From a virus: 64,000 nt of DNA. Positions 1-64,000 of this stretch are shown here, piece after piece (positions within the stretch are counted from its first letter, which is position 1; the number at the start of each line of letters is the position of its first letter). Under the pieces are notes generated by a model, which was given only the letters and a program-made list of their open reading frames with translations, made no database searches and had not been told where the DNA came from. The stretch covers positions 1 through 64,000 of the IMG/VR virus record IMGVR_UViG_3300032215_000643; one strand, given 5' to 3'. Made by a program: the position numbers and the translations under genes.

Positions 1-2
1 AG

Positions 3-3000
3 TATGCTACTGGTGGTATGGGTTCTCCTGCCCCTATGGATACTTATATGAGATTTAGTAAGGGTGGAGTAAAATCAACAAAACCTGCTGAAAAAACAAT
101 TACTAAAGAAGATGCTAATTTTAATAATAAAGAAAATTTGACAAAACATGGAAATCTTCCTCCTGAAATTGCTGAAATAGTTGCTAATTCTGCTCAAAAG
201 TCATATCAATATAGCAATACGCTTGCCGCTGCATCAAAAATAAGAACGGAGCATGTGCTTCTACAGACCGAGCCGCTTCTTAAACCGCTAAAAAAACCAA
301 ACCTAAAAGATTATTCTTCTATTTATGAATATAAGAAAGCGTATGAAGAATATAAGAAAGATTTAAAGATACAGCATCAAATAATAAAAACAAATAATTT
401 TCCTTTAGAACCACAACTTCTTAGTGTAGACGAAACAAAAGCCATTCAAAAATACATTCGGAATTTATATAATCCACCAGAACAACCTTCTGCGGAAGTT
501 ATAAAAGATTATTTGACTGATACACAACTGAATCCATATAAAGTCGTTGATTTACTTGGCATTCAACATGGACATTTGCAGGGTAAACTTGGGAAAGGGG
601 ATTTTGAAGGCCTAAGACCATTAGTTCATGAAAAAACAGGTTTAGGCGTAGGCACTGTTGCTTCTACTGCGGCAGAAAATCAAATTTTTGCAAAACTTTC
701 TCTACCTAGAGGCGCTAAGGGCGGGAACGACTTACTAAAGGCTTATGATGCCCTCACCCTTGATCCAAAAACTAAAGAAATATTTGATGAAATTATTAAA
801 AGAAATGGTCAAGCCATGACCTATGAAGAAGCAGTTGCTTCTAGATCTGTTTTGAGTCAATTAACAAATTCTTCAAATATTTCATCAAGATATCAATTAA
901 TGCTAAGACAAGCAGTTAAATCTTATGATGAAAGAATTAATTTAGGTAAAGACCCTAGGGGAAATAGATTTAAATATTCAGAGAATATGGCTGATAGAAC
1001 AATTGCTTCAATGAACGCAAAAGGAATTAAATTAGATTCCTTTCCAGAACTTCGTAAAACATTTACAAAACTATTTAATAGTAAAAAACCCGGTTCGGAT
1101 CAAGCCAGAGATGCTTTTATGAGAGGTTTGTATGATCCAACTAATCCATTTTTAATTTCGGCTAATCCAGATGAAAAAATACAAAGGACATCAAAAAATA
1201 TAAGTGGAGACTATCTTTTAAATCCATTAAACTTTCTGCGAAATTTGGGAACAACGCCTAACCCATCTGATGGTAAAAAAGAAATGAAGGGTGAATACTC
1301 TAGAGCATTAATTAAATTTATGAAAAGTGTTGCACGCAGGTTAGAAAAAGGCGGTATCGCTAAACTTGCTGATGGTGGTGTCCCTGCCCTAGTTTCAAAC
1401 GGTGAGTACTTCTTTGGTCCTGATGTTGTTCAACATTATGGTAAAGGATTTATGGATAATCTTAATGCTGGGAAATTTGCTATGGGTGGTAAGATTGTTG
1501 GCCCCGGCGGTCCTAAAGACGATTTAATTCCTATGACATTACCAGAGCATTCATATATTATTAATGCTGCTGCTACTCAAAAGATCGGTACCCCCGCGCT
1601 TGACGCAATTAATTCTAAGAGATTTAATAGAGGTGGATTCCTTGGTTTCGCAGGCGGGGGTTCAAACGATATTCAAGAGTTTAAATTGGGTATTGCTAAG
1701 AATGCTTTTAATGCTAATGAAACTTTACAGGTTGTACATCAAGCAAATCAAGCAGAACTAGAAGTTTTTAAACAAAGAAGAGCGTCGGCTGCACAAGAAT
1801 TACAAATTGCTAAGCAAATTAATGATGAAATAAGAAGAGATGCTTCTGCTACTGCTCAAGAAAAAACTCAGGCTCAAACTAGATTGAAAGAAGCACGCGC
1901 TGCTCAATACCGTGCCGATATGGATGTTCAAAATCAACAAAAGAAAATAAGTCAATCTAAAGTTGCTGCTGTAAAGGCAGAGAAAAATCTTCAAGTTGCT
2001 GCAGATCGCGCCGGAGTTACAGACATTGCAATGCTTGGACCTAATCCTCCGGTAGCACCAGAAGAAAAATCTTCTTTGAGACAAAGAGTTAAAGATAGGT
2101 ATAATCCACCACCGGGTGAAAAACGTAAAGCGTTTAAAGCAGAAATGGGTTCTATGATGGCTGGAACTGCTTTGCAGATGGTTGGATCTATGGCGGGTGG
2201 AGCATTAGAGTCTAATGCTGGAGGGCCAACAATGATGAGTCAGGCTGCCAATTTCGCTGGAACTGGTGCTATGCTAGGTTCGATGCTTGGTCCAGAAGGA
2301 ATTGCAATTGGTGCTGTTGGCGGTGCAATTGTTGGTGGTTTCATGGGCAGAATGTCTGAAAATCAGAGAGCATTAGATGCTGCTACTGCTCGATTAACTG
2401 AGCGTAATAATGGACTTATTGCTAGTTATAAAGCATCAGATACTACATTACAGGCTTTTGGAATAACTTTAAGGAAACTTTCAGATATTAGATTAGGTAA
2501 AACTTCTCAGGAAGTTGATATTAATACTCAAAAAATTAATCAAATGGCTGATGCTTATACTTCATCAACTGATGAATCTCAAATAGCACTGAATAAATTA
2601 GTTAAAGAATCTTATGGCAAAGATACTCAAGATATTCTTAAAAAACAATTTTATGCCAATCGTGCTGCGGGTATGTCTGCCGAAGATGCCTCCATTGCTA
2701 TTGCAGCATTAGCAAAAGCAAATGGTAAGGCTGGGTCAAGTGTTCAAACTTTAATTGATCAATTAAATAAGCAAGATGCGGCATGGGAAAAATCTGGTAA
2801 TGCTCAGGCTAAAGCAGCACTTGCCGCTTTAGGTGAAGGTGGAAAATCAAATGGCAGAATTCCGAAAATCACTGATGTTAAAAATTTTCAAGTTGCAAAA
2901 GATTTAGGTTTAACAACGACTGAATTACCGCAAGGTTTTCAATGGAAGAATCTTGAACAATATATTCCTAGTGATTATGGAGGCTCAGGTAAAAAAACTT

Positions 3001-5828
3001 CTAAAACTCTCATGAAAGAACTTTTTGGCGATACACTTTTTGGTGCTAATGGAAGTGATACTTTTAATAAAGGTGTTACTGGTCAGGAAATATTAAATGC
3101 TCCAAATGCTGATGCTGTAGCAATAGCAAGACTTGCAAATGTTAAGATTTCTGATAATGCTGATCGGGCGCTTGGTAAAATTTGGCTTGAGTTGCAAAAA
3201 ATTGGTGCTGTCGGTCCAGATGCTTTAATTGCATTGGGTGGAGTTCAACAACAATTTAATACTATTAGTAAAGAATTTGCTGGTCCAATTTCTGATGCTA
3301 TAAGTAATTTTGATCCTAAACAATTTAAAGAATTTGTAAATGGATTAAATGATACTTTTGTTGGAAAAACAACTTATAGTCCTATGGGTAAATATGGAGC
3401 GCCATCAGCAACAGGTGGATCAACTTTTGCAAAACTTAATGAAACAGGAAAAATGGTTCTTGATCAAATTGCTTCTAGTTTAGATGATAGTCTTAAACCA
3501 CTTTATGAAAGTTTAAAGGGTGGACCCGGTTCAGTAACAAACTTTTTATCAGCAGTTAATTTAGTATCTAATGGTTTAGTATTAAAGGCAGGGCAAATAG
3601 CGGCTATTACAAATGATAAATCAGGAACGCTTCTTGCTCAAGCAACAGCACAAGCCGGTTTTGAGCAAAAAGGTAAGGATATTGGAAGTACTGAACTGGG
3701 CAATATTAATGGAGCAAATAAAGTAAATGATTTGCAGGAAGCCGCTCAAAAATCTGCTGATGATTTTGCAGCGGCACAGGCGTTAGCGCAAACGGCGTAC
3801 CAAAAAGAACAGCAGAGTATTCAAGATACAATAAAGGCTAAAGGTAAGTATATTGATTCTATTCGTAAGGAAATGGATGCTCGCCAGAAGTTGTTTGATA
3901 AAAAACAGCAGGCTATTCAGCAAGATCTTACTTTAAGAAATCTTCAGAACGATGTTTATAAGGCTCGTACGACAGGTAGCCTCCTTGATCAAGCCGCTGC
4001 TCAAAGTGCTTATAATGCTGAGTTAAACAAACAGGCAGATTTAAAGAAAAAGCAGGCTGCTGATGAAAAAGATCAATCTAAGATTGATAAGACTAACGAA
4101 CAAGTTCAAAAACTTCAAGACACTCTCGATGCTAATTCAAAAACATATGATAAAAATCAGAAAAGGGATCAAGCAACGCAGGATGCTGATCAGGCTGATT
4201 ATAAGACGAAAATTGAACAGGCTAAAAAACTTGGAGATACTACCTCTGTACAACAGGCTGCTTATCAATATGGATGGCAAAAAATAGTTGCAGAAATTGA
4301 AACTACTGGTAAAGTTGGAGATGAAGAAATAACAGCACTTGCAAAAAGTTCAGGTCTTAAAAAAGAGGCAATTACACAAGACGTTAATGATTTGAAGCAA
4401 AAATATACAGAAACAATAGGGGCTTTTGATACTCCTATAGTCTTTGGTACAAATGGAACGATGACAACTCTTAATGTACCGGGTGGAGTAATTCATGCAG
4501 ATGAAATTACTGGTGCATTAACTTGGGAACCGGGTGGGCCTGCTCAGGTATTAAAACTTGGAGATCTTCCTGTATATACCGCTCCAACAAAACCACAAAC
4601 AATTGGATCAGGCCCACTTGCAAATAAACCGTTGCCACCCTTGACCGCAGCAGTAGGTGGTTATATTTCAGGACCGGGAACTGGAACTTCTGATTCTATT
4701 CCTGCTAGGCTTTCTGATGGTGAATATGTAGTTCGTGCTAATGCTGTTAAGCATTATGGTGCCGGTATGATGAATGCCATTAATACAAAGAAATTTGCAA
4801 ATGGTGGAATGGCTAAACTTAATGATGGTGAGGGCGGTGTTTCGACTTCAGAAAATTCTGGTTCTATGAAACCTGCTTCAGATCAGGGAGGAAGCACTAG
4901 CAGTCAACAATGGTACGCTCCAGTTAGTGCTAAAACTGTTACAAACGGTCTTTATTACCTTAGAGGTGGGCATCATGCTGAGGGCTGGTGGGGTAAAAAT
5001 AATTCTGGAGTAAATGATATTCATGCAGGATTAGGAACACCATTTAGATCGTTACTAGGCGGCGTTGTTACTTATGTAGGAAAAGCACCTCAAGATAAAT
5101 TTTATCTTCCCGGTTATGTTAAAGTAAGAAACAATATTGGTGGAGAAGAAAGATACGCACACATGATCCCATCAGTTTCAGTTGGTCAAAAAGTTGCGGC
5201 TGGTCAAACGCTGGGTGTTGCAGGAGTTCAATCAACACCTGTTGCCGGAAGAACAATGACTTCGCCACACCTGCACTTTGCTTGGCATGACTTTGCTGCT
5301 TTAATTCAAAGAGAAGCCGGTGGTTTGGTTCCTTGGATGAAATCAAATGGTAAACCAGTATTTGATAGTTATGGAACGGCAGCACCTTCTGAAGGAGATT
5401 CTTCATCAAAGCCGACTGCAAGTTCTAAAATTAAAGGTACGCTTCCTAAAATTAATCTTGGTTTCTCTGCCCCGTTTGCTGATGGAGGAAAAGTTGCAGG
5501 TCTTGGTGGACCTAAAGATGATTTAATTCCTGCTATGCTTTCAAATGGTGAGTATGTAGTTAACGCAAAGTCTGTATCTAAGTATGGAAAAAATTTCTTA
5601 GATATGGTTAATGCTGGGAAATTTAATCCTAAGTTTACTTCTCCAAGTTCAAGGACAGGGACACCAAAAGGAATTTCTGATACTATTGGGGCTACTACAA
5701 ATAATGTAGAGTATAATTTAAGTGTAACAGTAGAAAAAACCAATGCTTCTCCAGAAGACATTGCAAATGTTGTTATTCAAACTCTTAAGAGAAAAGAAAA
5801 AACTAATAAAACACATAGGATTCTTTAA
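3..5828 (+). CDS. Tape measure protein with embedded M23-like peptidase domain (5' end outside window)
   Basis: Sets tail length and probably helps DNA cross the cell envelope. The frame is open to the left edge, so the Met at 18 is probably internal; at least 1,941 residues remain. Counting from that Met, a Gly/Ala/Met-rich hydrophobic stretch lies near residues 710-780, and Gln/Lys/Asp-rich coiled-coil sequence near 1240-1450. A short motif (Gly-Gly, an Ile-Pro core, a GEYVV-like core, then Tyr-Gly) occurs four times, near nt 1363, 1490, 4650 and 5485. An M23/LytM-like domain spans about nt 4960-5290, with SPHLHF at 5262-5279. Where the family has HxGxD, this protein reads HAGLG (His at nt 5022), so one zinc ligand appears missing. 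The stop overlaps the next ATG by 1 nt. Confidence 0.9.
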   Translation, partial: YATGGMGSPAPMDTYMRFSKGGVKSTKPAEKTITKEDANFNNKENLTKHGNLPPEIAEIVANSAQKSYQYSNTLAAASKIRTEHVLLQTEPLLKPLKKPNLKDYSSIYEYKKAYEEYKKDLKIQHQIIKTNNFPLEPQLLSVDETKAIQKYIRNLYNPPEQPSAEVIKDYLTDTQLNPYKVVDLLGIQHGHLQGKLGKGDFEGLRPLVHEKTGLGVGTVASTAAENQIFAKLSLPRGAKGGNDLLKAYDALTLDPKTKEIFDEIIKRNGQAMTYEEAVASRSVLSQLTNSSNISSRYQLMLRQAVKSYDERINLGKDPRGNRFKYSENMADRTIASMNAKGIKLDSFPELRKTFTKLFNSKKPGSDQARDAFMRGLYDPTNPFLISANPDEKIQRTSKNISGDYLLNPLNFLRNLGTTPNPSDGKKEMKGEYSRALIKFMKSVARRLEKGGIAKLADGGVPALVSNGEYFFGPDVVQHYGKGFMDNLNAGKFAMGGKIVGPGGPKDDLIPMTLPEHSYIINAAATQKIGTPALDAINSKRFNRGGFLGFAGGGSNDIQEFKLGIAKNAFNANETLQVVHQANQAELEVFKQRRASAAQELQIAKQINDEIRRDASATAQEKTQAQTRLKEARAAQYRADMDVQNQQKKISQSKVAAVKAEKNLQVAADRAGVTDIAMLGPNPPVAPEEKSSLRQRVKDRYNPPPGEKRKAFKAEMGSMMAGTALQMVGSMAGGALESNAGGPTMMSQAANFAGTGAMLGSMLGPEGIAIGAVGGAIVGGFMGRMSENQRALDAATARLTERNNGLIASYKASDTTLQAFGITLRKLSDIRLGKTSQEVDINTQKINQMADAYTSSTDESQIALNKLVKESYGKDTQDILKKQFYANRAAGMSAEDASIAIAALAKANGKAGSSVQTLIDQLNKQDAAWEKSGNAQAKAALAALGEGGKSNGRIPKITDVKNFQVAKDLGLTTTELPQGFQWKNLEQYIPSDYGGSGKKTSKTLMKELFGDTLFGANGSDTFNKGVTGQEILNAPNADAVAIARLANVKISDNADRALGKIWLELQKIGAVGPDALIALGGVQQQFNTISKEFAGPISDAISNFDPKQFKEFVNGLNDTFVGKTTYSPMGKYGAPSATGGSTFAKLNETGKMVLDQIASSLDDSLKPLYESLKGGPGSVTNFLSAVNLVSNGLVLKAGQIAAITNDKSGTLLAQATAQAGFEQKGKDIGSTELGNINGANKVNDLQEAAQKSADDFAAAQALAQTAYQKEQQSIQDTIKAKGKYIDSIRKEMDARQKLFDKKQQAIQQDLTLRNLQNDVYKARTTGSLLDQAAAQSAYNAELNKQADLKKKQAADEKDQSKIDKTNEQVQKLQDTLDANSKTYDKNQKRDQATQDADQADYKTKIEQAKKLGDTTSVQQAAYQYGWQKIVAEIETTGKVGDEEITALAKSSGLKKEAITQDVNDLKQKYTETIGAFDTPIVFGTNGTMTTLNVPGGVIHADEITGALTWEPGGPAQVLKLGDLPVYTAPTKPQTIGSGPLANKPLPPLTAAVGGYISGPGTGTSDSIPARLSDGEYVVRANAVKHYGAGMMNAINTKKFANGGMAKLNDGEGGVSTSENSGSMKPASDQGGSTSSQQWYAPVSAKTVTNGLYYLRGGHHAEGWWGKNNSGVNDIHAGLGTPFRSLLGGVVTYVGKAPQDKFYLPGYVKVRNNIGGEERYAHMIPSVSVGQKVAAGQTLGVAGVQSTPVAGRTMTSPHLHFAWHDFAALIQREAGGLVPWMKSNGKPVFDSYGTAAPSEGDSSSKPTASSKIKGTLPKINLGFSAPFADGGKVAGLGGPKDDLIPAMLSNGEYVVNAKSVSKYGKNFLDMVNAGKFNPKFTSPSSRTGTPKGISDTIGATTNNVEYNLSVTVEKTNASPEDIANVVIQTLKRKEKTNKTHRIL

Positions 5829-6877
5829 TGGCATTCGGTAAACCAGTATTACAAATTTATACCAGTGATCCAACTATAATTGGCTCAAACCCCATTGGTT
5901 ATACTTTAACTGATCATAACCGCCAACCTTTGCAAGTTACTTATGAAACAATTGAAAATTCTGCTCGTATGGCTAATGGAACGCTTCGTAGATATATTAC
6001 TGCTAATAAAAAGAAAATTGGTATTTCTTGGGATATGGTTCCAGCGGCAGGTGGGTATAATTTTACTGCTGACTCTAACCTTGGTGCTGCTTGGCTTAAA
6101 TCATTTTATGAAGAAAACATTTATAATCCAGTATGGATTAAACTAACATACGCAGAAGAAGGGTGGAGGTTTGCAAACACTCAAGTAGCAACTACAAAGT
6201 TTATGTCTACAAATTTAACTTTTAATAGTACTAATGATAATAGTTCTAGCGTTTCAAATTTATTTAATATTTCAGCATTTGCTTTTTCAAGCATTGCTTC
6301 TGGTTCCGGCACAGCCAGTATAACTACAGTGACAAACCATAATCTTGCACCTAATTCTGAAGTTTATGTTACTGGTGTTAATCAATTATTTAACGGAACT
6401 TGGATCATTGCTGCTTCTGTAAGTCCCAGTGTTTTTACATTTAATTTTAAAGGAAACAATAATGCTTCTGCAACATTTAAAATAAATTCTTATAATCAAT
6501 CTGGAAATACAGCATCATTTAATGTTGATAATAATTCTTTTATTAATGCTGGAACGAATATCTCAATTTTAAATTCTAAACCATTATTAGGATCAAACAT
6601 CAATGGTTCTTGGGCTGTGACTGGAAAAACTGGGCAAACATATTTTACTGCTTCATCTGTTACCAGCCAAACTGCTAGAGGCCAGTATGGAGATGCAACA
6701 ATAACAACTTCTTCTTCATATTCAGGGTCACCAAGCAATTTTTCAGCAGCACAAACAGGGTTAGCAATAACTTCAGATGTTCTTAAAGTTTTTATGACAA
6801 GTTTTAATTATGATATTATTCATAGATCAACTTCAACCGATATGGTTAATATGAATATTGAATTTACGGAGATATAG
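5828..6877 (+). CDS. Minor tail protein, directly after the tape measure
   Basis: 349 residues, probably a tail-tip structural protein judging by its position right after the tape measure. The N-terminal third (MAFGKPVLQIY onward, with RRYITANKKKIGISWDM) and the C-terminal segment ending VNMNIEFTEI look like one beta-rich domain. It is split by a Ser/Asn/Thr/Gly-rich insert of about 180 residues (nt 6230-6760) that resembles an Ig-like or low-complexity decoration. No enzymatic motif is visible. Start and stop codons overlap both neighbours by 1 nt, which suggests translational coupling. I do not recognise a named family; the tail role rests on synteny. Confidence 0.65.
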   Translation: MAFGKPVLQIYTSDPTIIGSNPIGYTLTDHNRQPLQVTYETIENSARMANGTLRRYITANKKKIGISWDMVPAAGGYNFTADSNLGAAWLKSFYEENIYNPVWIKLTYAEEGWRFANTQVATTKFMSTNLTFNSTNDNSSSVSNLFNISAFAFSSIASGSGTASITTVTNHNLAPNSEVYVTGVNQLFNGTWIIAASVSPSVFTFNFKGNNNASATFKINSYNQSGNTASFNVDNNSFINAGTNISILNSKPLLGSNINGSWAVTGKTGQTYFTASSVTSQTARGQYGDATITTSSSYSGSPSNFSAAQTGLAITSDVLKVFMTSFNYDIIHRSTSTDMVNMNIEFTEI

Positions 6878-9800
6878 TGCTTTCTCTTTCAGGAAATTCA
6901 GAGACAGCGTTTGCAACTTTAAACTCTGTTAACGTAAATCCATTAGCGTATATTGAATGGAATTATAATAATATTACTAAACCGTACATAGTTTATTCTT
7001 CAAGTACGACTTCTAATTCTAATGCAGTTTCTTTAAATAATTCTGCTTCGTGGACTTCTGTTAATGGAAGCATTTCAACTTTATCAACTGGAGGAAATGT
7101 TAATGAAATTGATACTTCTGCAAGTTGTTTAAAATTATCTTTAAATATAAATAAATATTCAGACACATTTTCTTCTAGTTTTTCTGTTCCTTTAGGCTCT
7201 GGGTATTACAAGATAGTTCTTTATTTAAAAAGTTATACAAAAAATACTTATGGTTCCATTGCCCCTATAAAAAGTTTATCGTTGTCTAGCGCAGGCGCGG
7301 GAACAACAACTGGAACGATTAGATATAATATTATTCCATCAAACATTTATTCACAACGGTCTATTATAGATATAAATAATTCAATTAGTGGATCAATTGC
7401 AGTTACTTCTGCTTCTGGAGTCAATGTTAAATGGGCGGTCACAGAAGGACCAGTCGCGTTTGATATTTATAGATCTATAAGCAACTCATCCTACCTACCT
7501 TTCGTAACAACCATCCCTGCAACAAACGATATAATTTCAAGCGGGTCATACACCTACAATGACAATTTTGCAAACATTGCTACATCTATAAGTGCTAACC
7601 CTACAGAAAGCATGAAAATCTCTGTGTCACCTTCAATAAGATTATCTAATTCTGGTACACAATTAACAAATATTCATTATTATTCAAGAGTTTTGTCAGA
7701 TGAAACATTAAGTTTAGAAAAAATTAGTAATTCAATAGAACTTGATGGTTCTAAGTATTATCGGGTTGAAGTGGTTTTCGGTTCTGATGAAACCTTTAAT
7801 AATATTAATTTAGACCTTTCCGTAGAAGCCCCCTTTGTTAATGGTTCTCTACTTCTATGTAATGCTGAAATGTTTAAAACAGACGGGTGGAACTTTGCCA
7901 ATACAGACTACTATCCGATAGAATCAGTATTTGATGCTAATCGTCCAGCAGAAGCATTGCTTCATCCATACATTCAAACAAAAGATCAGTATGTGAATTA
8001 TGGATATTCTAGTCAAAAACAAAAACCAGCCACACCAATATTCTTTTCTCCAGATGATTTTTTTTCAAATACTCAACCTTACAAGCAAGCACATAATTCA
8101 ATATTCAATAAGTTTAAGTATTATATATCTCCTGATTCTTCTACTGGAGTAAATGCTATTAGGGCGCAGTACAAAAATTATTTAGATATAAATAAAATTG
8201 TTATTAAAACTTCTAATGCTGTAGAAGATATGACAAAAATTTCTGGAAGCATACAAGTCTTGGGGCCAAATTATTCAGTACTAACAACTATTCCTCTGCC
8301 TGTAGGGGCGTTTGATTCAAGTGGTATAGCCGTAGCCTATTTTGACGGCATTGCTTGGACGGCTTCAAGCGCATTTTCTGGTAGAGGAAATTGGAAGCCA
8401 CCATCCTTAACAGATTCTGGAATTTTACAAAATGTTACATCAAGTGTGACGGGTCTAGTTTATATAAGTAATTTCCCAAACCCATCAGACAGTAGAAATA
8501 GTGCATCAGTATATGTTAATCCTACTAATAGAATTCATGTTGTAGAAATTTCTCCCAGACTAGAATTAGATATATCTGAATTAATTGAATCATTAAATGT
8601 TTCAAAAACAATGGATGATTCAGATTCTGTTGCAGGGTTCCCGCTTGGATATATGAATTCAAATCAAGGATCATTGGGCATTAGTAATATTCCAGTTTAT
8701 AAAAATGGATTTCCTCAGACCATATTTGATAATATTTCTCAAACTGCAACATTCTCAGATATTCTTCGTCAAGGTGTAAAATTTACTGTTGGATTAATTT
8801 CTCCAACAAATGATTTTACAGAATTTGTTCCTTTTATGACAATGTATTCAGATTCATGGTCAATTAAAGATATTGATTCACTTTCAGTAGATCTTTATGA
8901 TGCTGGAAAATCATTTTTAATGGGGCAGCAGGCACCAGAATATTTGTGTACATCTGAAAATGTTTTTAGTACAATTACAAATATTTTAGATATTTCTGGT
9001 TTTACTGATTATGATTATGATTCATTAAAAGAAATTTTAAATAAAAAAAATAAAATGGTCAACGCTTTCTGGTGTGATAAAACACAAACCGTGTTTGAGG
9101 TATTGAAATCATTTTTTATTGCACATCAAATCGGCGCGTCGTTTGACGAATATGGAATTTTAAGGTTTTACGATTTAGATAAATATATTTATCAATATAC
9201 AAGTAATAATTTTACTCCAGATTTTTCTGTTAATGATGTTCCAGTATTATTAAATAAATCAACAAGTTCTGTTTATTATGAAGCAAATCTTATTAAAGAT
9301 TCTTATAATGTAACAATTGATAAAAAAATCGGTACAGTAACAGTTGATTATTCTATTCCTATAAAAAACTTTACAGCAAATACGCCCAAAAATAAGGCAA
9401 TTGGTGCAAGGGTAACTGACACTCCAACTCATGGAACCTATGTTGAAACAAACGATACAGCATTGATAAGAAGTTACGCATCAAGATCACTTTTTGCCTC
9501 TGAAAAGAAAATGTATTTAGATCCGCATATTGCGATGAGTTCTAAACTTCTGGGTCATACAATTGAAGAATCTGGCATGGCATTTCTTCAGGGTGAATTA
9601 ATTTCGTGGAACGGCCTTGAATATGTTTTTGTGGCTACAAATGTTAATGGTGCAACAGTTCAATCAATTAAAAAAATTATTAAAAATCCCGGTGATAAGC
9701 AGGCATTTGCAGATGAAATTATTTCTTCAATTCCAACAGTTACATCTGTAGAATATTATCCTACAGGATGGGTGGTGGGCCTACAGAGGGGTCTTAGAAA

Positions 9801-11436
9801 CACTAAGCCAAGAAATCATATCAGGTTTGATGACACTGTTAATAAAAAAAGTCACCTTTATAGTACTACTTCTAATTTTAAATCTATGATAATTTATGGT
9901 TCTGGTTCTGCTCAAAGAGTTAACGCTGCTAGTGGCGCGGCTCGCGCTACTTACGGCGATTCAATTGTTACAATGCATAGTAATATTGCTAAATTTAGAG
10001 TTCATAAACCAAAATCTAAAGCAAGACATTTGTTAGCATTGGTTCCTGTAAAAAATAATTCACAAGGTGAATTTGCAGCACCAACTTCAGCATCTAGTTT
10101 TGATTATTTTAGTTTTGTGTTTAAGGGTCCAGATTTAAGAAATCAAAAATTTACTCATGATAAATCTGTAATTGAAGTAGGTTTTTATATTAATCACAGA
10201 ACTTCACCAATCATTTTAGGTATTAGAAATGTTGCAGATAAAAATGCTAAAAATCATTCATGGTTAGCGGTTAATAATTTTTCTGTTACTGGAGTAAAAG
10301 CAAAAACATCTTCAGGTGCTAATTCGGTATTGCATGATTCTCCATTCCAAAGATTAAGCATTGATGTGTTTGATGGGCAGCCACACAGAATTGAGTTGTA
10401 TATAGATTATTCAACTAGCAAATGCTATTTTTATATTAATAAAAAAATGTATGGTCATTACGATATTGTGGGAAACAAGGGTGCCAAAATTGATAAATCT
10501 GGTTCTTCTGATTGGGGCGTGTATGTCGAAAATTTAGAAAAAACTTTTATGAATGTGCGCGGCGATGAAAAAGAATTGAATGTTTTTGTTACAGAAATGT
10601 ATGCTTATGATTATAGTTCTTTGGGCGTTGGTCAGTATTCAGCATTAAAAACAATGTATCCTCCGGTATATACACCATATAATTTTCATTGGCATAATCC
10701 ATATTATCTAGATCAGTTGGTTAAAAATTCTCCAAACTGCGAACCAAATTATTATTATTGGGGGCCACTTGATTTGTTTGGAGTAAAATTTTATGATAAA
10801 GTTGCTTATCAAACAAGCCCAGTGATTCCAAAAACAGCACATATAGATCCACATTTAGGTTATTCTAGTGATTATGCAGGAAGTTTTGAAGTTTTAAAGG
10901 CTGCTACGCTTAAAGATGTAGCAAAATCAAATGTATTTTCCACTCCATTTAGATTTTCATGTATGTTAGTTAATGATAATAGAAATAATCAGTTAGTTTG
11001 GCTTGCAAAAGGGAAGGGAACACAAGGTCCAGAAGTTACTCCATTTACAATAGGCTCAGATTTTATAAAACATAATGATTCAGTTCAAATAGATAAAATA
11101 ATAAATCCATCTAATCTTCAAAATTCTGTAATATTAAAAACTGATTGGTTGCAATCTTCACAGGAAGCAGAAAAACTTTTAGAAACTGCCGTATTTTTTG
11201 CTAATTCTTTTAGCACTACGGTTAATGTTCAGTTGTTTGGAAACCCCTTATTGCAGGTAGGAGATATTTGTCAATTTATTTATACAAAAAAAAGAATTGG
11301 TTACGATCCTGAAAATGCATCCATAGCCCCTCTATTCTTCTTGGTGAAAGAAGTTAATCAAGATTTTACGGGTGGGCTAACCACTAACCTATCTTTAAGA
11401 CCATTGTTTAATACAAATTCAACAAGCATTGCATGA
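6877..11436 (+). CDS. Large minor tail / tail-hub protein with a LamG-like domain
   Basis: 1,519 residues with a GTG start that overlaps the previous TAG by 1 nt. The N-terminal 500 residues are Ser/Asn-rich beta-sandwich-like sequence. The middle (nt about 8540-9400) resembles tail-hub proteins. Around nt 10030-10640 there is a concanavalin/LamG-like jelly roll, recognisable from HRIELYIDYSTSKCYFYINK. The C-terminus has the pattern GNPLLQVGDICQF, typical of phage hub or baseplate-like proteins whose last beta domain closes the tail tube. It probably forms the tail tip and contacts cell-surface sugars. Domain borders are estimates by eye. Confidence 0.65.
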   Translation: MLSLSGNSETAFATLNSVNVNPLAYIEWNYNNITKPYIVYSSSTTSNSNAVSLNNSASWTSVNGSISTLSTGGNVNEIDTSASCLKLSLNINKYSDTFSSSFSVPLGSGYYKIVLYLKSYTKNTYGSIAPIKSLSLSSAGAGTTTGTIRYNIIPSNIYSQRSIIDINNSISGSIAVTSASGVNVKWAVTEGPVAFDIYRSISNSSYLPFVTTIPATNDIISSGSYTYNDNFANIATSISANPTESMKISVSPSIRLSNSGTQLTNIHYYSRVLSDETLSLEKISNSIELDGSKYYRVEVVFGSDETFNNINLDLSVEAPFVNGSLLLCNAEMFKTDGWNFANTDYYPIESVFDANRPAEALLHPYIQTKDQYVNYGYSSQKQKPATPIFFSPDDFFSNTQPYKQAHNSIFNKFKYYISPDSSTGVNAIRAQYKNYLDINKIVIKTSNAVEDMTKISGSIQVLGPNYSVLTTIPLPVGAFDSSGIAVAYFDGIAWTASSAFSGRGNWKPPSLTDSGILQNVTSSVTGLVYISNFPNPSDSRNSASVYVNPTNRIHVVEISPRLELDISELIESLNVSKTMDDSDSVAGFPLGYMNSNQGSLGISNIPVYKNGFPQTIFDNISQTATFSDILRQGVKFTVGLISPTNDFTEFVPFMTMYSDSWSIKDIDSLSVDLYDAGKSFLMGQQAPEYLCTSENVFSTITNILDISGFTDYDYDSLKEILNKKNKMVNAFWCDKTQTVFEVLKSFFIAHQIGASFDEYGILRFYDLDKYIYQYTSNNFTPDFSVNDVPVLLNKSTSSVYYEANLIKDSYNVTIDKKIGTVTVDYSIPIKNFTANTPKNKAIGARVTDTPTHGTYVETNDTALIRSYASRSLFASEKKMYLDPHIAMSSKLLGHTIEESGMAFLQGELISWNGLEYVFVATNVNGATVQSIKKIIKNPGDKQAFADEIISSIPTVTSVEYYPTGWVVGLQRGLRNTKPRNHIRFDDTVNKKSHLYSTTSNFKSMIIYGSGSAQRVNAASGAARATYGDSIVTMHSNIAKFRVHKPKSKARHLLALVPVKNNSQGEFAAPTSASSFDYFSFVFKGPDLRNQKFTHDKSVIEVGFYINHRTSPIILGIRNVADKNAKNHSWLAVNNFSVTGVKAKTSSGANSVLHDSPFQRLSIDVFDGQPHRIELYIDYSTSKCYFYINKKMYGHYDIVGNKGAKIDKSGSSDWGVYVENLEKTFMNVRGDEKELNVFVTEMYAYDYSSLGVGQYSALKTMYPPVYTPYNFHWHNPYYLDQLVKNSPNCEPNYYYWGPLDLFGVKFYDKVAYQTSPVIPKTAHIDPHLGYSSDYAGSFEVLKAATLKDVAKSNVFSTPFRFSCMLVNDNRNNQLVWLAKGKGTQGPEVTPFTIGSDFIKHNDSVQIDKIINPSNLQNSVILKTDWLQSSQEAEKLLETAVFFANSFSTTVNVQLFGNPLLQVGDICQFIYTKKRIGYDPENASIAPLFFLVKEVNQDFTGGLTTNLSLRPLFNTNSTSIA

Positions 11437-11457
11437 TAAAATTGTAAAGGAGGAACT

Positions 11458-12099
11458 ATGACTACAGCAGGAAAACCACAACAAAAATCTGTAAGTGTTC
11501 ATCAACAACATTTAACTATTTATAAAGATGATCATAGAAACAATAAAGAGTTTTTAAAAAAACATCCATATACGGTAGTTTTAGATCACAAGGCTCCTAA
11601 AAAACATAAAAAACCTCACGAACATAGTTCTGTTTCAAAGCATCACCCCAATACAAAAACTAAAAAAACTCATCCTACAACTAGGTCAAATTCTCCACAG
11701 CATAATGCTCCACATCAACCAGAATTGAATACTGTAGAGTCAGATGATGATTTTGAGTTAGAGCAGGCAGGGATTGAGACTAATGAAGATTTTAGTTCAA
11801 AAGAAGATTCTGACAGTCAGGGTTCTTTTCTTTTTCATGAAATTTCACATGAAGATTATGATCCAGAAATAGATTTATTAGATCAAAGAGACCAAGTTCG
11901 TAGTCCGGTTTATGCTGGAACTACAGAACAACCGCAAACAAATTTAGATCCAATTGATAACGTAACAGTTGATGCAAGTTCTTTTGTGCTACAAAAAGAT
12001 GCTCAAGACGGATCTGTTTCTTTTAAAGCAAGTGTTATTTTTGACTTTGAAGATAACCTTGATGATTATGATATTATTGTGACTCATATAAGTGGTTAA
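11458..12099 (+). CDS. Charged, His/Lys-rich hypothetical protein of the tail module
   Basis: 213 residues after a near-perfect ribosome-binding site (AAAGGAGG just before the ATG). The first 110 residues are rich in His, Lys, Pro and Thr and look disordered (for example KAPKKHKKPHEHSS). The next 60 are acidic (Asp/Glu), and the last 45 (SFKASVIFDFEDNLDDYDII) look like a small beta domain. No family recognised. Its place between tail hub and fibres suggests a structural or assembly role. The His-rich stretch could bind metal, but nothing in the sequence proves it. Confidence 0.6.
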   Translation: MTTAGKPQQKSVSVHQQHLTIYKDDHRNNKEFLKKHPYTVVLDHKAPKKHKKPHEHSSVSKHHPNTKTKKTHPTTRSNSPQHNAPHQPELNTVESDDDFELEQAGIETNEDFSSKEDSDSQGSFLFHEISHEDYDPEIDLLDQRDQVRSPVYAGTTEQPQTNLDPIDNVTVDASSFVLQKDAQDGSVSFKASVIFDFEDNLDDYDIIVTHISG

Positions 12100-12109
12100 T
12101 GTGAACCGA

Positions 12110-12118
12110 TGGTATAAT
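12110..12118 (+). promoter_or_regulatory. Extended -10 promoter (TGGTATAAT)
   Basis: TGG followed by TATAAT at 12113-12118, with no recognisable -35 box. It lies 28 nt before the ATG at 12146. It matches the TGNTATAAT pattern found in several other gene junctions of this window. Confidence 0.5.
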
Positions 12119-12145
12119 TATCATAGTGAATTTGGGGAAAAATGT

Positions 12146-13048
12146 ATGGATTTGACTGGAACATATAGAATAACTTCCTCTGGTTCCGTCATTGGCGAAT
12201 ACCAGAATATGATAACCACTAACGGCCTTCTAGCGATTAATCAATATCTAGCAGGTCTTATTCCTAGTTGGGCTGGCTCACTTGGTATTGGTACGCTTTA
12301 CAACAATATAACTGCATCTTCTACTGTAGCCTTAGACTATGAACTTAAAAGGTATCCTATAACATTAAAATCTTACAGAACAGTATCAAGTTCTGTCAAT
12401 CAAATTGCTCTAAAAGCAACAATTGATCCAGATGCAGTCTTTCAGGCATACGAACTGGGTGTCTTTCCAATGGTTGTTCATGATGCAACATATCCAGATC
12501 ATTATCCAATTACTGATTTTTCAGAACAGTTAAGCGGCTCCAGCCTTTGGACAATTGCTGGTGTAGCAGCAACAACAACTTCTTCAAGCGTGAGAGTTGG
12601 ATTATACACAATTGCCCTCCCAGCAGGAAGCACAACATCAAATTCTGTTTCAATAAACACAACAACATATACAGAAGCAGATTATGCTAATTTATTAATG
12701 TACACACCAGCGTCTATAACTTCTGGATCATTTACGGTGCGACTTGGTGACGATTCTTCGGTACAAAATGTTTGGACTTCATCTATAGTTTTTTCAGCAC
12801 CTTCCGCTGGTTATTATTCTGTAGCCGCAGACTTTGGAACAAAACCAACATTTTCTGATTATGCAGTTACATGTTCAGTAACTTATGCTGGTACTGGAAC
12901 TATACAATTGGATCATTTGCAATTTGCTACTGGAGATACAAAAACTACAGATTTTAAATTAGTTAGTAGAACTGGACAATCAACTCCATTGTTTACAAAA
13001 ACATACGGACAGCCTATGGAAATTGAATATTATATTCAGGTAACGTAA
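12146..13048 (+). CDS. Tail-fibre / structural protein
   Basis: 300 residues from the chosen ATG. The frame could start at GTG 12092, overlapping the previous gene, but a promoter (TATAAT 12113-12118) and a GGGGAAA ribosome-binding site at 12134-12140 lie between that GTG and the ATG at 12146. The protein starts MDLTGTYRITSSGSVIGEY, then becomes Ser/Thr-rich beta sequence, and ends in EIEYYIQVT. The opening resembles phage proteins that begin with a 'TNGLLAINQYL' segment followed by a carbohydrate-binding-like jelly roll. Probably a virion adhesin or collar; exact role unknown. The stop overlaps the next ATG. Confidence 0.55.
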   Translation: MDLTGTYRITSSGSVIGEYQNMITTNGLLAINQYLAGLIPSWAGSLGIGTLYNNITASSTVALDYELKRYPITLKSYRTVSSSVNQIALKATIDPDAVFQAYELGVFPMVVHDATYPDHYPITDFSEQLSGSSLWTIAGVAATTTSSSVRVGLYTIALPAGSTTSNSVSINTTTYTEADYANLLMYTPASITSGSFTVRLGDDSSVQNVWTSSIVFSAPSAGYYSVAADFGTKPTFSDYAVTCSVTYAGTGTIQLDHLQFATGDTKTTDFKLVSRTGQSTPLFTKTYGQPMEIEYYIQVT

Positions 13049-16000
13049 TGGCTAATTCAAAAGATATTTATAAACTTCAGCCGGGTGGAACATATTCTGT
13101 ACAAATTGTACCTAAAGGTTCTGATCCTAATAATCCCGGTAACGTAAAATCATTTAATACCACTTTTACTGTTCCAACAACAAATACTGATGGAACACCA
13201 ATTCAAACTACTAACAGTTCAGTAAAGACGTTATATATTGGAAGTGGTGGTCTAATTGTTGGTGATGGTGTCACTGCTTGGGTGCAAATAACATCTGAAG
13301 GTTTATTTGGATATAATGCTGGTACACCAATTTTTGGTTTGCCAACTGACCCATCAGCATCACCATTCTTTACAAGTTTTTCATTAACTCAAACTGGAAT
13401 GACAGCAATTGGGCAAGTTGTAACTAGTGCAAGCACCACTTTGAATTCAGCATCAGTAAAAGTTCCAATTGGTACTGCTTCTTTAATTAGTCCCGGTTGG
13501 TCAATTTATGGATTACCATTTTCTACTGCAGGAAATGGTGTTGTTAGTATTAGAAAAACGCCTCCTACTGCAGTTCTTATTCTTTCTAAAGTTGCTACTG
13601 CTACTTATGCAACAGGAACAAGTGCATCAATTATTCCAAATGCAAATATAATTGTTGGAACTTCTACTAATAATAATATTACAATTAGAGGACAAGGAAC
13701 CCCCGGTCAGGCTGGTGCAATTTTTTCAGTGATTGGTGGTTCCGCAACATTGCCAACATCTGGTTCTGGATTTTATATAGATGAAGTTGGAAAATTCAGA
13801 TTTGCAAGTTCTCCTTCCGCATATATTTCAGGTGATGGTTCAGGTAACCTTACAGTTTCAGGAACTATCGTTGCAACTGCTGGAAATATTGGTGGTCTGA
13901 CACTCGCAGCAGATAAACTAAGTGCATCTTCGCCGGGATCTTATGTTGGTATTTCTGGAAGCGGAAACTACGCATTTTGGGCGGGAAGTGCAAACCCTGC
14001 TCTGGCACCATTTTCTGTAACTAATACTGGCGTTGTTACTGCAAGCAATTTAGTTATATCAAACGCTGTAACAGTAGGCTCGCTTGGAGGATTCTATTCA
14101 GGACTTACTCCAAGTTCTTCCATGTCAATTTTTGCTGGAGCAACAGCAAGTACGGGTACAGGTGCAACATTTTGGGTAACCAATACTGGTAGCGTTTATT
14201 CAGCAGGAGGGGCTTCTTTTCAAGGTCCAATACTTACCGCTGGCAACCTAGTTGGTTCATCCTTATCGGGCACTTCTAATAATAGCGGGAGCCTTGTAGG
14301 TGGAGCAATATATGTTCCATCAATTGGAGCAGCAAAATTCTATGTAGATTCTAGCGGAAATATGACAGCGGCAGGTGCTTCTGTAAGTGGATCTATTGTT
14401 GCTGCTGCAGGCAATATTGGCGGCTGGATAATTGCTCCTACAAGTTTAACTTCTGGCACTGGTGCAAGCGCAGTAGGGTTAACTACAGGGAATTATGCCA
14501 TTTATGCAGGTAATACGACAGCATCTTCTGCACCATTTAATGTAACAAATACTGGAATTTTAACAGCAAGTGGTGCTAATATTACAGGTAATATAACCGC
14601 TAACTCTGGTTCAATCGGCGGATTTACTATTAACGGAAATACTCTATATGGAGGAACATCAGGTTCTATAGTTGGGTTAAATCCAACTAGTGGATCTTCA
14701 GTAATTTTTGCAGGGGCAACTTCAAGTGCAGGCACAGGAGCAACATTTTGGATTTCAGGAAATGGAAATATTTATTCTTCTGGAGGTGCCTCATTTGCTG
14801 GTCCTGTATTTTCAGCAGCGTCTATTTCTTCTCCAACTCTTTCAGGTAATATAACCAACAGTGGAAGTATTGTCGGTGGTTCGATATTTGTACCAAATGC
14901 GAGTTCTCCAACTTTCAGAGTTGATTCTTCTGGAAATATGTTGGCAACAAGTGCCTCAATTAGTGGTTCTATAACTTCAAATGCTGGTAATATTGGTGGT
15001 TGGGCAATTACTTCTGGTAATCTTACTTCCGGCTCTGGTGCAACAACAGTTGGTTTAACTACAGGAACATATGCTATTTATGCAGGTAATGCAACTCCAT
15101 CATCTGCTCCTTTCAGTGTTACGAATACTGGTAATTTAATTGCAACAAATGCGACAATTAGCGGATCAATTAATGCAAGTTCTGGAACTTTTAGCGGAAT
15201 ACTAAATGCTACTACGGGTAGTATTGGTGGATTCTTAATTAACAATAATAGTCTATCTTCTTCTGGAGTTCTTATTTCTTCAAGTGCTGGATTAAGTTTA
15301 GGTTCTGCTGGTCAGTTTACAGTAAATCAAGCAGGAGCAATGGTTGCTCAAACTGCTTCAATCACAGGACAAATATCTGCAAGTTCAGGAAACATTGCAG
15401 GATGGAGTTTGACTAATCAAGAAATTGGAACTGGTACGGGAATAAATAGAATTGCTTTAAACTCTACCGCTTCACCTAAAATTTATATTGGTTATGGTAA
15501 TTATGGAACGGGAGATACAGGATTTTATGTAGATTCCGCAGGATATTTCTCCCTTGGAAATCAATTGACCTTCGCCCCCGGTAAAGGTACTGCTTCAATT
15601 ATTACAACATCTGCTACTTTTACAAATAACTCAGCAGTTTTAACAACTACATATAACAATAGTTCTAGTGTGATTATTCCCGGCATGTTGGTCACAAGCC
15701 TTGTCCTTCCAACTGGTGTCAAAGTTGCAAGCGTTACTTATGGTACAAGTGCTACAGCATACCTTAACTATGTTTACCCCGGCACTACGCAAACAACTAA
15801 TACAACTTTCCAGTCAGATAATCTTTCTTTGCTTACCGTTAATGGAACAATTCGCGGGGCTATAGATTCAATAAACCCAATTAGTTCCCCCACCTTGTTT
15901 ACTACAGTTACATCTGCTTCCATTAACACTGCTGCCAGTGCAGTATTATTTACTTCTTCTGCTGGACACTTTTTCAGTCCATCTAGTATTCTAATATTCT

Positions 16001-19000
16001 CAAATTTGCCAGCAACAAATAATTTGAATTTACTTAATTATGCTGCATCTGCAGGAAATGCTTATTTGATTACAAGCACTCCAAACAGTATGCAGTTTAC
16101 AATTAACTATGCGGGACTGGGTTTGACAACTGGAACTCCAGTAATATCAAGTCGTGCAAGTATTCAGCAGTTAACGATGGGTCTTCATCCAGCAATGAAT
16201 GCTGGAACATCATGGGCCAATAATACGGGAACAGGCGTGAGGCTTGATGATTATAACTGGTGGTTAGTCAATAATCAATTCCGCGTAGGAAATGCATTAT
16301 CTTATTTTAAGTATGATGGTACTCAATTCAGAGTTGCTGGTGGAGGTACTTATAACTTAATCATGCAAGTTGGTGCCCAAGATTCTGCTAATCAGTTTGC
16401 TATAACTTCTGGATCAACTGGCACTTACAGTAGTTCTACCACTCCTTTCTATGTAGATGGTTCTGGAAAGATGAGTTTGGGAACGGGTCTTGTTTGGACA
16501 GGTTCAGGATTATCAATTGTCGGATCGGCTTCAATTAGTGGATCAATTGTGGCAAGCGTCGGTTCGGTTGGTGGATGGAACATTGCAGCGAATACCCTTT
16601 CTAGTGGATCAATTAACCTTGTATCAGGTGCTGCTCCTAAAATTTATATCGGGGCAGGTACTTATAGTTCATCAAACACTCCATTTTATGTTGATAATAG
16701 TGGCAGCCTTAGCATTGGAAATAAACTCACATGGAATGGCTCTAGGCTTTTAATTGGTGACCAAACAGGCGGTGCAGTTGGATTCCAAGCACCTTCTAAT
16801 CCATCAGCAAGCGATATTGCAATTTATGCGGGTGCTTCAGCATTATTAGGAGCATCAGCAGCACCTTTTAGAGTAACTTATGATGGGACAATGTATGCAA
16901 CTGGGGCGGTTATATCAGGATCACTCACTGCAACTTCTGGACAAATTGGAACTGGTAATGCAAATAATCGTTGGTATATAGGAACATCTGGTAATTATGG
17001 ATCAATCAGAAATTATCCACTTACAGCAAGTTATCCCGCCTTTGTACCGTCAGTAGGAACTAGTGGATATTCTAATACTTATTCACCTTCATACTCTGCC
17101 TATGTAGTTTCTGATTCATATTATCCTGCAGCAATAGAAATAGATTCTTCAGGTTATATTCATATAAGAAGAAAAAATTATCAACCTTACGATACATCGT
17201 CTGCACAAAATTTGGCACAAGGAATCGTCCTTGATTCAACTGCAAATAATGATCGCATTAATGCAATCATGTGGTGGGGAGATGGTTCTGAAACACAAGA
17301 CATAATAGATCAAGTTCCTTTCTATGTAGATATAAATGGAAATCTTTACAGCAAAACAGCAGATACAGATACCCTTTCTGCAAATACTTTATCTGTTGGA
17401 AATCTTTCTGCAGACAATTTTTATTTAGGAGAATTTGCTGGCGAAGGTTCTGGTTTCAAAACACTTTCAGCAGTATCGGACGGACTTGGATACATAACTT
17501 ATACAATTAACGATACTAGTAGTCAGGGTTTCTATTCTTATGGAATCGCTATTGGTGAAAAAATAAAAATTTCAAACATGCCATTGTCATCAAATGGTTC
17601 TGATATTTATAATTCATCTAAGCAACAGGATTTAACATTTACTATATCTGATCAAAATTTTTCGGATGCCACTCAAACATTTAGCGTTTTTAATCCTGAT
17701 GCTATTGGTATATATGAAAGTATTGCTCCTTCAGATTCGGCGTTTGGTATTGTAGTTAACTCGGTTCTTGTTTCTGATGCTATAACTGGAAATGTAGAAA
17801 TTGGACCACAGCATCAAGTTCCAATATCTTATGATGGTTCAGTGCCAAGGGGTATTTCTGATGGAGATATTTATTTAGATTTAGTTAAATTACCTCCATA
17901 TCCTTCTTTTTATGAATTAAAAGGTCCAGCACCCTTCTACCCAGTTTCTCCATCTGTAACAAATGCTGTCGCAAACAATTACCAGAAGCACCCATTGTTC
18001 TCTAACATACAGGTTCAAGTTCCTGCAGATGGAGTTTTGAAAGCAAAATTTAAAGGAATGTATAGATTTAGTAATGTTGATACAATAATTGGAGCATTCA
18101 TGTCTGCTTTTCCAATATCAAAAATAGTTAATGTATCTGGGATAGCCTCGCAACCTTGGGTTTATTCTTCTTTTGATAATAGTTCAAATGATATTGGTCC
18201 TAGTGCTTCTTTAATAACAACAGCAAGTAATTTTTCTGGTGGAATATCTGCAACAGCAACAGTTACTGCAGCAACAACGGGGATACCTATTCTTTCTGCA
18301 GGTAGAATTTTTATTCCAGCAAATTCACTTTTTAGTTCTTCTACAGTAGCAGCAACGAATGTATCATTTGATAATGATAATATTTTGGATGGCATGTTCT
18401 TATCCGCTTCTGTTAGTGGTTCTAGTGGACCGGGTACTTTTACGGCAAGTATATCAAATATTACAACAGGATTTTTTTCTGTTGGAACATTAATAATCCC
18501 AGCATATACTGCATCCTTAAGTAATCCTACTGCTAGTATTATTTCTACAAATGCATCTGTGCCCGGTGCAATTGTTCCCGGCATGATCATAAGGGATAGC
18601 AGTTCAAAACTGTATCAGATTAAAACATTTTCATTATCAAATAATATTGGAGTTGTTACTCTTACGGCCTCAACAACATCTGTGAATCTTTCAGCATCAG
18701 TGTTTAATGCAGTATCCCTTGGGACAACTATTCCATCTAACCTTGTATATAACGCATCGGCTTTTAATGTTTTTAAAATATCTTCTTTTGTAAATTCAAA
18801 TTTTGCATTAACACCAGCATCAACTCAATTTTTAGTAACTGATCAAACAGAAGGTAATGCGCTAGGATGGCAAACATATACAAAAATTCTCGGCTTTACC
18901 CCCCCTGCTATTTATCAAAGTTTTTCATTCGAAAAAGTAATACCATTAAAAAATGTTCAACAGGGCGGGCAAATAATGAATTTTGACTATAACGCTTTTT

Positions 19001-19131
19001 ATTATGGAACAACTGCTCCAAGTGTTACATACAGTCATTGGCAATTTGAATATTATCCTTATGGATATTACAGTGGAGATACTTTCTCTGGAGGAAGCGA
19101 AACTCCAACAACTCCGACAATTGGTATATAA
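13048..19131 (+). CDS. Giant repeat-built tail fibre / receptor-binding protein
   Basis: 2,027 residues, almost entirely Ser/Thr/Ala/Gly/Asn-rich. An N-terminal 150-residue domain probably attaches to the virion. Then a unit recurs with variation: (A/S)xGNIGGWxI, a LTSGTG-like turn, YAIYAGN, SAPFxVTNTG and xxAxISG. Copies start near nt 13876, 14405, 14600, 14980, 15205, 15380 and 16555. Such units usually build trimeric beta-helical shafts. The C-terminal 500 residues are different and non-repetitive. One segment (SIGNKLTWNGS, nt about 16711) recurs in the fibre gene at 23136. Probably the main adhesin. Its stop codon lies inside the promoter of the next gene. Confidence 0.8.
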   Translation: MANSKDIYKLQPGGTYSVQIVPKGSDPNNPGNVKSFNTTFTVPTTNTDGTPIQTTNSSVKTLYIGSGGLIVGDGVTAWVQITSEGLFGYNAGTPIFGLPTDPSASPFFTSFSLTQTGMTAIGQVVTSASTTLNSASVKVPIGTASLISPGWSIYGLPFSTAGNGVVSIRKTPPTAVLILSKVATATYATGTSASIIPNANIIVGTSTNNNITIRGQGTPGQAGAIFSVIGGSATLPTSGSGFYIDEVGKFRFASSPSAYISGDGSGNLTVSGTIVATAGNIGGLTLAADKLSASSPGSYVGISGSGNYAFWAGSANPALAPFSVTNTGVVTASNLVISNAVTVGSLGGFYSGLTPSSSMSIFAGATASTGTGATFWVTNTGSVYSAGGASFQGPILTAGNLVGSSLSGTSNNSGSLVGGAIYVPSIGAAKFYVDSSGNMTAAGASVSGSIVAAAGNIGGWIIAPTSLTSGTGASAVGLTTGNYAIYAGNTTASSAPFNVTNTGILTASGANITGNITANSGSIGGFTINGNTLYGGTSGSIVGLNPTSGSSVIFAGATSSAGTGATFWISGNGNIYSSGGASFAGPVFSAASISSPTLSGNITNSGSIVGGSIFVPNASSPTFRVDSSGNMLATSASISGSITSNAGNIGGWAITSGNLTSGSGATTVGLTTGTYAIYAGNATPSSAPFSVTNTGNLIATNATISGSINASSGTFSGILNATTGSIGGFLINNNSLSSSGVLISSSAGLSLGSAGQFTVNQAGAMVAQTASITGQISASSGNIAGWSLTNQEIGTGTGINRIALNSTASPKIYIGYGNYGTGDTGFYVDSAGYFSLGNQLTFAPGKGTASIITTSATFTNNSAVLTTTYNNSSSVIIPGMLVTSLVLPTGVKVASVTYGTSATAYLNYVYPGTTQTTNTTFQSDNLSLLTVNGTIRGAIDSINPISSPTLFTTVTSASINTAASAVLFTSSAGHFFSPSSILIFSNLPATNNLNLLNYAASAGNAYLITSTPNSMQFTINYAGLGLTTGTPVISSRASIQQLTMGLHPAMNAGTSWANNTGTGVRLDDYNWWLVNNQFRVGNALSYFKYDGTQFRVAGGGTYNLIMQVGAQDSANQFAITSGSTGTYSSSTTPFYVDGSGKMSLGTGLVWTGSGLSIVGSASISGSIVASVGSVGGWNIAANTLSSGSINLVSGAAPKIYIGAGTYSSSNTPFYVDNSGSLSIGNKLTWNGSRLLIGDQTGGAVGFQAPSNPSASDIAIYAGASALLGASAAPFRVTYDGTMYATGAVISGSLTATSGQIGTGNANNRWYIGTSGNYGSIRNYPLTASYPAFVPSVGTSGYSNTYSPSYSAYVVSDSYYPAAIEIDSSGYIHIRRKNYQPYDTSSAQNLAQGIVLDSTANNDRINAIMWWGDGSETQDIIDQVPFYVDINGNLYSKTADTDTLSANTLSVGNLSADNFYLGEFAGEGSGFKTLSAVSDGLGYITYTINDTSSQGFYSYGIAIGEKIKISNMPLSSNGSDIYNSSKQQDLTFTISDQNFSDATQTFSVFNPDAIGIYESIAPSDSAFGIVVNSVLVSDAITGNVEIGPQHQVPISYDGSVPRGISDGDIYLDLVKLPPYPSFYELKGPAPFYPVSPSVTNAVANNYQKHPLFSNIQVQVPADGVLKAKFKGMYRFSNVDTIIGAFMSAFPISKIVNVSGIASQPWVYSSFDNSSNDIGPSASLITTASNFSGGISATATVTAATTGIPILSAGRIFIPANSLFSSSTVAATNVSFDNDNILDGMFLSASVSGSSGPGTFTASISNITTGFFSVGTLIIPAYTASLSNPTASIISTNASVPGAIVPGMIIRDSSSKLYQIKTFSLSNNIGVVTLTASTTSVNLSASVFNAVSLGTTIPSNLVYNASAFNVFKISSFVNSNFALTPASTQFLVTDQTEGNALGWQTYTKILGFTPPAIYQSFSFEKVIPLKNVQQGGQIMNFDYNAFYYGTTAPSVTYSHWQFEYYPYGYYSGDTFSGGSETPTTPTIGI

Positions 19132-19132
19132 T
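19127..19132 (+). promoter_or_regulatory. -10 box placed for a leaderless transcript
   Basis: TATAAT overlaps the stop codon of the giant fibre gene. Its last T is exactly 7 nt upstream of the A of ATG 19139, where a transcription start would fall. No ribosome-binding site precedes that ATG. Confidence 0.4.
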
Positions 19133-19138
19133 AGTAGT

Positions 19139-20158
19139 ATGCCAGATTTTATTTCTTATTATAAAAACAATAAATATCCTTCAGCCCAACAACAACTTTC
19201 TATTGGTCAAGTATCAGGAACCCCCATAACAGTTGTTCTTAATGTTCCATCTCAAGTAAACTCAGGAGTTTCATTTTACTTCAGCGGAACTTTATCAGCA
19301 GCAGGAACAGGGACGATTACTATTCAAAAATTGAATGGTACAGCATGGACTACTGTGACAACAGCCGTTGCTGGTTCTTCATGGACAAGTCTAACTATGA
19401 CTCCAATCACGACTGGAACTACTTTTAGGGCTTTTTACAGTGGAGATGCTACTTATCAACAAAATTATTCATCTTCTAAAACAGTAAAATGTTGGGGTAT
19501 AAAAACTAATCAGCAGAAAATTTTTTCATGCTATTCGTCAAGGAGTCACTACGCTGTTAATTCTAATACATATTCAAGTTTAGTTAGAACTGATTCTGGA
19601 AATGATCTTTATCAAGGGTACACATCTTCTACTTATGCAAAACAGGTATCTCAAATATATTTTGATAATGCAAGTAGTATTATAAATGGTTATCTTAATG
19701 TTGAAGGTGGTGGTGGCAGTACCTCTACCATAATTGGATATTTTAATTCTTTAAGTTCTGTAACTATTACAAAAGTTGAACTTTATTTAAATTGTAAATC
19801 ATGGGCTGTGTCAAGTGGCGGCACCGCTTACGTTTTTCCATCTATTTATCTCGCTCTTGTAGGTGCAACAAATATGGATTTTGCATTTTACTCAGGAGTA
19901 CCTGCAATAAGTGCTTCATGGTCTACAGTGTCTGGTTCAAAATGGATTGATGTTTCTTCTTTTAATTATATGGGACCATCCCTAGGAAAATGGGACTATA
20001 CCCTCAACGGCAATGTGATCAATTTTTGGGCCATGTTTAATGGCTTTGATTTAGCAAGAAATAATACATCAAATATATATTATGGAAGATTTACGGGTAA
20101 TGGTGATTCAGCAGAACCTCAACTAAGATTTACCTATTCTTATTACACTTACGTTTAG
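19139..20158 (+). CDS. Tail-associated protein with Ig-like domain
   Basis: 339 residues. The open frame extends upstream to 18983, but those residues overlap the end of the fibre gene; the ATG at 19139 (MPDFISYYKNN) directly follows that gene. Residues about 30-110 form an Ig-like beta sandwich (VLNVPSQVNSGVSFYFSGTL, then TTGTTFRAFYSGDATYQQNY). The remaining 220 residues are aromatic-rich beta sequence ending in PQLRFTYSYYTYV, plausibly a jelly roll. No catalytic motif. Likely a minor virion or fibre protein. There is no ribosome-binding site, in line with a leaderless start. Confidence 0.6.
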   Translation: MPDFISYYKNNKYPSAQQQLSIGQVSGTPITVVLNVPSQVNSGVSFYFSGTLSAAGTGTITIQKLNGTAWTTVTTAVAGSSWTSLTMTPITTGTTFRAFYSGDATYQQNYSSSKTVKCWGIKTNQQKIFSCYSSRSHYAVNSNTYSSLVRTDSGNDLYQGYTSSTYAKQVSQIYFDNASSIINGYLNVEGGGGSTSTIIGYFNSLSSVTITKVELYLNCKSWAVSSGGTAYVFPSIYLALVGATNMDFAFYSGVPAISASWSTVSGSKWIDVSSFNYMGPSLGKWDYTLNGNVINFWAMFNGFDLARNNTSNIYYGRFTGNGDSAEPQLRFTYSYYTYV

Positions 20159-20163
20159 ATATT

Positions 20164-20172
20164 TGATATAAT
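20164..20172 (+). promoter_or_regulatory. Extended -10 promoter (TGATATAAT)
   Basis: TGATATAAT in the 38-nt gap between 20158 and 20197. It is followed by TAAAGAAA and then a GGAG ribosome-binding site at 20188-20191. No -35 box is evident. Confidence 0.55.
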
Positions 20173-20196
20173 TAAAGAAAATGACGCGGAGATGAA

Positions 20197-20553
20197 ATGA
20201 AAGAAGTTAATTACAACATTATTCAGGGTGACAATTTTCAATTGTCCCTGACTTATACCGACTCTTTAAATGTTCCCATTAATTTAACAGGTGCCTCAGC
20301 ATATTTTGAGGTTAGAGATAAGCCGGGTGGTAGTATTTTGTCTGCTACTGCTTCTGGCGCTCCCGGCATTACAGGAGATGGTATTACGTTTACTGCCTCT
20401 GCTGGTTTAATAAATTTAAACATAAATCCCTCTAAGACTAAACTTTTTAATTATCCAAAATCTGCTTATCAGTTACAATTAACATCTTCTGGCGGGATTA
20501 AAACAACTCTCCTTCAAGGATGGTTCCTTGTTAATGCAGGGGTTATTAATTAA
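20197..20553 (+). CDS. Small beta-sandwich fibre-associated protein, BppU-N-like
   Basis: 118 residues. The order of features - an opening 'IIQGDNFQLSLTYTD', then 'PINLTGASAYFEVRD', then a 'LLQGWFLVNAGVIN' end - resembles the N-terminal domain of lactococcal-type baseplate proteins (BppU_N) and small fibre-attachment proteins. Such proteins usually anchor receptor-binding fibres. GGAG precedes the ATG by 5 nt, and the stop overlaps the next ATG. The family call is from pattern memory and not certain. Confidence 0.55.
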   Translation: MKEVNYNIIQGDNFQLSLTYTDSLNVPINLTGASAYFEVRDKPGGSILSATASGAPGITGDGITFTASAGLINLNINPSKTKLFNYPKSAYQLQLTSSGGIKTTLLQGWFLVNAGVIN

Positions 20554-20975
20554 TGACAAAAAACATTATAATAGAACAGACAAGTGTTCATAATGTAGAA
20601 ACAGAAAAAGTTGTCAATCAAGTTGTTATGGTTGAACATTCTAACATTCTTGCTGTTTCTGATGTTGGGGTTCAAGGTCCACCGGGTTCTACTGGTCCAC
20701 AGGGTTTAACTGGGCCTCAAGGTGCATCAGGACCGCAAGGTTCAACTGGCCCACAGGGTCCGGTAGGAGATGCGACAGCAGTATTAAGTTACAGGTTTGA
20801 GCAACAAAGTTCGTCGGCAGTATGGAATATTACTCATAATCTTGGATACAGGCCAGCAGTAACAATTCAAGATTATGGACAAAATACAATAGAAGGGGAT
20901 GTGCGTCACATATCTGTGAATAACTTGACAGTAAGTTTTTCAACCGGAGTCTCTGGGTATGCATATCTTTCATAG
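20553..20975 (+). CDS. Collagen-like tail-fibre protein
   Basis: 140 residues. An N-terminal 45-residue segment is followed by a Gly-X-Y triplet run (GPPGSTGPQGLTGPQG and on, about residues 46-73). A C-terminal beta domain contains WNITHNLGYRPAVTIQDYGQ, a motif widespread at phage fibre ends. The triplet run probably forms a short trimeric collagen-like stalk. It belongs to the fibre cluster, starting at a TAATG junction with the gene before. A second collagen-like gene pair occurs at 58333-59921. Confidence 0.75.
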   Translation: MTKNIIIEQTSVHNVETEKVVNQVVMVEHSNILAVSDVGVQGPPGSTGPQGLTGPQGASGPQGSTGPQGPVGDATAVLSYRFEQQSSSAVWNITHNLGYRPAVTIQDYGQNTIEGDVRHISVNNLTVSFSTGVSGYAYLS

Positions 20976-20985
20976 GAGATAGTAA

Positions 20986-23133
20986 ATGGCTAAAAAGTTT
21001 CTAGTTAATATTGATTTGGGTGGGAATCAACTTTTAAATGCTTTAGCACACCCACAGTCAGGATCACCAACTGCTTATGGAAAAGGGCAGTTATGGTTCG
21101 ATACAAATAATAATCAATTAAATGTTTACAATGGTACAACTTTCGTACCCTTGACCACTGGTGGAACTTCTGTTACATCTCTTAATGGTTATACAGGTGG
21201 CGTTACCCTTTATGGCACTGCAAGTCAAGTTACAGTAACAAATACTGGTACCGGATCGATTACTTTCTCCCTACCTTCTACAGTTTCTTTAACAACTGCA
21301 TGTGCAACTAATTTTTACGGTGCATTTAATGGTACTGTTACAAACTCTACCCAATTAAATAATCAAAATGCTTCATACTACGCTCCAATTGCTAGTCCAA
21401 ACTTTACTACTGGAGCATCGGTAGCGGGTAATAGAATTATTACCATAGCGGATAAATTTACTGCTGCAGGTGCCGCAGTGTCTTCATCAGAACTTGCTGG
21501 CGTTATGTCTGATGAGACAGGTACCGGAAACCTAGTATTTAATAATGCGCCGACGTTTGCTGGAACTGTAAATCTTGGAACATCTGTTGCTTCAGGTTCT
21601 GTAACAACAGCACTTAATTCATCAAGTTTTGGTAGTCAGCCCATTTCGTACTTTGCCCCAATTACTAATCCTAATTTTACAACTGGTGCATCTGTCGGTG
21701 GAAATAGAATTACAACTATTGTGGATAAGTTTACTGCTCACACTGCTGCAGTATCGTCATCTGAATTAGCCGGTGTTATTTCTGATGAAACTGGTACTGG
21801 CGCACTTGTATTTAATAACTCACCATCGTTTGTTACACCAAATATTGGTACTGCTACTGGTTCTGTAACATATGCAACAAATGCGGGGAATGCTAACACA
21901 GTAACAAATGGTATTTATATTACTGATACTGGAACAGTCACATCAACAATGATTTTGAACGGAACTATCCTTGATACTGATATTAATGCTGTTGCCGGGA
22001 TTGCTGTAAGCAAATTATCAGCAAGTCAAGTAACTATTGGTTCAACAGCAATTGGTTTAGGAACTACTGCAAATTCAATTGTTGGTTTAACAACTGCATG
22101 TGCGACAAATTTCTATGGAGCGTTTAACGGGAATGCTACGACAGCGACAACTGCAACTAACCTTTCTGGCGGTACAGTCAATGCTACAACAGGATCATTC
22201 TCAAGCACTCTTAATGTTACTGGCACATCAACTCTAGGAACAGCAAATACTGGTGCCTTAACAGCAACAACAGGATCTTTTTCAAGTACTCTTAACGTCA
22301 CAGGTACATCAACTTTAGGTGCAACAAATGTTGGTGCTTTAACCGCAACTAGTGGTACTATCGGTGGAAATACAATTGCTACAAGTGCAAATAATTTAGG
22401 GTTTTTTGCAACGGGCGGGAATATAAACCCTGCGACCATAACAACAACAGGCGATGTAACTATTGGTGGGACACTCTACCTTTCAGGATCTTCTACATAT
22501 GTTTCAAGTAGTATTACAGTAATTCAAGATCCAATGATATACCTTGGTCATGATAATCCAACAAACATTTGGGATCTTGGTTTCGTTGCTTCATTTACTT
22601 CACCACAGTACCAACATACGGGCTTTGTCAGAGATCATAATCTTACAAACACATGGAGACTTTTTTCTGGTGCCGCTGAGCCTGCTAATGCAAGCGTAAA
22701 CTTTGCTGGTGCTAGTGTTATTCACGATACACTTGCATTGGGTTCATGGCAAGTTATGTCAGGTTCAGGTACTGGAACGGTAACCGCATCTATCACAAAT
22801 GCTGGTTTCTTAACTGCCCCAAGCGCCAACTTTACAAGTGCCCTACAATTTAATGGTGCAGCAGTAGCGACTCAAGCATACGTTACTGCTAACTCTACAG
22901 CCAAATATACAGGAACAATAACTGGAACAGGATCTTTAAATTCCTTTACCGTTACCCACAACCTTGGGACAAGAGATGTTATTGTTCAAGTTTATCAAAC
23001 ATCTGCTACTCCAGATACTCAGTATGCGTCGGTAGAAGTGGATATTGCTAGAACATCAGCATCGGTTGTAACCGTATCCTTTGCAAGCAATGTCGCAAAT
23101 GGCGACACTTATAACGTAGTCGTTCACGGATAA
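20986..23133 (+). CDS. Tail-fibre protein with internal repeats
   Basis: 715 residues, Thr/Ser/Ala/Gly/Asn-rich. The N-terminus (GQLWFDTNNNQLNVYNG) is a common fibre-attachment motif in phages. Internal repeats include 'TTACATNFYGAFNG' (twice), blocks around 'AVSSSELAGV.SDETGTG' (twice) and 'TTGSFSSTLNVTGTSTLG' (twice), pointing to local duplication. The C-terminus has FTVTHNLGTRDVIVQVYQ, the same type of end domain as the collagen-like gene upstream. Likely a trimeric fibre. The ribosome-binding site is AGGAG, 10 nt before the ATG. Confidence 0.75.
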   Translation: MAKKFLVNIDLGGNQLLNALAHPQSGSPTAYGKGQLWFDTNNNQLNVYNGTTFVPLTTGGTSVTSLNGYTGGVTLYGTASQVTVTNTGTGSITFSLPSTVSLTTACATNFYGAFNGTVTNSTQLNNQNASYYAPIASPNFTTGASVAGNRIITIADKFTAAGAAVSSSELAGVMSDETGTGNLVFNNAPTFAGTVNLGTSVASGSVTTALNSSSFGSQPISYFAPITNPNFTTGASVGGNRITTIVDKFTAHTAAVSSSELAGVISDETGTGALVFNNSPSFVTPNIGTATGSVTYATNAGNANTVTNGIYITDTGTVTSTMILNGTILDTDINAVAGIAVSKLSASQVTIGSTAIGLGTTANSIVGLTTACATNFYGAFNGNATTATTATNLSGGTVNATTGSFSSTLNVTGTSTLGTANTGALTATTGSFSSTLNVTGTSTLGATNVGALTATSGTIGGNTIATSANNLGFFATGGNINPATITTTGDVTIGGTLYLSGSSTYVSSSITVIQDPMIYLGHDNPTNIWDLGFVASFTSPQYQHTGFVRDHNLTNTWRLFSGAAEPANASVNFAGASVIHDTLALGSWQVMSGSGTGTVTASITNAGFLTAPSANFTSALQFNGAAVATQAYVTANSTAKYTGTITGTGSLNSFTVTHNLGTRDVIVQVYQTSATPDTQYASVEVDIARTSASVVTVSFASNVANGDTYNVVVHG

Positions 23134-23135
23134 CA

Positions 23136-24191
23136 ATGACAAAGCAATTTAAAGTTGGCATATATGCACCTAGTGCCACGTTTGTTACAGCATCAATAAC
23201 AGGCGGGACAGTTGCAGGCGCTAACGTGTTCCTTGGAACTGCAACATATGGATCTTCAGCAACACCCTTTTATGCAAATAATAGCGGAAGTGTAAGCATT
23301 GGAAATAAACTTACATGGAATGGGTCTACTTTATCAATTGGTGATACTTCAAATGGTACTGTAGGATTATCTGCTCCCGCCAATCCATCTGCAAGCAATA
23401 TAGCCATTTATGCAGGAGCATCTGCTTATTCTAGTGCATCAATAGCCCCTTTTAGGATAGATTATGCTGGAAACCTTTTTTCTTCAAGTGCCAACATTTC
23501 TGGTGGAAGTGCTAATTTTACAAATGGAGCGTCCGTTAATTCAAATAGAATTACAACTGTTGCAGATAAATTTACTGCTCTCGTTGGAATAGTCGCATCA
23601 TCTGAATTAATTGCGCTCGTATCTGATAAAACTGGATCGGGAAGTCTGGTATTTAGTAACTCCCCTTCTTTTATAACGCCAAACATTGGCAATGCAACTG
23701 GTTCAGTTTCTTATGCAAGTAACTCAGCCTCTTTAAACAATATTGCTGGATCATCTTATGCACAATTATCTTCTGCTAATTTTACATCAGCCAGCGTTGG
23801 ATCTAATCCAATATACACTAAGTCTACCGCACCCTATCAACCACAAACATTTTTTTACACAGGCTCTGTTGCAGTTTATACATCTTCTTCACGATTTTAT
23901 AATGATACAGGTGGAACAAGATCAATTATTTCTGTAAGGGCAAGCGTAGGTTCAGCACCAACTGGATCTGCCATGCTTATTGATGTGAGAAAAAATGGAA
24001 CATCTGCTTCAAATACTATTTTTACAGGCAGTTCAATATCTATTCCTGCAACATCATTTACTTCTGGAGCATCTACATCATTTAATTCTGGAAGTTCTTT
24101 GGCCCCCAATGATTATTTAACTGTTGCTATTTCTCAAGTAGGGTCAACCGCAGCAGGCTCTGATTTAACAATACAAGTTAACTGGAGTTAA
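23136..24191 (+). CDS. Tail-fibre protein, paralogue of the fibre at 58512
   Basis: 351 residues. The N-terminal half shares a segment with the giant fibre (SIGNKLTWNGS, then PSASNIAIYAGAS). The middle shares the 'SSELIALVSDKTGSGSLVF' type block with the fibre at 20986. The last about 110 residues (FYNDTGGTRS, GSAMLIDVRKNG, NDYLTVAISQVGST) match the C-terminal domain of the fibre at 58512. It is a mosaic of recombined fibre segments. The codons for its last residues and stop (TGG AGT TAA) contain the GGAG used by the next gene. Confidence 0.75.
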   Translation: MTKQFKVGIYAPSATFVTASITGGTVAGANVFLGTATYGSSATPFYANNSGSVSIGNKLTWNGSTLSIGDTSNGTVGLSAPANPSASNIAIYAGASAYSSASIAPFRIDYAGNLFSSSANISGGSANFTNGASVNSNRITTVADKFTALVGIVASSELIALVSDKTGSGSLVFSNSPSFITPNIGNATGSVSYASNSASLNNIAGSSYAQLSSANFTSASVGSNPIYTKSTAPYQPQTFFYTGSVAVYTSSSRFYNDTGGTRSIISVRASVGSAPTGSAMLIDVRKNGTSASNTIFTGSSISIPATSFTSGASTSFNSGSSLAPNDYLTVAISQVGSTAAGSDLTIQVNWS

Positions 24192-24192
24192 T

Positions 24193-24939
24193 GTGGCTGT
24201 TGCAGTTAGAAGCATAAGCGGAAGTACTACAAATGCGGCAACTACTGGAGCCAACTCTTTGGCTACGGCAGCGCCTTCTGGAAAATCCACTGGCGATCTT
24301 CTGGTTTTAATTGTTTCTAACAGGAGTAATATTGGTCTTGGTGTACCGGCACTTGGCACTGGATCGGCAGGATGGAGTGCGGCATCACCTTTTTCTTCTG
24401 CATCAGTAACTGCAACTGGCACTAGCGGTATTTCAACTAAATGGTGGTGGCGTGTTGCAGACGGAAGTGCAAACGATACCCCAACAGTAACAGGTTCTTT
24501 TACAAGCGGTGATGACGGTAATATTTCTTATTCCCTCCTTGCTTTGACGGGTGCTTTAAATAGTGGACCGGGTGATGTTGGAGCAGCATCCACGGCTTCA
24601 TCTGGAGCGAATGTTCTTCCAACAATTACAACTACTCAGGCAGCAGATTTACAAATTGGTTGCTGGGGAAGTTATGACAGTACGGGGAATAATCTAGCAA
24701 CCTTTGGTGCAGTTCCATCAGGTTGGACTTTTTCTGGTTCGACAGCAAACGCGACGCTTGGTAATATTAATGGTGGTCAGTACGTTGCGTATAGAACAAT
24801 TGCTTCTGCAAGTACGGTAACGGGTGCTTCAGTTTCACACTCTACAGTTGCTCAGCAAACAATGACAACTGTAGCAATTAAAATTGCAGTCACTTCTGTT
24901 ATAACTAATAAAATTGGTTGGGGTACGTCAATAATATGA
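24193..24939 (+). CDS. Fibre-module partner protein, counterpart of the gene at 59923
   Basis: 248 residues with a GTG start 1 nt after the preceding stop. The ribosome-binding GGAG lies inside that gene's last codons. The sequence is Ser/Thr/Ala/Gly-rich with hydrophobic strands (GDLLVLIVSNRS, ISYSLLALTGAL) and ends GWGTSII. The gene at 59923 has the same position, size, strand pattern (NLLVAFIGGN) and Gly-Trp-Gly end. Proteins of this type recall minor structural proteins fused to adhesins, but I recognise no named family. Probably a virion surface or fibre-cap protein. Confidence 0.55.
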   Translation: MAVAVRSISGSTTNAATTGANSLATAAPSGKSTGDLLVLIVSNRSNIGLGVPALGTGSAGWSAASPFSSASVTATGTSGISTKWWWRVADGSANDTPTVTGSFTSGDDGNISYSLLALTGALNSGPGDVGAASTASSGANVLPTITTTQAADLQIGCWGSYDSTGNNLATFGAVPSGWTFSGSTANATLGNINGGQYVAYRTIASASTVTGASVSHSTVAQQTMTTVAIKIAVTSVITNKIGWGTSII

Positions 24940-24953
24940 AATTTGGTAAAATA

Positions 24954-24989
24954 TATAGTCTAGCCTATAAATAAAAATATTGTTATACT
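24954..24989 (+). repeat. 36-nt direct repeat, copy 1 (contains a promoter)
   Basis: Identical to 60594-60629, and both copies lie at the end of a duplicated fibre module. It begins TATAGTCTAGCC and ends TTGTTATACT. Similarity continues about 9 nt further with two mismatches. Confidence 0.9.
24981..24989 (+). promoter_or_regulatory. Extended -10 promoter (TGTTATACT)
   Basis: TGT plus TATACT at the 3' end of the 36-nt repeat. It is 23 nt before the ATG at 25013, with an AAAGGA ribosome-binding site between them. It is conserved in the second repeat copy. Confidence 0.55.
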
Positions 24990-25012
24990 ATACAAGACAC
25001 GAAAGGAAAAAT

Positions 25013-25234
25013 ATGTCACAGCAAGCAGTTGAACAACCACAGGCACCTCAGCAGGTTATCGAACTAGTGGTGCAGGAACTTCAGAATCGTATTGGTCAGG
25101 TAACGACTCAGTACGAAACAAATATGGCTGTGCTTAAGGCACAGGCAACAACAGAAATTCAGAGCCGCGATAAGCGTATTGAAGAACTTTCAAGGGCGTT
25201 AGCAAATGCTGCGTCGAAGAACTCAAGTAATTAA
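25013..25234 (+). CDS. Small coiled-coil hypothetical protein
   Basis: 73 residues. I chose the ATG at 25013 because AAAGGA sits 5 nt before it and the promoter TATACT lies within the longer frame. Gln/Pro-rich N-terminus (QQAVEQPQAPQQ), then a continuous amphipathic helix of about 50 residues (QELQNRIGQVTTQYETNM). Probably an oligomerising coiled coil. No family recognised. Confidence 0.55.
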   Translation: MSQQAVEQPQAPQQVIELVVQELQNRIGQVTTQYETNMAVLKAQATTEIQSRDKRIEELSRALANAASKNSSN

Positions 25235-25595
25235 TAATACAAGAGTCCCCGGCGGGTTAATTGCAAGTACTGAAAAGGGCGATTATCTTGTTAAAGGTGA
25301 TAAAAGGTTCAAGTTTGTATCATCAAGAGCCAGAGATTCTTGGAATTTAAAAACAGTTAAAACTACAGAATTTGCAATGTCTTCATATAAAATTGCTGGT
25401 GTTGTAGGTTTTCGTGATGGTACTTTAATTAGGGATATATCTAGTCATAAGATATACTTAATATCAGACTACAAAAAACATCATGTTGTCTCTCCCGACT
25501 TTTTTAAAAGTTTGGGGTATAGCATGAAAGATGTCCTACTTGTTTCTTCTAAAGAATTAGTAGTTCATCAAGAAGGAGAACCTTTATATGGCTAA
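25206..25595 (+). CDS. Hypothetical protein with a 'KxHxVSPDxF' domain
   Basis: 129 residues, overlapping the preceding gene by 29 nt. Basic start (MLRRRTQ), then FKFVSSRARDSWNLKT. The end, KKHHVVSPDFFKSLGYS followed by SKELVVHQEGEPLYG, resembles a short domain I know from actinobacterial and phage surface proteins in which a Lys-Arg-His-Ile/Val-Pro core is followed by 'GEPL'. Its role is not established; a virion or cell-wall-associated role is plausible next to the fibre genes. Confidence 0.5.
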   Translation: MLRRRTQVINNTRVPGGLIASTEKGDYLVKGDKRFKFVSSRARDSWNLKTVKTTEFAMSSYKIAGVVGFRDGTLIRDISSHKIYLISDYKKHHVVSPDFFKSLGYSMKDVLLVSSKELVVHQEGEPLYG

Positions 25596-26001
25596 TAACA
25601 TTATTGTTGATGTTAGTGAAATAAATCAGGCTATTCAAAAAGTTAACGATTTGAATAATAGATTTTCAAAAGATCATTCCACTATTGAAAATATTATAAA
25701 AGAAGTCGGAGATTTAAGAAATTTTCATGCAACCTATGCTTTAAAAGCAAATAGTTGGAAAACCTCAACAAAAAATGGTAAGGCTGTAAGAAGCCTAACA
25801 GTAGCCTTTTCTAAAATACATTTTTATGCTACACCAGTTGTGCATGTTTCTATTGAAGGAATTCATAATGGCTTGCAGGTATCTCTTTCTAATGTAACTC
25901 ATAGTGGATGCGAAATTCATGTTATGAAAACTCAAAAGTCAAATGCTTTTTCTTCAGCAGAATTAGGGCATAAGATACATTTAAGCGCACATGGTTATTA
26001 A
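25588..26001 (+). CDS. Coiled-coil plus H-type-lectin-like protein
   Basis: 137 residues with GGAG upstream. Residues 1-50 are helical (INQAIQKVNDLNNRFSKD). Residues 60-135 form a small beta sandwich (SLTVAFSKIHFYATPVVHV, SLSNVTHSGCEIHV) resembling H-type lectin / gp-like domains that cap phage fibres. Such a short trimer (coiled coil then lectin head) could bind a cell-surface sugar. The call rests on pattern similarity only. It overlaps the genes on both sides by a few nt. Confidence 0.5.
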   Translation: MANNIIVDVSEINQAIQKVNDLNNRFSKDHSTIENIIKEVGDLRNFHATYALKANSWKTSTKNGKAVRSLTVAFSKIHFYATPVVHVSIEGIHNGLQVSLSNVTHSGCEIHVMKTQKSNAFSSAELGHKIHLSAHGY

Positions 26002-26258
26002 TGTACACACCCGTAAGTTCATGGGTTAAAAAAGAAAAGCGTTATTATGATGGATATGTCATAATAAAAATACCAGAACACCCTAAGTCATTCAACAGTT
26101 GGTACTACGAGCATAGACTTGTAGTGGAAGCCAGCCTTGACAGAATTCTTGAAGACTGGGAAACTGTTCATCATATAAACGAAAACAAAGAAGATAATAG
26201 ATTAATTAATTTGTTTCTTTGTACAAGAGCGCAACATAATAAAGCGCACAAAAATTAA
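26001..26258 (+). CDS. Small HNH endonuclease
   Basis: 85 residues. The HNH core is complete: 'WETVHHINENKEDNRLINL' carries the His pair and the Asn, and 'TRAQHNKAHKN' supplies the last His. The N-terminus (GYVIIKIPEHP, then YEHRLVVEASL) is typical of free-standing phage HNH homing-type nucleases. It sits as an extra gene between structural genes, starts at a TAATG junction, and could be a selfish insertion or a packaging-related nuclease. Confidence 0.8.
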   Translation: MYTPVSSWVKKEKRYYDGYVIIKIPEHPKSFNSWYYEHRLVVEASLDRILEDWETVHHINENKEDNRLINLFLCTRAQHNKAHKN

Positions 26259-26266
26259 GGATATAC

Positions 26267-27022
26267 ATGACAAACGATCTTAAATGGATGATGGTTTCGG
26301 ACGTTCATTTCCCTCGCCATGATCCACGAAAGGTAGAGTTGTTTTTAAAGGTTATGAAGGCTTTCAAGCCGGATGCAGTGGACCTCCTTGGAGACATTGA
26401 TGATGCTGATTCAACTTCACGTTGGGCAGCAGATAAACCTTTAGAAATGTCTGTCTCTATTTATGATGGTGGAGTTAGTGGAACTAGAGATTTTCTAGCA
26501 GAAATTAATAAAATTGTTCCAAAGGCAGACAAGCATTTTCATGATGGAAATCATGGATGGACAAGGCATGGGGATTACCTTGCAAAGAAGGCTCCCCAGT
26601 TCTTAGAGTTACTTACCCCTGATATTCTTTATGAATACAGTAAGAGTGGCTTTGATTGGCATTATTATGATGCGCCTCCTGTTAGACGTTTTGGAGATAT
26701 CTATGGTCATCATGGAGAATCTATTTCAAAGCATTCTGGGGAGTCAGTTCGTAATGATGTAAACAATTGGGGTATATCCCTAGTGCGTGGGCATTCTCAT
26801 AGAATGGGTGCGTATTTCCAGACCTATAATTTGTCTGGTCAAGAGTTGCGTGGATATGAAATTGGACACCTTTGTGATGAAGATCAAATGGACTATTCCA
26901 TTCAGAAAAATTGGCAGGCGGGATTCGCTGTAGCCCATGTGGTTAATGATTATCCACATATTCAGTTAATACAAATACACGATTATACATGCGTAGTAGA
27001 CGGTAAAGTCTTTACAGCATAA
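26267..27022 (+). CDS. Calcineurin-like metallophosphoesterase
   Basis: 251 residues. Metal-binding motifs are in order: DVH (residue about 11), GDIDDAD (about 42), GNHGW (about 94), YGHHG (about 146) and RGHSHR (about 175). The third motif reads GNHG where many members have GNHE or GNHD. It probably hydrolyses a phosphoester; the substrate in phages is unknown (nucleotides, DNA ends or protein phosphate). The ribosome-binding site is AAGGA. Confidence 0.85.
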   Translation: MTNDLKWMMVSDVHFPRHDPRKVELFLKVMKAFKPDAVDLLGDIDDADSTSRWAADKPLEMSVSIYDGGVSGTRDFLAEINKIVPKADKHFHDGNHGWTRHGDYLAKKAPQFLELLTPDILYEYSKSGFDWHYYDAPPVRRFGDIYGHHGESISKHSGESVRNDVNNWGISLVRGHSHRMGAYFQTYNLSGQELRGYEIGHLCDEDQMDYSIQKNWQAGFAVAHVVNDYPHIQLIQIHDYTCVVDGKVFTA

Positions 27023-27033
27023 AAGGAGAAAAC

Positions 27034-27363
27034 ATGTACGGATGGTTGGTATTCGGTCTTGCAATTGCAGTTGTACTTCTAACTTCAGTTTTTAAGACCA
27101 TTGACGTAAATTCAAAGGTTAAGTCACTTATTGCAGTTGTACTTTCAATTGTTGCTGGCGCAGCAACTGTATGGGCAACACAGAATGGTGATTTTTCAAC
27201 TATTAATATTGCACAGGCAGTTGCCCTAGTTTATGCAGCCTCACAGGTTGTATATGACTTTATTTTCAAGGGCACTTCTGTAGATCAGGCACTAACTTCT
27301 GTCACACCATTTGGTGGAGGAAGTTCAGGCCCAGTAGATGAGCAGCCACCAGCAGGGGCGTAA
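27034..27363 (+). CDS. Holin-like membrane protein
   Basis: 109 residues with AAAAGGAG upstream. Three predicted membrane helices, at about residues 3-22, 30-50 and 58-80, are followed by a Gly/Ser/Pro-rich hydrophilic tail (GGGSSGPVDEQPP). Size and layout fit a phage holin, which would open the membrane for the endolysin. The endolysin is far away (61802), so assignment as the functional holin is inference; it could be another phage membrane protein. Confidence 0.6.
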   Translation: MYGWLVFGLAIAVVLLTSVFKTIDVNSKVKSLIAVVLSIVAGAATVWATQNGDFSTINIAQAVALVYAASQVVYDFIFKGTSVDQALTSVTPFGGGSSGPVDEQPPAGA

Positions 27364-27554
27364 TGTACTGCCGTAAATGTAGCGGCAGAGTTTTTGTTGA
27401 TAGAGTGTTTAGTTCTTCTCTAAGAACTGAGTTATTCTGCATAATGTGCGGAAGACGATGGTTTATTAAAAATGGAAGCAATAGGTTTTCACAATGGTTA
27501 AAAACAAGAGAACAAAAAGTGGCGTTGGCGAGCGTTGGACCTACTTCTATTTGA
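27363..27554 (+). CDS. Zinc-ribbon protein
   Basis: 63 residues. Two Cys pairs, CRKC at the start and CIMC near residue 26, form a likely zinc ribbon (MYCRKCSGRVFVDRVF). Small proteins with this opening are common in actinophages next to replication genes. It overlaps the following gene by 61 nt in another frame and starts 1 nt inside the preceding stop. Likely nucleic-acid binding; the specific role is unknown. Confidence 0.65.
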   Translation: MYCRKCSGRVFVDRVFSSSLRTELFCIMCGRRWFIKNGSNRFSQWLKTREQKVALASVGPTSI

Positions 27555-28015
27555 ATGAAAAGTTACATAAAACTATCTCTGTAAACAGATCAGATAACTT
27601 GCTGGTTGCATGGGATTATAAAGAAGGTAAGCGCGTTGCCTATGTCTTGTCAGACGCATATAGACATAGGCAACGTGCTTATACCACTACACAGGTAGCC
27701 CATATGCTGGACCGCCATTATGACACAATAATTCGTCATATTGATGCCGGAAGCATTCCTTACCCTCAACATGCTTATTCTTTAAATGGTAAAAGAAGAA
27801 TCATTAGATATTTATTCAGTGAAAATGATATTAGACAAATTCATGATTTCTTAAAAACTGTACATATTGGTAGACCTAGATATGATGAAAAAATTACAAA
27901 TAGCAATATGATCAGTAATGCTGAACTAGAAGCCTTGCTAAGAAACTCTACTGTACTATACACTAAGACAGGTGACGGGGAATTCGTTCCTGTCTGGAAG
28001 CAACCGGAGTGGTGA
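27494..28015 (+). CDS. MerR/excisionase-like HTH DNA-binding protein
   Basis: 173 residues. A winged helix-turn-helix is visible around residues 65-95: 'AYTTTQVAHMLDRHYDTII' then 'RHIDAGSIPYPQ', as in MerR/Xis-type 'helix_turn_helix_17' proteins. No C-terminal sensor domain is recognisable. It could regulate the replication genes that follow or act in replication initiation. The first 20 codons overlap the zinc-ribbon gene. Confidence 0.65.
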   Translation: MVKNKRTKSGVGERWTYFYLNEKLHKTISVNRSDNLLVAWDYKEGKRVAYVLSDAYRHRQRAYTTTQVAHMLDRHYDTIIRHIDAGSIPYPQHAYSLNGKRRIIRYLFSENDIRQIHDFLKTVHIGRPRYDEKITNSNMISNAELEALLRNSTVLYTKTGDGEFVPVWKQPEW

Positions 28016-28227
28016 TGGAAGAATTAAAGAAGTCAACGTACGTTAATGTTGAATTGTCATACACACGAAATCTTGGAAACTATGAGAACATTAAAGTTAA
28101 TTTAGGTGTACAGGATTATGTGCGTGATGGTGAAAACGTCAACGCAGCAATGGATAGAGTCTACGCATTTGTAGAAGATAAACTTATAACCAAGATGGAA
28201 GAAATCGAAAAAGAACTTAAGGGGTAA
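28015..28227 (+). CDS. Conserved small phage protein upstream of helicase genes
   Basis: 70 residues from the ATG at 28015, which overlaps the previous TGA (TGATG) and has CCGGAG at the right spacing. Upstream GTG codons at 28009 and 28012 are less likely. The sequence (YVNVELSYTRNLGNYENIKV, then an acidic helix) looks like a small beta-strand domain plus helix. I do not recognise a named family. Position suggests a replication role. Confidence 0.55.
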   Translation: MEELKKSTYVNVELSYTRNLGNYENIKVNLGVQDYVRDGENVNAAMDRVYAFVEDKLITKMEEIEKELKG

Positions 28228-28229
28228 TT

Positions 28230-28553
28230 ATGACAAAGGACGATGCAAAGTTTGCACATTCCCTCCTAACCCTTTACTCTAATCTTTATTTAGATAAATA
28301 TTCAAAGGCAGTAACTGTTAATCGCCATAGAGAAAAGTGGGCGATGGTTGACGTTATTGATAGTATTGGTTACGAGCGTGCTAAAACTCTTCTGCTCTAT
28401 TATTTTCAATGTAACAAGCCCGGTCATCCTCTTCAATGGTTTTATTTTAATTTTGACAAGTTAGATGAAATGTTGAAAAAGATTGAAGAAGATAAAGATA
28501 AACGTGCTAGGATGAGAGCGGCAACAAAGATGATGATGGAGGGCAAAGCATGA
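28230..28553 (+). CDS. Hypothetical protein, candidate replication accessory
   Basis: 107 residues, largely helical and basic at the C-terminus (KRARMRAATKMMMEGKA). It ends 4 nt inside the helicase gene. Small helical proteins directly before a DnaB-like gene are sometimes helicase loaders; that is inference from position only. No motif (no Walker A) is visible. Confidence 0.5.
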   Translation: MTKDDAKFAHSLLTLYSNLYLDKYSKAVTVNRHREKWAMVDVIDSIGYERAKTLLLYYFQCNKPGHPLQWFYFNFDKLDEMLKKIEEDKDKRARMRAATKMMMEGKA

Positions 28554-29773
28554 GTACAGAATCAGCAGTCATTACGGCTGTTTGTAAAAATAAAGATATT
28601 TCAGTTCTTCTACAAGACAACGTAGATGATTTTTTTATTTCACACAGAGATGTGTGGGATGGACTAAAGTCTTATTACTATAAGTTTAAATCAGTTCCAG
28701 ATGTTGAAGTTCTAGTAGATCGGTTTAATAACTTTGATCCTGCTAACGTAACAGCAGAAACTGGCTACTACCTTGATCAACTTAAAGATGAGTATCTTAG
28801 TTCTAAGATTCGTAACATGCTTCTTAAGGCTGGTGGCGATTTAAAGGGTAATGCTGCTGCGCGTGTTCTTACAGATATGCAGTCTGAAATTGCCAGCCTT
28901 TCACGTCTTACCTCTACAGTACGAGATTTGGACGTTACAGATTATGAAAATGCTAGTAAGCACATCGAGAATCTACGCGCTCGCTCAGAAGCGATGGGTG
29001 GATCACCGGGAATTCCCACAGGGTTCAAGGCTATGGATCTTGCATATCCTACAGGAATGGCACCGGGACATTTGATTGTTGCAATTGGTTGGCCCGGTAA
29101 GGGTAAGACATGGTTCACTTCGTACCTTGCATGTAAGGCTTGGGAGCAAGGTTTTAAGCCAATGATTGTGTCTCTTGAAATGTCTCCTGAAAATATGCGT
29201 GACCGTATTTACACTATGCTTGGTAGCGGAATTTTCCGTGCCAGTGATTTCTCACGCGGTAATATTAATCTAGATGATTTTAATTCATGGGGCAAGAAGA
29301 ATTTTACAGACAAGCGCGGCTTCGTCCTTGTTTCTAATGAAGGCATGGCTGATGTTACTCCACAAACAGTTCAGGGTAAGATTGATCAGCATCGTCCAGA
29401 TCTAGTAATTTGTGACTATCATCAACTATTTAATGATTCAAAGAAGTCTAACAGTGAAGTAGAACGTAATCGTAATATTTCGCGGGAGTTCAAACTACTT
29501 GCTGTTAGGAATAACATTCCTGTAGTAGACATTACTGCTGCTACTGCTGACGACGTTTCTGATCATAACGATCCTCCCATGCTTAATCAGGTTGCATGGT
29601 CTAAGGCTATTGAGTATGATGCAGATCACGCCTTTGCGGTACATAGGACTCCTGATACTAATATTATTGAAATTGTTAATAGGAAGAATCGTCATGGCAC
29701 AGAATATGATTTCTACCTTGATTGGGATATTGATCGTGGTGTCGTTAAAGAAATATATGGTGACCTGCAGTAA
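28550..29773 (+). CDS. dnaB: DnaB-type replicative helicase
   Basis: 407 residues. An N-terminal helical domain (about 1-125) precedes a RecA-fold motor. Walker A is GWPGKGKT (about residue 180) and Walker B is LVICDYHQLF (about 285). MIVSLEMSPENM matches DnaB motif 1a, and an arginine-rich end (VNRKNRHGTEYDF) matches the C-terminal DnaB motif. It unwinds the replication fork together with the primase gene 0.3 kb downstream. Start ATGA overlap with the gene before. Confidence 0.9.
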   Translation: MSTESAVITAVCKNKDISVLLQDNVDDFFISHRDVWDGLKSYYYKFKSVPDVEVLVDRFNNFDPANVTAETGYYLDQLKDEYLSSKIRNMLLKAGGDLKGNAAARVLTDMQSEIASLSRLTSTVRDLDVTDYENASKHIENLRARSEAMGGSPGIPTGFKAMDLAYPTGMAPGHLIVAIGWPGKGKTWFTSYLACKAWEQGFKPMIVSLEMSPENMRDRIYTMLGSGIFRASDFSRGNINLDDFNSWGKKNFTDKRGFVLVSNEGMADVTPQTVQGKIDQHRPDLVICDYHQLFNDSKKSNSEVERNRNISREFKLLAVRNNIPVVDITAATADDVSDHNDPPMLNQVAWSKAIEYDADHAFAVHRTPDTNIIEIVNRKNRHGTEYDFYLDWDIDRGVVKEIYGDLQ

Positions 29774-29775
29774 TA

Positions 29776-29797
29776 TCCTGATATAATTTAATCAGGA
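29776..29797. promoter_or_regulatory. Palindrome over promoter and ribosome-binding site
   Basis: Perfect 7-bp arms TCCTGAT and ATCAGGA are separated by 8 nt. The -10 box (29782-29787) starts at the end of the left arm and continues into the spacer. The AGGAG ribosome-binding site (29794-29798) overlaps the right arm. It could be an operator or an RNA hairpin hiding the start of the next gene. Confidence 0.5.
29779..29787 (+). promoter_or_regulatory. Extended -10 promoter (TGATATAAT)
   Basis: TGATATAAT in the gap after the helicase gene, 17 nt before the ATG at 29805. No -35 box is evident. Confidence 0.55.
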
Positions 29798-29804
29798 GAA
29801 ATAT

Positions 29805-30080
29805 ATGCCAAAACAAATACATAACTTTACTATTAGTGGAGTTATTGGAGATGATTCACATATCGTCAAGGCAAGAGAGAATTACGAGAAAATTCTTATT
29901 CAGCAGATGAGAGACAAAGGATATGTCCCTGTCTTAGACATGCTACCTCAATTTAAAATTTCGTACATCGAAGCAAAAAATCAGTATGGATTTATTCTGA
30001 CCTTGTATGGTATATTTATAGGCAAGTCAAAAGTAGATAATTTTATCGGTTTCTCCGGTCAAGACTTCATTCCTAGATAG
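29805..30080 (+). CDS. Hypothetical protein between helicase and primase
   Basis: 91 residues: MPKQIHNFTISGVIGDDSH, a helix with EKILIQQMRDKGYVPVLDM, then beta strands (YGFILTLYGIFIG). No recognised family. It is the first gene of a likely transcript that continues into the primase, behind a promoter whose -10 box and ribosome-binding site share a palindrome. It may itself be regulated or autoregulatory; no DNA-binding motif is obvious. Confidence 0.55.
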   Translation: MPKQIHNFTISGVIGDDSHIVKARENYEKILIQQMRDKGYVPVLDMLPQFKISYIEAKNQYGFILTLYGIFIGKSKVDNFIGFSGQDFIPR

Positions 30081-30087
30081 GAAAAAA

Positions 30088-31128
30088 ATGTTGACAGACA
30101 CATACAGTCAGGCCCACGTTAGAGCAATCATTAACGGTTTGGGTCTAAAAATCTTTTCTGAAACGTATAATGATTTCTTATGTCTATGTCCTTTTCATGG
30201 GAATAGGCATACGCCTTCTTTTTCAATAAGTCATACAAAGGGTTTGTATCTATGCTTTAATCCTTCATGTGATGCATCGGGAACTATTTTAGATTTAGTT
30301 AAGCAGGTTTCTCACAGAAATGATTACGAGTCTTTAAGGTTTATTCAGTCTGTAAAAGAAGATTCAGATATTAACTTTGAAGATGAGTTGGCTTCGTTGT
30401 TAGAAGACAAGCCAGAGTTTATCCCATTTCCGTTGGAGAAGTTAAAAGAAATGCATCAGGATCTATTAAAAGAAAATAACTATGCTGCATATGATTATTT
30501 GCTGAAACGCGGAATCAGTGGCAACTCAATTGATTATTTTGGATTGGGATATTCGTCTAAGCAAGACATGATTATTGTTCCAGTGCATAGCCCAGATGGG
30601 ATTCCCGTTGGTTTGGTTGGAAGAGGTATTAGTGAAAAGAAGTTCAAGAACTCAAACAATTTGCCAAGGTCGAAGACGATGTTCAACCTGCATCGCGCTA
30701 AAAAATTTGGCGGGACAGTCGTCGTTTGCGAGTCAAGTTTCGATGCTATTAGAATTCATGGCGCTGGATTCCCAAACGTCATAGCCACTCTTGGTGGATA
30801 TATATCAAAAGACAACCTATCCAATTTGAATCGATACTTCTCAAAAATAATTATCATGACAGATTTTGATAATAAGGAAGAATACATTGTAAGTAATTGT
30901 AGGAAGTGCTATCCTCAAGAATGTAAGGGTCACAATCCCGGCAGGGATCTTGGTGTGACGATTGCTAGGTCTTTGTTGAATAAAGATGTTCAATGGGCTT
31001 TGCATGATAGTAAGAATGTTTACCCAGAGGGATGTAAAGATGCTGGGGACATGACAGATGATCAGATCAAGCATTGTATAAAAAACGCTATAACAAACGT
31101 AGAATACTCTTCCCTAGATCTGTACTAA
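30088..31128 (+). CDS. dnaG: DnaG-type primase
   Basis: 346 residues. An N-terminal CHC2-like zinc finger has CPFHG (about residue 34) and LCFNPSC (about 55-61). The TOPRIM domain has VVVCESSFDA (about 213) with the catalytic Glu, and IIMTDFDNKE (about 254-263) with the acidic Asp-x-Asp. It makes RNA primers at the fork. At 346 residues it is shorter than cellular DnaG (about 600) and lacks the C-terminal helicase-binding domain, as is usual for phage primases. Confidence 0.9.
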   Translation: MLTDTYSQAHVRAIINGLGLKIFSETYNDFLCLCPFHGNRHTPSFSISHTKGLYLCFNPSCDASGTILDLVKQVSHRNDYESLRFIQSVKEDSDINFEDELASLLEDKPEFIPFPLEKLKEMHQDLLKENNYAAYDYLLKRGISGNSIDYFGLGYSSKQDMIIVPVHSPDGIPVGLVGRGISEKKFKNSNNLPRSKTMFNLHRAKKFGGTVVVCESSFDAIRIHGAGFPNVIATLGGYISKDNLSNLNRYFSKIIIMTDFDNKEEYIVSNCRKCYPQECKGHNPGRDLGVTIARSLLNKDVQWALHDSKNVYPEGCKDAGDMTDDQIKHCIKNAITNVEYSSLDLY

Positions 31129-31129
31129 C

Positions 31130-31138
31130 TGATATAAT
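31130..31138 (+). promoter_or_regulatory. Extended -10 promoter (TGATATAAT)
   Basis: TGATATAAT directly after the primase stop codon, 50 nt before the ATG at 31188. The leader ends in TTAGGAG. Confidence 0.55.
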
Positions 31139-31187
31139 ATTAATAAGGACAAACTACAAAGTCCATTACACATTAGGAGAATACATT

Positions 31188-31841
31188 ATGGGTTTAGTTA
31201 AAGGCTTAAAGGCCATGAACAGTACACTAGATAGGCCGTCAGGCGGCGACGGACAGAAGGGCCGCTGGCTAAAGTTAGCCGACAATCAGAGCGTAAAAAT
31301 CACATTTCTTCAGGAACTAGATCCTGATTCACCAACATACGATGAAAGCCGTGGGGCTGGGTTCATTGCTATGGAACATACTAATCCAAAGGATTACCGT
31401 CGCAAGGCGCTATGTAGCATTGACGATCAGGGTCGTTGTTATGGTTGCGAGCAGCATCGTAAAGATCCAAAGGCTGGCTGGAAGAGCCGTAGCCGACTTT
31501 ACATTAATGTTCTAGTTGCAGATGGAACAGAAGATCCATATGTCGCTATCATGTCTCAGGGTTCTGGCCCTAAGTCAGCGACACCAGAAATTATTCAGTA
31601 TGCTGGTGAAACAGGTAGTATCACAAATGTTACTTGGCGTTTGAAGCGTGTTGGTCAGGGAACAGAAACAAGTTACAGCATTATCCCTCTACCAACCACA
31701 GATCAGCCAAAGGGCGATTTTGAACTGTTCGATCTTGAGAAGATTGCTGTTCGTGATGTTCCTTATTCAGATCAGGCATCCTTCTACGATGGTCCAGATG
31801 CACCTTCGTCAGAATCATCATCCACTTCGGATATTTGGTAA
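31188..31841 (+). CDS. Single-stranded DNA-binding protein (gp32-like, inferred)
   Basis: 217 residues. I chose the ATG at 31188 because TTAGGAG precedes it and the open frame upstream (to 31074) overlaps the primase and promoter. The centre holds a Cys cluster (ALCSIDDQGRCYGCEQHRKD) that may bind zinc inside an OB fold. The C-terminal 20 residues are Asp/Ser-rich (DGPDAPSSESSSTSDIW), an acidic tail typical of SSBs. It is likely the SSB of the replication module: its own promoter plus a strong terminator downstream suggest high expression. Family assignment is inference. Confidence 0.65.
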   Translation: MGLVKGLKAMNSTLDRPSGGDGQKGRWLKLADNQSVKITFLQELDPDSPTYDESRGAGFIAMEHTNPKDYRRKALCSIDDQGRCYGCEQHRKDPKAGWKSRSRLYINVLVADGTEDPYVAIMSQGSGPKSATPEIIQYAGETGSITNVTWRLKRVGQGTETSYSIIPLPTTDQPKGDFELFDLEKIAVRDVPYSDQASFYDGPDAPSSESSSTSDIW

Positions 31842-31859
31842 ATATAACTATGTGCTAGA

Positions 31860-31887
31860 GTGGGGTGGGTCAATAGATCCACCCCAC
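31860..31887 (+). terminator. Hairpin terminator after the SSB gene
   Basis: A 12-bp stem (GTGGGGTGGGTC with GATCCACCCCAC, one G-U pair) has an AATA loop and is followed by a short T-rich stretch (TATTTTA). Strong stem, weak U-tract. Confidence 0.75.
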
Positions 31888-31906
31888 ACATATTTTAGGA
31901 GAAACC

Positions 31907-34900
31907 TTGTCAGATTTTGTACACTTGCACGTCCATTCACATTATTCTTTGATGGATGGGCTTTGCTCTGCTGAAGAATTGCTTGGTGCTGCAAAGGATC
32001 TTGGTCAAAATTCGATTGCTATTACAGATCATGGAACTCTTTCTGGGCATCGTGAAATGCAGGCAGCAGCAAAGACTGCTGGGATGAAGCCTATTCTTGG
32101 AGTAGAAGCGTACATTTCTGAGACAGACAGATTTGATAAGCGTGACATTAAGAATCGTGATGATAATACTCAAGTGTTTAATCATATTATCTTATTGGCG
32201 CGTGATCAGGAGGGGCTTAAGAATCTCCAGCATTTGTCAGAGTTGGCTTGGACAGAAGGTTTTTACAGGAAGCCTCGCATTGATTTAGAGATCTTGGGTG
32301 ATTATGGTAATGGTATTACTGTTCTTTCTGGATGTATGAATGGTCTTATATCTAAGGCTATTTCAAAAGATAATCTTGATCGTGCAGAACAATTAACTCG
32401 CTGGTTTCGGGATCGTTTTGAGAATAATTTTTACATGGAGATTCAGCCGCACAATCCTGCGTCGTTGAATCATGAATTACTTAGGCTTGCAGATAAGTAT
32501 GGTGTTGCCCCGATTGTTACATCGGATTGTCATTTTGCTACTCCAGATCAAAGGGGCACAGAAGAGGCTTTGCTTATTCTGTCAACTAAGCCTTCTTATA
32601 ATAAAGAAGCAGATTTTAGTCAGTCTCGTAAGATGGATTTGTTTGAGAGGTTTAATTATCTTTATCCAGATCGTCCGATTAGTTTTCAAGACATTGATGT
32701 TTATGTTCAAGACAAGATGGGTATTTCAGATACGTTAAAGGCTCAGGGTATTGATCGTAATGATATTTATGAGAACACTCTTGCAGTAGCGGATTCTGTT
32801 GGAGATTATGATTATATTGTTGGGAAGAATCTTCTTCCTGTTCCTAAGCGTAATGCTCACGACAAGTTGCGTGAAAAATGTCTTGAGGGTTTGATTAATC
32901 GAGGCATCATTGATGATAGTGTTTACAATGATAGGCTTGACATGGAACTATCAGTAATTAAGAAAAAGGATTTTTCTGCTTATTTCTTAGTTGTTGAAGA
33001 TATGATTACATGGTCAAAGTCTCAGGGAATTCTTGTGGGGCCGGGACGTGGCTCAGCAGCGGGTTCCTTAGTTTGTTACCTTCTTGGTATTACAGAAGTA
33101 GATCCAATTAAATATGGATTGTTGTTTGGTCGATTTATTAATGAAGAGCGAAACGATTTTCCTGATATTGATACAGACTTTGAAGATGTTAAGCGTAGTG
33201 ATATTAAAGAGTATCTTCGTAAGAAGTTTAAGCATGTGGCGTCTATTTCAACTTATCAGTATTTTAAGGATAAGGGTGTCATTCGTGATGCTTCCCGCGT
33301 TTTTATGACTCCATTGATTGAAGTTGATCGCGCTATGAAGACCGTAGATACCTTTGAGGATTTTGAAAAATCTCCAAACACACAAGAGTTCAGGCAGAAA
33401 TATCCAGAGGTTCTGGACCTTGCTAGGAAACTTCGTGGACGCATTCGTGGTACAGGTGTTCACGCATCAGGCGTCATTGTTTCTAATGTTCCTATTGATA
33501 GGTATGCTCCTGTAGAGACTCGTAAAGATCCCGGCGATTCTGTTTCTGGTAGGATTCCAGTTATTGCATATGACATGGACCAAGCAGCGGATATTGGATT
33601 TATTAAACTAGATGTTTTGGGTCTTAAAACCCTATCAGTCATTTCTGATACAGTTAAGATGATTGAACAAAGGTACGGAAAAGTAATTGATCCAGTTAAC
33701 ATTCCGTTAGATGATAACAATGTTTATCACATGCTGTCTATTGGTTTTACCAAAGGTGTTTTTCAGGCAGAGGCAACTCCTTACACTAATCTTCTTATGA
33801 AGATGGGTGTAGATAATTTTGAAGATCTAGTTGCTTCTAATGCTCTTGTAAGGCCCGGTGCTATGAATACTGTTGGTGCAACTTATGTTGCTCGTAAGCA
33901 GGGCAGGGAGCAAGTCAAGTATGTTCATGAAATCATGGAACCATTTCTTAAACAAACTTATGGTGTTGTAATTTATCAGGAACAGGTTATGCAAGCATGT
34001 GTGCATCTTGCTGGCATGTCTTGGGCAGATGCAGATAAGATTCGTAAGATTATTGGAAAGAAGAAGGATGTACATGAGTTTGATATATTCAAGGAACAGT
34101 TCGTTATGGGGTCAGCGGAACACATTGATAAGGAAGCCGCTGAGCAACTATGGCACGACTTTGAGGCGCACGCCGGATATTCGTTTAATCGTTCTCATGC
34201 CGTGGCATATTCCATGCTCTCATATAGAACCGCATGGCTTAAATACCACTACCCACTTGAATTCATGTTCGCTCTGTTAAAGAATGAAAAAGACAATGAT
34301 GCTAGAACGGATTACTTGCTTGAGGCTAAGCGTCTGGGTTTGAAGATTATGCTTCCGCATGTAAACAAGTCTGAGATTGACTTTTCTATTCAAGAGGATG
34401 GAATCAGGTTTGGACTAGCCAATATTAAGTTTATTTCAGATAATATTGGTAATAAGATTATTGATGCTAGGCCGTTTAAAACGTATAGCGAGTTGCTTGA
34501 GTTTGCTCAGAAGCGTGGCAGTGGAATTAATTCTCGCGCTATTGGGGCGCTGAATGCTATCGGTGGAGCGCATTTTGATGATAACCCTAAGACTGGTAAT
34601 GAGTCAGATAATCTTTACGAGTATCTTAATATCCCAAAGTTTGATCTTAGTAAAATTACTCCAGAGATAAAGACTCAGATAACTCCGTTGGATGATTTTG
34701 AGGAACAGGGATGTTTCATTGTTATGGGTATGGTCAAATCAATTAAGCGTGGGACAGGTTGGTCGCGTGTAGAGTTGGTGGATGATACTGGTTCTATTGG
34801 TATTTTCCATAATGAGAATACTCAGATAGAAACTAATACTATGTATATGTTCCTTGTGGGCGACAATAGAATTCATCGATATGTTACTATTGATGATGTT

Positions 34901-35182
34901 GTAGAGAAAACGGACGATGTGTTTGTTCGTTATCTTAAAGCAGAAAAGATTCCTGCAAAGGATGGGGAGTATGCGGTAATTGATTTTACTCCTTATAGAA
35001 CAAAAGCAAACAAGATGATGGGTCACGTTATTCTTTCTAGCGGAGATAAGCAGTTACGCAGAGTAATCGTGTTCCCTAAAAACTATTCGTTAGCCCTTGG
35101 TAAGATGAAGCCGGGGGTAATCTGTGATCCAATTATTAATCGTATGGATGACGGAACCGTATTTGTAAAGGATATTAAATAA
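31907..35182 (+). CDS. dnaE: DNA polymerase III alpha subunit (C-family replicative polymerase)
   Basis: 1,091 residues with a TTG start, 5 nt after AGGAG. An N-terminal PHP domain begins HLHVHSHYSLMDGL, with ITDHGTLSGH. The palm has GPGRGSAAGSLV (about residue 380), the catalytic PDIDTDFED (about 420) and IGFIKLDVLGLK (about 565). HASGVIVS lies between. Helix-hairpin-helix and OB-like regions follow (ENTQIETNTMYMFLVGD). It is a complete polymerase, slightly shorter than cellular DnaE (about 1,160). A phage carrying its own C-family polymerase should be largely independent of the host polymerase, but I see no clamp gene here. Confidence 0.95.
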   Translation: MSDFVHLHVHSHYSLMDGLCSAEELLGAAKDLGQNSIAITDHGTLSGHREMQAAAKTAGMKPILGVEAYISETDRFDKRDIKNRDDNTQVFNHIILLARDQEGLKNLQHLSELAWTEGFYRKPRIDLEILGDYGNGITVLSGCMNGLISKAISKDNLDRAEQLTRWFRDRFENNFYMEIQPHNPASLNHELLRLADKYGVAPIVTSDCHFATPDQRGTEEALLILSTKPSYNKEADFSQSRKMDLFERFNYLYPDRPISFQDIDVYVQDKMGISDTLKAQGIDRNDIYENTLAVADSVGDYDYIVGKNLLPVPKRNAHDKLREKCLEGLINRGIIDDSVYNDRLDMELSVIKKKDFSAYFLVVEDMITWSKSQGILVGPGRGSAAGSLVCYLLGITEVDPIKYGLLFGRFINEERNDFPDIDTDFEDVKRSDIKEYLRKKFKHVASISTYQYFKDKGVIRDASRVFMTPLIEVDRAMKTVDTFEDFEKSPNTQEFRQKYPEVLDLARKLRGRIRGTGVHASGVIVSNVPIDRYAPVETRKDPGDSVSGRIPVIAYDMDQAADIGFIKLDVLGLKTLSVISDTVKMIEQRYGKVIDPVNIPLDDNNVYHMLSIGFTKGVFQAEATPYTNLLMKMGVDNFEDLVASNALVRPGAMNTVGATYVARKQGREQVKYVHEIMEPFLKQTYGVVIYQEQVMQACVHLAGMSWADADKIRKIIGKKKDVHEFDIFKEQFVMGSAEHIDKEAAEQLWHDFEAHAGYSFNRSHAVAYSMLSYRTAWLKYHYPLEFMFALLKNEKDNDARTDYLLEAKRLGLKIMLPHVNKSEIDFSIQEDGIRFGLANIKFISDNIGNKIIDARPFKTYSELLEFAQKRGSGINSRAIGALNAIGGAHFDDNPKTGNESDNLYEYLNIPKFDLSKITPEIKTQITPLDDFEEQGCFIVMGMVKSIKRGTGWSRVELVDDTGSIGIFHNENTQIETNTMYMFLVGDNRIHRYVTIDDVVEKTDDVFVRYLKAEKIPAKDGEYAVIDFTPYRTKANKMMGHVILSSGDKQLRRVIVFPKNYSLALGKMKPGVICDPIINRMDDGTVFVKDIK

Positions 35183-35385
35183 TGACTGAAACAGTAAGTG
35201 AAGAAGATTATGTACCTGTATCTGCTGAATTAATCCTAGCAGCAGTTCTTAAAACATTGGGTCTAGTTTCTATTCCCACCGAAGCGTTGATGCAAAGTTA
35301 CGATCAATATCAGATTAAGATAGATCAAGAAGTTGAAGATTTTATTACTCTACAGTTGGTTGAGGTTTCAAATGATGAATCTTGA
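35182..35385 (+). CDS. Small hypothetical protein downstream of the polymerase
   Basis: 67 residues, acidic (MTETVSEEDYVPV), with two predicted amphipathic helices (LILAAVLKTLGL, then EALMQSYDQYQIKIDQEVEDF). The TAATG junction with the polymerase gene and a 14-nt overlap with the MazG gene suggest coupled translation. No family recognised; it may be a small partner of the polymerase. Confidence 0.55.
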   Translation: MTETVSEEDYVPVSAELILAAVLKTLGLVSIPTEALMQSYDQYQIKIDQEVEDFITLQLVEVSNDES

Positions 35386-35701
35386 TGATTTTTCCCTAGA
35401 ACTTAATGACCTTGCTACACAAAAAGGTTTCTGGACACATGAGCCTGATATTAATTTTATGCTTGCTAAGTTAGCACTTGTTCATTCAGAGGTAAGTGAA
35501 ACTCTTGAGGCTCTAAGAAAGCAGAAGGGGCAAGATTCGGTAGAAGAAGAGTTAGCCGACATTCTAATTAGGTTGCTTGATTTTGTGGGTGGCGCTAAAA
35601 AGTCTGGATGGATTAGCCCTACGACCTCCTTTGAGCAAGTTGTTCTTGATAAAATTGAGATTAATAGAAGTCGTCCTAAAAAGCATGGGAATCTAATCTA
35701 G
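35372..35701 (+). CDS. MazG-like nucleotide pyrophosphohydrolase
   Basis: 109 residues from the ATG at 35372; GAGG precedes it by 6 nt, and upstream codons overlap the previous gene. The all-alpha NTP pyrophosphatase motif is clear: HSEVSETLEAL then EEELADILIRLLDFVG, giving the ExxE and ExxD metal ligands. Such enzymes clean unusual NTPs or tune (p)ppGpp-like signals in phage-infected cells. It sits with the replication genes. Confidence 0.8.
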   Translation: MMNLDDFSLELNDLATQKGFWTHEPDINFMLAKLALVHSEVSETLEALRKQKGQDSVEEELADILIRLLDFVGGAKKSGWISPTTSFEQVVLDKIEINRSRPKKHGNLI

Positions 35702-35715
35702 TAATACGCATTACT
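35700..35715. promoter_or_regulatory. Candidate operator palindrome
   Basis: AGTAAT and ATTACT (exact reverse complements) are separated by ACGC. The last T lies 1 nt before the -10 region at 35717-35722. It is placed to block the promoter of the RecA operon. Confidence 0.4.
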
Positions 35716-35716
35716 G

Positions 35717-35722
35717 TATAAT
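35717..35722 (+). promoter_or_regulatory. -10 box (TATAAT) for a nearly leaderless transcript
   Basis: TATAAT ends 9 nt before the A of ATG 35731. A start at the usual distance would leave a leader of 0-2 nt. No ribosome-binding site precedes that ATG. Confidence 0.45.
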
Positions 35723-35730
35723 AGAATCAA

Positions 35731-36015
35731 ATGACAGATTCCTACATTCTAGAAGGAACTGAAAGTGAATACCTTCTTGTTGTTAAAACTGAAGATGTAA
35801 ATACCATATTATCGATTATAGATCGCTTAAATACAAGTCGCCTTAAATGGATGAAAGACTTAGCCGCAGAATTAGAGAAGAGTTTACATGACGATGGTTG
35901 CAGAAGAAATTCTAGCAAGACTGGACCCAAAGACAAGACAAAGAGTACAACTAGCAACAAAGGTAGACGCACAAAAACAGCAAACCCCAAGTATCGGTCT
36001 AAACCTCGCACTTAA
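35731..36015 (+). CDS. Hypothetical protein overlapping the 5' end of recA
   Basis: 94 residues. The first about 50 look like a normal folded protein (MTDSYILEGTESEYLLVVKT, then helices SIIDRLN and DLAAELEKS). The last 43 lie in the +1-shifted frame inside the recA gene and are Lys/Arg/Ser/Thr-rich (RRNSSKTGPKDKTKSTTSN). The gene directly follows a -10 box with almost no leader. Either this is a true 128-nt gene overlap or the real product is shorter; a sequencing frameshift is less likely because recA itself is complete from its ATG. Confidence 0.5.
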   Translation: MTDSYILEGTESEYLLVVKTEDVNTILSIIDRLNTSRLKWMKDLAAELEKSLHDDGCRRNSSKTGPKDKTKSTTSNKGRRTKTANPKYRSKPRT

Positions 36016-36892
36016 AGGTGGGCTTGGATATGGTCGTCAAGTTTTAATTTGGGGAAACAAGTCTGCTGGAAAGTCCTCCTTTTGTTTACAGATGATTGCG
36101 AAGGCTCAGGAGCAAGGTAAGACGTGTGCGTGGATTGATGCAGAGAATTCTTATTCTGCTGAGTGGGCTGCCAAACTTGGCGTTGACTCAGAGAAATTGA
36201 TTTATTCATCTGCTAAAACTATTAATGACATGGTTGATGTTGGTGTTCAATTAATGCAGGCAGGTATTGATATAATAGTAGTAGACTCTATCTCTGCCTT
36301 ACTTCCTGCCATTTATTTTGAGAAAGATGGAGAAGAGTTGAAGAATCTTCAGGACACTAAGCAAATTGGTGCTGAAGCAAAGGATATGACTCATGCAGTT
36401 AAGATGCTCAATTACGCGAATAAGGATACGTTACTCGTTCTTATTTCTCAACAGAGAAACCAATTTGGGTCTATGCACGCATCACATATCCCAACCGGAG
36501 GTATGGCGGTTAAATTCTTTTCCAGTACTGTCGTTAAACTCTGGTCATCCGAAGCCGAAGCGAATGCTATCAAGAATGGAATTCTTGTTGGTGACAAAAT
36601 TATTGAGCAGAAGGTCGGACGACCCGTTAACTGGATTGTTGACTACAACAAACTTGGACCTCCCAATCTCAGTGGACAGTATGACTTTTACTACCAAGGA
36701 AACGCAATCGGCGTTGATGGAGTTGGTGAAACGCTGGACGTTGCGGAAATGATGGGTATTGTTCAGCGCGGTGGTGCTTGGTATACAGTTGGAGAAGAGC
36801 GTTTGCAGGGTCGTGCAAAGGCTGTTGATTATCTCAGAAACAACCTAGACGTAGTTAAAAAATTACAGGAGGAAATATATGCCAGATCTTAA
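35888..36892 (+). CDS. recA: RecA/UvsX-type recombinase
   Basis: 334 residues. Walker A is GNKSAGKS (residues 56-63), Walker B-like GIDIIVVDS is near residue 125, and the ISQQRNQFG segment (L2-like) is near 195. Start at ATG 35888 (another in-frame ATG at 35894). It coats single-stranded DNA and drives strand exchange in recombination-dependent replication and repair. Resolvase and exonuclease genes follow directly. The final codons overlap the next gene by 14 nt. Confidence 0.9.
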   Translation: MTMVAEEILARLDPKTRQRVQLATKVDAQKQQTPSIGLNLALKGGLGYGRQVLIWGNKSAGKSSFCLQMIAKAQEQGKTCAWIDAENSYSAEWAAKLGVDSEKLIYSSAKTINDMVDVGVQLMQAGIDIIVVDSISALLPAIYFEKDGEELKNLQDTKQIGAEAKDMTHAVKMLNYANKDTLLVLISQQRNQFGSMHASHIPTGGMAVKFFSSTVVKLWSSEAEANAIKNGILVGDKIIEQKVGRPVNWIVDYNKLGPPNLSGQYDFYYQGNAIGVDGVGETLDVAEMMGIVQRGGAWYTVGEERLQGRAKAVDYLRNNLDVVKKLQEEIYARS

Positions 36893-37064
36893 GAGTTTCC
36901 TTGGTAAAGAGCCTGTAAATAATTATGAGGGTTGGGAAGAAGTCATGGGTGAGTATGGTTGTTCTTCCTGTGATGAATCTAGTAATGTTGCTTATTTTAA
37001 TGAAGTTGTTGGCAAGATGATTTGGATTTGTCCAAATAGGCATGAAACAATTTTTAAACTATGA
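36879..37064 (+). CDS. Small zinc-ribbon-like protein
   Basis: 61 residues. A CSSC pair (about residue 28) and a late Cys/His pair (CPNRHETIF) could bind one zinc. GGAGG precedes the ATG. Encoded between RecA and a resolvase-like gene, so a DNA-related role is plausible. No family recognised. Confidence 0.6.
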   Translation: MPDLKSFLGKEPVNNYEGWEEVMGEYGCSSCDESSNVAYFNEVVGKMIWICPNRHETIFKL

Positions 37065-37375
37065 GTGAAAGATCAGAAATTAAACGTGATGGTGCCAAAG
37101 CACAAAAAAATTCTGGGCGTGGACAGTATCAAAAAGGTGACGCTCGTTGGAGAAACTTTGTGGTAGATTACAAAGAATACTCTAAGTCCTTCTCTTTGAA
37201 TAAGTCTTCATGGGCTAAGATCTGTACAGATACCTTTAAGGTTAGTAGAGATTCGTTCCCTGTGTTGAAGGTGATTTTGGGTGATGGAAACGAAAAGACA
37301 AGGCTGGCAGTGATTGAGTGGGCTTTGCTAGAAGATTTATTGGATTGTTGGGAGTTTAATAATGACAGTGATTGA
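37061..37375 (+). CDS. PD-(D/E)XK Holliday-junction-resolvase-like nuclease
   Basis: 104 residues. The order 'NSGRGQYQKGDARW', then 'FVVDYKEYSKSFSL', then 'SSWAKICTDTF' matches small phage nucleases of the archaeal-Hjc-like fold: Gly-Asp gives the first acidic ligand and Asp-Tyr-Lys the D/ExK motif. It would cut branched recombination intermediates. A RuvC-like resolvase 1.7 kb downstream gives a second enzyme of this function. Assignment rests on motifs, not on a search. Confidence 0.6.
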   Translation: MSERSEIKRDGAKAQKNSGRGQYQKGDARWRNFVVDYKEYSKSFSLNKSSWAKICTDTFKVSRDSFPVLKVILGDGNEKTRLAVIEWALLEDLLDCWEFNNDSD

Positions 37376-37679
37376 TCAGGTAAGTGAACTTACTGAGTTT
37401 AATGAATTGAAAGAGTTTATGAATGATCCTGACCTTGATGAGGCTTTGGATCTGATTATTAAATTAATTTCTAAGCCTGATGTTCCTTCTATGAAGGCAT
37501 TAGAATTAATTGTTAAACTTCAGGCTCTGAGTGCTAAGTTTGCGATGCTTGCTAGGTATTATACGTCGTTTGAAAAAGGTACTGATGCTTCTAAGAAGAA
37601 AAATGTTTATTATTCAATTGCAGATGCAATTGACAAGTTAGCGGCGGCAGTTAAATATTCTGTCAGAACTGGATACTGA
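37362..37679 (+). CDS. Helical hypothetical protein
   Basis: 105 residues, all helical by eye (ELKEFMNDPDLDEALDLI, SMKALELIVKLQALSAKF, ending in VKYSVRTGY). Overlaps the previous gene by 14 nt. Small all-helical proteins of this kind recur in actinophage replication regions, but I recognise no function. Confidence 0.55.
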   Translation: MTVIDQVSELTEFNELKEFMNDPDLDEALDLIIKLISKPDVPSMKALELIVKLQALSAKFAMLARYYTSFEKGTDASKKKNVYYSIADAIDKLAAAVKYSVRTGY

Positions 37680-37689
37680 TAGGATTATT

Positions 37690-38472
37690 ATGAGTAAAAG
37701 TATTATAGGTAGTTTAAAGTTTAAAAAAGTAGCAGACGGCGCGTTTGATCATGTGGAGTTTGCGAAAGAAATAGAAGAGGCTTATCTTTCTAGTCGTAAA
37801 ACGGAATCTTTTACTCAGAAAAAAACTTTTAGTCCTAGTACAATGGGTTATGGTCATGGGAATTGCCCCCGTTATTGGTATATTGCTTTTTCTGGTGCAG
37901 ATTTTAGTGATACTTTTACTGCGCAGGGTTTGGCAAATATGCAAAATGGTACTGCAGCGCATGATAGGCTTGGAAAAGTTTTAGAAAAAACTGGGAGATT
38001 GAAGAATGCTGAAATTGAAATTACTTGCGAAGATCCACCCATTCGCGGGTTTATCGATGCTGTTCTTGAATGGGACGGTCAAGAAGTAATTGCAGAAATT
38101 AAGACTGCTAAAGAAGAAGTATATGCTATTCGTCAATCTAGTATGAAGCCTTCTGGCAATCATCTTCTTCAATTGCTTATCTATATGAAGTTGAGAGAAA
38201 CTAATTCTGGAGTATTTATTTATGAGAATAAGAATACACAAGAGTTGTGTCTAATCCCTATCAATATGAATGCAAAGAATATTAAAATTTCTGAAGAATT
38301 GTTTGAGTGGATGCGTGAAGTTTATTCTGCTTACAAGCAAGGTGATCTGCCTAAAAGAAGTTTCACTAAGTCAACTCAGTCCTGTAAGGGGTGTCCAGTT
38401 AAATTAGAATGCTGGAATAATTTAGATGCTGGTGAAAAAGATGTTGCAGCATATGTGGTGCCTAAATTATGA
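37690..38472 (+). CDS. Cas4/RecB-like PD-(D/E)XK exonuclease
   Basis: 260 residues. Active-site motifs: GTAAHDRLGK (His, about residue 90), GFIDAVLEWDGQ (Asp, about 120), VIAEIKTAKE (ExK, about 133) and HLLQLLIYM (QxxxY-type, about 160). Four Cys that may hold an Fe-S cluster appear in NCPRYW (about 58) and CKGCPVKLEC (about 232). It probably resects DNA ends to supply RecA. There is no CRISPR array or cas1/cas2 here, so it is a recombination gene rather than a CRISPR one. Confidence 0.85.
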   Translation: MSKSIIGSLKFKKVADGAFDHVEFAKEIEEAYLSSRKTESFTQKKTFSPSTMGYGHGNCPRYWYIAFSGADFSDTFTAQGLANMQNGTAAHDRLGKVLEKTGRLKNAEIEITCEDPPIRGFIDAVLEWDGQEVIAEIKTAKEEVYAIRQSSMKPSGNHLLQLLIYMKLRETNSGVFIYENKNTQELCLIPINMNAKNIKISEELFEWMREVYSAYKQGDLPKRSFTKSTQSCKGCPVKLECWNNLDAGEKDVAAYVVPKL

Positions 38473-38765
38473 AATCTCAGAAATGTGCCTATGCTGAATG
38501 TGGGAAAGAATTTGTAAAGTCTACTCACAATCAAAAGTATTGTTCAGATGATTGTTGTAGGACTGCAACTAACTTAAAGATTCGTGAAAAGTATTATGAG
38601 AATAAAGAGCGTTTAAATGGTAAAAAAAGAATATGTTCTAAGTCCCGTTGTAAGAATGTTTTGAGTAGATATAATGTTTTAGATATATGTCAAGAGTGTC
38701 AGGGTAAAGTTGAAATAGATCAAAGAAGTAAATTAATTGGAATGTTGAAAAGTGTCTCTGGCTAA
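38469..38765 (+). CDS. Cys-rich zinc-finger protein
   Basis: 98 residues with two Cys clusters: CAYAEC, then KYCSDDCC, and later ICSKSRC followed by DICQEC. It probably binds two zinc ions and nucleic acid. Overlaps the nuclease before and the RuvC-like gene after. No named family; could be a transcription factor or a nuclease subunit. Confidence 0.6.
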   Translation: MKSQKCAYAECGKEFVKSTHNQKYCSDDCCRTATNLKIREKYYENKERLNGKKRICSKSRCKNVLSRYNVLDICQECQGKVEIDQRSKLIGMLKSVSG

Positions 38766-39318
38766 ACTTCATAAGTCAAAGGCTCATAGAATTCTGGGTA
38801 TAGATGCTAGTACGTTGAGCATCGCTTTTTGTATTTTAGAAGATAGTAAGCCTGTTTCTTATGGTGAAATAACTTTTGAAGGTTCTGACGTTTATGAAAG
38901 AATGTTGGATGCTAAAAGAAAAATTCGGGCGTTGAAAAATCTTGGTATGTTTGATGTAGATTTTGTGGCAATTGAGGCTGGCGTTGTTGTGAAGTCTATT
39001 CATATTGGTATTAAGATGGCCTATATCTTTGGTGTGATTATGGCAGAGTTGCTTGAGAATAATATTGAGGTTGTTGAGTGTCATCCTATAACGTGGCAGT
39101 CTTTTATTGGTAATAAGAATTATACTAAAGTTCAGAAGCAGGCAGTAAAAGATGAATTTCCCGGTAAATCTGAGACATGGTATAAAAATAAAATCAGACA
39201 GAACAGGAAAGCATTTACTTTACAGTTTATGCATGATAAGGGTATAATTACTACTAGCGATAATGTTGCTGACGCAGCGGGTCTGGCTTGGTACGCCTCC
39301 CATAATCTTACGAGGTAA
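38752..39318 (+). CDS. RuvC-like Holliday junction resolvase
   Basis: 188 residues with a GTG start. RNase-H-fold acidic residues are in order: ILGIDAST (Asp 18), DFVAIEAG (Glu about 76), and DNVADAAGLAWYA (Asp about 171-175). This is the size and motif spacing of RuvC-type resolvases of phages. It cleaves four-way junctions from RecA-driven recombination, possibly before packaging. Confidence 0.85.
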   Translation: MSLAKLHKSKAHRILGIDASTLSIAFCILEDSKPVSYGEITFEGSDVYERMLDAKRKIRALKNLGMFDVDFVAIEAGVVVKSIHIGIKMAYIFGVIMAELLENNIEVVECHPITWQSFIGNKNYTKVQKQAVKDEFPGKSETWYKNKIRQNRKAFTLQFMHDKGIITTSDNVADAAGLAWYASHNLTR

Positions 39319-39319
39319 T

Positions 39320-39469
39320 ATGGTTAAACTTTATGAGTCAAAGCAATGGCTTTATAAAAGGTATGTAGTTGAAAAGAAAAATATTGTGCAGATGGCGCAA
39401 GAAGCAAACTGTAGTCATATGACTATTCAGCGTGCCTTAGAAAAAACGGGCCTTAGTAGAAAAAAATAA
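39320..39469 (+). CDS. Small helix-turn-helix protein
   Basis: 49 residues from the ATG at 39320; GAGG precedes it, and the longer frame upstream lies within the resolvase gene. Nearly all of it is a homeodomain-like HTH ([34 protein letters not shown]). It lies at the border between the recombination module and the sugar island and could regulate either. The role is unknown. Confidence 0.6.
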
Positions 39470-39470
39470 T

Positions 39471-40502
39471 ATGAAAAAAGCATTGATAACTGGGGTTACT
39501 GGGCAGGACGGTTCTTATTTAGCGGAACTTCTTCTTAGTAAGGGGTACGATGTTCATGGTATGAAGAGAAGGTCTTCTTCTATTAATACTGAAAGAGTTA
39601 ATCATATTTATGATAACAAGAATTTTAAGTTGCATTATGGAGATTTAACAGATGCAACTAGTACAATGCATTTGATTTCTGATATTCAACCAGATGAAAT
39701 ATATAATCTTGGTGCCCAGAGTCATGTGCAGGTTTCATTTGAGATCCCAGAATATACTGCACAGGTAGATGCTATTGGAACTTTAAGAATTTTAGAGGCA
39801 GTTCGTCTTTTAGGCATGAAAGATAGAACTAGGATTTATCAAGCATCTACTTCAGAATTGTACGGTTTAGTTCAGGAAGTTCCTCAAAAGGAGACTACTC
39901 CTTTTTATCCAAGGTCACCTTATGGTGTCGCAAAATTGTATGGTTTTTGGATTGTAAAAAATTATAGAGAATCTTATGGGCTTCATGCAAGTTCTGGAAT
40001 TTTATTTAATCATGAATCTCCACGTCGTGGTGAGACGTTTGTAACGAGAAAGATCGTAATGGGATTGGCAAATATTTTTGCGGGTAATCAAGAAGTGATA
40101 AGACTTGGTAATTTAAATGCTCGCAGAGATTGGGGCCATGCTAAAGATTTTGTGGAAGCCATGTGGTCGATGTTGCAGCAAGAAGTTCCAGATGATTATG
40201 TTATTGCTACTGGAAAACAGTACTCTATTAAAGAGTTTGTTGAGGCTTGTTCTCCATATTTTAATATGTCAATTGAATGGCGTGGCGAGGGTGTTAATGA
40301 AGTAGGAATTGATACTAATACGGGTAATCTTGTTATTGAAGTTGATTCACAATATTTTAGGCCGTCTGAAGTTGATAGCCTTTTGGGTGATGCAAGTAAG
40401 GCAAGACGTAATCTATCTTGGGAACCTAAAATAACATTTGAAGAATTAGTAAGTGACATGTGTGTGAGTGAATTAAATTTAATAAAAAGGAATAGTAAAT
40501 GA
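39471..40502 (+). CDS. gmd: GDP-mannose 4,6-dehydratase
   Basis: 343 residues, full family length. Extended SDR: NAD(P)-binding [11 protein letters not shown] (residues 8-18), [17 protein letters not shown] typical of Gmd, the STSELYG catalytic strand, and YGVAKLYG (Tyr-x3-Lys). [11 protein letters not shown] is the Gmd substrate motif. It makes GDP-4-keto-6-deoxymannose, the substrate for Fcl (47506). First gene of the sugar island, 1 nt after the previous gene. Confidence 0.95.
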
Positions 40503-41116
40503 AATCAAAAGAGAAGTTTGTAATTAGTAAGAGTGAAGTTCGTAGTTTTGATCGTTCCCACCTTAACGAATTTGCTTTGTATGAAGGAAATTTTGAAGGT
40601 CAGGGTTTTATTCTGGACCGTGACCCAAGGTATGAAGACCCATATAACTTGTATGGATATCTTTCTCATAAATTTAACAATACGACTATTCTGGATATTG
40701 GTACGCGCAGTGGCAATTCGGCGATTTCCTTTTCTTCCAATCCAAACAACAAGGTAATATCTTTTGATATTAAAGAATGGCCTAGTTTTAAAAATCTAAA
40801 GAAAGATAATATTGAACTCCGACTTGGAGATTTTATGCAAGATACAAGCATCAATTATGAAGAAGTATCCATTATCATGATTGATGTTGATCCTCATGAT
40901 GGGCTACAAGAGCCTCCCATGCTAGAGTTTTTGCGTAACATAGGTTGGAGTGGATTGTTATTACTTGATGATACTGGACCAAACCTGTTCCCTGCTATCT
41001 ACTATATGTGGATGACTATTCCAGAAGAAAAATTTGACCTAACAGATATTGCACATTTTTCAGGAACCGGATTGCTAAATTTTGGGGACAAGTACGACAT
41101 AGAGATAGTAGAATAA
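40499..41116 (+). CDS. Class I SAM-dependent methyltransferase
   Basis: 205 residues. [12 protein letters not shown] (about residue 64) is the SAM-binding motif, and [11 protein letters not shown] (about 124) the post-motif Asp. It probably methylates a sugar or a sugar nucleotide, given its position between gmd and an epimerase gene; the substrate is unknown. ATGA overlap with gmd. Confidence 0.65.
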
Positions 41117-41940
41117 TGAGAATCCTAGTTCTTGGTTCTGATGGGCAGATAGGTTCGCACCTTGTCAAATATTTAGAAAACCTTAATCATACAGTGGTTC
41201 GTTGGGATAATGCTTCTGAGTTTGAAAAAGATTTACGCATAGTCAATGACAAGTTTGAGGTAGAGGTTTCTGATTCTGATTTTGTTTTCTTTCTCGCCTT
41301 TGATGTTGGTGGCTCAAGGTACCTTTCAAAATACCAGAATACATATAGTTTTTTAAATAATAATATTAAAATAATGGATAATGTGTTCAATGTTTTAAAC
41401 AAAACTAAGAAACCTTTTATATTTTTAAGTAGTCAGATGTCGAATATGATTCATTCTCCTTATGGAATAACTAAATTGGTTGGTGAATCGTATACTAAAA
41501 CTATTGGTGGATTGTCAGTAAGGTTGTGGAATGTTTACGGTTTAGAGAGTGATCCCGAAAAGTTTCATGTGATTACTGATTTTATTAATATGGCTAGAAA
41601 TGATGGGTATATTAAAATGATGACTGATGGAAAAGAATCAAGAGATTTGCTTTATGTAGAAGATTGTTGCGAGGGTCTGGTTAATGTTATGGAAAATTAT
41701 GAAAATATTTCAAGTGAAGAAAACCTTTGCCTAGCGTCATTTGAAAATGTTACGATCAAAGAGGTCGCAGATATTATTGCAGAAAAGTATTCTGTAAATG
41801 TAATTGCTGGTGATAAAATTGATTTAATTCAATTAGATATGAAGAATCAACCCGGTCAAGAAATTTTAAAATACTGGAGTCCTAAGACAGCGTTACGGGA
41901 TGGTATCTATAAAATAGTAGAAGAAATGGAAAATAGATGA
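41116..41940 (+). CDS. NAD-dependent epimerase/dehydratase
   Basis: 274 residues. The Rossmann motif GSDGQIGSHL is at residues 7-16, and YGITKLVGE (Tyr-x3-Lys) near 117. VRLWNVYG follows, as in sugar-nucleotide epimerases. The N-terminus has a long insertion with a Ser in FLSSQMS that could be catalytic. Substrate not evident; likely a nucleotide-activated deoxyhexose. Overlaps the next gene by 4 nt. Confidence 0.75.
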   Translation: MRILVLGSDGQIGSHLVKYLENLNHTVVRWDNASEFEKDLRIVNDKFEVEVSDSDFVFFLAFDVGGSRYLSKYQNTYSFLNNNIKIMDNVFNVLNKTKKPFIFLSSQMSNMIHSPYGITKLVGESYTKTIGGLSVRLWNVYGLESDPEKFHVITDFINMARNDGYIKMMTDGKESRDLLYVEDCCEGLVNVMENYENISSEENLCLASFENVTIKEVADIIAEKYSVNVIAGDKIDLIQLDMKNQPGQEILKYWSPKTALRDGIYKIVEEMENR

Positions 41941-42749
41941 TAAAAGTAGATTTACATTCTGCTGAAATTTTTACTGAAGTTCGTGCTACTTCTTTAAATA
42001 ATTTTAATAAAAATTTTCATTGGGTTCAAGATGGTACGGGTGACATTGAAATGTTTATAGATAGGCATATTCAATTAAAAACTAGTGATTTTCATTCTTT
42101 ATCTAAGCCTTCATACGGATGGCTATTGGAATCAAAAACTATTATTCCCGAAATTTATCAATGGGTGGAGGATTATAAAAGTTATCTTAAGTTAAACTTT
42201 AAAGGAATTTTTACTCATGATGCTGAACTGTCTAAAAAAGATCCAGACTTTTTTCTTTTAACAATGTGTAACGCAGCACCTTGGGTCACTGATAGGAATA
42301 TTCATCCTAAAAGCAAATTGATATCAATGATTAGTTCTGATAAAAGTTTTGCAGAGGGGCATAGGCATAGGTTGTCCTTGGTGGATAAGTATAGGAATGG
42401 GGTAGATCTTTATGGAAGAGGGATTAGAACTTTTAGTCGTAAAGAGGAACCCCTAGTGGATTATATGTTTTCTATTAATATAGAAAATGCTAAGTATGAT
42501 AATTATTTTACAGAAAAACTTACAGACTGTTTTGCCTGCGGAACGGTACCTATTTTTTATGGTTCTGATGCTATAGTTGATGAGATGTTTGATAGTAGGG
42601 GCGTTATTAAACTTACCCATGATTTTTCAATTGATCAAGTATCTAAAGATTTGTATTACGATATGATGCCCTATATTAAAAATAATTTTGAAATCGCTTG
42701 TCAAATTAAAACAGCGGAAGATTACATAGAAGAAAAATATTTTGCATGA
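41937..42749 (+). CDS. GT10-like alpha-1,3-fucosyltransferase
   Basis: 270 residues. The strongest feature is the C-terminal GT10 signature: MFSINIENAKYDNYFTEKL, then CGTVPIFYGS (nt about 42467-42561), the family's GDP-fucose-binding region. The N-terminal acceptor half is less conserved. With gmd and fcl present, GDP-L-fucose is the probable donor. No membrane helix or signal peptide, so it acts in the cytoplasm. Overlaps both neighbours by 4 nt. Confidence 0.75.
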   Translation: MIKVDLHSAEIFTEVRATSLNNFNKNFHWVQDGTGDIEMFIDRHIQLKTSDFHSLSKPSYGWLLESKTIIPEIYQWVEDYKSYLKLNFKGIFTHDAELSKKDPDFFLLTMCNAAPWVTDRNIHPKSKLISMISSDKSFAEGHRHRLSLVDKYRNGVDLYGRGIRTFSRKEEPLVDYMFSINIENAKYDNYFTEKLTDCFACGTVPIFYGSDAIVDEMFDSRGVIKLTHDFSIDQVSKDLYYDMMPYIKNNFEIACQIKTAEDYIEEKYFA

Positions 42750-44116
42750 TTGAATTAATAATTTTTGACCTAGATGGTGTTCTAGTGGATATTAAAAAGT
42801 TGCATTTTGATGCTTTAAATGAAGCGTTGTCTGAAGTTGACTCTAATTATATTATTAATCATGATGAGCATTTATCTATTTATGATGGGCTTAAGACTAA
42901 AGAAAAATTAAATATGCTTACTAGGAACAAGGGTTTGCCCGAAAAAGATCATGATAAAGTGTGGTCTAGAAAACAGCAATTGACAATGGAAATGCTAGAT
43001 TGTTTAGAGCCTAATGAAGATTTAATTTATGCAATTAAAAAATTAAAAGAGTCTGGATTCAAGGTTGCTTGCTGTTCTAATTCAATCGTGTCTACAATAA
43101 ATAAAGCATTAGAAAAAATTGGTGTAATTGAATATTTTGATAATATTCAGGGAAATGATAATGCAATAAACTCTAAGCCCCATCCTGAATTGTACTGGAG
43201 GGCGATGATTACTTTAAGCGTAATGCCAGAGAAAACTTTAATTGTAGAAGATTCTCCGATTGGCTTGCTTGCAGCAAAGCGGTCTGGTGCCCATTTTATC
43301 AGGGTAAATAATAGTAATGATTTGAAAATAGAAAGATTAGAAAGTGAATTAAATTCTTTAGATAGCAAATTAGAAGTTAATTGGAAAGATCCACGGTTAA
43401 ATGTTGTGATCCCAATGGCTGGTAGTGGAACAAGGTTTCAAAAGGCTGGCTATACTTTCCCTAAACCATTGATTGATGTAAATGGAAAGCCGATGATTCA
43501 GTGGGTAGTAGATAATCTTGGGATAGAAGCAAATTTTATATTTATTGTGCAAAAAACTCATAGAGAAAAGTACAATCTTGATTCTATGCTTAATTTAATT
43601 TCACCTAAATGTAAGATAGTAGAAGTTGATGGGATTACTGATGGGGCTGCTTGCACTACGTTGCTTGCTAAAGAGTATATAAATAATGATGCCCCGATGC
43701 TAATGGCAAATTCAGATCAGTTTTTAGAGTGGGCTTCTTCTGAATTTCTTTATAAGATGTATGAGCAAGGCAATGATGGTGGGATTGTTACTTTTAAGTC
43801 TACTCACCCTAAATGGTCGTTTGCTAAGACAGATGATTTTGGTAAAGTTTTAGAGGTAGCAGAAAAGAATCCTATATCTGATAATGCTACTGCTGGAATT
43901 TATTATTGGAAGCATGGAAGTGATTATGTTAAATACGCTGAGCAGATGATTGCTAAAGAAGTTCGCGTGAATAATGAATTTTATGTGTGTCCAGTTTTTA
44001 ATGAAGCGATAGAAGATGGTAAGGATATTAAAATTTTTAATATTGAAAAGATGTGGGGTCTGGGTACACCAGAAGATTTGAATCATTTTTTGAACAATTA
44101 TGAAAGAAAACATTAA
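42746..44116 (+). CDS. Bifunctional HAD phosphatase - sugar nucleotidyltransferase
   Basis: 456 residues made of two enzymes. Residues 1-205: HAD hydrolase with FDLDGVLVD, CCSNS and VEDSPIGLLAAKRSGA. Residues about 215-456: GT-A nucleotidyltransferase starting VVIPMAGSGTRFQKAGYTFP, with PKPLIDVNGKPMI. The fusion could dephosphorylate one sugar phosphate and activate another, perhaps forming the nucleotide sugar used next door. The substrate is unknown; sequence does not tell whether GTP, CTP or UTP is used. Confidence 0.8.
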   Translation: MIELIIFDLDGVLVDIKKLHFDALNEALSEVDSNYIINHDEHLSIYDGLKTKEKLNMLTRNKGLPEKDHDKVWSRKQQLTMEMLDCLEPNEDLIYAIKKLKESGFKVACCSNSIVSTINKALEKIGVIEYFDNIQGNDNAINSKPHPELYWRAMITLSVMPEKTLIVEDSPIGLLAAKRSGAHFIRVNNSNDLKIERLESELNSLDSKLEVNWKDPRLNVVIPMAGSGTRFQKAGYTFPKPLIDVNGKPMIQWVVDNLGIEANFIFIVQKTHREKYNLDSMLNLISPKCKIVEVDGITDGAACTTLLAKEYINNDAPMLMANSDQFLEWASSEFLYKMYEQGNDGGIVTFKSTHPKWSFAKTDDFGKVLEVAEKNPISDNATAGIYYWKHGSDYVKYAEQMIAKEVRVNNEFYVCPVFNEAIEDGKDIKIFNIEKMWGLGTPEDLNHFLNNYERKH

Positions 44117-44946
44117 TGAAGAAGTCCTGTTTTGTTTGTCCTGTTCACCCTCCTAAATATCATTTTGCTGAGCAACTTGTTCAAAGTTATAATAATTTTT
44201 ATGAAGATTCAGATTTATTTTTGGTATTTTCAAATGTTGAGGAAAGACTGTTATTTGAAGAATTAACATTAAATAAGAATTTAAATTATAAGAGCATAAT
44301 TTTTTCAGAAACTTTAAGTGATTATCCTATTACACAAAAAAAGTTCTTTGGGCTTCAGTATGTGTTTGAGAATACGGATTTTGAAAAAGTTGGCGTGATA
44401 GATTGTGATTCAGTATTTATTAAAACTGTTGATTATGATTTCCTGTTTGATGAGTTTTATGAAAAGAAAAAGATTTATGGCACAACGCTTACAGAACATG
44501 GTGGTGTTTTGCCACCGGGAGCAATTAGAACAATAACTTCATCACCTCTTCCTCTTTTTAGTGAAGAAGATCAGAACGATATAATTTTAAAAACAAACAA
44601 TCTGAGTTTGTATTTTTGGTTTAATAATATTCCAATATATGAAAAAACTAATTTTAAAAATTTTATTGAGTATATTGATTATGATGGGAGTAAATTAAAT
44701 CCTGTAGGTTTGGATTTTGATTTTATTGTATATTGTTATTTCTTAATGATAAAAGATCTTATTGTTTTAGAGGATATGAATTTTGAAATAGAGTTGGGTT
44801 TTTTGGAAGAGCAAAAAAATATTCCTGTTGAAATTTTTGTGCCGTTGTTTCAAAAGATCGAACCGTTTTGGCTAACAAAACCTGAGTATCTTCCAGAAGA
44901 GATGTTAAAAAATGTTTTTATTAAATTTCATGTGGATCGTTTGTAG
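44116..44946 (+). CDS. Glycosyltransferase-like protein
   Basis: 276 residues. A GT-A-like nucleotide-sugar half is suggested by VGVIDCDSVFIK (DxD) near residue 95, preceded by KKFFGLQYVFEN. The C-terminal half is Phe/Tyr/Glu-rich and unfamiliar. The fold is inferred from the DxD and the neighbours. It starts 1 nt inside the preceding stop. An alternative is a non-catalytic GT-fold protein. Confidence 0.5.
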   Translation: MKKSCFVCPVHPPKYHFAEQLVQSYNNFYEDSDLFLVFSNVEERLLFEELTLNKNLNYKSIIFSETLSDYPITQKKFFGLQYVFENTDFEKVGVIDCDSVFIKTVDYDFLFDEFYEKKKIYGTTLTEHGGVLPPGAIRTITSSPLPLFSEEDQNDIILKTNNLSLYFWFNNIPIYEKTNFKNFIEYIDYDGSKLNPVGLDFDFIVYCYFLMIKDLIVLEDMNFEIELGFLEEQKNIPVEIFVPLFQKIEPFWLTKPEYLPEEMLKNVFIKFHVDRL

Positions 44947-44951
44947 GTTAT

Positions 44952-45398
44952 GTGATTAAAATAATATGTCATCGTGGAAATATTGATGGTCCTGATCATT
45001 TAAAAGAAAATGATCCATCCTTTATTCAATCTGCATTGGACTTGGGTTTTGATGTAGAAGTAGATGTTTGGCTGATGGATGAAAAGTATTACCTTGGTCA
45101 TGATGAGCCGCAGTACGAGACTTCTTTGTTATGGTTAGAAGATCGTAGTGACAAATTGTGGATACATTGTAAGAATTTTGAAGCATTAAAGTCTTTTAGT
45201 TTAAATAATAATTTAAATTATTTCTGGCATCAAGAGGACAAGTTTACTTTGACATCTAAAAGATTTATTTGGACTTATCCAAATAACGAATTGGGTCAAA
45301 GTTCGGTGTGCGTATTGCCAGAAAAGGGATTTATTGGTACACTAGATAAGTGTCACGCTGTTTGCACCGATTATCCTATGAGGTATAGTGGATTTTAG
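44952..45398 (+). CDS. Glycerophosphodiester phosphodiesterase-like protein (short)
   Basis: 148 residues with a GTG start. IICHRGN (His-Arg-Gly), KENDPSF and DVEVDVWLMDEKYYLGHDEP keep the GDPD family pattern (HR, ExD, then H). It is only half the usual length (about 250), so the barrel would be incomplete. It could cleave a phosphodiester in a sugar precursor or a lipid head group. Unusual in a phage sugar cluster. Confidence 0.6.
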   Translation: MIKIICHRGNIDGPDHLKENDPSFIQSALDLGFDVEVDVWLMDEKYYLGHDEPQYETSLLWLEDRSDKLWIHCKNFEALKSFSLNNNLNYFWHQEDKFTLTSKRFIWTYPNNELGQSSVCVLPEKGFIGTLDKCHAVCTDYPMRYSGF

Positions 45399-46101
45399 TT
45401 TTGGAATCATAACCGATGGTTCTTCTGATCACAATATAAGTTTGATGATCGATAGTATTGAAAGAATGAATATTCCCAATTATGAAATAATTATAATTGG
45501 GAACTCTGCTATCTCAAGGAAGAATACTACAGTAGTCCCCTTCGCGGAAGAAGTTTTACAAATGTGGATTACTCATAAAAAGAATCTAATAACAAAAAAT
45601 GCTAAGTATGAGAATATAGTTTATTTACATGACTATATAATTTTTAATGAATATTGGTATCAAGGGTTTTTAATTCATGGAAATGATTTTAATGTCTGTA
45701 TGACAAAGATAATCAATTTAGATGGTAGTCGTTTTAGAGATTGGGTTCTTTGGCCTCATAATAATAATGACATGGACGCTCTTACTCATCCATCACTTCA
45801 ATGTTTAATCCCATATGAAGTTAGAAATCTTTCAAAATACATGTATATTTCTGGTTCTTATTGGGTTGCAAAAAAGACACTCATGGAAGAATTCCCTTTG
45901 GATGAGAGCCTTGTCTGGGGTCAGGGGGAAGATGTTGAATGGTCGTTTCGGGTTAGAGATAAGTTTGATTTTTCTATGAATGAATTGTCTAGTGTCCATT
46001 TGCTGAAGTATAAGCCAGCAGTATTTTATCCTCCAGATGAGAATACGCTTGAGTTGTTAAAGAAATTTGGTAATGATACAGAAGAATTGGAAGTTTTATG
46101 A
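45388..46101 (+). CDS. GT2-like glycosyltransferase
   Basis: 237 residues with a GTG start (GAGG 5 nt before) and an 11-nt overlap with the gene before. 'FSFGIITDGSSDHNISLMI' opens like a GT-A domain, with IVYLHDYIIF (about residue 75) as the likely metal site, and WGQGEDVEWSFRVRDKF near the end matches the acidic ED motif of GT2/GT27-like enzymes. Adds an unknown sugar. Confidence 0.6.
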   Translation: MDFSFGIITDGSSDHNISLMIDSIERMNIPNYEIIIIGNSAISRKNTTVVPFAEEVLQMWITHKKNLITKNAKYENIVYLHDYIIFNEYWYQGFLIHGNDFNVCMTKIINLDGSRFRDWVLWPHNNNDMDALTHPSLQCLIPYEVRNLSKYMYISGSYWVAKKTLMEEFPLDESLVWGQGEDVEWSFRVRDKFDFSMNELSSVHLLKYKPAVFYPPDENTLELLKKFGNDTEELEVL

Positions 46102-46739
46102 TACATTGCATAGGAGATAGTCATTCCGCATTTTTTAGTGGTGTGGAAGATATGCAACCACAGTGGCCCAGTATTGCATCGAATGCTTTGCCTTGGTTTA
46201 AGAGTTACAGAATTGGCCCTGCGACAGCATATAATTTAGACAGTAAGCGGGATCTGATAGAGTCTATTTACTTTTCTGGTCTAGTTGCAGAGAACGATTC
46301 TGTAATGTTTTGTTTTGGTGAAGTTGATTGTCGCGCACATATAATAAAGCAGGCTGCCTTGCAGGGCCGGGGGTTCCATTCGGTTGTAGAAGAATGTGTT
46401 AACCGTTACATACGTTCTATTGAATATTACGAGAACTATGGTAGAAAAATTTTGGTTTGGGGTCCAATCGCTTCTTGGAATGATAGTAAACCTTACACTG
46501 GTCCATCTTATGGGACAAATTTAGAAAGAAATCAAGTTTCAAAAATGTTTAATGAAATTCTAAGTAAAGAATGTGAACAACGCGGTTACACGTTTGTTTC
46601 TATCTTTGAGAAAATGTTGAATGAAGATTCGACAACTAATACTTTATATCTAGACAATTGGGAAGGTTCTCATATGCATCTTTCTCAAACAGCCATGCCG
46701 ATGACGTTGGAAGTTTTTACAGAAAAGGGAATTATATGA
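46098..46739 (+). CDS. SGNH/GDSL-type hydrolase
   Basis: 213 residues. Motifs: IGDSHSAFF (Ser nucleophile, residue about 8), FCFGEVDCR (block III-like, about 75) and SHMHLSQTA (Asp/His-type end, near 190). Members remove or transfer acyl groups, often acetyl on sugars. Within a glycan cluster it may trim or modify an O-acetyl group. There is no signal peptide, so it acts in the cytoplasm. ATGA-type overlaps on both sides. Confidence 0.65.
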   Translation: MIHCIGDSHSAFFSGVEDMQPQWPSIASNALPWFKSYRIGPATAYNLDSKRDLIESIYFSGLVAENDSVMFCFGEVDCRAHIIKQAALQGRGFHSVVEECVNRYIRSIEYYENYGRKILVWGPIASWNDSKPYTGPSYGTNLERNQVSKMFNEILSKECEQRGYTFVSIFEKMLNEDSTTNTLYLDNWEGSHMHLSQTAMPMTLEVFTEKGII

Positions 46740-47500
46740 ATTGGGATATAGAAAAACAATATGCTACAAATTATTTAACGTCATGTCTGATTGCAGCCTT
46801 AGATGATCAAACTTTTAATAATTTTAAAAAAGATCCATACTATCAGGGAATTTTAGAACATATATCTTATCAAGAGTCTTTATGGTATTTGGATAATCTA
46901 TTAGATGAAAATTTGATGTTGAATAATCTGGCAAAATTAAGAGAAAATGATAATTTTTGTAATGCAGAAATTTTGGATTATGAAAATATTGGAAAATTTT
47001 CTCCTTCTACTATAAGATATATAAAACAGTCTGTAGACATTGCTGTATTTTTTAAGGATAAGAATATTCGCAAAGTTTTTGAAATTGGTGGGGGGTACGG
47101 CGGTTTGTGTAAGACGTTGAATGTGTTTATAGATTTTGATGCTTATGTAATCGCAGATTTTGATAATTGTAATAAATTGTCTTCTAGGTATTTGAACTTG
47201 TTTAAAGAATTTGATAATAAAATTTTTTATCAAGATTGCGAGAATCTTAAAGAAGAAAATGATATTGATTTATTGATTAGTAATTATGCTGTTTCGGAAC
47301 TTGACTGGGATGGTCAATTGGAATATTATGAAAAAATTATTAAAAATTCAACAAATTTTTATATAACATATAATTTTATTAATAATTCAAGTAGCCCTTA
47401 TGAAAAATTTATTGAATTATGCAGCAAAGATTTTGATGTTGAAATTAAAGATGACAACCTTTTTTCAAACAGGGTCTTATTTGGCGTTAAGCGGGGATAA
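46736..47500 (+). CDS. Putative sugar O-methyltransferase
   Basis: 254 residues from the ATG at 46736 (ATGA overlap with the preceding TGA; the longer frame upstream lies inside the previous gene). VFEIGGGYGGLCKTL (about residue 112) is a SAM-binding glycine motif and LLISNYAVSELDW a post-motif. The pattern with 'ISNYAVSE' resembles the putative sugar O-methyltransferase family. Adds a methyl group to a sugar, substrate unknown. Confidence 0.65.
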   Translation: MNWDIEKQYATNYLTSCLIAALDDQTFNNFKKDPYYQGILEHISYQESLWYLDNLLDENLMLNNLAKLRENDNFCNAEILDYENIGKFSPSTIRYIKQSVDIAVFFKDKNIRKVFEIGGGYGGLCKTLNVFIDFDAYVIADFDNCNKLSSRYLNLFKEFDNKIFYQDCENLKEENDIDLLISNYAVSELDWDGQLEYYEKIIKNSTNFYITYNFINNSSSPYEKFIELCSKDFDVEIKDDNLFSNRVLFGVKRG

Positions 47501-47505
47501 TCAGT

Positions 47506-48438
47506 ATGAATATTGATAGTTTAATTTATGTTGCTGGTCATAGAGGTTTAGTTGGCTCAGCCCTTGTTCGTCGTTTGAAAGAGCAGGGGTATACAAATAT
47601 TATTACTATGACTAGAAACGAGTTAGACTTGACTGATTCTGTTGCGACAGCAGAATTTTTTGCTAGTCATCGTCCCGAATATGTTTTTGACGCGGCAGCA
47701 AAAGTTGGGGGCATTTATGCCAACGATAATTATTCTGCAGAATTTATAAATGAAAATCTTTCTATTCAAACAAACTTAATTCATAATTCATGGAAGTATA
47801 GTGTCAAGAAATTTCTTTTTATGGGTTCTGTCTGTATTTATCCAAAATATGCTGAGTGCCCAGTTAAAGAAGATTCTCTTCTTACTGGAAAGTTGGAACC
47901 TACCAATGAGGCTTATGCAATTGCAAAAATAGCAGGAATTAAGATGTGTGAAGCCTATAATAAACAATATGGTTTTCAATGTTTATCTGTAATGCCATCC
48001 AATCTTTATGGACCTAACGACAAGTTTGATCCAGCCAACGGTCATGTTATTCCAGCAATGATAGTGAAGTTTCTATCAAGTACCGATCAGGTCACTTTTT
48101 GGGGTGACGGAAGCCCATATAGAGAATTTTTACATTCCGATGATATGGCAGACGCTTGCATTGTTTTGATGAACAGTTTAGAAACTGGTAATGCTGAGTT
48201 AATTAATATTGGTTCAGGAGACAATATTTCTATAAAAGATTTAGCAGAAAAAATATCTAAAGTTATTGGATACTCTGGTGAAATTAATTGGGATACGGTT
48301 AGACCCAATGGGACACCGATGAGGCCACTTGATTTTTCTAAAATAAAGAAACTAGGCTGGGAGCCAAAAGTTTCTTTAGATGAGGGGTTGAAGGAAACGG
48401 TGACTTGGTATAGAATGAACGAGGATGGTGTCAGGTGA
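47506..48438 (+). CDS. fcl: GDP-L-fucose synthase
   Basis: 310 residues. Rossmann motif YVAGHRGLVGSAL, AAAKVGGIYANDNY (family-specific), GSVCIYPKYAECPV and YAIAKIAGIKMCEAY with Tyr-x3-Lys. Epimerises and reduces the Gmd product to GDP-L-fucose. Together with gmd (39471) it completes the pathway from GDP-mannose. No GDP-mannose-making enzyme is recognisable, so GDP-mannose would come from the host. Confidence 0.95.
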   Translation: MNIDSLIYVAGHRGLVGSALVRRLKEQGYTNIITMTRNELDLTDSVATAEFFASHRPEYVFDAAAKVGGIYANDNYSAEFINENLSIQTNLIHNSWKYSVKKFLFMGSVCIYPKYAECPVKEDSLLTGKLEPTNEAYAIAKIAGIKMCEAYNKQYGFQCLSVMPSNLYGPNDKFDPANGHVIPAMIVKFLSSTDQVTFWGDGSPYREFLHSDDMADACIVLMNSLETGNAELINIGSGDNISIKDLAEKISKVIGYSGEINWDTVRPNGTPMRPLDFSKIKKLGWEPKVSLDEGLKETVTWYRMNEDGVR

Positions 48439-49184
48439 TTAGTTTTAATAGTTTGGGTAGTCTTGGTCGTCTAGGAAATCAAATGTTTCAGTACGCCTCC
48501 TTAAAGGGCATTGCTAGGAATAGAGGGTTTGAGTTTTCTATTCCTTGGAGTCCATTCTTAGATCCTTGGCGTGACCATCAACTTTCTAATGTTTTTAAAT
48601 TACAAGATAATTTAATTTTAAATTCTCCAGAACAACCTTATACTGCTGAAGAAAAGTTTTTTGGTTTTGATTATGATTTGTTTAACTATGTTGAAGATAA
48701 TTCGGATCTTGTTGGCTATTTTCAAACAGAAAGATATTTTTCTCATATAAAGGATGAGATTTTAGAAGATTTTTCTTTTAAAGAAAAGTTTGATGATGTG
48801 GTTTCAGATTATTTTACAGTTATTCATGTGAGAAGGACAGACTATCTGGCTTTTAGCAATCATCATCCCACTTGCTCTTTAGATTATTACAAGGAAGCGA
48901 TGGACATTACTGGTGGACCTTTTCTTGTAGTCTCAGATGATATTGAATGGTGTCAAAAAAATATTACTGCTGATGAGTATTCTAAATCTTCCAATGTTAA
49001 AGATTTATATTTGATGAGTAAAGCAAAAAATAATATAATTGCTAATAGTTCTTTCAGTTGGTGGGGGGCATGGCTTAATCAAAACCCTAATAAAAAAGTT
49101 ATTGCTCCAAATAAATGGTTTGGTCCTGCTTATGATCATTATAATTTGGAAGATCTTATCCCAAAGGAATGGATTAAACTGTAA
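48435..49184 (+). CDS. GT11-type alpha-1,2-fucosyltransferase
   Basis: 249 residues with a GTG start. Family motifs: GRLGNQMFQYASLKG (about residue 10), VIHVRRTDYLAF (about 135) and IIANSSFSWWGAWL (about 200). GT11 enzymes use GDP-L-fucose, matching gmd/fcl next door. Second fucosyltransferase of the island after the GT10 gene. Cytoplasmic. Confidence 0.9.
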   Translation: MISFNSLGSLGRLGNQMFQYASLKGIARNRGFEFSIPWSPFLDPWRDHQLSNVFKLQDNLILNSPEQPYTAEEKFFGFDYDLFNYVEDNSDLVGYFQTERYFSHIKDEILEDFSFKEKFDDVVSDYFTVIHVRRTDYLAFSNHHPTCSLDYYKEAMDITGGPFLVVSDDIEWCQKNITADEYSKSSNVKDLYLMSKAKNNIIANSSFSWWGAWLNQNPNKKVIAPNKWFGPAYDHYNLEDLIPKEWIKL

Positions 49185-49795
49185 TGATAAATAGTATTGT
49201 TGAGAAAGCATATTGTATTTCTTTAGAAAGAAGGCCCGACCGATGGGTCGCAGCAGAAGAACAGTTTAAAAATAATGGTATGGTTGTTGAAAAATTTTTA
49301 GCAACAGATGGGGCTTTGCTAGAGCCAAACCCAGCCTTACACAGCGGGGAAGCAGGATGCTTAGACTCGCATAGAAGAGTCTTAAAGGACGCAATAGATA
49401 ATGATTTAGAGTGCATCGCAGTGTTTGAAGATGATGTGTATTTTGTTGAAAACTTTGCTTCGCGGTTTGATGAATATTTTCGTGAAGTTCCCTCAGATTG
49501 GCAATTCTTATACTTAAGTTTTAATCGTCATTCTGGTCAGACTATGAGGGTTACAGATAGGGTTGTTAGAATTTCTAATGCTTATTCAGCACATGCATTG
49601 TTTTTAAAACGAGATGCGATAAACTATTCTTATAACTTAATGTTAAATGATTCATTGCCTTCAGATGTGTACTTTGGAATGGCTCAGTATGCGTATCCAG
49701 CATATGGGCCTTCTAGAATGCTTGCAGGTCAAAGAACTGGTTTTTCAGATATTGTTCAGCAAGATGTTAATTACGATTGGATTTATGGATTATGA
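49184..49795 (+). CDS. GT25-type glycosyltransferase
   Basis: 203 residues. AYCISLERRPDRWVAAEEQF at the start and AVFEDDVYFVENF (ExD metal site) near residue 83 are diagnostic of the GT25 (LPS galactosyltransferase-like) family. GEAGCLDSHRR is the conserved switch segment. Adds galactose or a related sugar, probably to a fucose-containing glycan. Confidence 0.85.
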   Translation: MINSIVEKAYCISLERRPDRWVAAEEQFKNNGMVVEKFLATDGALLEPNPALHSGEAGCLDSHRRVLKDAIDNDLECIAVFEDDVYFVENFASRFDEYFREVPSDWQFLYLSFNRHSGQTMRVTDRVVRISNAYSAHALFLKRDAINYSYNLMLNDSLPSDVYFGMAQYAYPAYGPSRMLAGQRTGFSDIVQQDVNYDWIYGL

Positions 49796-50355
49796 TTTCT
49801 ACAGATACTTTAAGAAATATTTTTAACGATAGTGGTAGTGATAAGTCTAGTTCTCATAATTATGAGGTTGCTTATTCTCAAATTTTGCCGGAAAAAATTG
49901 ATTCAATGTTAGAAGTTGGAATTTCTAATGGTCATGACGGTAAAAGTTCTTTGTGGGCTTGGAGTGTGCTTTATCCAGATGCAAAAATTTATGGCGCGGA
50001 TAATGATATTGTTAAACTTATAAATGATAATAATATTGAAAGTTATAGGTTAGATCAATCTGACGTTCTTCAGTTGTTTGAATTTTCTAAGTTATTTGAA
50101 AAAAAATTAGATGTTATTGTTGATGACGGAAGTCACGTTTTTAAACATGCTTTTCTAACTTATCAATTTCTTTTTCATCTTACAGATCTATATATTATTG
50201 AAGATATTGCAAAGAATTATAATGGGTGGCAGCAGACAGTTGCTGATTGGAAAAATGAATTAGATGGTCAAGAAAATATTCTGTATGGAGTAATTGACAC
50301 TCTCCCTGAAGAAAAAATGGATGACAGTGTTGTTATTTGGATAAAAAGGAAATAA
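49792..50355 (+). CDS. Class I SAM-dependent methyltransferase-like protein
   Basis: 187 residues from the ATG at 49792 (ATGA overlap). MLEVGISNGHDGKSS (about residue 37) and LDVIVDDGSHVFKHA (about 106) match a family of methyltransferases often found in polysaccharide clusters. Probably methylates a sugar. Substrate unknown. Confidence 0.65.
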   Translation: MISTDTLRNIFNDSGSDKSSSHNYEVAYSQILPEKIDSMLEVGISNGHDGKSSLWAWSVLYPDAKIYGADNDIVKLINDNNIESYRLDQSDVLQLFEFSKLFEKKLDVIVDDGSHVFKHAFLTYQFLFHLTDLYIIEDIAKNYNGWQQTVADWKNELDGQENILYGVIDTLPEEKMDDSVVIWIKRK

Positions 50356-50359
50356 TTTA

Positions 50360-51118
50360 ATGTTTTTTAATTCAATAGAAAATTTGATTAAGGTCAATGT
50401 TCCAGAATTTCCTGTTGTCATTCCGACATTTAATAATCCAACATATTTAAAGAAAACTGTTGATTATTTTTCCGAAAGGGGCTTTGAAATCATTGTATTA
50501 GATAATGCTTCAACTTACCCTCCAATGCTAGAGTTGTTGTTTAATTTATCTGAAGAGGATAATATTTTTGTCGTTGCTTTGCCAAGCAATTATGGTCCAA
50601 GATATTTTTATGAAAATAAAAATTTTTATTCATGGCTTCCTAATCATTTTTTTGCAACAGATCCAGATTTAGAATTTAACAAAAATTTGAAAAAAGAAAA
50701 TTGGCTTGAGTTAATTGAAGTTAGCAGAACACTTGGAGTATATAAAGTGGCGGCTGCCCTTACCTTGGATATTGAAGATAGTGAACATGAACTTGATGTT
50801 TTGATTTCTAGTATGAATACTACTGTTAGAAAAATAGAAAGTGGATATTATGAAAATATTTGCATGGTCACAGATCAGGGTGACACAGTTTACATAGCCC
50901 CAACAGATACCACCATGTCTCTCTATAATAAAGAATTTGAAGGACATTTCATGCTTTCTTGTGTTAGAGTTTCAGGGAAATTTGACACATTGCATTACGG
51001 TTGGTTGACTAATCCACCCATCCCAAAAGAGGAAAAAGATTATTATACAGAAGCCTGTAGAGATAATTTTTATTCATCAGGGGAAGTTGTTAAAAGAGGT
51101 CAAGGACCAACTTACTAA
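50360..51118 (+). CDS. GT2-like glycosyltransferase (single)
   Basis: 252 residues. FPVVIPTFNNPTYLKKTVDY starts a GT-A fold, IIVLDNASTYPPM continues it, and HFFATDPDLEFN (DxD-like DPD) is the metal site. The C-terminal region is unfamiliar. TATTTAATG-type junctions on both sides. The donor is not predictable. Confidence 0.65.
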   Translation: MFFNSIENLIKVNVPEFPVVIPTFNNPTYLKKTVDYFSERGFEIIVLDNASTYPPMLELLFNLSEEDNIFVVALPSNYGPRYFYENKNFYSWLPNHFFATDPDLEFNKNLKKENWLELIEVSRTLGVYKVAAALTLDIEDSEHELDVLISSMNTTVRKIESGYYENICMVTDQGDTVYIAPTDTTMSLYNKEFEGHFMLSCVRVSGKFDTLHYGWLTNPPIPKEEKDYYTEACRDNFYSSGEVVKRGQGPTY

Positions 51119-51702
51119 TGCCTAAATTTTCAGTAATAGCCGTAGATTATGAAAAACATGTTCCTCGCCAAGGAATGATTGATGGATTAAAATCTCTTGC
51201 AGAGCAAACCTTTCAAGATTTTGAACTCATCATTTGTCATGATGGTCCAAAGGAAGTTCCCTATGAAGAAGAAGTAGGCTTTAAAGAATTAGGGATTTCC
51301 CCTATAATTATAAATACACCACATCATGTTGGTGACTGGGGTCATTCAAGCCGTGATTTTTCTATGAGGCAGGCTACTGGTGAATACTTTATTCAATTTA
51401 ATATAGATAATAAATTTTACCCCACCGCTTTTGAAAAAATAAATGATTGTATTGAAGAAACTTCTTCAAGAGTGGTTATTTTTACAATCCAACACTTCAA
51501 AGAGGGTGGTAGATTTATTAAGGGTGTCCCTCCAACACACGCTCAAATTGATTGTATGCAATTAGTTGCACATAGAAGTGTGTGGGAAGAAATTGGTTAT
51601 TGGTATAACAAAAATAATGAATCTGATGGTTATATTTACACAAATATTGGACAAGAATATCCGTATGTCCATATTGATGAATGTTTAGGGGAAAATTATT
51701 AA
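51118..51702 (+). CDS. GT2-like glycosyltransferase, triplet member 1
   Basis: 194 residues. FSVIAVDYEKHVPRQGM opens it, then FELIICHDGPKEVPYEEE, GDWGHSSRD and FIQFNIDNKF (acidic metal site, about residue 98), ending CMQLVAHRSVWEEIGYWY and GENY. First of three tandem, similar genes that must have arisen by duplication. GT-A fold by pattern; substrate unknown. Ends at a TAATG junction. Confidence 0.7.
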   Translation: MPKFSVIAVDYEKHVPRQGMIDGLKSLAEQTFQDFELIICHDGPKEVPYEEEVGFKELGISPIIINTPHHVGDWGHSSRDFSMRQATGEYFIQFNIDNKFYPTAFEKINDCIEETSSRVVIFTIQHFKEGGRFIKGVPPTHAQIDCMQLVAHRSVWEEIGYWYNKNNESDGYIYTNIGQEYPYVHIDECLGENY

Positions 51703-52289
51703 TGAAGTTTTCTGTTATTGCAGTTGACTATGAAAAGCATGTTCCAAGAGAGCGCATGGTTAAAGGTTTGCAATCTTTAGCGAATCAATCATTTCAAGAT
51801 TTTGAGTTGATTGTAATCCATGATGGTCCTAAAGAAATTCCTTATGAGGAAGAGTTTGATTTTTCTGTTTTCCCAAACGAGGTAAAGTTTTTAAATACAG
51901 AAACAAGAATGGATAATTGGGGCCATTCAAGTAGAGATTTAGGTATGAGAAATGCTTCTGGTGAATTCTTTTTCCATTTTAATATTGATAATCTTCTTTA
52001 TCCAGATTGTTTTGAAAAAATAAATAATAAGTTAGAGGAAACAACCGCATTGGTTTTATTATTTGCTATTCTTCACTACAAGATTAATAATGGGACTTTT
52101 CCTTTTTACGGTCTTCCTCCTGTTTATCATAACATTGACGCTATTCAATTGGTTGCTCACAGAGAAATTTGGAGCAGTGTTGGATATTGGTATGATTTGC
52201 ATGAACAGGGTGATAGTGCAATCTATGAGAAAATGTGTAAAGATTATGGTTGGGCCTATATAGATGAAGTTTTAGCGGAGAATTATTAA
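51702..52289 (+). CDS. GT2-like glycosyltransferase, triplet member 2
   Basis: 195 residues from the ATG at 51702, which overlaps the previous TAA. Nearly the same sequence plan as member 1: FSVIAVDYEKHVPRERM, IHDGPKEIPYEEE, DNWGHSSRD and FHFNIDNLL, ending IDAIQLVAHREIW and AENY. It differs most in the central loop (residues about 60-75 and 125-140), where specificity would be expected. Confidence 0.7.
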   Translation: MKFSVIAVDYEKHVPRERMVKGLQSLANQSFQDFELIVIHDGPKEIPYEEEFDFSVFPNEVKFLNTETRMDNWGHSSRDLGMRNASGEFFFHFNIDNLLYPDCFEKINNKLEETTALVLLFAILHYKINNGTFPFYGLPPVYHNIDAIQLVAHREIWSSVGYWYDLHEQGDSAIYEKMCKDYGWAYIDEVLAENY

Positions 52290-52871
52290 ATGAAAGTTTC
52301 TATTATTGCAGTTGACTATGAGCATCACGTTCCAAGGGACGGTGCTTACAGGGGTTTGCTTTCAATTTCTGAGCAAACTTCTAAAGATTTTGAACTTATA
52401 ATAGTTCATGATGGACCCAAGGAAATTCCTTATGAGGAAGAGTTTGATTTTAAAGAATTAAATTTAAATCCAGTAATAACCAATACTTCTCACAGGATGA
52501 ATGATTGGGGGCATTCTTCTAGGGATTGGGGGATGCGTATGGCAAACGGTGATTATTTCCTGCAATTCAATATTGATAATGTTCTTTACCCAGATGCCAT
52601 AGAAGAAATTTGTAAAAAGATTGATGGATCTGGTACGCCAATAATTATTTTTAGTATTATCCATCACAAAGATAATGATAAGGTCTATACAGGAATACCC
52701 CCAGACCTGTACAATATAGATTGTATGCAACTTGTCGGTCACAGGGATATGTGGCAAGAATTGAACTATTGGTACGATAAACGAGATAGTTCTGACGGTT
52801 GGATCTATGAAGTTATTACTAGAAAATATAATTATTCAAATATTGAAAAATGTTTAGGCGAAAACTACTAG
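52290..52871 (+). CDS. GT2-like glycosyltransferase, triplet member 3
   Basis: 193 residues, starting directly after the previous stop. VSIIAVDYEHHVPRDGA, IVHDGPKEIPYEEE, NDWGHSSRD and FLQFNIDNVL, ending IDCMQLVGHRDMW and GENY. Same plan as members 1 and 2. Three adjacent copies may each add one sugar or differ in acceptor. Confidence 0.7.
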   Translation: MKVSIIAVDYEHHVPRDGAYRGLLSISEQTSKDFELIIVHDGPKEIPYEEEFDFKELNLNPVITNTSHRMNDWGHSSRDWGMRMANGDYFLQFNIDNVLYPDAIEEICKKIDGSGTPIIIFSIIHHKDNDKVYTGIPPDLYNIDCMQLVGHRDMWQELNYWYDKRDSSDGWIYEVITRKYNYSNIEKCLGENY

Positions 52872-52878
52872 GAGAATT

Positions 52879-53892
52879 GTGAAAAGGGTTTTACTAACCG
52901 GAGCGTCTGGTTTTGTGGGAAGCCATGTACTGCGTCATATTATTTTAAATACAGATTGGTTTGTGGTTTGTCCAACAACCTTTACTCACAAGGGGTTACA
53001 GGATAGAATCAGGGTTGCTTTGGATGACCTTCCAGATGCGTACAAGCGGGTAAAAATTATTCGTTGTGACTTTACCTCTCCAATTTCTCCCATTACTGCC
53101 AGAGAGTTTGGTAACGTGGATCTTGTTATTAATGTGGCAAGTGAAAGTCATGTTGATAGAAGTATCGAAGAGCCTGCCCAGTTTGTTATTAATAATGTGT
53201 CATTGATTTGTCACGTTCTTGATTGGGCTAGGAATTCAAATATTGAAAAGTTTATTCAAGTTTCTACTGATGAAGTTTATGGTCCTGCTCCTGATGGGTA
53301 TGCTCATATTGAATGGGAAGATCAGCATCTACCTAGTAATCCTTATTCTGCTTCAAAGGCTGCTCAGGAAGATATTGCTTTCTCCTATTGGAGAACTTAT
53401 GGAGTCCCGTTAATTATTACTAATACTATGAATATTATTGGTGAGACTCAAGACCCAGAGAAATATATTCCAATGACTATTAAAAATGTTATTGATGGAG
53501 AAAAAGTTTTAATTCATGGTTCTCCTGATGATGGTAGGATTGGTAGTCGTTTTTATTTACATGCGCGTAATCAGGCTGATGGATTACTTTATGTCTCTAA
53601 CTTGCCAGCACCTGCATATGGGGAATCTAATATGCCAGCAAGGTATCATATTGCGGGTGAGCGTGAAGTTGATAATTTAGAGATTGCAAAATTAATTGCA
53701 GAATATGTTGGTAAACCTCTTAATTATGAAATTGTTGATTTTCATTCTTCAAGGCCCGGTCATGATCTAAGATATGCTCTTAATCAAAATAGGATTGAAA
53801 ATGCGGGATGGAAGATGCCTCTTCCGTTTGAAGAATCTTTAGAAAGAACTGTTAAGTGGACATTAAATCATCCCGAATGGCTCATGATCTGA
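52879..53892 (+). CDS. dTDP-glucose-dehydratase-like NAD-dependent sugar epimerase
   Basis: 337 residues with a GTG start (AGGAG before). Extended SDR: TGASGFVGSHVL (residues 7-18), NVASESHVDRSIEEP (as in RmlB), STDEVYG and YSASKAAQE (Tyr-x3-Lys). Closest to dTDP-glucose 4,6-dehydratase-type enzymes; the substrate is unproven because the rest of the rhamnose pathway is absent. Last gene of the sugar island. Confidence 0.8.
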   Translation: MKRVLLTGASGFVGSHVLRHIILNTDWFVVCPTTFTHKGLQDRIRVALDDLPDAYKRVKIIRCDFTSPISPITAREFGNVDLVINVASESHVDRSIEEPAQFVINNVSLICHVLDWARNSNIEKFIQVSTDEVYGPAPDGYAHIEWEDQHLPSNPYSASKAAQEDIAFSYWRTYGVPLIITNTMNIIGETQDPEKYIPMTIKNVIDGEKVLIHGSPDDGRIGSRFYLHARNQADGLLYVSNLPAPAYGESNMPARYHIAGEREVDNLEIAKLIAEYVGKPLNYEIVDFHSSRPGHDLRYALNQNRIENAGWKMPLPFEESLERTVKWTLNHPEWLMI

Positions 53893-53917
53893 GTTAATAC
53901 CTGAGATTGGAATAATA

Positions 53918-54958
53918 ATGAAACTGTATCGACAAGAAAACCAACTGTGCTTCGATGACATTTTGTTGGTCCCGAATCCATCTGCTGTAGAAAGTAGAAA
54001 AAACGTAGATTTGTCTATGTCAATTGGATATGGGAATAGAAAGATTGATTTGTATTTGCCTGTTATTTCTTCTCCTATGGATACGGTTACCGAATCTGAA
54101 ATGGCTGTTGAGGTTGCTAAGTTTGGTGGTCTTGGAATTATTCATAGGTATTCTAAGATTGAAGATCAGGCGGCTCAGGTTTTTGAAGTTTCTAAAAAAG
54201 GTTATGCTGTTGGTGCATCTGTTCCAACGTCAGTTAGAGATTCAGTGCTTCCTCAAGTAAAGTCATTGGTTTATGTCGGTGCTAAAGTAATTTTAGTTGA
54301 TACTGCAAATGGTCATAACTTTGCTGCGATTAAGGCTGTTTCAGAAATTAGAAAAGAGTTTCCAGATATTCATATTATGGCTGGAAATGTTTCTACTTGG
54401 GACGGGTTCCTTCATCTTTCTCAGGCTGGAGCAGATTCAGTTCGCGTAGGTATCGGCGGTGGTTCATGTTGCAGTACACGAATTATGACTGGTCATGGCA
54501 TTCCGACATTGGCTTCTATTATGGAAATTTATGAATATCAAGAACGTCTAGATCTTCCTACGTCTATTATTGCAGATGGAGGAATTAGAAATTCTGGAGA
54601 TATGGTAAAGTCATTTGCGGCAGGCGCTGATGCAGTCATGGTTGGATCTATGCTTTCTGGTCACACAGAGTCACCGGGTAATGTTTTTAGGGAAGATGGA
54701 AAAGATTACAAGCGAATTCGTGGCATGGCAAGTTCTCATGCTCAAAAGGATTGGCGTGGTTCTGTAAGTGGTGAAGAGGGCATTTCAACTAAGGTCTTGT
54801 TTAAGGGTCCAGCAGAGAACACTCTTAATTCTATTAGAAACGGTATTTCAAGTGGTTGTTCTTATGCAGGTGTAGAGAGATTAGAAGAGTTAAGTATTAC
54901 ATCTCAGTATGTAAAAGTTTCACCTTTATCTGTAAAGGAGAGTTTGCCTCATGTATGA
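53918..54958 (+). CDS. IMP dehydrogenase / GMP reductase family enzyme
   Basis: 346 residues, with no CBS domains. The TIM-barrel signatures are present: FDDILLVP (opening), ISSPMDTVTE, GLGIIHR, VGIGGGSCCSTR (catalytic Cys region) and GGIRNSGDMVKSFAAGADAV. The flap (RIRGMASSHAQ, then EGISTKVLFKG) and the end (SSGCSYAGVERLEELS) look more like GMP reductase than IMP dehydrogenase. It interconverts IMP and (X/G)MP, so it alters purine pools, relevant to GTP and GDP-sugars. Confidence 0.8.
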   Translation: MKLYRQENQLCFDDILLVPNPSAVESRKNVDLSMSIGYGNRKIDLYLPVISSPMDTVTESEMAVEVAKFGGLGIIHRYSKIEDQAAQVFEVSKKGYAVGASVPTSVRDSVLPQVKSLVYVGAKVILVDTANGHNFAAIKAVSEIRKEFPDIHIMAGNVSTWDGFLHLSQAGADSVRVGIGGGSCCSTRIMTGHGIPTLASIMEIYEYQERLDLPTSIIADGGIRNSGDMVKSFAAGADAVMVGSMLSGHTESPGNVFREDGKDYKRIRGMASSHAQKDWRGSVSGEEGISTKVLFKGPAENTLNSIRNGISSGCSYAGVERLEELSITSQYVKVSPLSVKESLPHV

Positions 54959-55292
54959 GTCAGAGCCAATTCAAGGCTTAAAAGGATATGATTCAATTGA
55001 TTATGCATATGATAAGTATGCTCCCAAAAATAATGTAGAAAAAGAAATAGTTACTCTCTGTAACGAGATGGCTGAATTTCTAATTAAAAAGAATCGTGCT
55101 TATGGAAATTCTGCTCTAGAGCCTGTGCGAGTTTTTTCTAAAGCAGGCAATCAAGAACAGTTGCTTGTTCGAATTGATGACAAATTAAGTAGATTTTTTA
55201 AGGGGACAGAGTTCCCCGGTGATAATGACATTGATGACTTAATTGGCTATCTGGTATTATTAAAGATAGCAATGCGAGATAGTTGGAGATAA
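54951..55292 (+). CDS. Small phage protein resembling nucleotide-modification-associated domain 1
   Basis: 113 residues. The helical core (KKNRAYGNSALEP, then RIDDKLSRFFKG and DIDDLIGYLVLLKIAM) matches a family of phage proteins often called DUF1599/Nmad1-like and sometimes linked to modified nucleotides or thymidylate metabolism. Starts inside the last codons of the upstream gene (8-nt overlap). Assignment by motif memory. Confidence 0.5.
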   Translation: MYESEPIQGLKGYDSIDYAYDKYAPKNNVEKEIVTLCNEMAEFLIKKNRAYGNSALEPVRVFSKAGNQEQLLVRIDDKLSRFFKGTEFPGDNDIDDLIGYLVLLKIAMRDSWR

Positions 55293-55293
55293 T

Positions 55294-55461
55294 ATGCCGA
55301 TGTACACATATACCTGTATGCCTTGTGATAAGGAAATGGTTCTTATGCAAAAAATGGAACAACGCGATTCGGCTCGTTGTCCAGAGTGTGGTTATAGTTT
55401 AATTCGTGGAATTGATAGGCCGGGAAGTGTTTGGGCACCTACGGCTGGTGGATTCCGGTGA
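55294..55461 (+). CDS. FmdB-like zinc-ribbon mini-protein
   Basis: 55 residues, too short for a typical gene-length cut-off. MPMYTYTCMPCDKEMVLMQ has CMPC, then CPECGYSLI has CPEC, so one zinc ribbon of the FmdB/CxxC_CxxC_SSSS family. AGATAATATG junction, GTGA overlap with the next gene. Typical of phage terminase-upstream regions; possible regulator. Confidence 0.75.
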   Translation: MPMYTYTCMPCDKEMVLMQKMEQRDSARCPECGYSLIRGIDRPGSVWAPTAGGFR

Positions 55462-55745
55462 AAAAGAAACAACAAATTTCGGCTCGTATCCCTTACAACA
55501 ATCCAGATATAACAGTTTATACAGAATTAGAATTTGGTAAAGACGTTATTAAGCCGGGGGATAAGATTAAAATTAAGAATGCTCGCGGATATTTTGTTTT
55601 TCATAAGTGGGCACATAATTCTCGTCTTGATGTGACATGGATTGATTGTATGAATCCAAACACTGGTGAGTTCAGGTCTTTTTATATGGATAACCTTAAG
55701 GGTGTTCATCGTGCTAAAAAGAGTATAAGGAAGAAACTTGTCTAA
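55458..55745 (+). CDS. Conserved phage protein upstream of the terminase
   Basis: 95 residues from GTG 55458, which overlaps the previous TGA (GTGA). An upstream TTG at 55431 is less likely because it lies inside the mini-gene. 'IKPGDKIKIKNARGYFVFHKW', 'TWIDCMNPNTGEFRSFYMD' suggest a small beta barrel (SH3/KOW-like). It overlaps the small terminase gene by 8 nt. Function unknown. Confidence 0.6.
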   Translation: MKKKQQISARIPYNNPDITVYTELEFGKDVIKPGDKIKIKNARGYFVFHKWAHNSRLDVTWIDCMNPNTGEFRSFYMDNLKGVHRAKKSIRKKLV

Positions 55746-56262
55746 AGAATTAGAAGTTGCTGAACGCTTTGACTCTATGAATAGAGTTGTTGAAGAGTTG
55801 CTTAAGGGTAATAATCCTACTCAGATAGCAAAAATTCTTTCTATCAAGCGTGCCACTGTGCTTGAACTTATTGAAGACTGGAAGAATATTGTTCACAATG
55901 ATAATAGTATCCATGTTCGCGCTAGAGAGGCTTTAGCGGCTGCTGATCAGCATTATGCCATGATTATTAATCGGGCGTGGGAAACAGTTGAGCAGGCTGA
56001 TTCAAATCAACAGTACAGCGTTAAGGCGGGGGCTTTAAAACTAGTCGCAGACACAGAGGCAAAACGTATGGACATGCTTAATCGCGCTGGTCTTTTAGAG
56101 AATAATGAAATGGCTGATAAGATTATCGACAATGAACGTAAACAAGCATTGTTGATGGGTATTTTAAGAGACGTATCCTCACAATGTGATCATTGTAAGT
56201 ATGAGGTTGCACAGAGACTTTCTCAGGTAACAAATCAAGTAGAAGTGATACGAGAAGATTGA
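55738..56262 (+). CDS. terS: Terminase small subunit (putative)
   Basis: 174 residues with a TTG start (AAGGAAG before). A helix-turn-helix is visible at residues about 26-50 (NNPTQIAKILSIKRATVLE, then LIEDWKN), as in small terminases that recognise the packaging site. A helical oligomerisation region follows, and CDHCKYEVAQ near the C-terminus could bind zinc. It lies directly before the large subunit (4-nt overlap), which supports the call. Confidence 0.65.
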   Translation: MSKELEVAERFDSMNRVVEELLKGNNPTQIAKILSIKRATVLELIEDWKNIVHNDNSIHVRAREALAAADQHYAMIINRAWETVEQADSNQQYSVKAGALKLVADTEAKRMDMLNRAGLLENNEMADKIIDNERKQALLMGILRDVSSQCDHCKYEVAQRLSQVTNQVEVIRED

Positions 56263-58094
56263 CAGGCTTTGAGGATTTCCTAGAAGCGTTAGACGAGAAC
56301 GCCTTTGAAGAGGTGCCCGTTACAATTGAAGAATTTGTTACTTCAAAAGATTATTTAAACTTGCCACCACTTTCTACAAATCAATATACGATGATTAAGG
56401 CTTCTACTCAAATATATAAAAAAGAAACTTTGATTAAGTTGTTTGGTGAGCAAGAAGGTCAAGCAAGATGGAAGCAAACTTGTAATGAAGTAATTATGCA
56501 ATTGGGTAAAGGTTCTGGTAAGGACTACACTTCTACTATTGCCTGTGCGTACATCGTTTACCTGCTCTTGTGTTTAAAAGATCCAGCACGCTATTATGGA
56601 AAGCCTCCCGGCGACAGTATAGATATTATTAATATTGCTATTAATGCTGTTCAGGCTAACAGAGTTTTCTTCAAAGGTTTCCTAACAAGAATCGACAGGT
56701 GCGCTTGGTTTCAGGGGCGGTATGTTGCAAAAGCAAACAGCATAGAGTTTGATAAAGATATTACAGTACACTCAGGTCACTCTCAGAGAGAATCATGGGA
56801 AGGATACAACGTAATTGTAGTGATCCTTGACGAGATTTCTGGTTTTGATTTAGAATCAACTAGTGGTCATGAGCAGGCAAAAACTGCTGGTGCTATTTAT
56901 CGAATGTATAGGGCTTCAGTAAATTCACGGTTCCCCGATTATGGTAAGTTAATCCTGCTATCTTTTCCACGATATAAGAAAGATTTTATTCAACAAAGGT
57001 ATGATGATGTTGTTGCTGAAAAGGAAACTGTTGTTAGAACTCATAGGTTTAAGTTAGATCCCGATCTTCCAGATGGTTCAGAGAAAAATGAATTTGATAT
57101 TGATTGGGAAGAAGATCATATTCTTTCATATGCTGTTCCTAAAGTTTTTGCTTTAAAAAGACCTACATGGGATGTTAACCCAACAAGAACCATTAACGAT
57201 TTTGCAGTAGACTTTTATACTGATCCAGTAGATGCTCTCTCAAGATTTGCTTGTATGCCTCCAGAAGCAGTGGATGCATTTTTTAGGTCACGCGAAAAGA
57301 TTGAAAGAGCCTTTAGAAATTATAATATTGCGGTTGATGAAGATGGCAGGTTCGCAGAATGGTTCCAGCCACAAGAAGATAAATTATACTTTGTTCACGT
57401 TGACCTTGCTCAAAAGCATGATCATTGTGCAGTATCAATGGCTCATGTTGAGAATTGGGTAAACATTAAGATGGGGACTCAAACAAAGGAGGCTGCACCT
57501 AGTATTGTTGTTGATGCTGTAAGATGGTGGACACCAACAAGTACTCAGACTGTTGATTTTACTGAAGTAAAAGATTATATTATTTCTCTTAAGCATAGAG
57601 GGTTTAATGTTGGAATGGTCACCTTTGACCGCTGGAATTCTTTTGACATGATGCAGCAGTTAAAGGCTTACGGAATGAATGCAGAAGTTCTTTCTGTTGC
57701 TAAAAAACATTATGAAGATATGGCTTTAGCGATTATGGAAGAAAGAGTTGATGGTCCTAATATTAAATTGTTAATAGATGAATTGCTTTCTCTTAGAATT
57801 GTTAAAGATAAAATTGATCACCCAAGAAAAGGGAGTAAGGATCTTTCAGATGCTACATGTGGCGCTATTTATAATGCTGTTAGTAGAACGCCTGCGGATC
57901 TTAATCAGGAAGTTCTTATAAAAACTTATGACTATGAAGATTTAGATTTACAAAGGTGGGAGCAAGAGAAAACAGATCGTGGAGTTATTCAATTCCCCGG
58001 TCAAAAAGAAATGCCAAGTGTTCTGCAAGGATTTATGGATTCTTTTCGTGAAGATGATGGACAAGAATTCGTAGATAACTTTACAATATTATAG
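56259..58094 (+). CDS. terL: Terminase large subunit
   Basis: 611 residues with a TTG start. The ATPase half has a Walker-A-like LGKGSGKDYTS (about residue 86; the usual Ser/Thr after the Lys is Asp) and Walker B VIVVILDEISGF (about 188). The nuclease half has VHVDLAQKHDH (about 380), TFDRWNSFDMM (about 455) and SKDLSDATCGAIYNA (about 527), giving three acidic sites. It packages DNA into the prohead. Its stop lies 3 nt before the tRNA. Confidence 0.9.
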   Translation: MTGFEDFLEALDENAFEEVPVTIEEFVTSKDYLNLPPLSTNQYTMIKASTQIYKKETLIKLFGEQEGQARWKQTCNEVIMQLGKGSGKDYTSTIACAYIVYLLLCLKDPARYYGKPPGDSIDIINIAINAVQANRVFFKGFLTRIDRCAWFQGRYVAKANSIEFDKDITVHSGHSQRESWEGYNVIVVILDEISGFDLESTSGHEQAKTAGAIYRMYRASVNSRFPDYGKLILLSFPRYKKDFIQQRYDDVVAEKETVVRTHRFKLDPDLPDGSEKNEFDIDWEEDHILSYAVPKVFALKRPTWDVNPTRTINDFAVDFYTDPVDALSRFACMPPEAVDAFFRSREKIERAFRNYNIAVDEDGRFAEWFQPQEDKLYFVHVDLAQKHDHCAVSMAHVENWVNIKMGTQTKEAAPSIVVDAVRWWTPTSTQTVDFTEVKDYIISLKHRGFNVGMVTFDRWNSFDMMQQLKAYGMNAEVLSVAKKHYEDMALAIMEERVDGPNIKLLIDELLSLRIVKDKIDHPRKGSKDLSDATCGAIYNAVSRTPADLNQEVLIKTYDYEDLDLQRWEQEKTDRGVIQFPGQKEMPSVLQGFMDSFREDDGQEFVDNFTIL

Positions 58095-58097
58095 TAC

Positions 58098-58170
58098 ACG
58101 CCGGTATCCTAGCGGTTTTGGAAGCGGTCTTATATACCGTGTATCGTGAGTTCGATTCTCACCCGGCGTA
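58098..58170 (+). tRNA. tRNA-Ile (anticodon UAU)
   Basis: Complete cloverleaf: acceptor ACGCCGG (58098-58104) with CCGGCGT (58163-58169), TA at positions 8-9, a 3-bp D-stem TCC/GGA, an anticodon stem with one G-U pair, anticodon TAT at 58131-58133, a 5-nt variable loop, a GTGAG/CTCAC T-stem with TTCGATT loop, discriminator A58170. CCA is not encoded. It reads AUA, a codon that AT-rich genes use more often. It starts 3 nt after the terL stop. Confidence 0.9.
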
Positions 58171-58172
58171 CG

Positions 58173-58292
58173 GAGTTGCGAGAGATGATTCCTTGGGATG
58201 GATATAGTTACAGTATCCGAAATATCCACGGGAGCAGACAGGGGAGTCCTCTGATGCTGGTGTGCTGTGGAATTTTGCGCCTCTCGCAACTC
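58173..58292 (+). ncRNA. Structured RNA element of unknown class
   Basis: Closed by a perfect 12-bp helix, 58173-58184 with 58281-58292. Inside: helix 58187-58192/58269-58274 (one G-U), hairpin 58199-58205/58222-58228 (7 bp; 58200-58204 can instead pair with 58214-58218), and hairpin 58233-58236 plus 58239-58244 with 58248-58253 plus 58255-58258. About half G+C (61 of 120 by my count), well above its AT-rich surroundings. It starts 3 nt after the tRNA and ends just before a promoter. No T-loop, so not a tRNA. No class recognised. Confidence 0.6.
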
Positions 58293-58298
58293 TTAAGA

Positions 58299-58307
58299 TG
58301 ATATAAT
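58299..58307 (+). promoter_or_regulatory. Extended -10 promoter (TGATATAAT)
   Basis: TGATATAAT followed by TAAATAAAA, 7 nt after the structured RNA and 25 nt before the fibre-module ATG at 58333. No -35 box is visible. Confidence 0.55.
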
Positions 58308-58332
58308 TAAATAAAAGAAATGGTTGTATTTG

Positions 58333-58515
58333 ATGTCTAATATTGATAATGGATACTATATTGTTATTCAGTCTCCCGGTCCAAATAATGTTAATGTTAA
58401 ATCGCCGGGTCCACAGGGACCGCCGGGAACATTTATTAATAATATTGATGGTGGTACTCCTTCATCAGTATATGGAGGAAATATCATTATAGATTCAGGT
58501 GGGGTAGTTCAGTGA
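58333..58515 (+). CDS. Small collagen-like fibre protein
   Basis: 60 residues from the ATG at 58333 (a TTG at 58324 is possible). NIDNGYYIVIQSPGPNNVN leads into GPQGPPGTF (Gly-X-Y triplets) and a Gly/Ser-rich tail. Overlaps the following gene's GTG (GTGA). Fibre-attachment or stalk piece that opens the second fibre module. Confidence 0.6.
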   Translation: MSNIDNGYYIVIQSPGPNNVNVKSPGPQGPPGTFINNIDGGTPSSVYGGNIIIDSGGVVQ

Positions 58516-59921
58516 CAGTTCAAATTCAATTTAGGCGAGGTACCGCTGCTCAGTGGACGAGTGTTAATCCATTACTCTCTGAGGGAGAAATGGGTTTAGA
58601 GTTAGATACTGGAAAGTTTAAGGTTGGTAATGGTTCTACATATTGGAATTCTTTGCCTTATTCTTCTGGTCCTACTGGCGCTACTGGACCGCAGGGTGCA
58701 ACTGGTCCTCAAGGTGCGACGGGTGCAACTGGAGTGCAGGGACCATCTGGAGCAATTTCTGTATCTTCCCCCATTGTAAATTCTGGAACATCAACTTCAG
58801 CATCTCTTTCTTTTAATGGATCTGCTGCTTCTGTAGCATATGCAACTAATTCAGGTTCTTCTACTTATTCTTCAAGTGCTGGCGCTGCCCCAATTCCCGC
58901 AAGTGTTTCCTATTCTGCATCTAGTGGATTAGCAAACAATTCAACAAATTTTGCGGGACAAGCACAATCATATTATGCTCCGATTAGTTCACCTAATCTT
59001 ACAGGAACCCCATTAGCCCCTACTGCTGCATCTGCTACAAACACTACACAGATCGCAACCACGGCCTTTGTTCGTGGAGAAATTTCAAATCTTGTTAATT
59101 CTGCCCCAACAACTTTAGATACGTTAAATGAATTGGCGGCGGCTTTAGGAAATGATCCTAATTTTGCTGCAACAACTGCATCTACAATTGGTCTTAAAGC
59201 ACCAATTGCTAATCCAACTTTTACCGGAACTGTGAATCTTGGTTCTAATGTGGCAACTGGATCAGTTTCTAGTGCTTTAAATTCAGCATCTTTGGCTGGG
59301 CAGCCGGGATCATATTATTATCCTGCATCTTCAATTACCGCTGCTTCTGTAGCCTATGCTACAAATGCTGGTAATGCTACAACTTTGGGTGGACAATCTT
59401 CAGCATACTATTATCCTTCCGCTTCAATTACTACTGCATCAGTTGCTTATTCAACAAATGCCGGTAATTCAGCATCAACATCTCAAACTAATTTTAGTTC
59501 TTTAACAATTTCTGGTTCAAGCGTAGCAACTCAAAATTATGTTAATAATAAGTTTTTCTATGAAACAATTCCTTTTACGGTAACAGGCTCTGTGTCTACT
59601 GCTAGAGCATGGGATTATAGATTCTATAATGATACAGGCGGGACAAGATCAATTAATGGAGTTAGAGCAAGTTTAGGTTCCGCTCCTTCAGGATCTGCTA
59701 TGCTTATCGATGTAAGAAAGAATGGTGTTACCGGAGCGGCAAGTATATTCACGGCATCTAGTATATCCATTCCTTCTGGTTCTATAACATCTGGATTAAT
59801 AACATCTGGATTTAACAGTGGCTCAAGTATAGCCTCTAGTGATTATTTAACTGTGGCGGTAACTCAAGTTGGTTCAACAACTGCCGGTTCAGATTTAGTC
59901 GTTCAAGTTATGTGGAGTTAA
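58512..59921 (+). CDS. Collagen-like tail fibre, paralogue of the fibre at 23136
   Basis: 469 residues with a GTG start. The N-terminal 'IQFRRGTAAQWTSVNPLL', then 'GEMGLELDTGKFKVGNGSTY', is the common phage fibre-attachment domain. It is followed by Gly-X-Y triplets (GPTGATGPQGATGPQGATG), repeats of the type ASVAYATNAGN, and a C-terminal domain matching the end of the gene at 23136 (RFYNDTGGTRS, GSAMLIDVRKNG, LTVAVTQVGST). Its WSS-like end codons (TGG AGT TAA) hold the next gene's GGAG. Confidence 0.8.
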   Translation: MTVQIQFRRGTAAQWTSVNPLLSEGEMGLELDTGKFKVGNGSTYWNSLPYSSGPTGATGPQGATGPQGATGATGVQGPSGAISVSSPIVNSGTSTSASLSFNGSAASVAYATNSGSSTYSSSAGAAPIPASVSYSASSGLANNSTNFAGQAQSYYAPISSPNLTGTPLAPTAASATNTTQIATTAFVRGEISNLVNSAPTTLDTLNELAAALGNDPNFAATTASTIGLKAPIANPTFTGTVNLGSNVATGSVSSALNSASLAGQPGSYYYPASSITAASVAYATNAGNATTLGGQSSAYYYPSASITTASVAYSTNAGNSASTSQTNFSSLTISGSSVATQNYVNNKFFYETIPFTVTGSVSTARAWDYRFYNDTGGTRSINGVRASLGSAPSGSAMLIDVRKNGVTGAASIFTASSISIPSGSITSGLITSGFNSGSSIASSDYLTVAVTQVGSTTAGSDLVVQVMWS

Positions 59922-59922
59922 T

Positions 59923-60603
59923 ATGGCATCACCAACAATATTGGGAAAAGCAACTGCTGTTGGCAACGGTGGCGTGAATTTTACAAATGCTAGTTATGAT
60001 GTTGCCCCCGTTGCAGGAAACTTACTCGTAGCATTTATTGGCGGTAATGGTTATGCTTATAGTTTTGATAACCCCGCTCTGTCTGATTTTCCTGCGCCTG
60101 TAGGATGGACAAGACTTCAGTTTATTGTTAATGGTGGCTTGTATGCTGGTGCTATTTTTTATAAAATTGCTACAGGTTCTGATAATGTAAGTTTTGCTGG
60201 TATAAGCGGTGACGGCGCACCAGAGACGGCAGGAGTTATTGTATCTATAGATAATGGTTCTACTCCTTCTTCTAACCTTATTGATGCAGGTACTGTTAGT
60301 TCAGTAACATCAACTTCTATTGGAGGAACATCCGATCTTTTATTAGTTTCAAATTTTCAAATTTTTAGTAGCAATGTAGGAACAATTGTTTCTGTTCCTA
60401 GTGGAATGACAAATGTGGCTCTTGCTAATTCTTATGGTACTACTGCTGATACAACTGTAGTTAGAGTTTCATCTTTAGTCCCACAGGGAACTCCAACTAC
60501 ACATACTTCAAGTACATTTGCACTTAATCTTATATCAAGCGTTGCTGTATCTTATAGTGGCGGCACAACAACTTCAGCCATCGGCTGGGGTTTTATAGTC
60601 TAG
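59923..60603 (+). CDS. Fibre-module partner, counterpart of the gene at 24193
   Basis: 226 residues, starting 1 nt after the fibre stop, as its counterpart does. 'PVAGNLLVAFIGGNGY' and 'AIGWGFIV' correspond to 'STGDLLVLIVSNRS' and 'KIGWGTSII' of that gene. No catalytic motif; Ser/Thr-rich beta strands. Its last codons and stop lie inside the 36-nt direct repeat, which therefore contains coding sequence in this copy but not in the first. Probably a virion surface protein. Confidence 0.6.
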   Translation: MASPTILGKATAVGNGGVNFTNASYDVAPVAGNLLVAFIGGNGYAYSFDNPALSDFPAPVGWTRLQFIVNGGLYAGAIFYKIATGSDNVSFAGISGDGAPETAGVIVSIDNGSTPSSNLIDAGTVSSVTSTSIGGTSDLLLVSNFQIFSSNVGTIVSVPSGMTNVALANSYGTTADTTVVRVSSLVPQGTPTTHTSSTFALNLISSVAVSYSGGTTTSAIGWGFIV

Positions 60604-60629
60604 CCTATAAATAAAAATATTGTTATACT
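60594..60629 (+). repeat. 36-nt direct repeat, copy 2 (contains a promoter)
   Basis: Identical to 24954-24989. In this copy the first 10 nt hold the final codons and stop of the preceding gene. Confidence 0.9.
60621..60629 (+). promoter_or_regulatory. Extended -10 promoter (TGTTATACT), first of two
   Basis: Same TGTTATACT as at 24981-24989, conserved within the repeat. About 73 nt before the ATG at 60702. Confidence 0.5.
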
Positions 60630-60665
60630 GTATAAGAGATCAGTCAACATCTTATTAATGGATGA

Positions 60666-60674
60666 TGATATAAT
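60666..60674 (+). promoter_or_regulatory. Extended -10 promoter (TGATATAAT), second of two
   Basis: TGATATAAT then TAAATA, 45 nt downstream of the first promoter. GGAG at 60693-60696 precedes the ATG at 60702 by 5 nt. Confidence 0.55.
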
Positions 60675-60701
60675 TAAATATATATAAAAAATGGAGTATG
60701 A

Positions 60702-61382
60702 ATGCCAACTATTGCAGGCGCAAATTATCTTTATCAGTTAAGGAATAGTACAACTGCATCAGCAACAATTTCTGGGTATCCGCTAACCGCAAGCGGTAAC
60801 ACCAGCCACTTATCTGACCATCAGTATATAACTTACTTATTAGAGTCACATGATAATATTCTTTCCTCCGCTTCGTTACTGGCAAATAATGGTCTTGCGA
60901 GTGACGCTACAGGATACGTTTCTGGAGCAAAACTTGTTTTTAGTAGTGCCCCTGCTTTAACTTCCTCTAGCCTAACTGCGAACAATGTTCCTGTTAATTT
61001 TGGAGCATGGGTTCCATATGTTCCATCAATTAGTGGATTTAGTGGAGTTTCTTCTTCAGTAGCAAGATATAATCAAATTGGCAAGACAGTTCATTTTGAA
61101 ACAACTTATGCTTTAGGAACAGCCGTTTATTCTGCTGGTAACTGGGCGATTGGATTGCCTACTGCAATGAATAGTTCTTACGCTAATGGTTATCAAACAA
61201 ATGTGAAGGTTATTTACGGTCAGTCTGGAACTATTCAATTAGGCTCAGGCATAATGAGTTCAGGAAGTGTTGTTTTATACACTGCTGGAACTGGTGCTGC
61301 GGTATTAACTTCATCAGCAGCGCCGTTTGCAGGATGGAATAGTGCTTCAATTATTGTTTCAGGTACTTATGAGGCATTATAA
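60702..61382 (+). CDS. Virion / tail-fibre-like structural protein
   Basis: 226 residues. N-terminal helical segment (MPTIAGANYLYQLRNSTTAS), then a C-terminal beta domain with VHFETTYALGTAVY, NWAIGLPTAMNSSYANGYQ and AAPFAGWNSASIIVSGTYEAL, which resembles trimeric fibre-tip or receptor-binding head domains. Preceded by two promoters. Stop overlaps the next ATG. Confidence 0.55.
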   Translation: MPTIAGANYLYQLRNSTTASATISGYPLTASGNTSHLSDHQYITYLLESHDNILSSASLLANNGLASDATGYVSGAKLVFSSAPALTSSSLTANNVPVNFGAWVPYVPSISGFSGVSSSVARYNQIGKTVHFETTYALGTAVYSAGNWAIGLPTAMNSSYANGYQTNVKVIYGQSGTIQLGSGIMSSGSVVLYTAGTGAAVLTSSAAPFAGWNSASIIVSGTYEAL

Positions 61383-61792
61383 TGAATTTTACTGGCGGCA
61401 GTTCTAAAAAACCATTTTATGTAGAATATAATGTGAGTGATTGTCAGGGCGGTTGGGCTGTTCTTAAAGATGGTACTGGTCAAGTAATTGGTTGTCATAA
61501 GACTGAAGAGGAAGCAAATAAGCATATGGAAGGTTTGACTACTCCTATGACTGATATTTTGGGTGATGAGACTAGAGCCGCAAAGTCCCCCCAAGAAGTT
61601 GCTAAAGTTTACGAACCTAGTTCTATCTGGGATGGTGTGTTTTTTCCAGCAAAGGGTGGTACAATGGGTTTAGATGCAGGATCGCAAGATCAAGATGCTA
61701 GGTTTAATTCTACATATAATACGCCGCCACAAAAAGATGGCAAGGAAAGCACTGGTTACGGAAATCGTAGTGCTGGAACTAATTCAAACTAG
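61382..61792 (+). CDS. Hypothetical protein with a 'GWAVLKDGTG' domain
   Basis: 136 residues. 'GGWAVLKDGTGQVIGCHKTE' followed by EEANKHMEGL is a small motif frequent in phage capsid-related and protease proteins (Cys, tGxVxGCHxT, then a helix). The rest is Gly/Asp/Ser/Asn-rich and probably disordered, ending GYGNRSAGTNSN. Position between fibre and endolysin does not reveal its function. Confidence 0.55.
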   Translation: MNFTGGSSKKPFYVEYNVSDCQGGWAVLKDGTGQVIGCHKTEEEANKHMEGLTTPMTDILGDETRAAKSPQEVAKVYEPSSIWDGVFFPAKGGTMGLDAGSQDQDARFNSTYNTPPQKDGKESTGYGNRSAGTNSN

Positions 61793-61801
61793 GAGTTTAT
61801 G

Positions 61802-62677
61802 ATGACAGGAACAACATTGGGTGGATGGCCCGGTATTAAAACAGCAAAAGAGCAGGGCGTCCTTGTTTGGATTACGGTTCCCGGCACTACGAAGAAAGTT
61901 AGATTGCGTAAAGAGGTAGCACCAGTTTTTGCTGCTTTTCTTTCAGAAGTTCATAAGCATGTAATTGATCTTAATAAGGGTCCACTAGATGGATGGGAAT
62001 ATCGAGAAGCACGCACAGGTGCAGGTCTTTCTCAGCACGCCGGGGCGGTTGCGACAGATATGCGTTATGATGTTCTTCTTGCCGATCATAGACGGCACAT
62101 GACACAGACTCAGATTAATACAATGCACGCCTTACTAAATAAGTACACAACAACTAGCGGTAAGCGAGTTTTTGGATGGGGCGGGGATTGGCAAGTTGGC
62201 AAGTTTTGTGATGAAATGCATCTAGAGGCTGTGCAATCATGGTCCCCATACAGCCAAGGTCGCAATGCTACTGTAGCAGATTTCGCTAATGTGCAGAAGA
62301 AACTTCATATTAATTCTAATGGTACGTTTAGTGTTGTTGGTAAGGTTGTTAATCCTGTTGTTAAGCCTGTTCCTGCTGTTGTTGTTAAAAAGCCAGCGAC
62401 ACCACCTTCACCTGTTCCTGTTGCAGTTAAATCAGTCTCTGTAAAAGATTTTATTTTGGGTAAGTCAAGTGGTAGTGTTGTGACTGTTCAGAAGGCTCTT
62501 GCTAAAGAAAAATATTATGGTGGTGCTATTGATGGGGTCTTTGGACCTAACACCCGCGCTGCATATGCTCACTGGCAGAAGGCTTTGGGTTATTCTGGTG
62601 CAGATGCAAATGGTATTCCCGGCTTATCTTCTCTTACTAGTCTAGGTACAAAGTACAAATTTAAGGTTGTTGCATAA
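61802..62677 (+). CDS. Endolysin: M15 D-Ala-D-Ala carboxypeptidase-like plus peptidoglycan-binding domain
   Basis: 291 residues from ATG 61802; AGGAG at 61791-61795 is 6 nt away, better than ATG 61799. The catalytic half has LSQHAGAVATDMRYD (SxHxxGxAxD) near residue 78 and CDEMHLEAV near 140, the zinc site of VanY/M15 peptidases. A linker rich in Val/Pro/Lys precedes a peptidoglycan-binding-1 domain (VVTVQKALAKEKYYGG, DGVFGPNTRAAYAHWQKALG). It cuts the peptide cross-bridges of the cell wall. No signal peptide, so a holin would be needed. Confidence 0.85.
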   Translation: MTGTTLGGWPGIKTAKEQGVLVWITVPGTTKKVRLRKEVAPVFAAFLSEVHKHVIDLNKGPLDGWEYREARTGAGLSQHAGAVATDMRYDVLLADHRRHMTQTQINTMHALLNKYTTTSGKRVFGWGGDWQVGKFCDEMHLEAVQSWSPYSQGRNATVADFANVQKKLHINSNGTFSVVGKVVNPVVKPVPAVVVKKPATPPSPVPVAVKSVSVKDFILGKSSGSVVTVQKALAKEKYYGGAIDGVFGPNTRAAYAHWQKALGYSGADANGIPGLSSLTSLGTKYKFKVVA

Positions 62678-63126
62678 TGGATGAATTAATTAATGAACTA
62701 AAATTATTGCAAGCAAATGTTGTTGCGATGTATGCTCAGTCACATGGGTATCATTGGAATGTTAAGGGTATGTTGTTTAAAGAGTTGCACGCATTTTTTC
62801 TAGAAATTTATGAAGATGTTTATGGTTCGCTTGATCCTATTTCTGAGAATATTAGAAAACTTGGTGGGGATGCTCCGTTTGGCCTTAGCACATGGTCTAA
62901 CAATGCTACATTTGAGGTTAATGAAGATCCTAATCTTTCTCCCGTTCAGATGCTTGGCGAATTGATCGTTGTTAATTCAGTTCTTATAACTCAGTTGAAG
63001 AAAGTTTTTGTTCTCGCTGATACTCAAAATGAGCAGGGTGTTGCTAATTTTATTGCAGAGCGTATTGATCAGCATCAGTTCTGGAATTGGCAGTTGACTG
63101 CTACTTTAAGAACTACATTAGCCTAA
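62677..63126 (+). CDS. Dps-like ferritin-family protein
   Basis: 149 residues, the usual length of Dps. SHGYHWNVKG (His ligands of the inter-subunit ferroxidase site), FKELHAFFLEIYEDV and DPISENIRKLGG correspond to the conserved Dps helices, and ERIDQHQFWNWQLTATL to the C-terminal helix. It would store iron and protect DNA from oxidative damage. Overlaps the endolysin stop by 1 nt. A Dps in the lysis region is unusual. Confidence 0.8.
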   Translation: MDELINELKLLQANVVAMYAQSHGYHWNVKGMLFKELHAFFLEIYEDVYGSLDPISENIRKLGGDAPFGLSTWSNNATFEVNEDPNLSPVQMLGELIVVNSVLITQLKKVFVLADTQNEQGVANFIAERIDQHQFWNWQLTATLRTTLA

Positions 63127-63165
63127 ATGGTTGACTGATAATAGTAAATGGGGTATTCTGGATGA

Positions 63166-63660
63166 ATGACTCCACTTATGCGAGTTATTACTCCCGTCGT
63201 TGCCCTTCTTACGACACTTGTCGTACAGGTACCAATGGCCCAGAGTAGTAATGCAAGTAATGTAGTAGTATCGGCTGGCAGTTCCGTTAAAACTGTTAAA
63301 ACAACACCAACAATCAAAATGATCAGACCGCTTGGACCTACTAAAGGTATCAAGCCTTCTGCATGGACGGGTAAGTATTATTACCCTAAATGGGAATTGG
63401 TTCGCAAATGCATTGTAAAAAGGGAAAGTGAAGGTCAATATAATGTTGTCAGTCACATTTCGTCCAGTGCTGGTGCTTATCAGTTTATCAAATTTTGGAG
63501 GCCCATTTTGGCTAAAAAATTAGGTAAGTCATATTTGGCTTACACTCCAATTAATCATTGGGGCCGCGTTGATCAAGATCACGCTTTTTGGATTGTATGG
63601 AATAATGGAAAGGGAAGAAGCAATTGGGGACCAGCAGGTGCCCGATATAACTGCTTCTAA
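63166..63660 (+). CDS. Secreted lysozyme/Rpf-like protein
   Basis: 164 residues with ATG at 63166 (alternatives 63162 out of frame, 63178 in frame). A signal peptide is likely: RVITPVVALLTTLVVQVPMAQS. The mature half has CIVKRESEGQYN (catalytic Glu candidate), SSAGAYQFIKFW and a final Cys. This is the order of Rpf/transglycosylase-type domains known from Actinobacteria. It would cut glycan strands after export. Complements the M15 endolysin. Alternatively a non-catalytic structural lysozyme-fold protein. Confidence 0.65.
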   Translation: MTPLMRVITPVVALLTTLVVQVPMAQSSNASNVVVSAGSSVKTVKTTPTIKMIRPLGPTKGIKPSAWTGKYYYPKWELVRKCIVKRESEGQYNVVSHISSSAGAYQFIKFWRPILAKKLGKSYLAYTPINHWGRVDQDHAFWIVWNNGKGRSNWGPAGARYNCF

Positions 63661-63662
63661 AA

Positions 63663-63688
63663 AAGGTGGGGGAGAGATCCCCCACCTT
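63663..63688 (+). terminator. Hairpin terminator after the lysis genes
   Basis: Perfect 11-bp stem AAGGTGGGGGA / TCCCCCACCTT with a GAGA loop, followed by CTATTG. Strong stem, poor U-tract; similar in style to 31860-31887. Confidence 0.75.
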
Positions 63689-63707
63689 CTATTGAAATAG
63701 GAGAATT

Positions 63708-64000
63708 ATGTACGAGTATAAAGCAACAGTAGAAAAGATTATTGATGGTGACACGATTGATGTCATGATTGATTTAGGTTTTTATGTTTATAAGGTAGAG
63801 CGAGTTCGTTTAGCAAGAATTAATTGTCCAGAACTTTCGACTCCCGAAGGACAGGTTTCTAAGCAATTTGTTATTGATTATCTGGCACAGAAGCAGGTAA
63901 CCATTAAGACACAAAAGAATATTTATGATAAATATGGTCGTTGGATTGCTGATGTTTTTGTTGCTGATCAATGTCTTAATGACATTCTTCTAGAAAAGAA
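63708..64000 (+). CDS. Thermonuclease-like (SNase) protein, cut by the right edge
   Basis: At least 97 residues, truncated at the window end. AGGAG is 5 nt before the ATG. VEKIIDGDTIDVMI (DGDTI), VRLARINCPELSTPEGQ and DKYGRWIADVFV are the staphylococcal-nuclease family motifs in order, including the metal-binding Asp and the catalytic Arg and Glu region. Calcium-dependent cleavage of DNA or RNA; no signal peptide, so an intracellular role such as host DNA degradation is plausible. Confidence 0.8.
   Translation, partial: MYEYKATVEKIIDGDTIDVMIDLGFYVYKVERVRLARINCPELSTPEGQVSKQFVIDYLAQKQVTIKTQKNIYDKYGRWIADVFVADQCLNDILLEK

Follow-up and report, generated by a model that had tools for sequence, protein, structure and literature searches.

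What is a phage doing with 19 consecutive genes for making and joining sugars, and onto what would the product be placed? The locus lies in a window of 64,000 nucleotides, positions 1 to 64,000 of IMG/VR record IMGVR_UViG_3300032215_000643 (G000). The record itself is a partial genome of 78.9 kb whose first gene is that of the tape measure; relatives of the protein at position 66521 of the record were sought, and none were found. Among 376 phage records, the 30 that match the large terminase best are 61 to 65% identical to it and all come from Streptomyces phages, and the IMG/VR record carries a WhiB gene, an actinophage-like trait. Hence, the host is probably an actinobacterium rather than a cyanobacterium. 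Among cultured freshwater actinobacteria, 'Ca. Planktophila' has already served to bait phages (PMC10202952). Judged by terminase kinship and the gene order Cas4-RuvC-slot-terminase, the phage is kin to Phredrick (OR553903; Stanwilliamsviridae, a family name taken from Phredrick only) and other Streptomyces phages.

The island consists of 19 contiguous open reading frames (ORFs) on the + strand (39471 to 53892, 14 kb), and an ORF of the IMPDH/GMP reductase family follows. The original prediction of an unbroken same-strand run with mostly 1- to 4-nucleotide overlaps was correct: such overlaps occur at 10 of the 18 junctions (with the start of g10 taken as 46736), and the remaining junctions vary between an overlap of 22 bases and a gap of 7 bases. 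The single strand is not special, because 65 of the 74 ORFs of at least 90 amino acids in the window are on the + strand. The genes are as follows.

39471..40502, +, g1, Gmd, GDP-mannose 4,6-dehydratase (TIGR01472, 555 bits, cut-off 415)
40499..41116, +, g2, possible methyltransferase (Methyltransf_24, PF13578, 15.6 bits, cut-off 26.3; 51% in G001)
41116..41940, +, g3, SDR epimerase/reductase (PF01370, 96.5 bits, cut-off 20.9)
41937..42749, +, g4, GT10 fucosyltransferase-like (PF00852, 36.8 bits, cut-off 23.9; 19 phage records matched)
42746..44116, +, g5, HAD phosphatase fused to a sugar-1-phosphate nucleotidyltransferase (PF13419 and PF00483, NTP_transferase, above cut-offs; PDB 4evw)
44116..44946, +, g6, no assigned function (family and PDB searches without match)
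44952..45398, +, g7, phrog_34507, a family without function (PHROG, 4.4e-34)
45388..46101, +, g8, possibly glycosyltransferase-like by eye (DUF1101 below cut-off; PDB search without match)
46098..46739, +, g9, GDSL/SGNH hydrolase-like (PF13472, 20.9 bits, cut-off 32.9)
46736..47500 (alternative start 46658), +, g10, possible sugar methyltransferase by eye (no convincing family match)
47506..48438, +, g11, Fcl, GDP-L-fucose synthase (NF047922, 417 bits over the full length, cut-off 500)
48435..49184, +, g12, GT11, alpha-1,2-fucosyltransferase-like (PF01531, 93.7 bits, cut-off 23.9; HVRRTD motif)
49184..49795, +, g13, GT25 (PF01755, 57.3 bits, cut-off 24)
49777..50355, +, g14, methyltransferase-like (phrog_21658, 2.9e-9)
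50360..51118, +, g15, GT2 (PF00535, 27.9 bits, cut-off 23.3)
51118..51702, +, g16, small GT-A enzyme (PF00535, 31.8 bits, cut-off 23.3)
51681..52289, +, g17, paralogue of g16 (54%; PF00535, 37.9 bits, cut-off 23.3)
52290..52871, +, g18, paralogue of g16 (56%; PF00535, 44.7 bits, cut-off 23.3)
52879..53892, +, g19, NDP-hexose 4,6-dehydratase-like SDR (TIGR01181, 217 bits, cut-off 365; PDB matches to dTDP-glucose 4,6-dehydratases)
53918..54958, +, g20, IMPDH/GMP reductase family (PF00478, 323.6 bits)

The fucose pathway that had been proposed is supported: Gmd scores above its curated cut-off, and Fcl is full length yet below the cut-off of its best family, with GSVC, YAIAK and GHVIPA motifs that we take to have catalytic roles. 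Seven glycosyltransferases (GTs), of the predicted GT10, GT11, GT25 and GT2-like kinds, exceed their Pfam cut-offs. The sugar methyltransferases and the acyl hydrolase-like gene are present as candidates, with scores that are weak or below cut-off and, for g10, an assignment by eye.

Is the island perhaps functionless cargo or packaging filler, as was considered for the LPS clusters of cyanophages, for which an excerpt of PMC3037559 leaves "stuffer DNA" possible? We regard this as the least probable reading of those discussed here. All 19 ORFs are open, and the same gene families are kept across several islands of relatives. In NG86 estimates, dN and dS are 0.10 and 1.10 for g16, 0.025 and 0.45 for g19, and 0.026 and 0.50 for g20; against the relative G017 they are 0.16 and 1.95 for gmd and 0.35 and 3.34 for fcl, both with saturated dS. 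The resulting dN/dS ratios of 0.05 to 0.10 (for gmd and fcl subject to that saturation) show that these five genes are under purifying selection, and the family matches, the conserved copies in relatives and the low dN/dS of the measurable genes of the region together exclude chance.

The island occupies a fixed slot between a RuvC-like gene and the terminase, with the following flanks.

37690..38472, +, Cas4-like exonuclease, left-flank core gene (50% to the Phredrick region annotated as Cas4 exonuclease)
38752..39318, +, RuvC-like resolvase (43% to the Phredrick RuvC-like resolvase)
39263..39469, +, small protein, HTH-like by eye, left edge of the slot (conserved in relatives; no Phredrick match at 1e-6)
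54951..56262, +, g21 to g23, right flank (98 to 99% in G001)
56259..58094, +, large terminase

The slot is readable in 51 of 82 sequences and ranges from 179 bp to 16.3 kb; it is nearly empty (179 to 197 bp) in five of the readable cases and measures 16 kb in the window. Its variability was not visible to the original prediction, which was made from the window alone. The relative G001, whose terminase is 99% identical, holds a different gene set at the same slot. DNA identity between G000 and G001 (94.2%) ends at the last base of RuvC and resumes at 52293; between these breakpoints the common genes are 42 to 63% identical, except for g16, the best-conserved GT of the island (84%), and seven genes lack a counterpart. 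The island is thus a case of whole-cassette replacement at one fixed slot in near-identical phages, which is new here. In the Gmd tree, the window enzyme groups with cyanophage Gmds, to which it is 70 to 74% identical, and the Gmd of G001 sits on another branch. Among Gmds in genome contigs, the best 80 of 575 loci are 59 to 68% identical, and no actinobacterium is named in the titles of these 80. The slot gene g19 is recurrent, with relatives at 43 viral loci.

What would receive the sugars? The original prediction saw no lipid-carrier transferase, flippase or polymerase, and this holds for the DNA seen, including the rest of the record and the relatives. WbaP-type PF02397 was found in 0 of 21 records, and Wzx (PF01943), WecA/MraY (PF00953) and Wzy_C (PF04932) each in 0 of 26, the records being mostly of unknown completeness (only Phredrick is a complete genome by title, and the others come without a completeness estimate); the searches for the WbaP, Wzx, WecA and Wzy families were positive in 9, 13, 12 and 9 of 14 control genomes. 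Membrane helices were likewise absent, as predicted: a Kyte-Doolittle scan gave no hydrophobic peak in any of the 19 proteins, and the same simple scan of 250 slot ORFs turned up no polytopic protein. We therefore reject a Wzx/Wzy-type capsule or O-antigen locus for the DNA seen.

From this absence it had been concluded that the acceptor is cytoplasmic, a virion protein or nucleic acid, and not the host capsule. The virion part has a precedent in actinobacteriophages; the step from a missing Wzx to a spared host surface fails, because a phage that lacks its own flippase can still modify the envelope, as TarP illustrates. The cassette could indeed modify the host envelope: the GTs would act on cytoplasmic lipid-linked host precursors of a teichoic acid-like or other cell wall polymer, a host flippase would export the product, and the modified envelope would block superinfection or the re-adsorption of progeny. 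Wall teichoic acid is glycosylated by the prophage enzyme TarP (PMC9650247, in excerpt), and the authors of S-SCSM1 take the cyanophage counterparts for cell wall genes (PMC9602691, in the portion available). The structure model of g16 (pLDDT 90.9) predicts a fold like those of SpsA, TarS, TarP and RmlT, with a TarP-like GT-A fold matched by Foldseek at E-values of 3e-11 to about 1e-9 and TMq of 0.74 to 0.79. However, the predicted fold matches SpsA, RmlT and WrtF as well and is common to many GT2 enzymes, so that the likeness to TarP and TarS is not specific, and in our judgement 19 wholly phage-made genes seem many for such a purpose. We consider modification of the envelope less likely than not, yet it is the main rival of the virion reading and far more plausible than the acceptor discussed next.

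The nucleic acid part of the original conclusion found no support. A glycan on the phage DNA would serve to evade nucleases, and phage GTs have been reported or proposed to glycosylate DNA (PMC10202952 and PMC12619734, both in part). However, the ThyA family (PF00303; thymidylate synthase/hydroxymethylase) was found in 0 of 26 records, mostly of unknown completeness, with 9 of 14 controls positive, and TET/JBP (PF12851) in 0 of the same number by a search without a positive control. This lowers phage DNA as an acceptor, and we hold it to be quite improbable.

Could the sugars instead stay free or feed host metabolism, the module being mainly a nucleotide-sugar metabolic switch, as the adjacent purine gene would indicate? 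In 20 of the 21 loci with readable upstream DNA, a gene of this kind is found no more than 3.5 kb from an island homologue; 13 of these 21 came from a search with g19 and are biased, and the subset fetched by the terminase gives seven of eight. On the other side, seven GTs need an acceptor, and in 27 loci with both a terminase and an island homologue the DNA covered, which is often short, contains no IMPDH/GMPR gene. We find a metabolic switch very improbable. Nor did the idea that g20 raises GTP supply find support. The IMPDH model scores 281 bits (cut-off 481) and the GMP reductase model 231 bits, both below cut-off; although the former scores higher, the alignment shows no counterpart in g20 to the DRYFQ stretch of the IMPDH 4q32, and the counterpart is likewise missing in 20 phage homologues besides the window's own. 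A flap without DRYFQ, which carries the Arg-Tyr dyad of IMP dehydrogenase, is presumably GMP reductase-like, and the enzyme would then consume GMP.

A further hint comes from the tail genes.

18..20158, +, tail module (PHROG tape measure and tail matches; 46 to 64% vs G001 for six of seven genes)

Between G000 and G001, a single pair, divergence is concentrated in the island and the tail/fibre genes, in a comparison that begins at the tape measure gene; capsid and tail tube fall outside it because G000 starts there. In the control pair G008/G009, which has alike slots and no glycan island in either member, the tail-gene region is 94 to 95% identical. The co-divergence of tail and island rests on this one pair and one control pair, and it fits host-surface modification equally well, since receptor masking would lead one to expect it too. 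Among 24 large loci, seven pairs share terminases more than 85% identical; in six of these the slots resemble each other in ORF size or content, and L109/L110 differ downstream of the terminase (L109, 27.8 kb). Two collagen-like tail-type proteins contain Gly-X-Y stretches of 36 and 30 residues. As their conservation in G001 is 89% and 95%, they find no support as a co-varying acceptor for the GT25 enzyme.

We consider it an even chance that the swappable cassette glycosylates a virion protein and so sugar-coats the phage's own particles. Capsid and tail tube of mycobacteriophages are modified by phage GTs (PMC11600133 and PMC12619734, in the parts available, citing Freeman 2023). We infer that Gmd and Fcl would convert host GDP-mannose to GDP-L-fucose, and that g3, g5 and g19 would produce or process other activated sugars. 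The GTs, the methyltransferases and the possible hydrolase would work in the cytoplasm to assemble a short oligosaccharide with fucose, which would be attached to a virion structural protein, most likely of the tail or capsid. The inner part, through which the glycan is attached, may be made by the recurrent g16 and g19, and the outer part by the variable cassette. Cassette variation would alter the particle surface, as serotype loci do for bacteria.

How does the island compare with known systems? Like it, the LPS or cell wall clusters of the T4-like cyanophages S-SCSM1 and S-SM2 are runs of nucleotide-sugar and GT genes; such clusters are also described for P-SSM2 and S-SSM7 (PMC3037559, in excerpt). 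S-SCSM1 shares Gmd, Fcl and GT11 with the island. S-SM2 has genes of the GT10, GT11, GT25 and heptose types together with a relative of g19 at 45% identity, but no Gmd was seen in its stretch. An Rfam scan at gathering thresholds gave one tRNA and no wcaG RNA, unlike the annotation of S-SCSM1. Pooled over cyanophages, the set Gmd, Fcl, GT10, GT11 and GT25 is found contiguously in the island, again in a tailed phage; this phage, with its Streptomyces phage terminase and WhiB, is however not a T4-like myovirus of cyanobacteria, and its slot, unlike the cyanophage clusters, is seen both empty and filled and with the whole cassette replaced.

Mycobacteriophages that glycosylate their virions have several GTs beside methyltransferase genes, an arrangement that the island shares, its methyltransferases being weakly supported. 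Cluster O mycobacteriophages have three GTs and an O-methyltransferase (PMC11600133, in part), to which the island, with its putative virion glycan, adds the GDP-fucose pathway, a total of 19 genes and cassette exchange. Phredrick has the same slot, with Cas4 and RuvC on the left and the terminase on the right. Besides other genes, this slot contains two GTs and one nucleotidyltransferase, against 19 genes in the island, and neither tblastn at 1e-6 nor phmmer at 1e-3 finds homology between its GTs and the island genes. The chlorovirus PBCV-1 makes its own GDP-L-fucose and glycosylates its capsid protein in the cytoplasm (PMC5408694, in excerpt), an analogy of function only with a eukaryotic algal virus, for which we claim no kinship. 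A paper on Curtobacterium prophages describes a fucosidase-like depolymerase and host-wall sugar genes. We met no actinophage fucose island in the literature searched.

More tentatively, and with less than even confidence, we propose that aquatic actinophages have a serotype-like locus in which glycan cassettes, partly from a pool shared with cyanophages, are swapped at one site together with tail types, giving chemically different virion coats. If so, the cyanophage "LPS clusters" would be virion-coat loci too and not LPS genes. A 2010 comparison gave them that name and, in the portion available, left undecided whether they work or are filler (PMC3037559). That such genes occur in a phage whose host is probably an actinobacterium, with purifying selection on several of them and exchange of the whole at one slot, argues against filler and weakens the LPS label. 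Whether the virion is sugar-coated, and whether cassette exchange alters host range or adsorption, can now be tested directly. The GC content of the island is 31 to 36%, compared with 38 to 41% in the stretches at 20 to 38 kb and 54 to 64 kb, and the tail genes at 6 to 12 kb are equally low (32 to 33%).

The run of 19 genes and the purine-type gene behind it, as proposed in the original prediction, are both present when ORFs are called in the window:

39471-53892, + strand: run of 19 genes (the island, g1 to g19)
53918-54958: IMPDH/GMP-reductase-family gene (g20)

The common strand of the run is no argument for the island, because 65 of the 74 window ORFs of at least 90 aa lie on the + strand anyway. 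Curated cut-offs are exceeded by Gmd, GT10, GT11, GT25, four GT2 proteins, an SDR epimerase and a HAD-nucleotidyltransferase fusion, which bears out the predicted Gmd and glycosyltransferase types. The predicted Fcl, a full-length protein with the expected motifs, reaches 417 bits where the cut-off is 500; the proposed methyltransferases and acyl hydrolase-like gene have weak family matches, and family searches assigned no function to g6, g7 and g8. The predicted structure of g16 (pLDDT 90.9) has a GT-A fold, with a Leptospira GT, SpsA, TarS, RmlT, WrtF and TarP as nearest neighbours; neither donor nor acceptor can be read from this model. Outside the island, the record encodes a further glycosyltransferase at 64049-65185 (L006:4049-5185; phrog_7162, 1.4e-23), which is 96% conserved in G001, a relative of the window, and G001 has another GT-like ORF, judged by eye (L092:3547-4581).

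The virus record comprises 78,922 bases, the window being part of it, and starts at the tape measure gene, while G001 has ~24 kb more upstream of that gene, with portal- and capsid-like ORFs recognized by eye; hence, the record is partial. The window terminase is 61 to 65% identical to those of Streptomyces phages (best 30 of 376 records), and the gene order Cas4, small gene, RuvC, slot (the interval holding the island), terminase is that of the Streptomyces phage Phredrick (Stanwilliamsviridae). A WhiB protein at 77276-77596 of the record (27.5 bits; cut-off, 23.6) points to an actinobacterial host, WhiB serving as an actinophage marker in passages of PMC10202952 and PMC6802176. The GC content of the window is 31 to 41%. 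A Dps/ferritin-like protein (by eye) is encoded at 62677-63126 and is 97% identical in G001. A 431-aa protein with five hydrophobic peaks (record 66521-67816, L006:6521-7816) looks ferric reductase-like by eye; it had no PHROG match and no relative in genome_contigs.

Among the islands compared, those of cyanophages S-SM2 and S-SCSM1 are the nearest. The 13 genes of S-SCSM1 are labelled cell wall genes in a passage of PMC9602691, and a passage of PMC3037559 labels cyanophage clusters of this kind LPS genes, functional or filler. The window's island is of the same kind but sits in another phage lineage and probably another host type. Of 50,697 phage records, 103 contain a GT11 relative and 19 a GT10 relative; these records go under the names Synechococcus, Prochlorococcus, cyanophage, marine, uncultured or plain "Bacteriophage." The genes measured in and just behind the island are not filler, because they are under purifying selection by NG86: against G001, dN and dS are 0.10 and 1.10 for g16, 0.025 and 0.45 for g19 (an SDR resembling NDP-hexose 4,6-dehydratases), and 0.026 and 0.50 for g20; against G017, another relative, they are 0.16 and 1.95 for gmd and 0.35 and 3.34 for fcl (dS saturated in both). 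The terminase gene, for comparison, gives 0.004 and 0.19.

We surveyed the slot in 82 sequences (80 terminase loci, three extended with neighbouring pieces, plus Phredrick and the window), 51 of which have both borders. The slot measures 179 to 197 bp in five sequences (two with identical terminases), 547 to 2980 bp with two to six ORFs in 38, 4.3 to 5.2 kb in three, and 8.7 to 16.3 kb in five: the window, G017, G001, L007 and G002. Gmd, GT10, GT11, GT25 and g15-like GTs are common to the window, G017 and G001; Fcl occurs in the first two as well, at 60% identity (Gmd, 79%), and an SDR in the G001 slot reaches just 84 of 500 bits on the Fcl model. G017 additionally has HddA-, GmhA- and HldE-like heptose genes, all under cut-off, L007 has Gmd and a C-methyltransferase, and G002 shares g5, g7, g8 and g19. 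Only two of the 250 slot ORFs have a single hydrophobic peak. In G002, a Gmd relative (60%) lies outside the slot, between g23 and the terminase (L017:8983). Downstream of the terminase, relatives carry Gmd (64%; L076:8339) or a Gmd-Fcl pair (69% and 55%; L052:14971), which makes this a second site for them. A g19 relative (68%) is encoded on a 336-kb viral contig (L123), where the 21 kb compared gave no match to any other gene of the window.

Window and G001, whose terminases are 99% identical, are 94.2% identical in DNA over 24954-39318, up to the last base of RuvC. Strong identity returns at 52293 (91.6% up to 58308); in between, pieces of at least 150 bases reach just 66 to 73%. Proteins g19 and g20 are 95% and g16 is 84% identical, the remaining shared genes 42 to 63%; seven island genes have no counterpart in G001 at 1e-5, and Fcl finds distant SDRs only (24 to 26%). 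In a midpoint-rooted tree of 58 Gmd sequences (8 from this phage group, 5 cyanophage, 45 of 80 bacterial loci; bootstrap not settled, L017 and L139 long rows), the window and G017 branch with all five cyanophage Gmds and a SAR86 single-cell row (support, 95/83), while G001, L007, L017, L096 and L076 form a separate phage-only set (100/97). The identity break and the differing branches show that the cassette as a whole was exchanged between otherwise near-identical phages, and the cyanophage grouping shows a gene pool partly shared with cyanophages. The SAR86 contig within that grouping (L139) could be viral DNA inside the single cell.

What, then, does the glycan decorate? The 19 island proteins lack hydrophobic peaks in a simple scan, as predicted, and flippase, polymerase and initiating transferase families were likewise absent from the 21 to 26 records searched, most of unestablished completeness. 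The absence of these families argues against a self-sufficient capsule pathway. The original prediction of a cytoplasmic acceptor holds insofar as a virion protein is favoured, by analogy with actinobacteriophages, for which passages of PMC11600133, PMC12619734 and PMC13313380 describe virion protein glycosylation, and with chloroviruses, whose virion protein is glycosylated and whose GDP-fucose pathway is virus-made (PMC5408694). Modification of the host envelope, which it had set aside, stays a serious rival: host export could stand in for a phage flippase, and the abstract of PMC9650247 provides the TarP precedent. Its other option, nucleic acid, fares worse, DNA being an unlikely acceptor.

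The tail genes also differ between window and G001. In the tail block at 18-20158, six of seven genes are 46 to 64% identical (best segment) and one is 84%; of the small genes beside the fibre gene, 58324 is 67% identical, 59923 has no match and 60702 matches at 57% over a part. The other strongly differing gene outside the island, 25588 (no role assigned), is 48% identical; the gene comparison stops at 69530, the G001 DNA compared ending before. The control relatives G008 and G009 (terminases, 99.5%), with alike 1.8-kb slots free of island homologues, keep 94 to 97% DNA identity across 36 kb on the upstream side of the terminase region, except for the contig's outermost 3.6 kb; that this stretch includes the tail is suggested by two weak matches to window tail proteins (31 and 43%), with the tape measure protein unmatched. 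Island and tail may thus diverge together, although one pair against one control is a lead rather than a statistic. Two tail-type proteins (58512-59921 and 20553-20975) contain collagen-like Gly-X-Y runs of 30 and 36 residues, and the 58512 fibre gene sits elsewhere in G001 (49356).

In 20 of 21 readable loci, a g20-type gene sits no more than 3.5 kb from an island homologue; in the terminase-fetched set, which is free of the g19-search bias, this is so in 7 of 8 loci. In the stretches examined, 27 terminase-bearing loci show an island homologue and no purine gene. The proposed contribution of g20 to GTP supply is not supported: in the alignment its flap, like that of 20 relatives, lacks the IMPDH DRYFQ stretch, and its NCBIfam scores fall short on both models (IMPDH, 281 against 481; GMP reductase, 231 against 397). 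The enzyme may act in either direction, and a GMP reductase would lower GMP, not raise it. In a lineage with terminases 50 to 60% identical to the window's, ten loci (L109, L110, L113 to L115, L117, L118 and L120 to L122) have both g19 and the IMPDH/GMPR gene on the downstream side of the terminase. The two genes are neighbours in five of these loci and separated by 2.6 kb in the other five, an arrangement that suggests a joint move of the pair.

Follow-up and report, generated by a model that had tools for sequence, protein, structure and literature searches.

Small antisense RNAs of the c4 (P1/P7), OOP and CopA/RNAI type are structured, carry their complementary sequence in hairpin loops and likely pair in trans by a loop-loop contact first. 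The phage RNA described here is likewise a small structured RNA of this design, but those RNAs act on mRNAs or replication primers, whereas this one appears to target host 23S rRNA through a guide that fits the rRNA of the host clade. The C/D and H/ACA guide RNAs of archaea and eukaryotes also combine two rRNA-antisense elements in one small RNA; unlike them, the present RNA belongs to phages of bacteria, has no boxes recognizable by eye and has no known partner protein. MTERF4-NSUN4, in mitochondrial large subunit assembly, and MazF-mt6 act on the same rRNA helices (H68-71/loop 70), hence on subunit joining; both are proteins, whereas the proposed agent here is an RNA. T4 rnaC and rnaD (species 1 and 2) resemble it as stable RNAs of 119-139 nt encoded beside phage tRNA genes, but kinship was rejected, both lacking the 23S guide motifs and showing no sequence relationship. 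YrlA (Y RNA-like), GOLLD and other tRNA-linked RNAs have the tRNA neighborhood in common with it. YrlA (RF02553) was rejected at 13.9 bits against a cut-off of 69, the match lying largely over the tRNA, and GOLLD gave no match. To our knowledge, no phage RNA targeting ribosomal RNA has been described so far, and a search of the open-access literature found no description of one.

The window is the whole stretch of DNA that was analyzed, 64,000 nucleotides from an IMG/VR virus record (IMGVR_UViG_3300032215_000643, positions 1 to 64,000). An earlier note on this DNA had called attention to an unclassified structured RNA between a tRNA and a fibre promoter. The features of the locus are given below with 23S positions in E. 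coli numbering, in which 1910-1930 corresponds to helices 69-70 (H69-H70).

58098 to 58171, plus strand: tRNA-Ile (anticodon UAU), from ARAGORN and Rfam RF00005.
58172 to 58293, plus strand: the whole structured RNA, 122 nt, the long form of the family; fold z-score -3.1, relatives with compensatory changes in P1.
58172 to 58184, plus strand: 5′ arm of the P1 closing helix, GGAGUUGCGAGAG, paired with 58281-58293.
58191 to 58201, plus strand: guide A1, CCUUGGGAUGG, antisense to 23S 1920-1930 (actinobacterial CCAUCCUAAGG); 11 of 11 pairs, one of them G-U.
58202, plus strand: single A opposite A1919, a spacer that is variable across the family.
58203 to 58211, plus strand: guide A2, UAUAGUUAC, antisense to 23S 1910-1918 (H69 loop); 9 of 9 Watson-Crick pairs.
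58261 to 58265, plus strand: candidate guide B, UGUGC, complementary to 23S 1964-1968; its UGC is invariant.
58281 to 58293, plus strand: 3′ arm of the P1 closing helix, CUCUCGCAACUCU, paired with 58172-58184.
58302 to 58307, plus strand: TATAAT -10 box of the fibre-operon promoter, 12 nt before the ATG at 58320.

The structured RNA in the window is genuine, non-coding and outside Rfam. Its closing helix is perfect over 12 Watson-Crick pairs (58173-58184/58281-58292), exactly where the earlier note had placed it, and a G-U pair between 58172 and 58293 lengthens the helix by one. The minimum free energy is -50.1 kcal/mol compared to -39.0 ± 3.6 kcal/mol in dinucleotide shuffles, of which 1 in 200 was as good. 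The only open reading frame of at least 60 aa over the RNA is a 66-aa antisense frame that continues through the tRNA. The suggested Rfam search matched only this tRNA-Ile in the whole window: with the Rfam 15 covariance models at the gathering cut-off no non-tRNA family covers it, and at E ≤ 10 the window yielded, beyond tRNA, only weak chance matches lying over the tRNA.

ARAGORN ends the tRNA-Ile at 58171 and the RNA starts at 58172, directly 3′ of the tRNA as had been proposed. The tRNA 3′ end abuts the RNA, so 3′ processing of the tRNA would create the RNA 5′ end. The part of the co-transcription proposal that stands is that the RNA is probably processed from a transcript common to tRNA-Ile; the idea that it serves terL or the fibre gene as a riboswitch does not stand. 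The expected fibre promoter is present as a separate TATAAT that begins 9 nt past the RNA 3′ end, ahead of the fibre gene, and many relatives have a -10-like box at about a similar distance downstream. Elsewhere in the window, at 53918-54958 and 62677-63126, are genes resembling those of IMPDH/GMP reductase and of ferritin/Dps. An Mtd N-terminal domain is present in the fibre protein (58512-59921) without an accompanying reverse transcriptase; none (PF00078) was found in the 78.9-kb record, which is possibly incomplete, and a retron ncRNA (msr-msd) or DGR template RNA was rejected on this ground.

The RNA is a member of a large undescribed phage RNA family. TerL relatives were taken from IMG/VR, and the RNA was spotted in them by synteny and not by RNA sequence. 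A diverged RNA follows terL in nine relatives (L005, L006, L008-L011, L014, L019 and L046), with P1 arms that have altered together (GGACUACAGGCAU, GGUUGGAGGUAGG and GAGUGGUAGGCA among others). A tRNA-Ile followed by the RNA, the tRNA-Ile sequences differing, is found in L005-L011, L014 and L046; L019 has only the RNA of the two, and L023 and L068 only the tRNA. Nearly the same RNA stands behind different tRNA-Ile genes in L007 and L008, which shows that tRNA and RNA are mosaic. With a conserved-core scan the family grew to 52 distinct long-P1 members, of which 37 are compact (69-91 nt) and the other 15 are of the long form (108-136 nt). A P1 of at least 8 bp was demanded when most members were collected, and the synteny set was free of that filter. 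One copy of the RNA per record was present in 12 of 12 records checked. TerL relatives L066, L067, L076 and L079 carry tmRNA genes with the tags GTTQTAFALAA, GKTQTAFALAA and GATQNALALAA.

The compact members have a three-way junction fold. A TATAAT-like box ends 2-9 nt (mostly 6 or 9) before P1 in 28 of the 37, from which a discrete transcript of the RNA is predicted, and six other compact members lie directly after the CCA of a tRNA-Met. The neighbors of the compact loci vary between members. Their own -10 box together with varied neighbors points to an autonomous trans-acting RNA and not to a terL/fibre riboswitch. In the subgroup of L222, L268, L286 and L115, the RNA is closely preceded by a small hairpin (GUCGGGGGAGACAGCGAC) that is conserved among them and may have a -10 box ahead of it.

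The covariation analysis that the earlier note had called for was run on 43 structure-aligned compact sequences. Two-sided changes occur at 11 of 11 P1 pairs and 5 of 5 P3 pairs, 93.4% of cells are paired, and none of 500 shuffles reaches any of five measures. P2, the 5′ strand of which is the guide, varies almost only on its 3′ side. The family as a whole has 36 distinct P1 arm pairs that are 99.7% paired compared to 50% with shuffled arms; the long-form P1 was compared helix by helix, as it misaligns in MAFFT/RNAalifold. A covariance model built from 11 compact sequences recovered members outside its training set, with marginal E-values (0.05-0.2) for tRNA-cluster members in L051-L054, L028 and L022. 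Guide A lacks one G (GGAUG-UUAUAGUUAC) in an otherwise complete antisense in L051:8268-8349, L053, L054, L028:7239-7323 and L022:5254-5373.

What the earlier note overlooked is the key point: CUURGGAUGG-n-UAGUUAC, the core conserved in the family, is antisense to 23S 1910-1930. In the window, CCUUGGGAUGG-A-UAUAGUUAC forms 20 of 21 pairs with actinobacterial 23S (19 Watson-Crick and one G-U, with an A-A at A1919), and the calculated duplex energy is -30.8 kcal/mol. This 21-nt segment lies in the hairpin that had been taken for a possible switch; the alternative pairings of 58200-58204 exist on paper, but complementarity to 23S, and not a switch, explains the conserved bases. The AGUUAC of guide A2 is an exposed hairpin loop (unpaired probability 0.96-1.0 at 58206-58211). 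A point against the antisense reading is that GGAUGG is mostly paired within the RNA, although guide A2 and the UUG in guide A1 are accessible. The core CUUAGGAUGG-n-UAGUUAC was scanned over 84,980 bacterial and archaeal genomes and found at no fewer than 119 loci; among the matches listed, 119 of 119 are the antisense strand of an actinobacterial 23S gene at GUAACUAUAACCAUCCUAAGG. There were no matches to the core motif in 3000 shuffles of 23S plus 16S.

Conservation follows the pairing. A 12-sequence alignment of the long form has 17 invariant columns, determined without rRNA in mind, of which 14 are in guide A and 3 are the UGC of guide B. The invariant bases are those that pair with 23S, the bases opposite 1917-1919 vary, and the A/G variation at core position 4 keeps the pairing as A-U or G-U. 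Guide A1 is invariant among relatives. Core conservation is partly circular, in that many members were found via the motif, and the terL-synteny set is exempt from this. The energy of the whole-RNA duplex with the 23S region is ordinary against shuffles (median z -1.3; 0.05 for the window member), but saturation by long gapped duplexes deprives these RNAduplex z-scores of any information. Contiguous-guide tests were used instead, and the case therefore rests on the contiguous guides. Complementarities to 23S or 16S outside domain IV were not consistent across members. Judged from these complementarities, the RNA very probably pairs with host 23S.

A second conserved element (UUCGUGC, GUGCAGG or GCAGGU) is complementary to 23S 1961-1976. 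The part of the RNA after guide A was compared with 776 windows of 23S, and the best scores were at starts 1952, 1948, 1956 and 1960, although taken singly many family members rank this site no better than chance. At guide B the window member matches over only 5 bp, most other members over 6-13 nt, and guide B of the window is a weaker claim than guide A.

The GGAUGG of guide A has a counterpart that follows the rRNA of another host type. The 23S sequence is CCAUCC in actinobacteria versus CGGUCC in non-actinobacteria (read here in Salmonella 23S). The motif CTTAGGACCG-n-TAGTTAC was found at 120 or more IMG/VR loci (74 distinct), none of them a 23S gene among the matches listed. Most GGACCG loci (61 aligned) form a second RNA family with its own covarying hairpins: one with guide A, one of the GGCGGCUGCUGCC type that covaries, and a third whose loop has three forms: UUCGCUACC, antisense to 23S 1929-1937; ACGCCAUUC, antisense to 23S 1968-1976; and GUCGUGC, the UCGUGC of which is antisense to 23S 1964-1969. 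These are three unlike loop sequences with one common 23S target region. One RNA copy per record was present in 10 of 10 second-family records checked. There are smaller forms as well. The L448 type consists of a guide hairpin and a terminator-like hairpin with the loop AUUCGCUAC, L529 has an exact 20-nt antisense followed by a terminator-like hairpin, and L470:1882-1901 (minus strand) presents an exact 20-nt antisense to 23S 1910-1929 as a hairpin loop (AUUUCU/AGAAAU) close after a tRNA-Val in a cluster of tRNAs on a 144-kb virus contig.

Guide type and host type go together. WhiB, an actinobacterial marker, is encoded by 11 of 12 GGAUGG-type phages (the window record and 10 of 11 others) versus 0 of 6 GGACCG-type phages (p ~0.0004, uncorrected for relatedness), and by 1 of 14 control genomes, that one from Corynebacterium. 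The guide thus follows its target, with the GGAUGG type in WhiB-bearing actinophages and the GGACCG type in phages without WhiB. The window phage infects actinobacteria. The extended complementarity to a target, conserved above the rest of the RNA, and a guide that changes with that target are both features of the antisense RNA class.

T4-like TAAATA boxes lie just downstream of the RNA in second-family loci such as L451, L468 and L538, and upstream too in some. The conserved 3′ tail of the second family (AAGUGAGC) fits the GCUCACU of the 23S GTPase center as well, and one contig of this family carries a group I intron (L532:11273-11500; Rfam RF00028). In Erwinia phage vB_EamP_Frozen, which is N4-like and in culture, a 257-nt unannotated gap among the clustered tRNA genes (L562:1117-1373; KX098389 41189-41445) contains the hairpin CCG-AUUCGCUAC-CGG, the loop of which is antisense to 23S 1930-1937, without guide A. 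This hairpin may be another member or chance.

The reading that we favor, with a probability of roughly 0.6, is that the locus encodes a trans-acting phage antisense RNA that would bind domain IV of host 23S on free or maturing 50S subunits. The P2 hairpin is a likeness of the H69 complement, with a loop that sits opposite that of H69 and a 5′ strand matching the 3′ strand of H69 together with the beginning of H70. Classical antisense hairpins, in which the loops make the first contact, have this geometry. In the proposed mechanism, the stable P1 helix would display the hairpin with the loop UAGUUAC, the complement of the helix 69 loop in 23S, and a loop-loop contact with H69 would start pairing. 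CUURGGAUGG would then invade 23S 1920-1930 (H69 3′ strand and H70), and the loop of the second hairpin would pair with 23S 1961-1976. Contacts on both flanks, by guide A and the second loop, would leave H70-H71 clamped between them, and free or immature 50S would be held unfolded in the H69-H71 region during infection.

Published work bears on what such a contact could do. Helix/loop 70 is required for 50S-30S association, a mutation or cut there prevents joining, and MazF-mt6 cuts it in free 50S and not in 70S (PMC5408214). In mitoribosome large subunit assembly, H68-71 are the last to fold and are kept open by MTERF4, and the open state clashes with the small subunit (PMC8492066). The target segments are at the subunit interface and last to fold, so the likeliest effect would be a block of 50S maturation or of 30S-50S joining. 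By analogy with these systems, we propose, at just short of an even chance, that binding of the RNA to free or immature 50S stops completion or joining of the subunit. The benefit of such a block is not obvious, since the phage depends on working ribosomes.

That puzzle disappears if the RNA protects ribosomes. It would pair on both sides of H70 and shield or refold the UUCCU loop (1939-1943) against toxins of abortive infection such as MazF-mt6, which cut free 50S, and ribosomes would stay usable for the phage. Guides A and B flank 1931-1960, and MazF-mt3 and MazF-mt6 cleave exactly there, mt6 in 50S only (PMC5408214). The UUCCU itself, however, is outside the pairing, and the second family occurs in phages that carry no actinobacterial markers and whose hosts are not known to have such toxins. 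We consider protection unlikely.

A role in leading an enzyme to host rRNA or rDNA, be it a modification enzyme or a nuclease, the HNH protein encoded next to the RNA, is suggested by the small HNH-like protein immediately beside 23 of 52 first-family RNA loci versus 15 of 733 other ORFs; several different HNH types are among these neighbors (L201, L206, L221, L268, L105, L083, L160, L109 and L046). Also somewhat reminiscent of modification guides is the spacer, opposite which 1917-1919, the region of pseudouridine 1917, stay unpaired. Against this, the HNH cases are mostly from one clade, the minimal versions (L448, L470 and L529) are antisense plus hairpins alone, and a search of the window record for the Pfam HNH family PF01844 found nothing, the ground on which an RNA-guided HNH system (IscB/HEARO-like) was rejected. 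An enzyme guide is quite unlikely.

It is improbable that the RNA alters ribosomes without blocking them, to the advantage of phage mRNAs such as apparently leaderless ones. The compact loci have a downstream -10 box ~7-12 nt before an ATG and MazF cleavage of rRNA is reported to favor leaderless translation (PMC5408214), but the leaderless reading is based solely on consensus -10 boxes.

The earlier idea of a cis-acting element (riboswitch, attenuator or terminator) between the terL/tRNA and fibre genes would suit the position of the RNA in the window, the stable P1 hairpin and the U-rich sequence that follows it in some relatives. It is very improbable given the -10 box that most compact members have of their own, separate downstream promoters, occurrence in tRNA clusters with changing neighbors at no fixed 5′ UTR position, and the antisense match of the conserved core to 23S. 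Equally hard to credit is a DNA-level coincidence in which the core, with no RNA function, copies a universal homing-endonuclease target: the 23S segment is a known homing hotspot (I-CeuI-type site) and HNH genes are nearby, but members having a promoter and/or a tRNA show the antisense orientation only and no sense copy was seen, A-to-G changes preserve G-U pairing to rRNA, the guide order A-B differs from that of a copied rDNA antisense strand, and RNA covariation is strong.

Among 50,697 named phage records there was no clear copy of the RNA, close DNA matches being tRNA or chance, and no cultured carrier phage was found among them. Most exact 20-nt matches in records labeled 'phage' have the appearance of contaminating 23S; Paenibacillus phage Pd_22F and several unannotated records with a 20-nt match were assigned to neither contamination nor carriers.

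For phages more widely, we think it rather probable that at least two independent lineages, and probably further ones, have evolved small RNAs that pair with the universally conserved H69-H71 region of host 23S through guides matched to the host phylum and so control ribosome assembly or subunit joining in infection. If true, this would be an RNA arm of host translation takeover not known before, H69-H71 would be marked as a target that nature itself uses for antisense, and a function could be given to some of the gaps in phage tRNA clusters that have had no explanation. It would also make a host-phylum signature legible from phage sequence alone. The many other phages with similar host-matched RNAs suggest an undescribed RNA-based viral action on bacterial ribosomes.
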